A DNA stretch of 64,000 nucleotides from Aphrocallistes beatrix. Lineage: Eukaryota; Porifera; Hexactinellida; Sceptrulophora; Aphrocallistidae. The stretch is taken from assembly GCA_963281255.1 (NCBI GenBank), contig OY725497.1:434001-498000 (forward strand), read 5' to 3'. The notes under the pieces were generated by a model. That model worked only from the letters and a program-made list of their open reading frames with translations. It made no database searches and was not told the origin of the DNA. Position numbers and translations under genes: made by a program. Shown one piece after another: positions 1-64,000 of this stretch (its first letter is position 1; each line of letters starts with the position of its first letter).

Positions 1-343
1 AAACTATGAATAGAAACACGAGATAACGAGATAGTCTACAAGACTCGACATTCTTCAAGTAAAGCAACTATTATTTTTGATAACCCGAGTAGAACAAGAG
101 AAGTCGTTTCATAGCAGCCCTCATACCCATCAAATGGACAGTAACACAAAATAAAATAGAATAGAGTATAATATGTGAAAAAAAGAAATAGAAGTAGAAA
201 AGTAAAAATATAAAAGTTATGAAGTAACCCAACTTGGGAGTTATATCCTAAATATCTACTGCTAAATTATTTCGAGTTAGGAAAATAGTTTGTTACTCAA
301 ATAGAAGTAAAGTATAAGTAAGGTAAGGAGTTGAAGTGCCGTC
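1..343. other. 3' flank of the giant gene, no gene seen
   Basis: This AT-rich sequence lies downstream of the stop codon on the minus strand. I found no AATAAA or ATTAAA on that strand and no reading frame of note. It is presumably the 3' untranslated region, or an intron if a longer splice form exists. Confidence 0.5.
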
Positions 344-804
344 CTAAGTGAGTTCATCTGTTCGGTAATATTCAACCTCAACCGTAGTGAGATCAGCCAC
401 ACAGAAACTGCTCAAGATCTCGCAAATCGCCTTGATAGTGAGACTCGCATCTCTCCGCCCAATTTGAGACGAACCAAACACAGGTGATACGATGTCAATA
501 CTAACAGTTAGGCTGACGTCATCTTCCACACCCATTCTAAGCCTGCTGGGTTGGAAACCTTGAGCGATTATGCTGACATTAAAAGTAAGAGAGAAGACAT
601 CATATCTCATGAGGTATGTGGTGGTCGTATTGATGTAGTGTGAGTTGCTAAACGCAGTAGAATCGTATGTACGAACTGTGACGTAGGCAGGACCAGCGTA
701 TTTCTCATAGTCATGGCGAATGACTGAGACGAATCCAGTATCAGAGAGCTCTCCGACAGAAAACTGCGCACTACTGAAAGAGAAAGTGCCAGCATCGTCA
801 TAGT
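344..804 (-). other. Calx-beta-like C-terminal tail of the giant protein
   Basis: After the third IPT domain comes a segment with F-S-F-S-S-A-Q-F-S-V-G-E and V-S-V-I-R, matching the start of a Calx-beta domain (typically F-S-V-x-E followed by a T-V-x-V-x-R strand). The rest fits less well, and the protein stops about 150 residues later with no hydrophobic anchor or obvious GPI signal. Either the protein is purely secreted, or another splice form with a membrane exon lies beyond the window edge. Confidence 0.5.
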
Positions 805-3800
805 GTACAAAGGTCACGTTGGGATTGATTACAGAAATAGTACGATCCACAGAAACGCTGATAGTTGAGAATCCAAGTCCAGGTGGTACAACGCAAGAAA
901 GGAGTGTATCGTTAACTAAAACTGTGACATTCAGACAAGTGAGAGTTGAATTATCTTCGGATTGGTAGAAAATAACGACAGGAGCCAGCCCATCTTTGGA
1001 ACTACCAGTTGGGCCAAAGTTGCGTCCAGTTATATTAACTTGAGTGTAGACAGATTTGTAGGTAGTCGGAGGGGTAATTGATAGTACGACTGGTGGGCTG
1101 AAGCCACGGAAAGAAGAACGCGCAGTGGTAGCTATCTGGTCTACCGTGATGTTGATATCATGAGGAGATGGACTGAGTGAAGGAGTGTTGCATGTTAGCG
1201 TGTAGTTGTCGATAACAGTCAGATTAGTACAATCCTTTCCGCTTATCGTTACTGAAACTACAGGACCTTCTTGTGATGCAGTCGATGGACCAAAGTTTTG
1301 ACCATATATGGTCACGAAGGTGCTACCAAATCGGGACCCAGCTATAGGAAATATTCGAGTGAATACTGGTGGAGCAAGGTATGTGAAAGCTCTTGCAATA
1401 TCAAGGAAAAGTGTGCTCTTGTCAACCGTTAAACGTAGAGTGATTGGGACGCCAACAATGGAAGAATCAGCGCGAGGCGTGTACGCCATTAGTTCAGTGT
1501 TGTTTTGCGTCACTGTGGTGTTGAGAGTGAGTTGGCCTGCTAGGCTTACCTCAACTTCACGCTCGCCATGGAAACCTGCCAATGAACCAAAATTCGAACC
1601 GACAACAGTTATTTTAGTGCCGCCGATGGAACGGCCAGCAGTGGGACGCAAGGATGTGAACTCCGGAGGGAGGTAGTATGTGAAAGAGGAGACTTGAGTG
1701 GCATTGACTCCATCGACAAGTGGGAGGATACCGTTAGGAACGGTTGCCTTATCATAGAAAGCATTTGAACCAAAACTAATAAAGGTATCATTACGGGAAG
1801 TTGTGAGAGATGGGTTTAGCTTGATGACGGACCAATCTATTGCGACTAGAACGATTATAAACACTTTAAACTCGTTATAAGCGGTCACAGTCCCATTGGT
1901 CAGTCTGTATTTATCATCCGCCAGCAAACCATCTTGCAGAGTGATCTCGAAAAAGTTCACCAATCTTGGTTCCATTGGTTCATTAAATTCGAAGGTGATT
2001 TCTTCTGTGATGAAATTGAAGCTGTACTGTATTAAGTAAGGGGGTGTGGTGTCTGCGGTGAAAATAGCAGCCATTAGCGCGCCACCATCAAAGCGAGGAA
2101 CTACACGATTACCATTCATATCTCGGACGAGGGTTGAATTCCATGTTAACCATGTGTTGTTAAGATCGAGAGCGAAGTTATCGATACTCTTGATGTTGTC
2201 AAGATCTGCTATGTTGAGCTGGACATTCACAACTGTATCGTAACTTAGATCAACACCTATACTGCTGCTGGTCAATCTTCTGGAGTAGAAGGTAGAACTG
2301 TTCTGAGTATTCTGTAGCACCAATGTCTGAACATACAATGAAGAACCATTCACTGTCTCTCTGAAAGTTAGCATCAGTAACCCTCGGTCCATATCCAGGT
2401 GGAAAGAGCGGACTTGAGGGGGGACAGTGTCGGGTGTGAATATTCGCACACGCTCGCCACGCCCATTGATGATCTCCTGTATGGAGTTTCCAATCACATC
2501 TTCGACTAATAGAGTGGAGAATGTAATAAAAGTATCGAATTCACTCGTCATTAGAGATGTCATCCCCTTAATTAGGTTGATGTCATTTAGGTCAAATCGC
2601 AGTGCAATTGTAGTCAAATTCTGGTCCGGATAGCTCCCGCTTGTCAGTCTGTAGAACGAAATAAGCGAGACCAGGTGTGTATACAGGTTCGACTGGATAC
2701 TTATCTGGGAAGCGTCGAAAGAATCGATGTTGACTGTCTCATCAAAAGTCAACAATATCAATTCGCTGTTCATATTGATGTCGTAAGATATTAAAGTCGG
2801 GCTAATGGTGTCTGGAGTGAATAGGGAAACTCTGGTAGCGTTGTTAGTGCTGACACCAATGACAGGATTGCCGATCATGTCTGCAACTGCTCGAGTAGAT
2901 AGCGAGATGTAGGTATTGCTGGGAGAAGTTGCCAAATTAAAAAGTTTCTTAATAGCATTCAAATCATATGTTCCAATTATCACTTCTATTATTGCGACAT
3001 TGGCACTTTTAGTCAAGGTAAAGTTTGGTGATAGACCGGGAGTAAGAGTGTGATACTCGCTCATTACCTCAGAGGAACCTTGGAGACGTAGCTCACTGAC
3101 GTTGAGAGTGAACACATTAACCGCTTCGCTGAAAGTGAGAACTAACACGCCGGTGTTCATGTTCAAGTCAAATGCTAGCAGAGTAGGGTGGGTACTGTCC
3201 GGAGTGAAGGTTCGAACAGGAACAGCATTGGTAAAGCTAATCTCCACGATCCTATTGCTGTTCATATCTTCAAAGGTAGAGTCGGAGAGACTGATATAAG
3301 TGTTGTTTGGTGTCGTTGCTAGCTTTGTAAATGCTTTGATAATATCAGTGTCATATTGGTTCAGTTGGATAGTGAGACTGGGGGAGTTTGGAGTTAGTAA
3401 AGTATTGCGAATAGAGAGAGAGTGGAATTCAGTGATATTCTGCATTTTCCTGTTTTGTATTGTCATCTGATTGAAATCTAAGCTGCTAGCGAGTACAGTT
3501 TCTGTAAAGAACAGGTACAACAGATGACGGTTCATGTCCAGATCGAAGTGTGTCAACTCAGGACGTTTCAGATCGGGGACAAATAGTTCTGTCACTAAAC
3601 CATCTCCAAAATTAATCGAGCTTGTAATCGGGACAACAAAGTTAGACTCAAATGCCATATCTCGAATAGCAAACATAGTCATAGTCAACCAAGCATTGGG
3701 ACGACCAGTGAAGAGATCTGTGTTGTTCTTAATTAAATTCAAATCATACAATGAGAATTTGAGTACCACAACTGTACTGTATTCTGTTTGTATGTTGATT

Positions 3801-6800
3801 CCAACAGTGAGTGTATAGGAAGTGGTAGGATCGAAGAAGTCTTGGAGTGTGAATGCCGTGTGATCGAGTGTCGTAGCATTCACTGTCTCACTGAAGGTAA
3901 GAACGATCACTTCTTCGGTTAGATTGACACTAAACATCAACAGACGCGGGCTGGTGTCATCTGGCAGGTGCCGCGAAACACCTAATGCTTCAGAGTTGGG
4001 CCGGACGACAATTGGGTTGCCTGCCATATCGCGAATAGTATAACCTTCATAAGAGATGAAACATTGACTTGGAAGACGACAAATAATTAACCTCTTAATC
4101 GTGTTCAAGTCATCAATAGCTATGACTACCGATACCTCAATGCCATCCGAATTTGAGGAAAGACCATTAGTCAATTTATGAGAATTATTGGTGCCCTGAG
4201 AATCTTGGAGCGAAATAGAAGTTAATACAATTGTGGATGCATCAACAGTCTCATTGAAGGTAAGCACAAAGATTCCTTGATCCATGTCAATAGACATGTT
4301 GACCAATTTGGGAGTAGTCATATCTCGAGTATACACATTAACCTGTAGTGCTTCCCCGTCAGGGATGGCTGTGAGGTTGTTACCAGCCATGTCGATAATG
4401 GCAGAAGATTCCGCTACAAGGTAGCTGCTACTCTTATCGATGGCAAGCGCCTGGCGGCGTTTGATCTCGTTCCTATCTTCAGCTCCTAAACGAACCACAA
4501 TAATGTGTCCGTCATCATTGATGGTATGTGATTGTGCCTGTCCGGGTGTGAGGGTACGAGGGGAATAGTGATAGGAGTTATTGGACAGGGTTCCACTCTG
4601 GATTGTAAGGTATTCAACTTTCAGTGAACTACTCTCTACAAACTCGTCAAAGGTGAGTGAGAGCAGATCGAGATCTAAATTTAAATCGTATCGAAGGAGG
4701 ATTGGGGAAGTTTGATCAGGGATGAGATAACGCGTTGGTTGTGCATTGGTGATGGGAATTTTCGTGACATAATTATCATTAAGATCACGAATAGTTAAGT
4801 TAGTGAGGGCAAGAAATGTTCCATTCTCTTTGTCAGCCAAGAGTGTCTTATATTTAATGGCATTCAGGTCGATAAAGCCGAGATGCACTGATACAACAGT
4901 GCCATCTTCTGATATAGAATACGATTGGAGTGGATCGAATCCGGTAAACGAACCTTGAAGGAATGGATATTGGATCAGATCGGTTCCGTTCAGCATGAGA
5001 CTGGTTGAATTTTCTCGAATATGGAATATTCCATCCAGATTTTGGTAGGTGAGAGGGTTGTCCATTCCACTACGAGTTGACTGTATACGAATCTGAGTAA
5101 GGTCAAGGGTGTCATTCACCTTGACAGTCTCTGAGAATGTCATATTGAGGAGTCCTAAGTTGAGATCTAGTCCGTAGCTGCGCAGCTCTGGGTTTGTTAT
5201 GTCTTCAGTGAAATTTCGAACTTTTAGAGGATCAAAAAATGAAGCGAAATTACGATTCATATCTTGGATGACAGTGACGCCATAGGATAAGTATGTGTTC
5301 GAGGAGTTGGTTCCAAGTGAACGGATTTTCTTTATCTCGTTCAGATCCTGACTCCCAATTGACACAACTAGCACAGTACTATCTATGTTGAAAGTCTGAG
5401 ACCCGACTGGATAGGGTGGATTGCTTGTAAAGACATGAGAAATGAAATATGGATCTGTTTGCAGTTCAGAATTCTGTAGCGTTAGCTTCGTAACATCAAG
5501 AGAGGACGCATTGACAGTCTCTGAAAAGACCAGTGTCAGGTTTCCAGAATCAATATCTAGATCAAAAGCAATAATATCCGGATTCGTCGTATCCCGAATG
5601 TACTCAAAAGTCCTCTGAGCTGAAGTAAAGAGGATCTGTTGTATTGGATTGCCATACATGTCCGTAATAAAAGAAGACGTGATGGAAATGAATGTTGTAT
5701 TCGTATCAATAGCGAGCTGCGAGAGGAACTTTATCCTGTTCAGATCTTCAGACCCTATGGTAATGGTTAGGAAAGGAGCATCTGTATCCAATGTTCCACT
5801 CAGATTTGTTAATGTGAAATATTGTGTAGGATTATCTCCAGAAGATTGAAGAGTTAATTGAGTTACATTCAGTGTTGATAACCGGACAGTTTCAGAGAAG
5901 AAGAGTGTGAGAGTACCGTTGTTCATATTAAGAATAGAGCTATTTAGTTTCGGAGAGGTGATATCTGGGAAGAATAAATCGGGTGGGCGGGCTGAGGAGC
6001 CATTTAAGAGTGGGAGCACTGACCTCCGATTCATATCAAACAGAGCTCCATCTTCTATCACCAGCCATAGCGTCGTATTGCTGCGACCAATTTCTTTTCG
6101 CTTAATTTCATTGAGATCGTCCAGAGATAATGATAGAGCGACCAGCCTACTGTCAAGAACTGAGAATTGGCTCATAACATAAGTTGGCCATCTTAAGCGG
6201 TGGTAAGAATGTTCATCAGCTGCGTCGACAGATGGATACTCTTGCAGAACTAACAAACTGATATCGATCGAGGATACATTAACAGTTTCTGAAAACGTCA
6301 GGTTGAGTACACCAGAGTTCAGATCAGCCACATAACTAACCAAATACGGACTGATGATATCCATTATGAACTGCGATACAGGAAGGGCAGAAACGGTAGC
6401 AACAGAAGGATTATTTCTCATATCGACAATAGCTCCTGGCATCAGATAGAGATAAGAAGTAACGTTAGAAGTGAAGAGGAATTCTCTGGCTTTGATATTA
6501 TTTAGGTCACTGAATGTAAAAAATACTTGTACTTGAAGGCCATTCACAAGAATCGTAGTACCGTTGGTGAGTGAATAGCTAGAGGTAGAATTGAATTGTC
6601 CACTCCGCAGAGAGAATCTAGTATATACCAAATTAGAAGGACGAACGGGCTCACTGAAGAGAAGTGTTAGCACCCCCCTGGTCATGTTCACGGTATAGGA
6701 CAGCAATCGCGGTCCTAAGGATTCAATCGGAGTGTTGGAGGACTGATGAATAGCCTGAGATATCGCATTCGCACCTGGACTTGTATCTGTCAACGCATTC

Positions 6801-9800
6801 GATTCAATGAGTAGGAATGTGTTACTGATGTTCGTCCAGCAATTCTCAATCAGCTTAATACTGTCGATATCACTCTTTGAAAGGTTTAACGTGAAAGTAT
6901 TAGCATACAGCTCCCCTATTTTCCCATCAGTTAGATTGTATGCAGGAGACCCTGTTGAGGAACATAAAATGCGGAGGCGAGGAATTATAATACTTCCAAT
7001 CAATATAGTCTCGTCAAAAGAGAAAAGTATTTGTCCAGAGTCAAAGTTAACGGAATAATTGAACAGAGTAGGTCTGGTTACATCTTGTGTGAAATTAGAT
7101 GTCATAATCGCGTTAGTATTGAGTCTTGGAACGAGGGAGTTACCATTCATATCCAAGACAGTAGAATTGGTTACTACCAAGTAAGAATCATTGATAAAGT
7201 TGTACATATGGACAGCGGCAGTGAGTTTATTTAAATCAGTGAAGCCAAGTGTGACAGTTAATATGTTGCTATCTTCAGAGCTGGAATAAGTGGGAGGGAA
7301 AAGGCTAATAAGAAAGTTTGAAGCTGTCACATTGTTCTGTAATTTCAACTCTTGGATTTGGAATGTAGAAGCGTTGACGGTTTCACTGAAGAAGAGAGTA
7401 AGAACCCCAGAATTCATATTAACTTGAAACGTGTCTAGCTCAGGACTGGTCATGTCAGAAATGAATTCGCGCACCCTCATACCGTCCACAGGTACTAAGG
7501 AGAGATCGGCCATGTCAGAAACGGCTAGGTTCGTAAGCGAGAGGAAAGTTGTGTTAAGCGAGGTAGCGAGACTGGATAATCGTTTTATTTCGTTCAAATC
7601 AGAAATTCCAAGCTTGACTGTATAAATAGTTGAATCTACCTGTCCAGCTATCAGCCTTGAATCTAGTGTCAAACGATAAGAAACATAATAGGCGGAAGAA
7701 GGAGAGTGTAGCAAAATGTCAGTGATATTAAAAGTAGAAGTGTTAAGAGTTTCCGAAAATGTAAACATCAAAATTTCTGAATCGAGATCCAAGATATAAG
7801 ATCTCAACATCGGGTGGGTAATGTCAGCTGTGAACATTCGCACTTCTTTAGCTTGGAATTGAGAAACTGATTCGAGTAAATTGTTATTCATATCCAGGAT
7901 GCTCCCAAAGGCAATAGATAAGAAAGTGAAAGGTGGAGAACTTGCTAGACCTGGGAGTGCCTTGATCGCATTTAAATCTTCATCTCCAATACTCACAGTA
8001 ACTGTAATGTCATTGTAACTGTTTGTTGAATAAGAATTAGTTAGCCTGTAAGACGTGCCGATGGTGAGATTGGTGTTAGACTGGATCAATATATTAGGAA
8101 TGATGAGAGATGTTGCATTCACAATTTCACTGAAATGAAGAGTGAGAGATCCTTTATTTAAATCAAAATCAAAATCTATCAGAGAAGGCATGGTCATATC
8201 TTGGAAAAAACTGGCTGTTCCAAGCATAGAAATCGGGACGATAGGATTCAGGAAAGTATCAGTTAAGAATGAGCTTGGTGTTGAAAGGTAAGTTGTGTCC
8301 ATCGACACAGCGAGAGAGGTAAGATTTTTCAATTGGTTGAGATCTGTGAAATTCAGAAGGATAAGAACAATATCACTTATGGAGGAAATGATCTGACCAC
8401 TTGTCAATGTGTAGGACACGTTATTCCGATTTAAGATTGTTATCTCGGTTAGGTTGATTGAGGTTAGTAGCACTGTTTCACTGAAGAATAAAGTTAAAGT
8501 TTCAGAAGTGAGATTTAATTGGAAAGAGTAAAAATATGGTCTAACTGCGTCTGCGGTAAAATTTCTCACTTCACTCGCAAAGTTTGATGGTATTTCTACA
8601 ACTGGATTATAATTCATGTCGACCAGAGTTACGTTAGGGAAAGAAATAAAAGTATTGCTAGAATTGGTGACCAAGTTAAAATATCGCTTGATATAGTTCG
8701 TGTCATCTCTCGTTAGATTCACAATTAACACAGTACTATCTTCCATGCTCGAAGTTCCTCCTGTCAAAGTTAGATAATTCGCTGATTGAACGGCTGGATC
8801 AGTGAGGGTTAGCGATTCTCGATCTTGTAATGTTAGATTCTGTATTGAGAGACTACTAGCATCAACCGTCTCAAAAAACACAAGAGTAAGTTGATTAGAA
8901 GTGAGATTAATGTCGAAGTAATCAAGAGGTGGAGAAGTTAGATCAGGAATTAACATGGCAGCTTGCAATACTGCTACAAAGTAGAGTTTATTACCATTCA
9001 TATCTTGTATCGTATCTGAGGTAAGAGCGATATAAGTATCTACCTCACTATCAGCTAAATTCCGAACTCTTTTCAATTCATTTAGATCTCTAACCGTTAT
9101 CTTAATCGAAATAATGTAATTATCATTTCTTGAAAGTGTCAAATCGCCTCTAAGCACATGAGATAGAGATCCATTCAAATTCTGAATGGTAATAGTGGTT
9201 ACATTCAAAGAACTTGATTCGACCACTTCACTAAATGTAAGATTAAGAACTTCTGCATTTAAATCGAGTATAAAACTATCTAGACGAGGCCGTGTAGTGT
9301 CTAGAGTTATGTTTTGAACACGTTTAGCTGATGAAAAAGATATATTGACAATCTCGTTGAAATTCTGATCGCGAACAAAAGCAGGGAAAGAAATAAAAGT
9401 GTTAGAACCATTCGCATAAGAAGCTAGATTTCGTCTGATTTTTATGGCATTTAAATCTTGGAAATTGAGTCGAATAGTAATAACGTGTGAATCTGGAGAG
9501 ATAACTGTGCTGTCAAATAACGTATAATATTCCGAGCCGATGCCATTCTGACGGCCCTGTAAAGTTATACCCCATACATTGATTGAGCTGGAGTTCACAG
9601 TCTCACTGAATGAGAGTACTAATGTTTCATTATCTAAATCAAGGTCGAAGTTAACTAGAGTTGGCATCGTTTCATCTATAGTGTAGTTCAATATTGATCG
9701 AGCAGCAGCATTGGTTCGTGGAATCGAGTTAACCTGATTGCCTTGATAGTCTACAATAGCGAGAGAATCGATTGACAGAAACGTATCCCCTGGTCTCGTT

Positions 9801-12800
9801 GCTAAATCGGTCAAACGCTTTATTTCATTCAAATCAGAATTCAGTATCGTGATAACTTGAATTGGGTCTCTATGCAGTGAGTGGGGAGTTGCTACCGACA
9901 ATTGTACAAATGTTGAATTCTCGTCTCTCAGACTCTGCAAGATGAAACTGTTCGGCTGTAACGACTCACCAAGAGTTGTCTCATCAAAATAAAGGGTCAG
10001 ATAACCGGAATCAAGATCCAGAGAAAAGTTGATCAAATTAGGATTTGTTTCATCAGGTATAATCCTCATAGCCATTCGGGACGTCACTGGTACGACCTCA
10101 TTTCCAAAAGTATCTTGTATAAATAGAGATGTTAAAGAGAGGAAAGTTGTCCGAGTTGAGTTTGTGAGGTACTTTCTCTTCTTTAACGCATTCATGTCTC
10201 CAATACTGATATCAAGAATAAGCAAGGTATCATTAGGCGTAATGGCTACAGTTGAGCTTGTAAGGGTATAATTTTCAACTGGATTCGCTGTTATATCTTC
10301 TAGCACCAATTGAGTCACATCGAGAGATTCGACATTAATTGTCTCTGAGAAAGTAAGATTGAGATGCCCTGAGCCATCCATGTCGAGAGAAAATTCGAGC
10401 AACCTTGGTGGTGTAATATCGCGAAAGAATTGCTGAGGTCTTTGAGCAGAGGAAGGTGAAACACCCTGTATAGCGTTAGAATTCGCATCACGCACTAATC
10501 CAGTCGGGAATGTTAGAAAGACATTGTTCTCGTTAGTAAGGAGGTCTGGAAGCTTTTTAATCTCGTTTAAGTCGAAGATATCGAGCTGAATCCTAACCAA
10601 TGGATCATATGTTCGATTGAAAACACCTCCAGAAAGGGTATATCTAGTGGCAGATGAGGAGTTAAGACTGGAGAACATTATCATGGTTATCATTAAAGTA
10701 TCTAAATTCACTGTTTCGCTAAATAGGATCTCCAAAACCTCGTTAGTAAGGTTGATATTATAGTAAACTAACTGTGGCGGTGTCATATCTTCTGTATACA
10801 GATATGTTTGATTCGAAGAGTTGGAAGAAATCGGTATAATCGGGTTGTTGTTCATATCAGAAACTAGATTCTCGTTAAAAGTGATAAAGGAGGTTGATGA
10901 ATTAGCAGCGAGCTGAGGTAAAGCTTTAATATTATCAAGGTCTTGTTTCGTAATACGGATATCTACTTCAACTTCATTCGAAGGAGTTTTAAACTCAGAC
11001 CCTGATAGCATGTATGATGTGGCCATAGAACCAATTTGATCTGAAAGAATAATCTCAGATTCGTTTAACGTGCTCGCTTGGATAATCTCATCAAAAGTAA
11101 GTGAAATTACCCCGGTGTCTAGATTGAGGGCGAATCTAAGAAGAGTTGGAGAGGTTTGGTCCGATACAAATGGATCAACTCTCTTTAGAGTTTCTGTCAC
11201 TAAATTTCCAGTCATATCTCTAATAGCCATTCTTGTAATACTAAGGAAAGTGTCGTTAGTCTGCGTAGCTAATCTAGTCCGGTTCTTAATTTGGTTCAGG
11301 TCATCGAATCCCAGAGAGATGACAGCCCGGGTAGAGTCGAACCCAGGAAGTCCAGAACCTTTGAGTTGAGATGAAGGTGTCAGGGTGTAAGAAGAGGTGT
11401 TAGAATTGGCATTAATGTCACTATGAAGGGTGTATTCTGACACTATCAAGGTACTAGCGTCTACAACCTCAGATAAACTAAGAGTTAGCAGCTCTGTCGT
11501 TAAATCTAAAGAAAATGAAATGAGTTCGGGTGGGGTACTGTCCAGAATGAGAGATCTGATTCGCTTTGCATCATCTAATGGAATGGCTTCATTAGGATTA
11601 CCAAAAACATCAAGTATTGTAGCTGAAGTGATGGATATATAAGTTGTAGAGGTTGAAATGGCCAATTCGTATTTTCGTTTGATTTCGTTCAGATCCTGTT
11701 CAGACAGAACCAGTTCTATCAGTAGTCCATCTGGTGACATGGTATACGATGTTGTGAAGGTATGGAATGAATCTGGATTCGATAGATCTCGCATAACACT
11801 GTGTTGCAGAGTAATTTGGGATACATTCAAAGTCGAGGATTGAATCGTTTCAGAGAAAGTGAGGTTAAGATGAGCACTGCTATCTAGGTCTAAGCTAAAC
11901 TCAACAAGAGCTGGTGGGGTTATATCAGGAATGTAGGTATTGATAGGGAAAAAAGCTGTCATTCCGTTAATCAAAGCAACATTAGGATTATCAAACTGAT
12001 CCACTATAGCTGATGATGTCATTGTGAGGAAAATGTCCATCATTGAAATGCCAATCCTCCTGAATTTCAATTCGTTTAAGTCGTTAGCAATGAATGAGAT
12101 TGATATTTCTGTATCATCCACAGGGGTGAGTAAGGTTCCACCTCTCAGTGTTAGCATTTCTTCAGCTAAACTATCGAAACGAGATTGCAATGTCAAAGCA
12201 GTTGTATTAAGGGACGAATAATCGACCGTCTCAACAAACGTTAAATTCAAAATTCCCTCGTCCATATCCAAACTATAACCGACCAAAACCGGTTGGATTA
12301 TGTCAGAATATAACGAATCAGCTCGTAGTGCAAGACTATCTGGTATTTCCAGAATCGGATTTCCAAACATATCACTAATCGCTCCATTTTCAACTACTAA
12401 AAAGGAAGAAAATTCATTTGCATAGAGAGACTCAAGTTTTTTTATTTCATTCAAATCTGAGATGAGAATATCTAGAGTTATCAGGAGACCGTTGTTGCTG
12501 GAACTGTTCCCCCCAGTCAGTCGATAAAAAGAGAGCAAACGAGTTTGAGCCGCGAGAAGAATGAAACGCGTTGGTACCAAAGAAGTAACATTCACGGGCT
12601 CGTCAAAACTAAGCAAAAGAAAGCTGTCATTCAGATTAGCAATAAAATTAGTAAGCATCGGTGGTGTGACGTCAGGGATAAAGCGAGAAGATCTGATAGT
12701 AGTATTAGATATATGATTGAGGAAACTAGAAACATCTCTAACCCCAGTGTCTTGTATCGTTAAGTAGCTTGTATTTTCCGATATTGCCAGACACTCAATA

Positions 12801-15800
12801 AGTTTTAGATTGTCGACGTCTGTTTTAGAGAGAATTACTTGTACTGAAGTAGTGTCGATCTCTTGAATGCTTGTAAATCTTTGAAGCTGGTAAGAGGGAC
12901 AGATCATGCTTCTGTTTGAGAAGGTATAGTTGCTTGGGTAACTAGTGAGCACCATACGTTCTGGTTTGAATGAAGTTGTATCAACAACCTCATCAAATGT
13001 GAGATTCATTAAACCACGATTAAGGTCCAAAGTAAAATTAACGAATTTAGGTGAAGAAGTATCTAATGTGTAAGTAAAGGCAGGAACGGCATCTGGGAAA
13101 TTGCTAACTAGAACATTTCGACTCATGTCATAACCCCCGTTTGACATGATCGAGATGAAAGAATCGGACAAACTTGTAGCTAGCAGTCTGTTAAACTTAA
13201 TCTCGTTTAAGTCCTCAGAGCTAATAATCACAGTGACAATGTAATCGTATAAGCTATTGTAAACCATGGATGTATCTAGTATAACTTGTTCTGTGGAGAA
13301 TGGTGCAGCGGTGAGGAGGAATCGAGATAGATCGAGACTGCTTGCATTTATAGTTTCTGAGAAAGTAAGCTTCATAACGCCGTTATTTATATCTAAGCTA
13401 AAGTTTGTCAGGATGGGTGAAATAGTGTCAGGAGAGACAACAGTCGCTTTTAAACGCTCGTTTACGCTCAGTTCTTCAAGTTGGTTATCACTCATATCAG
13501 TAATGTTGTTGATTGTTAGGTAGAGATAAGTATTGTCAATTGAGGTCCCAAGATTAGTAAGCCTTTTTATATCATTTAAATCTTCAGTACTCAATGTGAT
13601 TCTTATGATAGAAGAAAAAGATTGTGAAGAACTGGTGGGCCCGCTTAGGAAGTTCCTCGTCGTCAATTGGAATGAAACATTGCTATTTCCCCCGAGAAGG
13701 ACAACGTAGGATGGCGTGAAGGTTGGTGCATATATCGTCTCAGTGAAGAATATCTCGATGACTCCATTATCAAGATCTAACTGGAAGGCAGTGGCGATGG
13801 GAGGAGTTGTGTCTGGTGTGAATGTTGATACTAGCCTCGCATTCCCTGCAGTCAAAGCTATAACATCTATCCGAGGATCTGACACTAAACTTGGATGAAA
13901 AAAATGGCTGATGAAATCAGCAGCCATCGCTATGAATGTATTGCTACGCATGCTAGCAATGTTAGGTCTGGCTTTTACAGCATTTAGGTCATCCAATGTG
14001 AGAGTTATGTTAATACTGAACCCATCTTGGGTGGTCACATTCCCGTCAGTTAGTGAATATGCTCCGGCGAGAGCATTAGCACTGCCTTGAAATTGGAGAA
14101 ATTGTGGGAGTGCTGTGTCTGCTCTGATAACTTGAGAGAACGTCAAGCTCAGGAGACCTGAATTCAGATCTAAATCGAACTTTTCAAGAACAGGAGCGTT
14201 GGTATCTATGCTTATAGAGGAAGCAGAGAGTCCGTTAGAACGAGTTCTCCCAATAAGCGGGTTTCCCTGCATGTCGAGGATAGTACCATTCGCTAGAGAC
14301 AGGAAAGTACTTGTAGTAGCCTCTCCAATCATACTTAGCTCCAGTGCGAGATAATCCGAGGGAAGAAGATGAATGGTGAGACTGGTTTTTGCACTACTCA
14401 CGTAGTTGACCCGCTCATATCCAGCGAGGGAATGTGTTTCTGCTTGAGAAGAAGTAGCATCCTGAGTAAGTTGCAGAGTTAAGTCCTCTACAATCAGGGA
14501 GGAAATATTTACCGGTTCAGAGAATGATAGTACTATAGTCCGATCATTCAGATTTAGGATCGTGAATTCTACAAGAGTGGGTCTGGAATCATCAGCAATA
14601 TAAGAATACGCCTGTAGAGCATTTATTCCATTAAGTCGAGGAACAATTGGGTTGCCTGATAAATCATTGAGGAAGGTAGAATCATAAGATATCCAAGTTG
14701 TGTTGATAGAATGAGCCAAGAACTCGAGAGCTTGAATTGCTCTGTAGTCTGACAGAGTCAAGCGAATTGAAACGATGTAAAAGTTGTCTGATGAACTCGT
14801 GCCATCTGTAAGTGTGAAACTCTGATTAGCGGAAAAGTAATCCTGTAAAGTCAGCTTCGTAAAATCTATAGAGGAAACAAGAATGGATTCATCAAAAGTT
14901 AGAGAGAAGTTTCCAGGTGTGAAACTCATATCCAAAGAGAAAGCAATAAGGTTGGGTGGTATTTCATCGGGTGTATATGAATCAACAAGTCGGTATGATA
15001 CTGGTACCAGAGAGTTATTGTCCATGTCCCTGATCAGAGAAGAGGTAGAGCTGAGAAAGCTATTGGATCTTGTTGTGTAAAGATTAGTTATACGTTTGAT
15101 TTGGTCTAGCTCTTCTGGAGTGAGAGAAAACTTGAGAGTCAGTCCATTAACACCAGTTAGGATACTGCCTCCTGTTATGGAGAAATCGGTCGAAGGAGGA
15201 GCAAAGAAGTGGTGAAGTGTTAGAGCTGAGACGGAAACTGTTGAAACACGGACAGTCTCAGAAAAGGTTAGATCAAACACTGCACTGGACATATTGACAG
15301 AAAATCCAATCAATTCAGGACCGGTGGAATCTGGATTGTATGCGACAACTTTGAAACCATTTCGAGGAACTACAGGATTATCTTCCATATCTGTGATCAG
15401 GTTAGATGAAAAATTCATATAACAATCATCGCCAGCCATTATCCGAGTGCAGATCTCGAGCAGTTTGATAGTATCCAAATCGTCCACGCTGAGGCGGAAA
15501 GCAATGTGTATGGAATCTGGACTGAGAATCGTTGCATTAATGAGTGTGTGGTAACGAAGTGGGAAAGAATTTGAGTTGAGAGATATTTCTGAAATATTTA
15601 GTGACATACTAAGAGCAGTCTCGTCAAATGTAAGATTAACAAGCCCAGTGTTAAGATCTAGACTCCAGGAGACCATATTAGGAGGTGTGGTATCATTTGT
15701 TAGAGAGGAGATTGGCCGAGGTTGAGACATAGCAATAGGGACCACTTCATTCTCGTCTTGATCATTCACTAAATCGGCAGTAATCGATATGTAAGTATTG

Positions 15801-17984
15801 TTAATGTCAGTAGCAAGTTTCGTCAGGCGTTTAATTTCGTTAAGGTCGTTGATTGAGAGCTGGAATAAGATCTCCGGGTTGTCATAACTAGAAGTGCTAC
15901 CACCACTCAATCTGATGGAATTTTCCTGTACAAAAGGGACATCTCCTTGAAATGAGATTGCAGATGGGGAGAGAGAAGTGGCATTGACAGTTTCTGAGAA
16001 TTGAAGTGTCAGCAATCCAGAGTTTATATCTAAGCTGAAAGATGAAAGTTCTGGTCTCGTGGCATCAGATACATACACTTGCACGGGAGCAGCTGTTCCT
16101 GGGGTTAAAGCAACAAGTTGGTTATCTCTAAAATCGAAAGCAGAAGTATTTGTCATGTAAAGATACGTGCTTGAATTAGAAGCAGCAACCAATTCCATAC
16201 TCTTCAGAATGTTCAATTGATCCCTTATAAGAGTGAGGGAGATAACAGGAGGGTGCCCTGGATAAAAATTGGTGCCAATTGGAGGAACTGCAGTTCCATC
16301 AATATGCAGAAAACTCCTAGAATTGTCAAAACGATTGGGATCGGTCGAATTAATATTAGGTAAAGAAAGGGATGTTTCGAACATTGTCGCTGCAAGCGTT
16401 AGGCGAGATGGATATATAGTTCTTATCACTTCAGAGAAAGTTAAGTTGAGAATACCAGAGTTCATGTCCAAGCTGAAAGAAATTAGGGTAGGCCTTGTCA
16501 TGTCCTGGCTGGGGTAGAGAGGGTAAGGAGATACAGAAATAACACCAGTCGTATTGATTGGATTATTATTCATATCAAGGATGGCAGAAGTCATAAGTTG
16601 TATACTACAGTCTGTTAGTGTATCTCCGCGACACAATTCGTTTCTCTTTATCAGGTTAATATCATAATCATCTAGAAACATTGAAATAACATCACCATCA
16701 CGTAGAACAACCAGGCCGGCAGTCAGTCGATGGAGGAAGTTAGAAGGGAGATATCGCTGTAATGTTATTAGTGTAGTATTGAGGGAAGCTGCATTTACTG
16801 TTTCAGAAAAGCTAAGATTTAGCTGCGGGGAATCGATGTCTAGGGAGAAGCTTGAGAGAGTTGGCGGTGTGCTGTCTTGGATGAAACCTGAAGTTTGTTT
16901 TGCTCGACCATTCTCTACGGGAACAAGGTAGTTCTGCTGCATGTCGTGAATAGCACTAGTTCGTGCTGTGATAAATGTATTATCGCTTGAGGTAGCCAGA
17001 TCCGTTCTGCGCTTAACTTCATTCAAATCAAAATTAGATATTCTGACCCATATTATCGGCCCGAATTTTGTTGTGATTCCCATTGATGTAGAAAGTGAGA
17101 CGGATAAATTACTGAATTCTACATCGACCTCAGGCTGGAGAGAAATATCTGAAGTGTTCAGAGACGCGGGGTACACTGTCTCAGAGAATGAAAGAACAAG
17201 AATGCCAGTGTTCATGTTAATATCAAATACATTGAGTACGGGCGGAGTTCTATCAACAGTGTATTCGTCTGCTAGACGAGCATTAAGTCCGTTAATCAGT
17301 GGGATCACTTGGTGCAAGCTCATATCTTGAATAGCAGTGGCGTCCATCACAAGGTATGAGGTCAGGTTAGACTCAGCGATACGCAGAGATTTGATATTGT
17401 TCATGTCGTTCAGCGTGATGTTGAAGATAACTGTAGGCAAATTATCCGTGTTTACGATGTAACCATTTGTCAGTCTGTAGGACTTATCCATAATTGAAGT
17501 CGTGTCAGAAACGGCCTGGATGGTAAAGGCTGTGAAATTAATACTACTAATATTCATTGTCTCTGAAAAGGAAAGAGTTATTTGGTCTGCATCCATGTCA
17601 AGATGGAAAAAACGCAGCCGAGGAGCGTTGTCATCACAAGCAGGAGAAGTTGCTGATAGGGCTCTAGTTCTGTCAATAGGAACGATCGGATTGAACCTGA
17701 TATCACTTATGAAGCTCGATGTAATGCTAATGAAGAGGTCATTTCTGCACGTGAACAAGTCTGGGAGCTGTTTGATTCTGTTCAAATCCTGCTCTGTTAT
17801 CTCAATAACAAGCATTAGACCGTATGTGACAGAGGATTCGGCAGCAGTGAGCGTGTAGAAGGAACTGGGCACAGAGAGGTTGGAAGAAGATTGGAATGTA
17901 ATCTCCGAGGTAGAGAGTGTGTCGATGTTTACCGGCTCATCGAAATTGAGACGAAGAATACTGGTGTTTGAGTCTGCTGTAAAT
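344..17984 (-). CDS. Giant gene exon 14 (17,641 nt, terminal)
   Basis: One uninterrupted frame of about 5,880 codons encodes some 43 units, then three IPT/TIG domains and a Calx-beta-like tail, ending at the stop at 344-346. The exon begins at the acceptor TTTAG|A (17984), completing the split Ser codon from exon 13. A coding exon of this size is exceptional for any animal gene. The unbroken frame across diverged repeats shows the whole array is under coding constraint. Confidence 0.88.
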
Positions 17985-20900
17985 CTAAAGGAAATAATAT
18001 TAAAAATAAAAAAGCAACACAAAGTTACCTTATGGTGATAGTAGTTGTACAATTTAACTTACGAAGTTAGCTTAGGAGAGGTTGTATCTGGTATAAAGCT
18101 GATCATTTGTAACTGCGCAGGTTCAGAAAGTAAACGATCATCTGATAGATCCGTCACAGCTCCGACTGCCAGAGTGAAACTTGTGTTTGTATTGTTAGTA
18201 AATAGGGATGAAAGTGCTTTTAAATTATCAAAGTCAAATTTCTCGAGGGTGAAATTAAATTTCGTTGAATCATCCGTGACGTCAGAGAGAGTGCCGAGTT
18301 GTAGAGTGTAGGTCTCCACAGAGGTAGAGAAAGTTACTTTTGTGGGTATGAAGGAACTGATGTCAATGGTCTCATCAAACGTAAGTGACAAAATACCGAC
18401 ATCAAAATCAAAATCGAACTGAGTCAGAACTGGCTGAGAAGAGTCCTTAACATACACATTAACCTGCTGAGCTACCCCATTCATAATAGCCAATATCGGT
18501 AATCCAGACATATCAGACAGAGCTGTTGATTTAAGAGTAATGAAAGTATTGCCACGACGAGTCGCGACAAGAGTACGTTTCTTAATTTCATTCGTATCGA
18601 TAGATCCAAGGTTGAGGACAATATAAGGCCCGTTGACACTAACTGTGGTTGTTCCTTCTGGTGCACTGAGGCCGTGTTGTAGCGTGTATTTAGTCTCGCC
18701 TGTCTGATTAACAGTATAATAAGATTGAAGGGAGATTCGTGAAATATTTAGAGTCGAAACGTTCACAGATTCAGAGAAATAAAGGGTGAGGGTATTCGTG
18801 TTCATGTCAAGGTTGAACGATGTAAGATTGGGGTTGGTGAGGTCTGGGTCGAATTGTGATGCCATAAGAGGAAGATTTGAAATGTTCAGTTGATTGGAGA
18901 AAGGATCTCGAATAGAATTAGCAGTGAGGAGAAGAAATGCATTAGAAGTCTGCGTAAAGAGGTCGGACAACACTTTCACTTCATTTAACTCGCCATTCGA
19001 TAACTTCACATACAGTTGCGTGGTTCCATCAGTGGATATCTGGCTGTCAGCGGGAAACTGAAGGGAATAATTAATTGAAGGTTGGTCTGAATTTAGGAAA
19101 GAAAAGCTTGTGTATAAAGTTGAAGGAGCGTCGATTGTCTCATCAAATGTTAACGCTATTAAACCGCTGTTCAAATCGAAAGTGAAATTGAGTAGCTGAG
19201 GACTGGTCTGGTCTGGGAAGTAGGACAAGACAGGGAGGGGCATGTTTATTGAGATCTCAGTCAAATTATTTCCGAAAATGTCAAAAGCAGCTTCTGGCGT
19301 GGCGGAAAGGAAAGTATTATTAGGAAGAGTCGCGAGATAGCGCAGAGCTTTGATTTCATTGAGATCACGTGTTGAAATGTGAATAGTGATTGTAGGCGGA
19401 TGTCCTGGACCATCTAGAGACGGGCCAGAAACATCGAATGTGGTTAGTAAGTTGTAGGATTGATTGACTGCGTTGTTAACTCCATTAGAGAGCTTGAAGT
19501 AGCGCTTGAAAGGAGAGAGCTTGAAAATAGTTTCTGTAAACGTAACATCAAGAAGACCAGTATTCATATCAAGTTCAAAATTGACTATTTCCGGGTGCGT
19601 AGTGTCATTTATGTAATTAGTTACTGGCCGTGTCTCATTCCTACCTTCATATAGAGGCGTTACTACATTCCCACTCATGTCTCGGATGATGGCTGGTAAG
19701 AAGAGGAAAGACGTATCTAAGCTATAAGCAACTGTCCTAATATAGTTGAGTTGATTGACATCCTGCCTGCTTAGCATCAACGTGATAACAGGATTGTCTG
19801 TACTGTTAGACGAACTGTTGACAAGGGAATACTGAGGAGGTAGCAGTGTACTGGAAGAACTATTGAAGAAGAGGACATTCATGTTGTTTATCTGTAGTGT
19901 GTTCACATCAACTGTCTCAGTAAAATATAGTGTGAGGAGGGCATTATCTAGATCTAACAGGATTGCTATAATATCTGGTGGAGTTGTATCGTTTGTAAAG
20001 TTAGATGTCATCTGAGCTGAAGAGTTTGAGATAGGTATAATCGGATTCATGTTCATATCACGAGCGAAACTATTATCAAAGAAAATATTAGTGTTTAGGA
20101 GGTTAGTGGCCAGATTTCTCATCAGTTTTATCTGGTTGAGATCCGAGAGGCTAATGTTGATGCTTATAATGTGACTGTCTCGTGTTTGGATAGCCCCTGC
20201 AGTGAGTTGGTAATAGGAAGAGCCATTAGAGATGTATCGGCTAGAAGATATGATTAGAGAGGCTGGGTTTACAGATGAAGCTAGAATTGTTTCAGAAAAA
20301 GACAGCAACAAATTTCCAGCATCCAAATCGAAATCAAAGCTAAGCAGATAAGGAGCAGTTAAGTCCTGAGAAAAGTTTCTGGCCATGAGAGCTTGAGTGA
20401 TACTTATTTCAGTGATGTAATTATTGTTCATGTCCGTGACCAAATCCGGTGGGAAGGAGATGAATGTGTTAGCGCTAGATGTTGCAAGATTGAGGTGAAA
20501 TTTAATCACATTCAGAATCTCTACACCTAAGTCCACATATAGTACATAATCGTTAACAAGACGGGTGCTGCAGTTGAATATTTTGATTTGGAGAGAGGAG
20601 AGTGAATCAGCATTTGAGAGGGTGAGTGCCTCACAATTAAGAGAAGAAGCATTCATTACTTCATCGAACTCAAATGTGAAAAAATTGTCGTTTAAGTCTA
20701 GGTCGAAATAGCTCATATTGGGAGCTGTTAAGTCGGGATAGAAGTTTATTGTTCTAAGACTATCAGTATTGAGAGTTGGCTGCACATAGTTTGAGTTCAT
20801 GTCTCTGATCAGATTGGAAGAATGCGATAGATAAGTGGACTGGTTGGAAACTGCGAGAGTTGTTATTAGTTTTATCGCATTTAGGTCCAACCAACCGATT

Positions 20901-23900
20901 CTAACTGTGACAACAGTAGAGTTGAGGTTTTGGTTCAGAGAAGAGTAGAGTGGGTACACCCCTCCCCTTAGGGTCCAGGAATTTCCTAAATTTCTCTGAG
21001 ACTGTATAGTGATTTGACTCACATTGATTGAAAACGCATTCACTGACTCATCAAAAGTTAATGTCAACATTTCAGAGTTAAGATCGAGAATAAAGTTTAC
21101 CAACTGCGGTCTTACAAAATCGCCATAGAACTCACTTGCTTGTTTTCCAGCATTCTCAAGAACAACGTAATTTCTATTCAGATCCAAAATCAAGTATTGA
21201 ACAAATGTAATAAAACTATCGTTCATCTCTGTAAAAAGAGAAGTGTCCAACTTGATGGAATTGAGGTCTGAAATAAGAAGTCGAAAATCGATAACAAGAG
21301 AGTTGTAATAAGTTATTATTTTCCCTCCGCTAAGCATATATCCGGGACTAGGTGCCACAGATGGGTGAAAGGAGAGGAGGGAGGGGTTAAAAGACGAGAA
21401 ATTTACTATCTCTGAGAAGGTAAGACTTAAAATTTCTGTTGTGAGGTTGACTGCGAACTCTGTTAGAACAGGTTCAGTGTCATCAGGAGTGAACATCAGA
21501 ACTTGCTTCGAATTATTTGATAAGATGGACTCCACCGTATTGTAATTCATATCAGAAATGAAGGCAGAAGAAAAGAATATAAAAGTATTTGTCCTACTTG
21601 TCGCGATGGTAGTCATATTCTTGATAGAGTTGAGGTCGTTTGCGGATAAAGTGAGACTAATGACTGTATTGTCAGAGAGAGATTGATTGCCTGATATAAC
21701 TCTATAGGAGGCCAGACCAAATGTTGTGTTCGCATATCTAACATTCTGAATCCAAATCTGAGCTGGATCGAGAGAAGATGCATTGACAGTCTCGTCGAAA
21801 GTAAAATGGAATGTCCCCGTGTCCATTTCAAGATCATAGTATAATAAGATAGGCCGGGTTCGATCAGGAATAAAACTTTCAACTTGTAAGGCGTTGGAAA
21901 TAGGAATGGGATTAACTGCTCGCCCAAGCGTATCTGTAATGAAACTAGACGTAATGGACACAAAAGTGTTTTCAATTCCTGTAGCTAAATCTCTCCTCCG
22001 TTTTATTTCATTCAGATCATCAATGGAGACGCTAGCATTCAAAATTGGTACCGGATCGTCTGAATGAGTCACGAGAGTGAGTGTATAGTATTGAAATGAA
22101 GAGGTCATATTATTCTGTCCACTGACAAATGTCAAATAGTTCTCTGCTAGCCTGGAGCCATCGACTGTTTCAGAAAAGCTAAAAGTTAGAAGCCCAGAAT
22201 CAAGTGAAAAATTGAAGGATTGGAGCGTAGGTCTCGTAGTATCTGGAGTGAATCCCCCGCTCGGTGTTAGCCCTGGATATGAACAGTTCATCTCTAACAC
22301 ATAGAGGTCACTCTGATCGAGAATAGTACTCTGTTTAAAATTGAGATATACTGACGAAATATCGGCTGCGATACCTAGAGCTTTCAAATTATTCAGATCG
22401 TACAGAGTTATGTAGAATTTTAGAAAAGTGGAATAAAAGAAAGTCGTGTTCCATTTCGTTGTATTTCCAAACCCACCAGGGGCGTCACCTGTATTCCCAA
22501 TATCTTGACTGTCATAAACCGCATTAGCAGTGTCTATAACACAGCCAGTGAGTTGGTAGGAATTGTTGCAAAATCGTTTTTCTGAAAGATAAATATCTGA
22601 ACAACGGAAAGATGAAATGTTCACAGTCTCGGAAAAGGAGAGAGTCAGTGAGCCGTTATCCATATCAAGATTGTAAGTAAGGATAGAAGGACGACCCATG
22701 TCTGGATACAGTCTCGAGGCTCCCAGTGCAAATCCGTTTTCTAGAGGTACAATCAAATTACGACTTAGATCTGTAAGAAACTGAGGAGAAATCGATACAT
22801 ATGATGTAAACATTGTCGTATATAACGAGTCGATACGTTTGATTTCATCTAACTCTGCAGGTGAAAATCGAATCATAAATTCTAGCCCATTGGATGGGGT
22901 TAGTACAGAGCTCTCACTGAGTTGTAGACCTGTACGAGATCTCGCAGCATTCTGAACAGTCAATCCCGGGATGTAGATAGAAGTGACATTGACAGGCTCG
23001 TCAAAATATAGTGTAAGAGTTCCACTATTCATGTCAACCATAAAATCTATTAGATTGGGACGAGTAATGTCAGGAACGACAGAAAAACTTTGTATGATGG
23101 TTCCTGCAATAATCGAGTTAGGTGTTAGGGCCATGTCCAGGATGGCTCCATATTGGAATGCTAGAAACGTATTATTTACGTTAGTAGCAAGCTCCAGGTT
23201 CAACTTAATCATATGGAGATCTTCCAAATCAATCTTCGCAATAAAAAGTGTACTGTCATTTGTAAGAGGAGTCAGAGATTGTCGTAGGGCATACTGCTGG
23301 AGAGAAAGAGAAGATATATTATCAGAAGATTGTATTGTGACCTTTGAAGCGTCGATACTAGATGCTCGCACTGTCTCGTCAAAGGAGAGAGATATTGTCT
23401 CCTGAGTGAGGTCAAATATAAATACGAGAGGTATCGGTAGGGTTGTATCTGGGGTGTATTGAGTAACAGAGACATTATTTATTGGAATGACCGGGTTTTG
23501 ATTCATATCCAATATTGTGAAATAAGTGAAACTAAGGAAAGTAGAATTTGAAGATTGAGCTAGTTGGTTGAATCTCTTAATCTCGTTAGCATCAGCTCTC
23601 CCTATTTGTATGATAACAACGAAAGAGAAGACTGTGTTAGTTGTTGAGCCTTTTGTAAGAGTAAAGGTCTGGCCAGAGTAATATATTGTCTGGCGGAGAG
23701 TTACCATGGTAGTATCTAACGAAGAAGCATTTACAGTCTCTGAGAATGTGAGAGTGAGCTGTAGAGAATCCATGTCGAGATCAAAACTGGAAAGAAAGGG
23801 TCTTGAAACGTCTGGGATAAACTCAGATGCAGGGAGAGCATTTCCGTTTAGAATAACTTGAATAAGATTCCCATTCATGTCTGTTATCGTACCTTCAAGT

Positions 23901-26900
23901 AAACGGAGATACGAATTCGTTAAGGAGGTTGCTAATGAAGGATTAGCAGTAATGGAATTGAAATCATCAAAGGAGATACTAACACTGACAATGGTCGAGT
24001 TGACCTGTCCATTTGTTAGACTGCTAGATGCCAATAAATGAGTGATAAGAGAGAGTCCCAAATGTTGTACAACAATGAGTGGAGGTTGGATCGAGTTTAT
24101 GTTGACAGTTTCATCAAAAGTTAGTGATAACAACGGAAGATCCATGTTCAATGAAAACTCTCTCAGTATTGATGGGAGTTCGTCAGGGTAGAACTTATAG
24201 GCAAGAGTGGGGGAAGACCTTAGAATGGGATATACTTGGTTCTGATTCATATCGGAAATGACGTATGGAGTGAGACTGATGCGAGTAGAAGATTGAGACA
24301 CAGCGAGCTCTGATAAGAACTTAATCCGGTTAGCATCTAGTTCCCCGATCAGAACCGTAATAACAGTCGAGTTGTCAGATTCCGTTAGTGTATATAGGGG
24401 CTGGGAACCAGGAGATAAGAGATGTGACGCTGGGTACATGCAGGTACCATTCGGTTGCGAATTGTTACAGGATTCTCCCATAGACAGGAGAGTAATTTGG
24501 CTGACATCAAGACTTGAAGAATCAATCGTTTCATCAAAAGTTAATATCAACTCAGGAGTGCTAAGGTTTAGGTTCAGGGAAAAGTTCGAGAGGCGGGGTG
24601 CAGTAATATCAGAAGTGAAGTTGGATACTTTGAGTGCAAAAGGATTGAAGATCCCTTCAACTTGGTTTTGAGACATGTCACTAATAGTTGCAGGATATGT
24701 AATAAGGAATGTGTTAGCACCGGATGTTGCAAGATCTGAGTAATACTTAATGCTATTCAAATTATCGACGTGAATTCGGAAATGAAGTACTCTGCCAAGA
24801 CCTCCAAACAGTACAGGGGTCACATCGTTCAACAGAGTTACCCGTGGAAAGATTGAATCCTCTGAATTTTGAATTGTCAAGCCACTGGCGACTAACGACG
24901 ACATGTTCATTGCTTCTGAAAATGTAAGTTTGAGGACGCCAGTGTTAAGATCGATGTCGTAGGCTAGGAGAGTTGGACGAGTCGTGTCTAGAATTAGGAG
25001 ATTGGCCCTAAAGGAGATGCTATGGGGTGTACTGACAGAAGGAACGTTTGACATGTCAACTATGGTGTTGTTAGCGATACTGAGGTAAGAATTGGAAGGG
25101 TCAGTGAAAAGATCTGATAGCAATTTGATCCTATCTAAATCAGATGCTGACAACGTAACTACGACTTCTGCTGTGTTTTGTGAATATGACAGGGATGATG
25201 GTCGGAGAGTATAGTTGGTGGAAGAGATATCTCGAGATGAATGCAGTGTAATTCCGGAAACAGAGAGAGATTGACCTTGTACCGTCTCTGAGAAAGAGAG
25301 GGTAAGGTTCCCAGAATCAAGATCGAAGTTAAAACCGGTGAGTTGGGGTTGGGTTCTGTCAATGTAGAATATGGATGCGCGAACTCCGTTATCATCTGTG
25401 ACGGGAACGAGATCGAGCCAGTTAGCATCACGCAGCAAGTCAGCTTCGATAGTAACATACGTATTGTTGATATTCGTTGCTAATGCAGTGTTGGCTTTGA
25501 CTGCATTCAGGTCAAGTAGTATTAAAACGATATCTATCATATATCCATCTGGACTCACCGTGTAGCTAGAATCAGAGAGGCGATACGAAGTGGATCGGGT
25601 CGATTGGTCCTGAAGCACGAGTGAGGAAGGCCGTAAGCTGCTTGCAACCACAACATCATCGAAGGTAAGGGATAGCACACCTGTATTGAGATTGAATGTG
25701 AAGCTGAGCAAACTTGTTGCCTTTGTATCTGAAATGATCGAAGAAACCATCAAAGGATCGGATGTTAATAACGGTTGGAGATAGTTGCCTTGCATATCAA
25801 CAATTGCATCAGCAGACACTGCAAGATATGTATTGACTCGAGTTGTTGCGATGGAAAAGTTGAACTTGAGCTGCATTATATCAGCTTGTGATAGAGCAGC
25901 ATACACGACAAACGCTCCATCAGTTCCAGTTGAAGAGCGAAGGGATAAATCTATGCCAAATTGCCGAGGACCTGATAGTATGGAGAAAGCATTAAGGTTA
26001 AAAGAAGAGGATCTAACGATCTCTGAAAAAGTGAATGAGAGTGTATCTGTTATTAGGTTTAGAGAGAATTCCGTTAAGCGTGGAGAAGTTGAATCCTCCT
26101 GAAATAAGTTGACGAGACGGACTGGAGTAATGCGGATAGGATTACCGTTCATATCAGAAACAGTACCTGTCAAGAGTCGTAGAAAAGTGTTATTCTCACG
26201 TGTCGCTAGGTTAGAGATGTTCTTAATCGAAGTTATATCATTATCAGACAGCTGTATGTGTAATGTGAGATCATTCGACGCATTCGGTCTAGATTCAGAA
26301 GTGAGTGTGTAGACAGAAGTATAGTTAACCTGTGCATTGAATAAATACACAGAAGGGGAATAAAAGGATAGAGCTCGGACAGGTTCGTCAAAGTGAAGAG
26401 ATAAAATACCGGAGTCTATATCTAGATCAAAAGTAAGCAATTGAGGAGCAGTGGTGTCGTTAACAAATGTTCTAGCATCTAACCCATTATCAATGCTGAC
26501 TTCTAAGTTGCCATTTAATTGGGGATCAAAGAACGTCCAATAAAGTAGGGAGATCCAGCAATCAAAATTGTCAGTACACAGCATATCATTCAACTTCAGA
26601 GTATTGAGGTTAGCAGTTGTCATGTTAATCGTCACGACAAGTCCTGTTTGACTTAAACTCACAGTCCCTCCACTCAGAACCAGGGACTCAAAGCTATCTT
26701 GAATATCAATATTGCGGTAGAACCGTTGGAGTCTCGCTCTGTTAGGAGGCAGGTTAAGCTGAGTGATCGGGTTCAAGGGTTCATCGAACATTAGCACCAA
26801 CTGTCCCAAATCCATATCCATCATAGAAAATTCAATTAGTCTGGGAGATTGGACATCATTATGAAACATGATAGGGGGTGATCCTTGATTTGTCGATATT

Positions 26901-29900
26901 GGAACGATATGGTTTCCAGCGCTATCTACAAAAGCAGCGGCTCCAAACGTTAGGAAGCAGTTATTGCTGGAATTATCATGACAAATATTGGTATCATATT
27001 TGATTAAGTTTAAATCTCTAGAATTAAGACAGGTGGAGAGTGTGTCACTTCGTGAATATTCACTGGAAAATATCACTCTAGGAAGGTTTAAAGGTATATA
27101 CGTCACATTCCCTCCAGTCAACCTGAGTGTAGTAACAGGAATCCCCATTTGATAAGCCAATGTTAGATCCGGAGATGACTGCAATACAATAGAAGTGAAG
27201 TTGGTGGGAGCTGCATTAAGCGTCTCAGAGAAAGAGAGAGTCATACAACCACTGTCTAAATCGAAAATATAACTGATCAACCGAGGTTGCACACGGTCAG
27301 TTATAAACGACTCAGCTTGTTCAGCTAGTGTGGGGAGAACAGGCATAATCATGTTTCCAGACATGTCAGTTATTAGGGAAGATGTGTGGGAGAGAAAAGT
27401 ATTGTTCATAGACGTAGCGACTTGTGTCACTGCTTTGAGTACATTCAAATCGCTGTGATCAAAATAGAAAGTTAGGAAAGTACTGTTCGCGACTGAGATG
27501 CTTGCATAGGATGTCAGAGTGACATAGTATATGTCAGACGTTTGATAAGCTTGTAGTGTCAAATACCGAACTTGAAAGCTGGGTTGTGAAACTGTCTCAC
27601 TGAAAGTCAAGTTAGCGAGCTCCAGACTCAAATCAACACTAAAGCTAACTAAATAAGGCGGGATAGTGTCACCTATGAATTGAGTGACAAGCAAACCCTC
27701 GCTCTCAGGGATTGGTACTATCGAGTTGTTGTTCATATCGCGGATAAATAGCCAGGTTAGGCGGAGGTAAGTGGAGGATATAGAAGTAGCCAGTTCAACT
27801 ATTCGCTTTATATTATTCAGGTCATTAATACTCAGCTGAACAGTAAGGATGGAGCTGTATATGGGTGAGATTACCCCTCCAGTTAATGTCCAATCCTCGA
27901 CTGAGGAGCCCACGTGATCTCTCCTATGCTGGAGCGTAATCCCACTTAGATAAGCAGTTGTGTAGTCTACTGTTTCAGTGAAGGTTAAAGTTAGAACTTC
28001 TTTCGTTAGGTCAAGACTGAAGAAATTTAGCTCAGGTCGCACAAAGTCTCCGTAGAAAGAAGATGTTTGGATCCCATTAGGAATAGCGACAATTGGGTTA
28101 CCGTTCATGTCATGAACGAGGCCACTTGTGATACTAATAAATGTGTTGTTGAGAGAGGTGAAGATGTCTCGGTACATTTTGAGGTAGTTCAAAGCTGGCG
28201 ATTCAATTGATAAAACGAGTTGAGTTGAGTCCTCTGGTAGTATGAGGAAAGAACTGGCAGTGAGAAGAATTCTCCTCATAAATGGAGAAGAATTTTGAAG
28301 AGTTATTTGAGTAGAGTCAAAAGTCAAAGAGTCAATCGTTTCAGAAAAAGTCCAATGCAAAGTTTCCGATGTGAGATTAACCATGAAATTCAGGAGCTGA
28401 GGAGGCGTGGTATCCGGTATGAACGTAGTCACAGGGAAGGTATCAGGTTGGACTGGATTGTTGTTTGTATCATTGACTAATAAACTATCAAAGTTTAAAA
28501 TAGTTGAGTAACGAACAATTGCCAGATCTCTATCTCGCTTTATTTCATTTAAATCATCAGCTGTTAGATTGAATGTGATTACCGTAGAGTCTAAAGTAGA
28601 GGAGTAACCACCGCGTAATCTAAACGAAGTAGTAGGAAAAAATATATCGCTTAGTAGAACTAGACGAGTAGGGTTAAAGGTTGTAGCTGAAACTGTCTCA
28701 TCGAAAGTTAGGGATAATAACCCTTCATCCATATCCAAGTCAAAAGACACGAGTTTTGGTCTCGTTGTGTCTTGTGTATAGTTTGTTACCTGAAGTGCAC
28801 TGTAAGGTGAAATGTTTATAACCTTGTTCCCTTCTGTATCCTCTATGGCCATCCTAGTAATCGAAATATAAGTGTCAGCTACAGCAGTTGCAAGCGACCT
28901 CCTCGCTTTGATCTGGTTGAGGTCTAGAGTGTGGATAGGCAGGGTAACAGCTGGAGAGTACCCATCAGTTAGCATTAATGTGTAATTTAGAGTATAACTC
29001 TCTACAGCAGGAGTGCTAGCATTCAGCACAGATTGTAGAGTGAAATAGGTGGGCATGAGAGTAGCCAAACTAATTGTCTCAGAGAATAAAAATGACAGCA
29101 ATCCAGTATCCATATCAAGATCAAACGCCTGCAAACTAGGTGCAGTCCGATCTTCTGTGTAATTAGTCACGCCTTTAGTATTCACTCCGTTTGTTAGCGC
29201 GATTACTGGTCGATCATTCTGATCTGTTAGAGCGCATTGGTCTATAGCAATCCAAGATGTAGAGGGAGAGTTAGCAATTAGCAGAGCCTTAATATTATTC
29301 AGATCTTCTAAGGTAAAACGAACTACTATCGCTGTATTGTCTACAGATGCGAACTGACCATACAATATATCCGTTTCGGGGATAGCGTAGCTACCAACTT
29401 GTGGGTATGAGTTATCAGGGAGGGATGGGGGACGGGATGATGGCATAATTAGGTCTGCATCTGTCAACCTGTAGCGATTGGAACTGCTCTGTCCACTTTG
29501 CAAGATCAAACAAGAAAAGTTGACAGAACGAATATTAATGATTTCCTAAAATAAAAATAAACAAATTATAATATCAAAACAACAACAACAACAACATATG
29601 ATATGATAAACAATAACTTACTTGGAAATACAAAACCATATGTCCAGTGTCCATATCAATATCAAATCGAACGAGATAAGGAGAAGTAGTGTCGTTGAGG
29701 AAAAAAGAAGCTCCCTTTGGATTAGGACGAATTATCTCCACCACAGGATTGTTGTTCATATCCCAAATAAGAGCATCACTGAAACTCAGATGAGATGTTT
29801 CTAAACTGATGAGAAGACTTTCCAATAGTTTAATCTGATTAACGTCAAAAGGTGATAATGAAACGATGACAGAAAGTCCGTTAGAAGAATTGGTTCCACC

Positions 29901-32900
29901 ACCCGTAGGCGTATAGGATGAGTAAGCATTTAAACTTGACCCATTCAGGAATGTTATTGCAGTGGTGTTCAGTGTTTGGGTGTTAACAGGTTCGTCAAAA
30001 ACGAGAGTTATCTCTTCCCTAGTTAAGTCAACCTGGAAGCTAGTAAGAATGGGGCGCACAGTATCTGGTGTGAAACCAGCAGCTTTCCGAGTAACCATAG
30101 TTACCTGATTAAACACGAGAGCCATATCCTGAACAGCTATGGGAAGCAGCTGAATATAAGAGTTATTAATGTTTGTAAGTAAATTGGTGTCGAGCTTAAT
30201 TGCATGTAGATCTTCCTTGGAGAGCATTATCATCAACACTGTCGAGTTATCTCCTAGAACAAATCCGGAAGTAAGTCGTTTGATTTGTGAAGCTCCGATG
30301 CAGGATTGACATGGTTGCAGTGCGATGCCACTGAAAACAGTTCTGGACACAAAAATGGTTTCATCAAATGTAAGGCGCATAACCTCTAGCGTCAGATCTA
30401 TGGTAACGAATTGCAGGATGGGGCTAGAGATATCTCTGATATATGCTACACGATTCGAGGCGTTAGCAGGACGGATGGGTAGTACTAAATTCAGGTTCAT
30501 ATCTTGAATAGCTGTTTCAGGGAAAGAGAGGTAGGTTGATTCGGTTCCCTGTGCCAGTGTATACAAGTACTTAATCTGGTTGGCATCATGGGGGTCTATT
30601 TGGATATCAATAATTAGACCATTGAAGGCGGTGGAGTAACTGAAGTTGGAAGATAGTGTATGACTCTCAGAATCGGGGGCACTCGGATAGGCGAGAAGAG
30701 TGAACTGACTGATGTTAATAGTCGATGCTAGGACGGGTTCATCAAACGTGAGTAGAATAAATAAATCGTTCATGTTGAGAAGGTAAGAAAGAAGTTGAGG
30801 CGCTACTAAATCTTGTTTAAAGTCTCCTGCAACGAGATGATTGGTCATATTCAATGGGGTATTGTAGTTCGAGTTCATATCTCGTACAAGAGTATTCGTT
30901 ACAGAGATTAGCGTATTGTTTATCATTGTGGTTAAGTCAGTTCGAAGTTTAAGAGGGTTCAGATCTTGCCCTCTTAACTCTACAATCAGATATGTCCCGT
31001 CACTGGAGAGCACCTGACCCTGCGTGAGAGTGAATGATGGGAGTGAGAGAGGGGATACGAATGTTATTTTCGTGATGTCAAGTGTGCTACTATCAACTGT
31101 CTCTGAAAAGAATAGAGTGAGCAACTCCAGAGAGAGATCGAGAGTAAAATTCACAAGTTGGGGTTTCGTTCTATCCTCTGTGAAGTTGGCCACCTGAACA
31201 CTGGATACTGGAATGTTGAAGTTGTCAGAGGTGTCTTTAATCGTTGTTTCTGAGAGGTAAATATAGGTGTACATTCCATCGTAGGCTAATGGTTGTAATC
31301 TCTTGAGCTCATTCAAGTCAGCATCTCCTATTAATATCTCAACAACTGGGACATCTGGCGATATGGTCATAGATTGATTATTTGCAGAAAGAGAAAACAA
31401 AATGGATCCGTTGTGCATAGATGAAAATCCTATCTGAGATACGTCAAGAGTTGCCACTGCATCCATTGATTCATCGAAATAAAGGGTCAATAGACCGATG
31501 TTCATATCCAGATCAAAGTTTTCCAACACAGGCCTTGTAGAGTCTGGGATAAAGAGCTTAGAAGGTAGAGCATCAGAATTCACGATTGGAACAATTGGAT
31601 TTTGATTCATATCACGCACGAGATAGGAATTGATTGATATGTAAGTTGAATTGCCAGAAATAGCAAGATTCCTTAAAGTTTTGATTCTGTTTAGATCTTC
31701 TCTGAGAATCAGCTGAGAGAGAACTAACCCATCCCCTGTCTGCAAGAATGGAGTAGTGAGACGATAATACTCTGAAGAATTTGAGAGTGATTTATGTTGC
31801 TGCAAATAAACAGAGGTTACATTGTACGTCAGGGAATCAACAACTTCATCGAAAGTCATATTTAGAATCCCCGAGTTCATGTCTAAGCTGAAGTATAATA
31901 GATTTGGAGGAGTAGTGTCTTGAGTAAACAAAGATACTTCCAAACCGCTACCGTCTTGCCTTTCAATGACATAGTTTCCATTCATATCCTGGATCGTACG
32001 GTTCCTGAAAGTAAGAAATACGTTCGTTCCATTAGCGACGCTAGCAATAGAACGTTCCAACTTAATATTGTTCAAGTCCTCAAACGAAATATTCACAAAA
32101 ATGTCAATTGAGTCAGTTCTGAGATGAACTGAGGTGTTTGTGAGTGAGACAGTTCGTGAAGCAGAAGGAGAATCTTGAAAGGTGATTTCTTCTACAAAGA
32201 ATGAATCACTTTCAACCGTTTCAGAGAATGAGAGTGTGAAGAACCCATTGTTCATATCCAGGTTGTATGAAACTAAAATAGGTCTCGTTACGTCAGGGAT
32301 GAATTGATAAGCTCTGATAGCATTTTCTAGCGAGATTGCATCGAGGGGGTTCCTACCCATGTCATAGACACCAACAGACTGTATCGCAAGATAGGTGTCA
32401 TTAAGATCGTCCGCGAATCCCCTAACCCGTTTGAGTGTGTCCAAATCAACTTTAGATATACGAACAATGATGGTGGTACTGTCCAATAGTGTCAAAATTG
32501 TGCCATTAGAGAGGCTGAGCAGCCGAGGACTAAGACTGTTAGTACGGTCTAGCAAGGATATCGAGTCTATCATCAATGAACTTGTGTTGACAGTCTCCGA
32601 AAAGGTCAGGTGTAAGTTACCAGTGTTCATATCTAGGGCGAATCTAGTGAGGTTTGCATTCGTGGAGTCAGGTATGTAGAGTAATATAGGTAAAGCTAAT
32701 CCATTGGGAATCGAGTTCACCAAATTCCCATTCATGTCCCGAATTGCGTATTGAGTGAGTCTGAGATAAGTATCGTTTAACATAGTAGCGAGTTGAGTGA
32801 GAAACTTTATCTGGTTGAGATCTTCATCTCCTAACCAAATGGTGAGAAAGGGCCAATTCGGACTAAGTGTAAACGAACCTTGATCAGTCGAGTTGGATCC

Positions 32901-35900
32901 AATTCGCAAGCTAACGGTATATGTGGGAAGAGCAGACCTCCCATTCTGTAGTGATACCTGTGAGACATCTAACGTAGAGGCATTGACTGATTCACTGAAA
33001 GTTAGATTAATAAGACCAGTATTCATGTCTAGAATAAAAGCTGTCAAATTGGGCCTGATTAGATCTTGAGTAAAGTTTGAAATTTTCAAAGGATCATATT
33101 TAGTGATTTCGACCAAAAGATTCTTATTCATATCCAAAACGGTACTAGGCAGTGCTGACAAGTATGTGTTGTCGGTATTAGTCGCAAGATCCGTGTAGAC
33201 CTTGATATAGTCCAGATCTTGGTTGGACAGTCCAATTTCCAGCACTGGGCTGTACCATTGAGTGAGTACACTCCCGATGGTTAGCTCTCTGCTGGTGTTG
33301 GTCCAGGGGTTTAATAGAGTAAGGCCTGTGATGTCAAATGAAGTGTGATTGACCGTCTCTGAGAAGTATAATGTGAGAATATCAGTAGTGAGGTCGAGAT
33401 CGAATGATTGAATAATCGGGCTACGTCTGTCCTCAGTAAAATTTGTAATTCGAATAGCATTTGGCTGTGAAACATTATAAACTAGATTTCCATTCATATC
33501 TCGGATTAAATTATCAGTAATTGAAATTAGTGTGTTAGCAGTCCCAGTAGCAAGATTATCAAGCATTTTGATTTGGTTCATATCTTCAAGTGAGATTGAA
33601 GCCGTTAATGTTATTATTCCCTCATAGGTAGAATTATAAGAATATACAGTCGTCAATGTATATGTCTGTGAGGGAGTGGATGTAGAATTTAACAGAGTGA
33701 ACTGGGTGAGGTCGAGTGAAGTCTGATTTACCATCTCAGAGAAGGTAAGTGTTAGTAAATCATCATGTAGATCTAGGTTTCCAGATAAGAGACGAGGCCT
33801 TGTAGTATCCGGAATAAATTCTAATACGCGCTTAGCTCCCATGGTAGAGATGGGTTGTACAGAATTATTAAACATGTCTCTGAATGCGGTCCATGGGAAT
33901 ACGATGTAAGTGTTAGAAGGTGAAGTGGCTAGCTGAGAGAGCTGCTTAATGGAATTGAGATCCTGGTACTCCAACTGTATAGGAATGATGTAGTAGTCCT
34001 CACGGAGGATGGTACTGTTCTCTAACGTGTAGCTCTGTCCACTGAGGTTAGAAGCTGTCTGATGGCTCTGGAGAGTTATCTGTGTGACGTAAAAGTTTCG
34101 AGTGTCAATTGTTTCTGAGAAAGTGAGCTCAATTATACCAGAATCCATGTTTAAAGAAAAATTAGTTAAGACAGGCCGAATGGAGTCGCGAGTGAAGTTG
34201 CTTGCGATTGCAGCTATTCCGTCAGGCCTCGAAGGAATCGAATTTCGATTCATATCTCGGACAAGTAAATAACTGTAACTCATATATGTGTCACTAACAG
34301 AAGTAGCAATCAATCTATTGCTTTTAATAGCATTGAGATCTGTGAAAGAAAGGTAAATGTAGATAATGGTGGAATCAGTTTGAGATGAGGTACTGTCTGT
34401 CAGTGTGTAATTACTGGAAGCTAGAGAGAAATCTTGAAGCGTGATGGCAGGAACATACAGAGAACTGGAGTTAACTGTCTCAGAGAAGAAGAGTGAAATG
34501 CGTCCGAGATTCATGTCCAGTGTAAACTGAACTAAATAAGGCGGGGTTGTGTCTGGGATATAGCCTGAAACGTCTACTGCAGAAGAAGCAGGAACTTCCT
34601 GAATATAATTCCAGTTCATATCTCGAATTGTATAATTCGTCAGAGAAATGAAAGTATCATCCACTGAAGTAGCAAGAGACTGTAGGAACTTGATCTGATT
34701 GAAATCCATATCCGTGAGTGTGAACTGAACTACAGTATAATCATACTTAGTTTCTGTCACACCACCTGTCAGCTTAACAGAGTGAGTTGAAGATACGAAC
34801 TGTTTATTGCCTTGTAACGTAATTTCCGTGTGTCTCAGACTACTGGTGTTAACAGTCTCGTCGAAAGTAAGATTCAATAGTCCACTGTCCATGTCGATAT
34901 CGAAAGCCAACAAAGTAGGACGAGTTTCATCTGGTTGGAAGAAATATACTCTGATAGGACTGTTGAATGGACGCGGGCTGACATTGTTGTTATTCAAATC
35001 TATAACAGAGAATTGGGAAAAGGAAATATAGCTATTGTTAATGCTAGTCGCGATCTGGACGAGTCTCTTCAATTCATTCAAGTCGTTAGCGCCTAGTTTA
35101 ATCGATATCGCGGAATCTAACAATTCAGCTGTTCCTGTCATCTCAGCAGAACCTAAAGTACGATTCAGTCTAAAGCGCTGCTCACTAATCGTAGCAGCTA
35201 CTCGAGACTGAATATAAATCTCAGTTGTATCTAAGGAAGATCCATCCACAACCTCATTATATGACAACACGAGAATTCCGGAATCCATATCCAGAGAAGC
35301 AGATTCTATCATTGGAGAGACAAAGTCTGCGAGAAACATGGAGACAGGGATAGGTAGTTGCGGTTGTGCGAGGTAGTTACCACTCATATCACGGATCAAG
35401 TTGGGAAATGGATAGATAAAAGTTGTTGCTGGGCTGAGATAATGTTGTATATCTATCTTCAGTTCATTGAGATCTTCAGTGATCAAATCGACCAGTAAGA
35501 CTGTACCATCAGGCGAAGTGGTTGATCCTCCTTTTAGGGTATAAAAGGGACCTAAAGTAAGGTTATTTGAACCAAAGAATGACAAATCAGTTATGGACAG
35601 GTTGGAAGCGTTGATTGTCTCATCAAAATAGAGAGTTAAAGTGTTGTTAGAAAGGTCGAAGTCGAAGTGAGTGATTTGAGGAGAAGTGATGTCTCGATAG
35701 AACGCAGACACAGGAATAGCATTTGAAGGCAGAACAGGAAATATGAAGTTTTCATTCGTATCTTCGATTGCAGTAGCGGTAATGGAGATAAAGGTGTTAT
35801 CTGGATTGGTGGCGAGATATTGTAGTCTCTTAATCTCGTTCAGAATGGGTACAGTTAGCTGAATCCTGAGAGAAGTTGTTGGATCTGAAGTCAGAGCTGT

Positions 35901-38900
35901 TCCGTTGAGTACGAGTCTCTCACCTCCAAGAGTGAGGTTCCTCTGTGAGAGAATCAGAAATTGCGAAATGTTCATGGTAGGAGGGGACACAGGTTCTGAG
36001 AAGTTGAGAGTAATGATTCCAGAGTTCAAATCAAAATCCATACCGCGTAGAGTTCCTGAAGAAACGTCAGGCGTGAAAAGTGTAACTTGCAATGCATCGA
36101 ACTCAGAGATAGCAACGACGCCATTCGAACTCATGTCAGAGATAGCCAAGGAAGTGATGGAAAGGAAGGTTGTAGTGCTAGAAACCGCGAGATTGGTAAG
36201 TCTCTTTATCTCATTAAGGTCTGGTTCAGATAGATAGATAAGGACATCAGGGCTGTATATCGTCGGGGTGTGTGAGGGCAGGGAGAGGGTGTGTATCAGG
36301 AGAGGATCAGTAGTGTTGTGAGTCGGTTGTAGAGTAAACTGTGAAATCGTAAGGCTAGTCGCATCTACTGTCTCTGAGAAATGGAGCATGACGTACCCAT
36401 CATTGACTGACAGGTTGAAGCTCTGTAAGATTGGCGGAGTAGAGTCAAGAGTGAATATATCAACTTGACGCGCATTGAATCCATTGACAATTTCTATAAT
36501 CATTCTCCCATTCATATCATTGATGGTAGAGCTGGTTAGCGTGAGCCATGTTGTAGCCTTAGTCAATCCAATTTGAAGTGCCTTGACCCGATTCAGGTCA
36601 GGGAGGGTGAGGTTAAACGCTACTGAGGTGTCATCATCCAAAGTCAGCAGGTAACCACCTGTCAGGGTGTGATAGACGGAGGTGTTAGACGATTGCTGGA
36701 GGGATATCTGGTCATATCGTAAGGTAGAGATATCAATAGTTTCGTAGAAGTTTAGCCTAAGTTGCCCTAAGTTCAAATCGAAATCAAAAGTACGCAGCAC
36801 TGGTCGAGTAGTGTCGTTTATAAATACAGATGCGACGATGGCAGAAGGAATCTGTACGGGAGTGACAAGGTTACCGGACATATCCATTATCGCTTGATCA
36901 GTGAATGTGAGATAAGTATTGGAAATGTTCGTATAGAGATCTTCCATCTGTTTCAGAACATTAAGATCGTCAACTGTTAAATTCAATATAATCTGTAACC
37001 CATTAGGACTGGGAGTGTTTCCTCCAGTGAGGCTATAGGATTCGGTTGGTGAGCGGGAATTAGTCAATGTGAACGCTGTGGGTTCTAACGTATCAGAATC
37101 AACCACTTCGTCGTAGTTCAAAGTAAGAATGCCCGAATTGAGGTCAGTATGAAAATTCAATAGCTCAGGTTGGATAGTGTCAGGAATTAGAAGTGTGACA
37201 TTTCGAGTGGATTGGAATGCTGGGTTTCTAATCAGAGCGAGATCATAAACAGCACCAAGTTGTATTGAAATATAAGTGTTGTTCAACATGGTAGCAATAC
37301 TTCTATCAAGTTTGAGCTGATTGAGTGTGAATGCAGTTAATGTAAATCTTATATCTAAATCATTGGGTGGAATATGGGTGCCATTAGATATGTTAATGAC
37401 TGAAGAAACGCCCGCTAAGTCACTGTGGAATTTCAACTTGGTAAAGATGAGCGATGAATAAGAGACAGGCTCGTCAAATGAGAGGGTGACTACTGCCGTG
37501 TCTAGATCTAGATCGAAGCCTAGGAGGTATGGACCAGTCGTATCTGGAGTGTAGATGCGAACCTGCTGAGCATCTGACGCAAGAATAGGAACGATTTTAT
37601 TTGCGTTTGCGTCTGAGATAAAATCTTCTGTGATACTAATGAATGTAGTGTTAGGATTTTGAGCTAGAGTGGTGAGTAGTTTGAGAGAGTTGACATCCGT
37701 TGTCTGATCGAGGATTAGAGTTATCTGAGGCCCGTCCAAGTCATTAGTAATTGTATTGAGCGTGAGCGAATAAGAAGTTCCTCCACTAGATCCAGACTGT
37801 AAAGTGAGTTCTGAAACTTGCAAAGTATCAACAGCTACAGTCTCGGAAAAGTAAAGTTTAAGATATTTCTGCTCCATGTTGAGATCGAACCAGATAAGTT
37901 CTGGTTTAATGTCGTCAGCTGAGAAATCAGAAGGAGGTAAGGCTTGAGAAGGATCGATTGGATTCAATAAATTCCTGTTCATGTCTTCAATCGTACCTGC
38001 CTCGGCAGCTAGATAAGTTGTAGGCTGGTCAGCGGCTAGGTTTCTCAGTTTCTTAACTTCGTTCAGGTCATCTAATCCTAGGTAAATTATAATCACATCA
38101 TCAAACGGAAGGGACCCCCTGCTGGAGGAAGGAGATAGGACATGGAACTGTGTGGACACACGCTTCTGAACATCGCTCTGAAGAGAAATCCCACTAATAT
38201 TGAGAGAGGATGTATTCATAATGTCTGAAAAGGTGATGACTATTCGTTCAGAAGTCAAGTTTATAGTGTAGGACAGGATTGAAGGTCTGATCTTGTCGGG
38301 GTAGAATTCGTGTGCAAATGGAGATGCATTCCTTGGAATAGGGATAACCGGATTCGAATTCATGTCTGTTACAAGATTCTCACTAAATGAAATGTAGGTA
38401 CTCATGCTAGATACAGCAAAGTTTGGATATTCCTTGAGAGCAAAGAGATCATCTTGACCGAGTAGGATGGTGAGTACGGTAGAATCTTGAAGAACGATAT
38501 CGCTAGGGTTATTTCCAATCGCGGTAAGATAGCGAAAATTTATCAAATAATTCGTGAGATTCAGCTGTCTGCCTGATTGAAGGAGAATATCTGAAATGTT
38601 AAGCGATGTAGATTCAACCTAAAATGTGAATAAGATTTCAAATGTAGGTATTGATGAACAAAATGTAAACAAGATAAACAAATAAAACATACCGTCTCAT
38701 CGAATGTCAAGTGCAGGGTCTCAGAAGTGAGGTTGAGAGAAAATCTTACTAAATTGGGCCGAGTTGTATCAAAAGTGAAGTTAGAAACTATGAGAGGGTT
38801 GGTGCCGAATATTTCATTGGCATAGTTAGACATGAAATCACTGAGTACGTCTTGGATGGATTTCTGTCCGAGGGTGAGATAGGTTGTTGCAACAGATTCA

Positions 38901-41900
38901 GAAAGGCCTTCAAGTCGTTTAATCTCATTCAGGTCTGAGATTGTGAGATTGAGGTAGACAACTGTATCAAACTCACTACTACTGTTTCCCCCTGTGAGAG
39001 TGAACAGTGGCTGGTTGGGTAGGGAGGTGTGCTGAAGAATTAAAGTGGTGGGATCCAGGGTAGTGCCATTAACTGTCTCATCGAATGTCAGAACTATTCG
39101 TCCGATATTCATATCTAAGTCAAACGACAGGAGAGTCGACGGAGTTCTGTCTGGGGTGAATTGGCTTGCTATCAGCGGGGTTGTCAGGCTGATGGGCTGA
39201 AGAGGGTTATCATCAAGGTCTACTAGTGCCCCCTGACGTATAGCTAAATAGGAGTTATTGATGTAAGTAGCTAATGAGAGCAGCTCTTTAATCCGGTTAG
39301 TGTCTGAAACCGTCAGGGAGATGGCGAGTTCTGGTGAATTAGGAGATTTGACAAACTCTCCACCAGTCAAGTTGTACGCCTGCCCGTCTAGGCCTACTAA
39401 GGTAATGGGCTCTGTGGTGAGATCCAGACTATCCAGCTTTACGGTCTCAGAGAAATCAATCGTAATCGTTGGAAAAAGAGGTTCATCTGTGCCAAATTGA
39501 GTAGAATCCATGTCCAATGTCCATGATGTGATCCTGGGAGGGGCGCTATCTGGGGTGTACTGAGAGCAGGTGAGGGCAGCAGAGGAGCCAATTGACACAG
39601 AAGGATTGTTTGAGAGATCTCGAATCGTCTCAACCAGCATTGAAATATGTGTCGTACTTGCATCAATAGCGACAAAGGTCTCGGCTTTAAGATTGTTGAA
39701 ATCAGCTGTAGTGATTGGAATTTCAATAGAATAACCGCGAGGAGAGAGAGATACCACAAAATCTGAGAATGTGTAACTGTCAGAAGAGGTCCCATCGTTA
39801 GTACGGTGTAAAGTTATCTTCGTGAGGTCGAGAGTACTTGGTTCGACTGGATCATCGAATGTCAGTGATAAGGTACTAGTATTCAAGTTGAGACCACAAT
39901 CAACAGCAGTTGGTCCGGTTCTGTCGGGGAAAACAGGAAAAAAAGGTTGAAGCGCATTTGCCTGGGAAATAGCATTAACCATGACGCCAGATGCATCCTT
40001 TATTAACTGCGATGTTGTAGATAAGAATGTATCAGAAGTTGAAGTAGCAATGTTTGAGTTGTTTTTTAGGCTGAAAATATCTGCTTCATTGAGCAATATT
40101 GTGATAGCATTGACAAGACCTGGGAAAGATTGGAGGGTACCTCCCGTTAGGGGGATAGACGGACCACTCGATTGGGACGCGTGGATGGTGAGAGCATCCG
40201 CGGAAAGAGACGAAGCATTCACTGGCTCATTGAATTGCAGTGATATTGTATTCAAATTAAGGTCTAGCTGTTGGAATACAATAAGACTGGGAGGGGTTAT
40301 ATCAGCAAAAAAAGAAGAGACAAAGAGAGCAAATGGAGACAATATAGTACTGGGGATGTTGTTAGAGAGATCGCGAATAAGATTGTTAGTGTGACTGAGA
40401 AAAGTGTCTGCGATAGAAGTAGCAAGGTCTGAGATTGATTTGAGACTGTTAATATCATCGATGAGTAAGCTGAAAGATAAAACCGTATTAGAAAAGGTGA
40501 CAGTTGGGGTACCCTCCATTCCTTGGAGTGTATGATTCTGAGAGGGATCAATAGCTCTATTTTGTAGCGTAATCGCATCAGCGGAGAAATGGAGTAACTC
40601 TATCGGTTCGTCGAAAGTGAGATTGATCATACCCGAGTTAAGGTCAAAAGAAAAGTTAAGAAGAACAGGACCAACGTCATCTCCCTGAAACATTCTAGCC
40701 TGAATAGCACCCGCAGCAGTAACCGCATCAATGAAGTTATCAGACATGTCCTGTATAAAGGTGCGACTGAATGAGAGCTGAGAGCTCCCTGGGGAGGTGA
40801 AGAGACGGGGGTTAGCCTTGATGAAGATCAAATCTTCAGAGTTAATCAGTACTGTGAGATTCTCGCTATTCATCGAACTAAGCACATTTCCCTGGAATCT
40901 GAGTTTGTATTGCTGAGTAGGATTCAGTGCAGCATCTAATAGCGTGATGGCTGGCAGGGAGAGAGAGGTGTGGTTCACTGTTTCATTGAAATAAAGTGCC
41001 AATAGACCGGTATTTATATCAATTTCAAACGCCTCTAGGATGGGAGGCGTGGTGTCAGCGACGTATACGGCTGCTTGTGTGGCGTAACAAGTCAGATCCT
41101 CTATCAAGATATTAACTTGGAGCGCATTCGAAGAGCTAACAGGCAGTACCTGTAGATTATTATAATTCCTTATAGCGTTCTTGGATAGTGAGATGAAAGT
41201 GTTGTTAGGTTCTTTAGCATAGGGTGTGAAAATGTTCTTGAGTACGAGTTGATCTGATTCATGTAGCGTTATGAACAGATTTCCATCGTACTCCCTCGTG
41301 TAGACAAGGGAGAGTAGTGAGAGAGTGTGGGTGAAGGTGCTCTCGTTGAGCCTAGCAGAGTTCTGGAGAAGGATGGCACTGATGTTCAGTGTTGTGGGAT
41401 TAACGGCCTCATCGAAATATAAAGACAGATAGTTATCATTGAGATTCAGATCAAAGTATATGAGACGCGGGCGAGAGGTGTCTTGTGTAAACTGCACAAC
41501 CTGGATAGGGGAGAGGAGAGAAATTGGTTGGTTCAGGTTATTGTTTTGGTCAATAAATGCTCCTGAATCGAGCCTAATAAAAGCGGTAGATAGATTGGTT
41601 GCAAGGTAGGGGTTTGACTTTAGGGCGTTTGCATCTTTGTAGCCAAGCTGCAACTCCACCTCCAATCTTCCTGTTGTATTGTCCAACACGGTGGAATCAG
41701 AGAAACGATACTGAATGAGTGTGGAAGACACATTATTCTGAAAGACGATGCCAGGAGCCATGAAGAAGGAAGGGTCTATAGGCTCATCGAATGAGAGTTT
41801 AATGATAGAAGAGGTAAGGTTCAGAGTAAAGCTAACCAAGTTAGGACGCACTAAATCAGGGATAAAAGATCGCAGCTGAATAGAACCACTGGAAGCTGTT

Positions 41901-44900
41901 ACATTCCTGAGATAGATATCTAACACAGTCTTCTCCGTGATGCGAATAAACGTGTTGGAGATGGAAGTAGCGAGATCTCGACTGATCTTAATGTTATCAA
42001 TATCATTCTTTCCAAGTTTGAAAGTTACCAAGAAGTCATCGTTGGGAGCAGCTAGTCCGCGAATCCGCTGTCCTGGCTCAGTTATAACTTCGTTGTATTC
42101 AGTGACAGCAACAAGTGGAGCGAGAATTATAGGATTAACCTGAGCAGCATTACTCATCAACTGATAAGAGGTTGAATTTAGGAGAGGCTGAGAAAACAGT
42201 GTTATACTTTGCGCATACAATGTTTCTGACAAGACAACATCATCGAATTGTAGAGTCAGGGTCCCATTTGTAAGGTCAATATCAAAAGCAACTAAAGAAG
42301 TGGGAGAAGAACCAGGGATGTAGCCGTCAGGTTGCACATGTCTGGCCGAGTTGTTGGTTACCTCGACCAGTGGGTTGAACGCCGTGTCTTGAATAACGCC
42401 AGGCTGGAAGAAGACAGCTGTAGAGTAGGCACTATTGCCTAAACTGAAAAACTGGAGGAAGGAGCGGTAGTCTTCTCGAGTGAAGAAGATACGAACCTAT
42501 AAATATAAGAAAATTTAAACCTTACTTAAAATTTCATCCCAATTTGTTTTTTTCGTACATACCTCTTTGTTAAGGGAATCTACCGACTCGATTTCTCCTC
42601 CTCCCAGCGTGATAAACGCATAGCTATAAGGCTGTCTGGAGATAGTTATATTCGTGAATACGACAGTCGATATGTCGACTGGCTCGTTGAAGAGAAGGTT
42701 GAAAGAACGAGATTCCAAATCAAACTTAGTGAAGGCAACTAGATAGGGGTCCAGTCTATCAGGGGTGTAGCTGATAACTCTCAGAGCTGATGGTCCAATG
42801 GAAACTGGAGTAACTGCGTTATTACTGACATCAGTAATGAGTGACGAATTAAAGGCGATGTAGCAATCTTCCAAGCGGCTACAAATTTGTCTGTAGTTCT
42901 TTATCCAATCTAGATCTGATTGCGTGAAGGAGTAAATAATCGAAAATCCGTCAGATCTTGAGAAGCTCCCGCTGGAGGGAGTGAAGGAGTTGTTTGAACC
43001 GAAAGGGTTGTGGAATACGATCTGAGAAACATCAAATGAGGCTTCTGAAATGATCTCATCAAACAAGAATACAGCCAATCCAGTACTAGCGAGACTGAGT
43101 TCCCATTGAGTTAGCACTGGAGATGTAGTGTCGTATATGAACATAGAAGGTTGGAACTGCTGGTTGGGAGGTGAGTAGACCGCATTGTTCGACTGATCCG
43201 TAACCAGTTGAGAGTTGAGAGTGAGGAAGCATGAACTAATTGATATGCAGAGTTGTATATTTAATTTGATTCTGTTCAAGTCGTAATCACTGAGAGTAAG
43301 GTTGAGTGTGGATTGAGACAGAGAGCTCTGTAGAGTTGATTGCTGCGAGATTGAAAGGTTGTATGTGGCATTTGCGAAACGTTCGTGTAAGAAAATACTC
43401 TCTGCGTTAAAAGAGGAAGAGCGTACAACTTCTGAGAATACAAGACTGATCAAGCCACCACCATCCAGATCTAATATCGCGAAATCTAACACTTGAGGGG
43501 GAATAGTGTCTGGTATGTACTGAGATACCAAGAGAGGGAGGGATGTTGAAATTGGCATGAGAGGATTCGAGGTTGTGTCGGTTAGGAGGGAGGCAGTAGC
43601 TGACAGGTAGCATGAGGGGGAAGCTAAACATATCTCCATCTGTTTCAGCAGATCCAGTTCTTGAGGTGAAATGGTGATAGATACTTCTGACAGCAGAGCT
43701 GTTGAAGAGGGGAGAGAGTTGGTTAGAGGGAGAGAGGAGCCTTGTGCATTCTGGAGAGAGATTTCAGTCAGTGAGAGAGAAGAGAGATTCACAACCTCAT
43801 CGAATGAGACGGAAATCAATCCAGTGTTGAGGTCTAGATCGAACCTGAATAAATTTGGTCTCGTGGTGTCAATGGTGATGGAAGAAAAAGCTCGTGCCGC
43901 AGAGGCGAGCGCTGGAGTAACCTGATTAGAATGCATGTCCTGGACCAGGGACGAAGGAAAAGAAATGAAAGAATTGCTAATATCTGTGAGTAGATCAGCC
44001 ATACTCTTTATAGCATTTCTATCCGCATCACTCAACTCCAGCGATATAGCAGTGTTGATAGGTCGAGTGGCCGTGCCAGCAGTTATTACGAGCGATTGAG
44101 ACGGGCTCGATGCACTGTTCTGTAACCGCACAGCTTGAGGAGTGAAACTTTCCAGTGAAACTGTTTCATCGAATTCTAGTCTCAGAATGCCAGTGTTCCC
44201 GTCGAAGTAGGCCGCAGTGAGTCTGGGACTGGTCCGGTCCAGGGAGTGGTTGGAAGCAGGCAGAGCTGATGTGGAGGGAATGGGGACAAGATTATTTCCG
44301 GCGAAATCCTGCACGCCATTAGAGGTGACACTTAGAAATGTGTCCTCAATGGAAGTGCTCAGTGGGTGCAGCGCGGATATGCTGTTGAAATCTGCATTAG
44401 AAATGTCTATGATGAAGTCGGTTCCGTCTGAAGACTGAGTGGAAGAGCTGGAAGTGAGGGAGAAGCTCTGTGTCGGAGTGAGTCTCCTGTTCTGTAGCGT
44501 GAACTGGTTGATGCTCAAGCTAGACACCTGCACCGCCTCACTGAAGATGAGAGTGAGGATCCGAGCTTGGAGATCCAGTGAGAACATTATCACCTAACAA
44601 CACAGGCACTTCACAACTATGTGATATTTCGTGGTATGTTAAAGGAAAAGAACAAACCTCAGGCCTAGTAGAGTCTGCAATGTAGGTGTTGACGTTTAGA
44701 GCTGAAGTAGGCTGGATGGGAGAGATTGGGTTCGCGAAAGAATCCAATACTAATGAACTGGGGAAGGATAGGTAGGTGGAGATGACGGAACGAGCCACTG
44801 GGGATATCTTCAACCGATTCAGATCATTGGTCGTGAGTAGGAGTCTCACATTCGGACTGTCTGAGTCAAGAAGTGTCCCCTCCGTGATTGGGAGAGAAGA

Positions 44901-47900
44901 ACCAAAACCGAACATGTCCGACTGAATGGTGAGTGCTGCTGGTGTGAATGTCCCAGCACTGACAGTCTCAGTGAAAGTGAATGAAATGAGTCCGGAGTTC
45001 AGATCCAGATCGTAGGAGGATAGGGCAGGAGATCTCATGTCAGGAGTAAGGATGGAAACTTGAAGTTCAGAGGCGATCGCAGTAGCTTGGTTAAGATTTC
45101 CGCTCACGTCTTCAACTGTGAAGTTAGATAAACGGATGAATGTGGAGTGTAAGTAGCTGCCTATCCTCGCTGCTTTCAAACTGTCTAGATCCAACTGAGA
45201 TAGAGTGATAGAAACGACGTTGCTGTTGATGGTGGTTAAAGTCTGACTGGTGTTGAGAGTGTATGCGTAGCTGAATCCTAGAATGCTCCGACGGTCTCCC
45301 AACGTAACACCAGATAACTAAAACAGTCAATCGAATGATAGTATATGAATCTATAGGAAGGAAGGGTTGGTTTATTTCCTACCTGGATGGAAGAGATGAG
45401 TACTACTTCATCGAAAGTTAGGACAAGGTTCCCTTCATCCATGTCTAACTCAAAAGCTAGGAGAACAGCTCCAAAGGTATCAGGATTGAAAAAGACTGGA
45501 GGCAGTTGGTACACTGGAGTGAGTGGGTTACCAAAAGTGTCAACAATCGCAGAGCTGGAAGCATTCAGTAATGTATTGCCAAGGGGTATAGCTAGGTTTG
45601 TCTGGACTTTGATAGCATTGAGATCTTGCTGTGAGAGAGCTATGGCTATGATACTATCGGCATTGGATGGTTGTACTGACGAGGGAGTGGTTAGATTGAC
45701 TGAGTGCGTTTGGAAGTATAATACAAGACTGCTCGTTCTTAGACTAGATATCTCAACCTGTGAACAAGCGGGGATTAATACAGAAGAACCATGGATAATT
45801 CTGAAATTACAAATATATCTTACTGCTTCATCGAAAGAAATTTGAAGGACGCCATTAGTAAGGTCGAGTGAGTAGGATAAGATAGAAGGGGAGGTGGTAT
45901 CCGGAGTGAAGACAGTAGGGAGGACCGCTTGTCCGTCGGTGATAGCGAGTACGTCCACGCCATAGAGATCGTCAGCAAGACTAGCCGCCAAGCGCAAGTA
46001 TGTGCTACTAGCGTCCTTAGCAACAAATTGATTCTATAGAAATGCAATTAAATTTCATAGTTAAATATTCAATAAGAATTAATGGCATTGTCTAGAGACG
46101 TAACCTGTTTCACTCGGTTGAGGTCTGGATTCGAGATAACGATGTGAAGGACAAACCCGTCCTTAGCACCAGGAGCAGGAGACGTACTGTTCCTGAACAG
46201 AGTGACGTACCCCCCGCTGTGAGCAGTAGCGGAGGATTGGAGTGTGATCGCATCTCCGCGGAAGCTAGCAACGGATACTCCGTCGCTAAACGTGAGATTC
46301 AACTCTCCTGAGTCCATGTCTAGTGAGAACTCCCTCAGAACAGAAGGGGTCGAGTCCATGGTTAGTGACTCTGCCTAAACGAAACGAATACAATATTTAA
46401 AATCTCCACCGCACAATCAAATGATGTGAATGGCTTACTTGTAAGGGATTAGCCGTTTGAATGTTAAGACTGGGAACGCCAGAAGTATCTGTAACCGCTC
46501 CTGTCTCTGTGACTATCATGGTGTCAGCGGAAGAGGTGGCGAGAGAAGGGGCGTTCTTGAGTTCAGTGATGTCCACCTCATTCAATAGTAACTGAGTGGT
46601 GAGAGATCCAATGTGTGTGGGGGTGAGTAGGGTGCCTAACGTAAGAAAATGTTAGAATGACTCAATTGGTTAATACCTCGCGTATGCAGTACCTCCTGTT
46701 AGTCTGTAGGTGTTGGCAGACAGTGTAGCATTAGTGATGGAGATCCTAACGGGCTGTAAAGAAGCAGGGAGTGTGGGCTCATCCCAGGTGAGAGAGAGTA
46801 CGTGTGAATTCAAGTCGAGGGAGAAAGAGAGGAGAGAGGGGGAGGAGGTGTCTCCTCTGTAGTCCGTGACTTGCAATGGAGTAGAACGGAGGATGGGATC
46901 GAGGAAATTGGGAGAGATCGCTAGATCTTGTATGGTTACAGCTGTAGCACTAAGGAATGTTGTCTCCTACATGTATAGTAAAATAAGATGACGGAATAGT
47001 GCTTAGTATTTAAACTGAATTAATAAAAGATTTACGCGTGAAATAGCGAGGCCAGTCCTGACGAGTATAGCACTGACGTCATCATCGCTTATGATGCAGT
47101 CTATTATTGTACCGTCTAGGGATACCGAATTGAGGGATTGGAATGTGTGGATATAGTCCGGATCAGACTGGGACGGGGAGGAGAGGAGAGTTAGACCGGA
47201 AGCATTCAGTGAACTGACACGAACTGGCTCGTCAAATTCCAAAACCAGCACTCGGTTACTAAGGTCCAAGTTGAAAGAGGTAAGATTCGGAGAGGTGTTG
47301 TCAGGTACGAATGAGAGCGGAGTTCTCAAGGTGAGGGAAAGATTGCCAGGAATGGGGACGATGCTATTCGCGGCCATGTCTGTAATGAGGTCTCCTGGCG
47401 CGGGGATAGTAATCCAGCAGTCACTGATGTCAGTACACACCTGTTGAAATGGAGTTAAAAGTAGATACAAAATAACAGAGCTCAGGAAGAGTGAGTACTT
47501 GTGGTTTGAGTTTGAGAGCATTGAGATCTTCTGCTCCAATCTGAAATGCGAGCAATTCTCCGTTGGAGCAAGAAGGACAGCTGAGAACAGTGACGTCATA
47601 GTACTCCGCTGAAGACGGAGGAGAAGTGACGTGTGCCTGCAGTCTGAGAGATGCGCTGAGACTGGATAGCAGCATCGGCTCTGAGAAGCTGAGAGTGATC
47701 ACTCCAGTGTTGAGGTCGAATTCTTTGTACCCCCTCTCTATTAGCTCGGGGGGCGTGGAGTCTGGCTACAGAGACATGGCATTTGAATAGACATACCTAC
47801 CTACCTACCTCTACCTACAATAAGACATACAATGAATTGAGAAGCTTGATCAGCGTCTTGTTGCGAATAGGCTCGTAGCTCATTAGACCCTTCCTCGACC

Positions 47901-48274
47901 CCATTCCCACTTTCAATGCTCAAGAATGTGTCGGCTAGCGTTGTACCGATGCCAGCATTCAGTTTCACATTGTCCAAAACTTGGTTGGAGAGTTGAAGCG
48001 AGAACTTGTTTCCGTTTGGAATCCCGGGGGTGCAACCAGATAACTGGACCTGGGGAACTGTTTGTCCAGCTGGGGCTTGTGCCCCTTGTAGATAAAACTT
48101 GGAACAATCGATATTAGAAATGCTTACAGAAGAGACACCATTGATGGTGAAAGAGAGAGTGCCCGTATTTAGGTCGAAGTCCCATGTTTGGATGGCAATT
48201 TGAGCTTGAGTGGGCAGGATACTGAAAAGCGAAATACTGATCAGGAAGAAGAAGTGATAGAAAGGGCGTTTCAT
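344..48274 (-). CDS. Giant secreted Ig-like repeat protein, 14 exons, about 15,685 aa
   Basis: I joined 14 exons: 48274-47831, 47765-47499, 47440-47036, 46966-46693, 46635-46439, 46374-46105, 46033-45824, 45757-45383, 45317-44658, 44593-42563, 42496-38693, 38618-29622, 29545-18063, 17984-344. Every intron is GT-AG and 57-78 bp, each junction restores the repeat consensus, and the total (47,058 nt) is divisible by three. The protein has a signal peptide, about 120 units of roughly 125 residues, three IPT/TIG domains and a Calx-beta-like tail. Each unit runs P-x-L-x-x-F-x-L-D-[ML]-[ND]-x-G, L-T-F-[SD]-E-[TP]-V-N, D-L-N-x-I-K, L-A-T-x-x-x-N-T-[YF]-L-S and D-M-x-x-N-x-[VI]. The first half resembles bacterial-type Ig-like domains (Big_5/SbsA style). 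No transmembrane segment is seen, so a secreted matrix or adhesion role is inferred. The function is unknown. Separate genes are unlikely because no internal start, stop or promoter separates the exons. Confidence 0.88.
805..1671 (-). other. Three IPT/TIG domains near the C-terminus of the giant protein
   Basis: Three consecutive segments begin near 1668, 1374 and 1099. Each opens with P-P-[EV]-[FV], then a Pro-containing hydrophobic strand, then G-x-x-[VI]-x-[VI]-x-G-x-N-F-G, the hallmark of the IPT/TIG (plexin and transcription-factor Ig-like) fold. The second and third each contain Cys pairs as in extracellular IPT domains. The family occurs in plexins, Met receptors and fibrocystin-type proteins, which fits an extracellular location. 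The domain calls are confident; their role here is not known. Confidence 0.8.
18063..29545 (-). CDS. Giant gene exon 13 (11,483 nt)
   Basis: About 30 units are encoded without interruption. The exon ends with S-P-K-L-T plus two bases of a Ser codon (phase 2) at the donor TTC|GTAAGT; exon 14 supplies the third base and continues F-T-A-D-S. Several units carry extra cysteines: the C-x5-C-W variant near 26550-26582, C-x7-C-F near 26953-26988, and a three-Cys unit near 22540-22620. One unit (22440-22560) has an insertion rich in Gly and Asn. Confidence 0.88.
29622..38618 (-). CDS. Giant gene exon 12 (8,997 nt)
   Basis: A single open reading frame of 2,999 codons encodes about 24 units. It begins with V-E-S-T-S-L-N-I-S after intron 11 (38619-38692) and ends with V-L-Y-F-Q at the donor CAA|GTAAGT; exon 13 resumes with E-I-I-N-I, completing an F-[SD]-E-x-[VI]-N motif. 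The units are mutually diverged, and I saw no near-identical neighbours, so recent slippage is unlikely. Confidence 0.88.
38693..42496 (-). CDS. Giant gene exon 11 (3,804 nt)
   Basis: About ten units are encoded. The exon begins with V-R-I-F-F-T-R-E after intron 10 (42497-42562) and ends within an L-T-F-D-E-T|V motif at the donor ACG|GTATGT. Two units depart from the norm: one (near 41060-41130) has a longer linker containing a cysteine, and one (near 39460-39540) has about ten extra residues between the L-D-M-D-S segment and the F-S-E-T strand. Confidence 0.85.
42563..44593 (-). CDS. Giant gene exon 10 (2,031 nt)
   Basis: This exon encodes about six repeat units. It starts after the acceptor at 44594 with V-I-M-F-S-L-D, completing a unit begun by R-P-E in exon 9, and ends at the donor G-A-G|GTATGT. 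Three of its units carry the paired-cysteine variant (C-x5-C followed by Y or F) where most units have A-T-x-x-x-N-T-Y. Both flanking introns are phase 0. Confidence 0.85.
44658..48274 (-). CDS. Giant gene exons 1-9: small N-terminal exons
   Basis: Nine exons of 444, 267, 405, 274, 197, 270, 210, 375 and 660 nt encode the signal peptide and the first eight or so units. Introns 1-9 are 47766-47830, 47441-47498, 46967-47035, 46636-46692, 46375-46438, 46034-46104, 45758-45823, 45318-45382 and 44594-44657. All are phase 0 except intron 4, which is phase 1. The intron 4 donor (G|GTACTG at 46693) was chosen because it restores R-L-T-G-G-T-L-L-T; a donor 12 nt further on breaks the frame. The intron 6 donor (46105) is the least certain. 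The first unit is atypical, with a Cys pair and a weak F-S-E segment, and may be an N-terminal cap. Confidence 0.8.
45758..45823 (-). other. Intron 7 of the giant gene: 66 bp, stop-free and in frame
   Basis: The donor (GCA|GTAAGA) and acceptor (TTCACAG|GTTGAG) are good, and splicing restores F-D-E-A-V-E-I-S-S. The intron is exactly 22 codons and has no stop in frame, so retention would insert 22 residues, including one Cys, in the middle of the conserved F-D-E-x-V strand. Splicing is the better reading because the insert disrupts a motif kept in nearly all other units. Confidence 0.75.
48203..48274 (-). other. Signal peptide of the giant repeat protein
   Basis: The first 24 residues open with Met-Lys-Arg, continue with a hydrophobic stretch rich in Phe, Leu and Ile, and end at a plausible cleavage site after T-Q-A. 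This supports 48274 as the true start. It is the only signal peptide in the 48 kb gene, which argues that all downstream exons belong to one secreted product. Confidence 0.75.
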
Positions 48275-48756
48275 TGCAGTGTTACGTCACAAGAGATAGT
48301 GACATAAAGTGTAATCGATTGTGAACACTATAACCAATTCAATGGAGATTCGAGGCGAAAATTGAAGTCTTCTTTGTCTGTGTAAAGTGTGAGAAATACA
48401 GAGCCTAGTAATAAGCAGGAAGTTTAGTGTAACTAAGCAGCGTGTGTAAACAAAAAAGTTATAATTACAAGAACTAAGGATAGTGTAGTATTGGTATAGC
48501 AGCATTGCAATGGAAAAGCTGCATTGGCAGAATAACAGAGTGGCACTTGTCAGTTGTCAGTGGAATTTCGCAATAATATCACTGTGGAATTGCTCTCTGT
48601 CTATGAAGTAGCGGACTAGCGGTAGGATAAATTGTAAATTAACAGTAGTATCATTGGCATAAATAACAGTATCGGAGCATAGCAGTCATAATTAAAGATA
48701 AATAAGAGATCGGGTTGATGGGCATCGTCAAGTGAGCTAATGAAGAGTGGCAGTAG
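48275..48756. other. Spacer between STPG2-like stop and the giant gene start
   Basis: These 482 bp must hold the 3' end of the STPG2-like gene and the promoter and 5' leader of the giant gene, since both are read on the minus strand. I see no canonical AATAAA on that strand and no convincing TATA box. Short reading frames here lack any recognisable feature. Confidence 0.5.
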
Positions 48757-51358
48757 TTACTGAACGATAACCACTTGAGAGGGTTTGTTGGAGGGATCAA
48801 CTCTCGCGGGAACAGAAACTGGGGCGGAATGTTTGCTCATGAGTCCTGTGGTGTCGGCACTGTGAAGGGGGTTGTTGAGGGTGGAATTGTATGTGCCTTT
48901 CAGGACACTAGAAGCGACTGTAGGGTGGAACTGGTAGGAGCCGGGGCCTGGCACTTCTGACTTTATCTCAGAGAACCTAGCAAATATAATAAATCGTAGA
49001 GGTCACATTTCTCTAAGTACTCCTGTAGGAACAAGTGCAATATCAAAATCACCTTTTCGAGCGGGTAACCATGAGTCCAGAGGTGTTATTGGCTTTCTTC
49101 CCACTCTTGGAGATAAAGTCTGGCGCAGTGGCCTCGTACATTCCAGGTCCAGGATTGTCGGGGTCCGTTGTCTCTGGCAGAGGGTCTTTAGGTCTCAGGA
49201 ACCGCTTAGAAGTCGTGAGGAATGGCCCGCTGGCCTGACCGACAAAATGAGCTCCTTCCTTCCCTTGCGTCATATCGTAGCTGGTAGCTACTTCATAAGA
49301 ACCTGAAAACAGACAAAGTAAATGAGTAAGAACATTCTAATCATAATAACCTGATTGAGACATACCTGGCGGTGGGATATCCCGCACGATCGGAGGAGGT
49401 GAATGGAGGCGCTTCGAAGTAGACACAAAGTTGGCTGTCTTCTTCTTAGCGATGACGCTGTGGTACTCTCCGCTCGGCTCCTCTCGCGGTTCGTACTTCC
49501 CCGGACTAGGGATGATGGCGTCCTGCTTCTTAGAGAGCGGCAGCACCCTGGGGGTGGTACTCCCGAATGCTCCCTTCCTACAGCTCTCTAGAATAGCCTT
49601 GCGGCTCAGTTCCGCGGTGATGCTGTTGATCGGGAAGTTATTGTAAGCACCTGGTCCCGGTGTGTATCTATCAATCCGAGAAATTTAGTTTAGAATATAT
49701 GTGTATATATATGTATAAGCGCACTTCGCTTGCTTGCGCTGCGCGGCTTGCGGACACTGCGTATCCGCAGAGTTGTCCATTGGGCGCTTGGGGATATTAG
49801 AGAAACAAAACGTCGCTTTATTGTTCTCTACTAAGTATAAAATAATCGAATTTCATTGGTCGGCACATTTTGTCACCTATCTCAGCGAGATGTGAACATT
49901 TCGCTTAGATCTTCGAACTCCCTTCTAGTTTCATTATTACTTACCTGTGTGCCAAATTTCACATTTCTAGCACCTCCCAGTTCCTCAATCAATTCAGGAC
50001 AAACAAACAAAAATAACAACATTACTTTTTAATACACATATAAGATACACGTATATGTGTATTATAACATTGGTGCTACCTGATATGATGCTGAGGCTTG
50101 AATCGGACGGCGGACTGACCGAATGGAGTATTCTTCATTCCGCTGAGTCGATTGAGAGTGTCTAGGCTAGTGCGAGGGTCTTCATAAGATCCAGGAGCTG
50201 GGATGTATTCCTTTCCGTCGATGAACCTCGGAGCTGAAGAACCGAAAGGAGGCCTCTCTTCACTGCTTTCGTTCTAACACAGTGCATCGATGTTAAAATT
50301 TGGTCATAAATATCTCTATTCTAAAAGTTGAACTCCCTAACACCTGATGTGCATCCTCGAATTGGCTAGGTATCAAGTAAGCGCCTGGCCCTGGGACAGC
50401 TTTCTTCTTGCTCTCTAGCGCCACGAGCTCGTGGTAGCGCGGGATGGTTCCCTTGGACGACCGAGAAGGATAGTGGGTTGGAGTGTATGGTTCGCGAGCG
50501 TTTTCTTGCTGCACAGAGGTAGGAATATTCTGCTCTGTTGATTGATAGTCACCCGGACCCGGTCCTTCCCTCCCTCTGAACTTCGTTCTGTCGCCAGTTA
50601 ACGCGGCAAAGTGGCATCCTTTATACCTTCAAAAATACGTAAACCGTAAACTTCTATCTGCGCGCTTCTTATTTCAAATCGGATATCCTAATCATAGATA
50701 GAACTCAGGTAAGGAACTACTGTTATCAAAGAACCTACTTGGTGGTGGTGTAGGTTTCCTCGTAATTGGGATAGTAGTAAGCTGGTCCCATGGTAGCGTC
50801 GCATTCAGGAGCTGTGTGTGGGACCAAGAACCCCTCTCCTGTCTCCTCATACCCATAGGCTTGACCTGTGGATGGAATCGAGGGAGCTACAGACTGCCGT
50901 AAGAACCTAACACCTCCTGTCCTCCTGGACGGGACGACTCTTGATTTGGAAGCAGAACCTATTTTCAAATCGGATCCATCGCTGGGGTTTGGACCCTTCG
51001 TTGGGGAGCGGTTTTTTATCCAGTCAGCTGATTTGCTAGTGGTGTAAGAGCCTGGACCCGGTACCTGCATATCTTGCTTTCGGAACCGCTGAGTTTTGCT
51101 CTTCATTGACCTCCCTCCCTTCACATGGTCGAATGGAAATTGTGGAATGTAGTGGGCAGGGCCAGGTGTCTTGGTCACCTGGTCATCAATGTCCAGAAAG
51201 GTCGTACGGTCTGCCATGGAGAGGAAAGGCGCGAATCCGAGGCCGTAGCTCATTTTTGGCCCGAATTGGAGATCCTTCCGATCGTATGAGCCGGGGCCCA
51301 CCTGCTTAGCAGTGGAACTACTGGCTTCTGTCAATTGTCTGTTCGCTCTACCGTACAT
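48757..51358 (-). CDS. STPG2: Sperm-tail PG-rich repeat (SHIPPO) protein, STPG2-like, 622 aa
   Basis: Six exons join in frame: 51358-50739, 50626-50344, 50273-50080, 49667-49366, 49302-49053 and 48976-48757 (1,869 nt, 622 residues). The protein carries many P-G-P-G-x-Y motifs, the SHIPPO repeat of axoneme-associated proteins: G-P-G-S-Y, P-G-P-A-H-Y, P-G-P-G-D-Y, P-A-P-G-S-Y, P-G-P-G-A-Y and P-G-P-G-M-Y. Several lie across exon junctions and are restored by splicing (for example P-P-P-G|S-Y-E). The N-terminus (M-Y-G-R-A-x-R, then G-P-G-S-Y and A-P-F-L-S) resembles vertebrate STPG2, so I prefer that name over STPG1 or ODF3. The family localises to microtubules of cilia and sperm flagella. The start lies 157 bp from a divergent gene. 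Confidence 0.8.
49668..50079. repeat. Probable decayed repeat insertion in STPG2-like intron 3
   Basis: This 412 bp intron differs in composition from its neighbours. Runs of TATATGTGTATATATATG lead into a GC-rich stretch (49720-49790) with a small hairpin (TGCGGA...TCCGCA), and near the 3' side there is GACAAACAAACAAAAATAACAAC, a tail typical of dispersed short elements. An 11-bp perfect inverted repeat (ATACACATATA at 50032-50042 and TATATGTGTAT at 50052-50062) closes it. I cannot name the family or confirm copy number. Confidence 0.4.
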
Positions 51359-51515
51359 AGTATGCTATCTCAATTGAGTAGTATAACAAACCAATCGTGT
51401 GAAAATAAGAGATGACTTCATACAACGCATCCCTAGTCGTAATGAAATACCTATTGAGCTCATAATCAAGCAGTTCTATAAATTGATTTAACTTGTTCAA
51501 TAGTCAAAAAATAAA
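51359..51515. promoter_or_regulatory. Short divergent promoter between STPG2-like and PPxY membrane protein genes
   Basis: Only 157 bp separate two start codons on opposite strands, so both promoters must fit here or overlap the genes. A TATA-like TATAAATT sits at 51477-51484, 32 nt before the plus-strand ATG, which would imply a very short leader. No clear element serves the minus-strand gene. Confidence 0.45.
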
Positions 51516-52046
51516 ATGGGCCCCTTGTGCAAGATCTTGTTTATAGCCTGCCTGCTGCTCGCACTCTCATCTACCCCTGCTGAGGGCAAGACAAGGAGGC
51601 CTCGTTACTTCAACTACTACCGCTACAATTCCTACAATCGCTATACCGTCAAGACTGCGACTGTGACGAACAGTAACGACACTGCGTGCAACTCAGGCTG
51701 TGTCGCAGGATCTGTGTTCACTACACTGGCCACTCAGCCCTGCCTCATCTGTTGTCTGATCGTTGTCGCCTATTTTATGTGTAAGTGCAGCTGCGCGGCT
51801 TGTAATGGCGTCTGTAAGTCCTCTAATGGGCATCGGGAAGAGTCTGTTATCTGGGAGAGGAGCAACAGGGTGGTCCCCGTAGGAAGAAATAATGACATCG
51901 CAATGGTGACGATAGTCGAAGATACCCCGCCCCCGTACTCACCAGACATGGAGAAAAAGGTTGAGAAATTGGACGAAGAGAAGCCGCCGGAATACGAAGA
52001 CGTCTACTGTCACGCCTCCCTACCTGAGAGTACATCTTCACTCTAG
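51516..52046 (+). CDS. Small type I membrane protein with two PPxY motifs, 176 aa
   Basis: This single-exon frame encodes a signal peptide (residues 1-24), a short Tyr/Arg/Asn-rich ectodomain (25-57, nine Tyr) with one N-glycosylation sequon (N54), a Cys-rich segment, one transmembrane helix (about 67-88) immediately followed by a Cys cluster (C89, C91, C93, C96, C100) suited to palmitoylation, and a cytosolic tail with P-P-P-Y (138-141) and P-P-E-Y (157-160). PPxY motifs bind WW domains, for example of Nedd4-type ubiquitin ligases. The layout recalls the Shisa/WBP1/VOPP1 group of small PPxY membrane adaptors, but I see no sequence match strong enough to assign it. A polyadenylation signal follows at 52238. 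Confidence 0.75.
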   Translation: MGPLCKILFIACLLLALSSTPAEGKTRRPRYFNYYRYNSYNRYTVKTATVTNSNDTACNSGCVAGSVFTTLATQPCLICCLIVVAYFMCKCSCAACNGVCKSSNGHREESVIWERSNRVVPVGRNNDIAMVTIVEDTPPPYSPDMEKKVEKLDEEKPPEYEDVYCHASLPESTSSL

Positions 52047-52237
52047 CATCCCTCCCGCCGCATAAACGGTTTTATCAACTGTGATTTATGTGACGTTATC
52101 CTCAAGGAATGTGAATTCTTGAACTCAACTGTACTTGATAGTTGTATTTTTAAAACTGCTTAGTTTACATTTTATTCCTTACTTTACTACTACGAGGGGC
52201 TTCGTTTCTCGCTAATGTTTGAGAAACTAATTTTAGT

Positions 52238-52243
52238 AATAAA
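52238..52243 (+). terminator. Polyadenylation signal AATAAA for the PPxY membrane protein gene
   Basis: A canonical AATAAA lies 192 nt after the stop at 52046 and about 100 nt before the CTP synthase start. The region 52047-52348 otherwise holds only the 3' end of one gene and the promoter of the next. Confidence 0.5.
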
Positions 52244-52285
52244 TGAGGAGTCATCCCCATTCCGCCCACGGGTTTCGAGGTTTCC

Positions 52286-52293
52286 TATAAATA
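52286..52293 (+). promoter_or_regulatory. TATA-like box upstream of CTP synthase
   Basis: TATAAATA lies 56-63 nt upstream of the CTP synthase ATG at 52349. A start site about 30 nt downstream would give a 5' leader of some 30 nt. It is positioned plausibly but is a short motif in AT-rich DNA. Confidence 0.35.
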
Positions 52294-52348
52294 CTATGAA
52301 TGTGAATAAATTCGTAATGACAATTCTAATTCCCTAACTATGCTAGGC

Positions 52349-62378
<10,030 letters not shown>

Positions 62379-63167
62379 ATAATGAAGGTCTGTAAATTAG
62401 TCTAGAATATTCAAAATTGAACTAGTTCCATATACGGATGTCTTACATTGAGGACGTAGAATTGAATCATTCTATTTTAAGCTCAACACTTTTGTATTGG
62501 GTTACAGATTGATAATTTAGGCATTCAAAGTGCTCTGCCTTGGTATTTCCAAGGATATTATTATTATTATTCAAATTCTGTTTCATTCTGTTATTTCTCA
62601 ATTCGTATGTCGTAATTATGTCGAGTTGTCAGTCTAGGTAAAAATTGCATCGTTGAATCATATGTTCTAACAACACATGATTGCTCATAAAATGATTTCG
62701 GTTTAATAATTATTATTTAAAATTAGTTTATAGGCCAGAGGTATGTTGCAACATGTTAATATCTGTTTATGCAAAAAGATTTAGACAAGTTTAGAAACTT
62801 CTACCTCAGTATTCCAAAGTTCAATCTAATGTTTTAAAATCAAAAAATTGTCTAATAGTATTGTTTCGAATCACCAATGCAAAATTTATGATTACATCGA
62901 TTATATTTTTAGTACACAATGCCTAAGAAACTAGTCAGTTCACTCTACACAGGGAAATCCAGAGAATTTTCGAGAACTGCTGATATTGGCATGATGTTTC
63001 CATATTCGACGGCTATGTCTACCCTTATTATTGCATAATATGATACTATTCTAAGAAAAAGTAAAAATAGTATCACTTTGAATCAACAAATTGGTTTATA
63101 CTTAATGACGTGAGTAGTAATTGCATTTTATCCACACCAGTAGCTTTAGTTTCCGTATATCAACATC
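62379..63167. other. Spacer between CTP synthase and the E2-like gene
   Basis: This 789 bp of AT-rich DNA carries the 3' end of CTP synthase and the promoter of the next gene. I see no canonical AATAAA on the plus strand (a weak CATAAA variant lies near 62687) and no gene. Confidence 0.5.
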
Positions 63168-64000
63168 ATGTCAAGGCGTGGGATGCGAACGCGAGGCCGT
63201 GGTGGTCGTGGGCGTGGGAGAGGAGGTTATTCACGAGGAGATAAGACGAAAGTAGCACATTTTGAGAAGGTACTTTTCACGCATTCTGAAGGATCAGGTT
63301 CTGACTTAACCAGTCTGGATGAACTCAATTTCGCTTCCTACGAGGCTCAACAAGATGTAACAAAGCTGACTAGCCCGATCAAAAGGCTCTTCAAAGATTA
63401 TATCGAAGTTAAAAACTCCCCCCTCCCTTTCGTTAGCATTTTTCCTCTGACGAATGACTTTTTCGAGTGGAGAGGTAACATCTTCGGTCCTAAGGATACA
63501 CAGTACGAGGGAGGAATATTTCACTTTTGTATCGATTTCCCAGCGAATTACCCTCGTAGCCCACCTAACGTGCGAATGTTGACACGTATCCACCACCCAT
63601 GTGTATCTGGGCAAGTTGTTTCGCTTCCTTTCTTCCCTGAATATGACGGCACTGGACTGATTCCCAATCGATATGCGAATTGGAACCCTGAATACACCGC
63701 CCAATCCATTCTAATGCAGCTCCAAAGTTTGTTGTTTCAGGGTACCGTAGAAACTGCAATGGAAAATGTAGCCTTTGATCGTTATGACCAAGAGAAGTTG
63801 AAATGGCTGACGGCAGTCAAGGGGTCTGTTGAACAGAGTCTGAGGTACGAGAACGGAAAGCATCGCCCGAGACACCCTTGGCCGCCTCAAAACGAACAGA
63901 CTCGTGTTGACACCTATCTCAATGAGAAGATAACTAGCAAACAAATTGGGGCAGAATGGGCTGTCTGCTTCTTCACCAAGAAGACATACGAAGAGGCAGT
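63168..64000 (+). CDS. E2-like (UBC-fold) protein with RGG N-terminus, partial, catalytic Cys absent
   Basis: The frame opens at the ATG at 63168 and runs without a stop to the window edge (277 codons). Residues 3-24 are an Arg/Gly-rich box (R-G-R-G-G-R-G-R-G-R-G-G), typical of RNA-binding tails. Residues about 70-190 follow the ubiquitin-conjugating fold: G-P-K-D-T-Q-Y-E-G-G-I-F, F-P-A-N-Y-P-R-S-P-P-N-V, H-H-P-C, then N-W-N-P and a Leu-rich helix (S-I-L-M-Q-L-Q-S-L-L). The canonical H-P-N is H-P-C, and the catalytic Cys position before Leu is Ser152 (63621-63623), so it may be an inactive E2 variant unless C145 takes over. It continues with another region of unknown fold. The start is supported by no upstream in-frame coding signal. 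Confidence 0.75.
   Translation, partial: MSRRGMRTRGRGGRGRGRGGYSRGDKTKVAHFEKVLFTHSEGSGSDLTSLDELNFASYEAQQDVTKLTSPIKRLFKDYIEVKNSPLPFVSIFPLTNDFFEWRGNIFGPKDTQYEGGIFHFCIDFPANYPRSPPNVRMLTRIHHPCVSGQVVSLPFFPEYDGTGLIPNRYANWNPEYTAQSILMQLQSLLFQGTVETAMENVAFDRYDQEKLKWLTAVKGSVEQSLRYENGKHRPRHPWPPQNEQTRVDTYLNEKITSKQIGAEWAVCFFTKKTYEEA

Follow-up and report, generated by a model that had tools for sequence, protein, structure and literature searches.

The question raised by this locus is whether the window, a stretch of 64,000 nucleotides from the glass sponge Aphrocallistes beatrix, carries one gene of extreme length, and what kind of protein such a gene would encode.

Gene structure and flanks

The observation made in the window was confirmed as real: the sequence reads as one long gene. 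It occupies positions 344..48274 of the minus strand from ATG to stop and consists of 14 exons with a CDS of 47,058 nt, which corresponds to 15,685 aa. The model was obtained by a splice search with repeat-profile rescoring. GT..AG pairs were ranked by their splice signals, with donor and acceptor windows placed manually wherever one open frame gives way to the next, and the resulting 14-exon chain was then rescored at every junction with the repeat profile, which altered junctions 1, 2, and 11. The exons, all on the minus strand, are located at 47831..48274 (exon 1, with an uncertain 3' end at junction 1), 47499..47765 (exon 2), 47036..47440 (exon 3), 46693..46966 (exon 4), 46439..46635 (exon 5), 46105..46374 (exon 6), 45824..46033 (exon 7), 45383..45757 (exon 8), 44658..45317 (exon 9), and 42563..44593 (exon 10). 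They are followed by three long exons without a stop, exon 11 (38693..42496; 3,804 nt), exon 12 (29622..38618; 8,997 nt), and exon 13 (18063..29545; 11,483 nt), and by exon 14 (344..17984; 17,641 nt), which closes with the only stop codon of the CDS. In this gene model the introns are 57-78 nt long, and 11 of the 13 are in phase 0. At junction 1, a rival intron (47808-47762) that would add 18 nt to the CDS in frame was top by combined score, and intron 47830-47766 was chosen for its domain fit (134.0 vs 133.3 bits) and its usual length. At junction 13, a 207-nt intron was top by combined score (208.6 vs 194.8 bits for the retained one), and the 78-nt intron was chosen by splice signals (8.5 vs 3.0). 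The overall conclusion is unaffected by these two choices. A possible cryptic intron of 45 nt (minus strand, 4909..4953), in-frame and GT-AG, is uncertain; it lies in unit 112 of the repeat array, and once it is removed the unit scores 15.6 bits higher against the profile. Of 30 in-frame intron candidates tested, two gave a gain, this one and another of 3.1 bits that also falls within unit 112.

The preliminary description had joined 47,058 coding nucleotides in 14 exons by hand, with GT-AG at all 13 junctions, and had read them as one gene with one signal peptide and one stop. The splice search gave the same total, the comparison being by total and not by junction coordinates; all 13 introns of the rescored model are GT-AG, and the 15,685-aa frame has one start with a signal-like segment and a single terminal stop. 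Chance is ruled out because exons 11 to 14 contain no stop except the terminal one. A chance frame or a pseudogene was also rejected on the 15,685 stop-free codons and on the saturated synonymous sites beneath a kept motif. The lack of any internal stop or large gap, adjacent units being at most about 14 residues apart, makes ordinary separate genes in tandem unlikely.

A gene for V-ATPase subunit G begins on the same strand about 0.5 kb past the stop, and an IRF gene is also among the neighbours. An extension of the gene beyond position 344 was rejected, as no further exon was seen in the 0.5 kb preceding the V-ATPase G gene. Neither AATAAA nor ATTAAA occurs in the stretch examined, which does not decide where the gene ends. 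For the upstream gene, a sperm-tail repeat identity was not confirmed; a 95-aa piece of it matched no family at E up to 0.01.

The repeated unit and its predicted fold

The protein computed from the gene model has 1,727,787 Da, a pI of 4.32, 370 N-X-S/T sequons, and 52 Cys. The earlier figures of about 1.7 MDa and about 15,700 residues therefore hold, and its length bears out the placement in the size class of the largest animal proteins. It begins with a hydrophobic segment resembling a signal peptide (residues 1-24; minus strand, 48203..48274), read by eye from the translation, and no membrane segment was seen by eye. Residues 23-15242 (minus strand, 1676..48208) form an array of 120 contiguous units with a mean of about 126 aa, identified by hmmsearch above 20 bits and covering 15,154 of the 15,685 residues. 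The number of about 120 Ig-like units proposed earlier was thus reproduced with a profile trained on the same protein, so that it represents a parse and not independent evidence, and the Ig-like fold is a prediction. Independent support for the unit comes from its recurrence on C7 and C20, two further giant genes of this genome, and from the fold model. Beyond the array there are three IPT/TIG domains on the minus strand (Pfam PF01833, cut-off 20.9) at 1430..1666 (38.7 bits), 1127..1369 (52.4 bits), and 809..1087 (28.8 bits), and a borderline Calx-beta-like domain (PF03160; minus strand, 563..799) with 27.2 bits alone against a cut-off of 27, and 23.6 bits in a longer piece. The model of this C-terminal cap, a single-sequence prediction, was unusable (pLDDT 35.4).

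Among the 108 units scanned with Pfam, the commonest weak match was a bacterial Ig-like family, Big_5 (PF13205), which 11 units matched with an E of 0.1 or lower (1e-4 at best); on three longer pieces it gave 21.1, 15.8, and 13.2 bits, each below the curated cut-off of 23.6. No SLH match was present in the scanned pieces, which are part of the protein. No NCBIfam family matched more than one of the 108 units, and a PDB sequence search gave no match at E up to 1. By model superposition, the predicted unit shows the Ig-like fold of the SbsC/SbsB type, and the best fold matches of the modelled units are bacterial S-layer proteins; on these models, the unit is classed as a bacterial S-layer-type Ig-like domain. 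Single modelled domains superpose well on SbsC, but a three-domain chain does not (rmsd 18.3 Å). Over the modelled chain, the Foldseek TM-scores by query were low, in the range of 0.13-0.25 among the matches listed, and the top match was FMG1B, a ciliary coat glycoprotein of Chlamydomonas (E 1.7e-7, 13% identity, TM-score by query 0.22).

Titin, too, is a protein of megadalton size with a very large number of Ig-like domains; it is intracellular and built of I-set and FN3 domains. I-set is absent from the 23 Pfam families that the 108 units matched with an E of 0.1 or lower, and FN3_7 matched weakly in one of them (E 0.072), so the units do not place the protein in the titin family. SbsC and SbsB of Geobacillus stearothermophilus build two-dimensional lattices, and the sponge protein differs from them in its 120 copies, its TIG and Calx-beta cap, and its animal host. 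Large bacterial adhesin extenders such as MpAFP and SiiE contain tandem calcium-dependent Ig-like repeats. In the parts of the source available, SbsB is described as having six domains besides its three SLH motifs (PMC12175726), and MpAFP, the ice adhesin of Marinomonas primoryensis, with 1.5 MDa and roughly 120 tandem Ig-like repeats (PMC4083281), close to the 1.73 MDa and 120 units reported here. On the other hand, the MpAFP repeats are identical calcium-dependent 104-mers, whereas the units of the window gene have an average identity of 31% and may bind calcium.

Three giant genes in one genome

In a genome search with the unit, the matches listed were all on the window gene, C7, or C20, and the two paralogues are located on separate contigs with lengths of 5.28 and 2.84 Mb. 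C7 contains one open stretch of 11,239 codons. For C20, which is built of the same unit according to the unit profile, the tool gave an open frame of 49,068 codons, a figure not fully verified because the tool may bridge a stop; a window match given as 9,733, for example, proved to be two frames separated by the stop in intron 13. In the 23,523 codons of C20 that were read there were no stops, and the frame ends read are 1708475 on the left and the stop at 1855679 on the right. One C20 match overruns the frame end with one TGA and one TAA, in agreement with stops at 1855679 and 1855694. The C20 array is estimated at roughly 394 units, and 398 copies of the S-layer-type domain were read in the three giant genes. 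On the sequences read, one glass sponge genome has three giant paralogous genes, one sister being about three times longer than the window gene. A search for Wnt gave no match, which would agree with a glass sponge, but the same search was equally empty in all 14 control genomes and so is no sign that Wnt is missing. The earlier reading of a single giant gene was right about one gene at this locus; the gene is, nevertheless, one of three with the same unit and not the largest.

Synonymous sites are saturated across all units of the window gene while the motif is kept, and the motif common to the units is, judged from the sequence, under strong selection. The sister arrays expanded blockwise, with block sizes of 18 and 23 units. 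By comparison with shuffled unit order, C7 and the largest C20 piece show a block period, unlike the window gene, in which recent block expansion was rejected as no period beat the shuffled order (best offset 16, p 0.19). In three comparisons, no collinearity of entire arrays stood out between the giant genes.

PKZILLA is another record holder for size, and titin isoforms are given as about 3-4 MDa in the part of the source available (PMC5986978). The largest protein of Aphrocallistes vastus, Avas.s016.g412.i1, has 49,014 aa and 5.34 MDa and is encoded by one 147-kbp exon (Francis et al., 2023, PMC10282587). The available text of that paper has one sentence on it, which concerns size, and the main text never uses the words 'titin', 'immunoglobulin', 'adhesion', or 'aggregation factor'. 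C20 fits this published giant by size (49,068 codons by the tool figure), so it is the sister and not the window gene that would correspond to it. In the accessible parts of the open-access literature, with preprints outside the scope, no description was found of the domain, the family, or the window gene; the genome paper on Oopsacas minuta and a survey of huge proteins, the latter naming no sponge, likewise do not mention them in the parts available. The preliminary remark that the protein was not recognised as any described one consequently stands for the window gene within this literature, and its largest sister fits a protein already published. Extreme protein size is already in print, and the domain family was not found described.

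Proposed function and competing explanations

We consider it probable that a single gene at this locus encodes a secreted S-layer-type multidomain chain, one of three paralogues, which acts as a very long extracellular filament. For this explanation, computation supplied the exon structure, the array of units with their predicted fold, the selection on the motif, and the paralogues; export from the cell, a rod-like form and its length, the role of calcium, glycosylation, anchoring, and the place in the body are inferred. The acidic, sequon-rich chain would comprise 120 tandem S-layer-type Ig-like domains followed by three TIG domains and the Calx-beta-like domain, and its signal-like N-terminus, read by eye, suggests export. 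Arranged head to tail with almost no linker, the domains would form a filament roughly 0.5 micrometre long. Conserved Asp/Glu positions could hold ions that stiffen it, N-glycans would coat it, and the TIG/Calx-beta cap may serve as the end for attachment or crosslinking. Some of the longest known protein chains seem to go into the extracellular material of this glass sponge.

It is unlikely, though conceivable, that the giants are instead a non-adhesive surface coat, a protective glycocalyx of mucin type that covers cells or cilia like FMG1 in Chlamydomonas, and not a tether that bears load or a filament of the matrix. The top Foldseek match and the 370 sequons agree with such a coat, as does the likeness of FMG1B as a giant N-glycosylated extracellular chain, glycosylation being a prediction in the sponge protein; FMG1 is described as N-glycosylated, and its loss raises adhesion, which was read as regulation of adhesion (PMC12021028, in the part available). 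FMG1B is algal, its solved chain has 3,878 residues, and the identity is 13%. Against the coat, FMG1 is by name a membrane glycoprotein, while the sponge chain ends in TIG and Calx-beta-like domains with no membrane segment seen by eye.

Somewhat less plausible is one open frame that yields mostly shorter products by internal promoters, intron retention, or proteolysis. Retention would offer two routes, since intron 13 contains an in-frame stop and intron 12, of 76 nt, would shift the frame; in the A. vastus work, as far as available, some long reads fused two neighbouring genes at the order of 1:100 and read numbers set the limits of transcripts (PMC10282587). Against it are the uninterrupted frame, the short gaps between units, and the saturation of synonymous sites throughout the array while the motif is kept.

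Recent bacterial acquisition or contamination is very improbable: the S-layer fold and the Big_5 matches point to bacteria, but thirteen short introns, the V-ATPase G and IRF neighbours, and paralogues on two other large contigs do not, and one three-unit query of prokaryote species genomes, a search that reaches close relatives only, gave 16 pattern matches with none confirmed. An ancient bacterial acquisition of the unit may have occurred. Sponge aggregation factors have many Calx-beta domains and a Wreath domain, and the large size, the apparent secretion, and the C-terminal Calx-beta-like domain would suit a proteoglycan core of this type. It is barely credible here, as there is one borderline Calx-beta domain against 120 S-layer-type units, and none of the 108 units scanned matched a Calx-beta family.

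Within the preferred reading of a secreted filament, we also raise, as a long shot, that the three giants are filaments of the glass-sponge filter, i.e., the collar glycocalyx mesh and/or the flagellar vane, in an S-layer-type net. If each unit spans 4 nm, as the preliminary description assumed, the estimated chain lengths are about 0.5 micrometre for the window gene and about 1.6 micrometre for C20, which would fit the dimensions of mesh and vane. In the parts of the sources available, the fine collar mesh of A. vastus is given as 20 x 70 nm (PMC3236749) and vanes were modelled as 0.7-1.4 micrometre wide (PMC7755389). In choanoflagellates, the composition of the vane filaments is stated as open, and proteinase K left the vane, so that carbohydrate or glycoprotein was favoured (PMC9671500, in part), which counts partly against bare protein.

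A curiosity of one sentence, the 49,014-aa protein of A. vastus, becomes a family of three giant genes sharing an S-layer-type domain. If made as proteins, the giants would be among the longest animal chains, at 5.34 MDa for the published sister and 1.73 MDa for the window protein, which raises the question of how a cell transcribes 47 to 147 kb of coding sequence, translates it, and exports the product. They are concrete candidates for extracellular filaments of sponges. It would mean, if the filter reading is true, that an animal makes an extracellular net from S-layer-type domains.

Gene model and genomic surroundings

In the genome that contains the window (100.5 Mb, 28 contigs; the window is C11:434001–498000), stop-to-stop frames of 5,904, 3,828, 3,014, and 1,311 codons lie almost end to end on the minus strand of the window. 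GT..AG introns were sought in hand-placed windows between the open frames, and each junction was then rescored by the repeat profile. The first-choice splice model amounted to 47,121 nt, prior to the change of three junctions. The final model of the giant gene (344..48274, minus strand) consists of 14 exons and encodes 15,685 residues (1,727,787 Da, pI 4.32), and its 47,058 coding nt reproduce the length given in the preliminary description. At junctions 1 and 13, the splice signals and the profile score were set against each other, and one was chosen over the other. The introns are 57–78 nt long and are in phase 0 in 11 of 13 cases. Ten of them crowd into the first 1,711 residues (region 47831–42497 vs. 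42496–344), so that four huge exons encode the bulk of the protein. This pattern suggests that the intronless 3' part grew or that introns were lost toward the 3' end.

The window gene is a bounded unit. Downstream, the same strand carries the gene for V-ATPase subunit G (E 4.3e-26; minus strand, 9471–9851 of L002, the piece including the left flank, just left of the window), which begins very close to the giant gene, ~0.5 kb past its stop. Next comes a gene with WD40 and coiled-coil regions. On the other side, the nearest open frame upstream stops, by eye, ~0.5 kb short of the ATG. At 49052–49500, open frames containing P-G-P motifs resemble by eye a sperm-tail PG-rich repeat protein; the piece of them scanned against Pfam had no match. 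An IRF DNA-binding domain gene (54575–55387, E 6.3e-32), short A-rich tandem repeats with periods of 21–22 bp (58842–58982), and a ubiquitin-conjugating enzyme (63150 to the window's end) were also recorded. IRF and fibrillar-collagen COLFI domains were found in the genome, and a second IRF match, on contig C4, has one TGA inside. Wnt ligands were reported lost in glass sponges in the accessible text of PMC5684314. No Wnt match was obtained in this genome, and the same search was equally silent in 14 of 14 control genomes, so it is uninformative on absence.

Repeat array and C-terminal cap

The profile, which was trained on the same protein, places 120 units above 20 bits between residues 23 and 15242, with a mean unit length of 126 residues and gaps between adjoining units of at most ~14 residues. 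Conservation was taken over 108 units, excluding the 12 cut by introns, and D1, P5, F23, E25, K81, and D104 are kept in at least 90% of them. The C-terminal 443 residues contain three TIG domains over the cut-off and one Calx-beta match, which is at the cut-off when scanned alone and under it in a longer piece. Over all unit pairs of the window gene, 0.345 of the 232,527 cases of identical residues share their codon, vs. 0.3435 expected from codon usage; for the 20 closest pairs the values are 0.346 vs. 0.339. Because synonymous sites are saturated and the motif persists, the units are old and their reading frame is maintained by selection.

Two sister genes

A 998-residue array query gave at least 94 matches against the genome, and all those listed lie on C11 (the window gene) and on contigs C7 and C20; a second query of 692 residues gave at least 120 in the same three places. 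Both counts are lower bounds because the best candidates alone are scored. The TIG/Calx-beta cap as a genome query matched nothing except itself. On C7, one run of 11,239 codons without a stop (33.7 kb, 2759787–2793503) holds 89–90 units, and 16 further unit matches, part of them partial, occur in five open pieces upstream. The C7 protein thus need not be longer than the window protein.

On C20, the open frame at 1708475–1855678 comprises 49,068 codons by the figure of the search tool, or ~394 units if 124.5 residues per unit are assumed. Seven pieces covering 23,523 codons were read in a single frame register with 0 stops, and both ends were also read (a stop just before 1708475 and another at 1855679). 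For the remaining 25,545 codons the count is that of the tool, which for one match in the window had merged two frames over a stop. The frame stops inside a unit, at profile position 54 of 124, and at its start 122 residues give no more than a weak, partial unit score. No additional unit was detected in the 9.5 kb to the right, and it is likely that the gene has further exons or that the array is truncated. Downstream, at 1858754–1862230, translations show by eye transposase-like and retroelement-like open frames.

According to the available text of Francis et al. (2023, PMC10282587), the largest protein of Aphrocallistes vastus has 49,014 aa in a single exon. The C20 frame fits this published giant in length and exon structure, and the two are very probably counterparts. 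The source of the genome is probably Aphrocallistes or a near relative, although no frame start in the left end read gives exactly 49,014 residues. Because the C20 frame ends mid-unit and starts with a weak partial unit, the single-exon model of the A. vastus gene may lack exons.

Mean unit identity is 0.29–0.31 both within and between the three giant genes. Block periods were tested by 1,000 shuffles of unit order. None of the 1,000 shuffles reached the periods of 18 and 36 units on C7 or that of 23 units in the largest piece of C20; period 23 in a smaller C20 piece had p 0.24, and the window gene showed no block period (best p 0.19). On C7 and C20, the arrays expanded by multi-unit blocks.

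Possible function and novelty

The best-supported function of the window protein is that of a long extracellular filament, in which the C-terminal cap would serve as the attachment end. Its size equals that of MpAFP, a bacterial tandem Ig-like extender of 1.5 MDa with ~120 tandem Ig-like repeats, described as calcium-dependent in the portion of PMC4083281 available. SbsB lattices also formed in vitro in a calcium-dependent manner, as stated in the text seen of PMC12175726, and the conserved acidic residues may point to a role of calcium in the window protein. The main competing reading is that of a coat which protects and regulates adhesion, such as that of FMG1 (PMC12021028, accessible part). 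The boldest reading, an improbable one, would make the giant chains the filaments that form the collar mesh or the flagellar vane.

Within the available portions of the open-access literature searched, no description of the domain, the three-gene family, or the window gene was found, and one sentence there already reports the extreme length for the published gene that very probably corresponds to the C20 sister. The window gene would encode a protein of a known kind, giant, tandem Ig-like, and extracellular, but it does so in an animal and with an S-layer-type unit.
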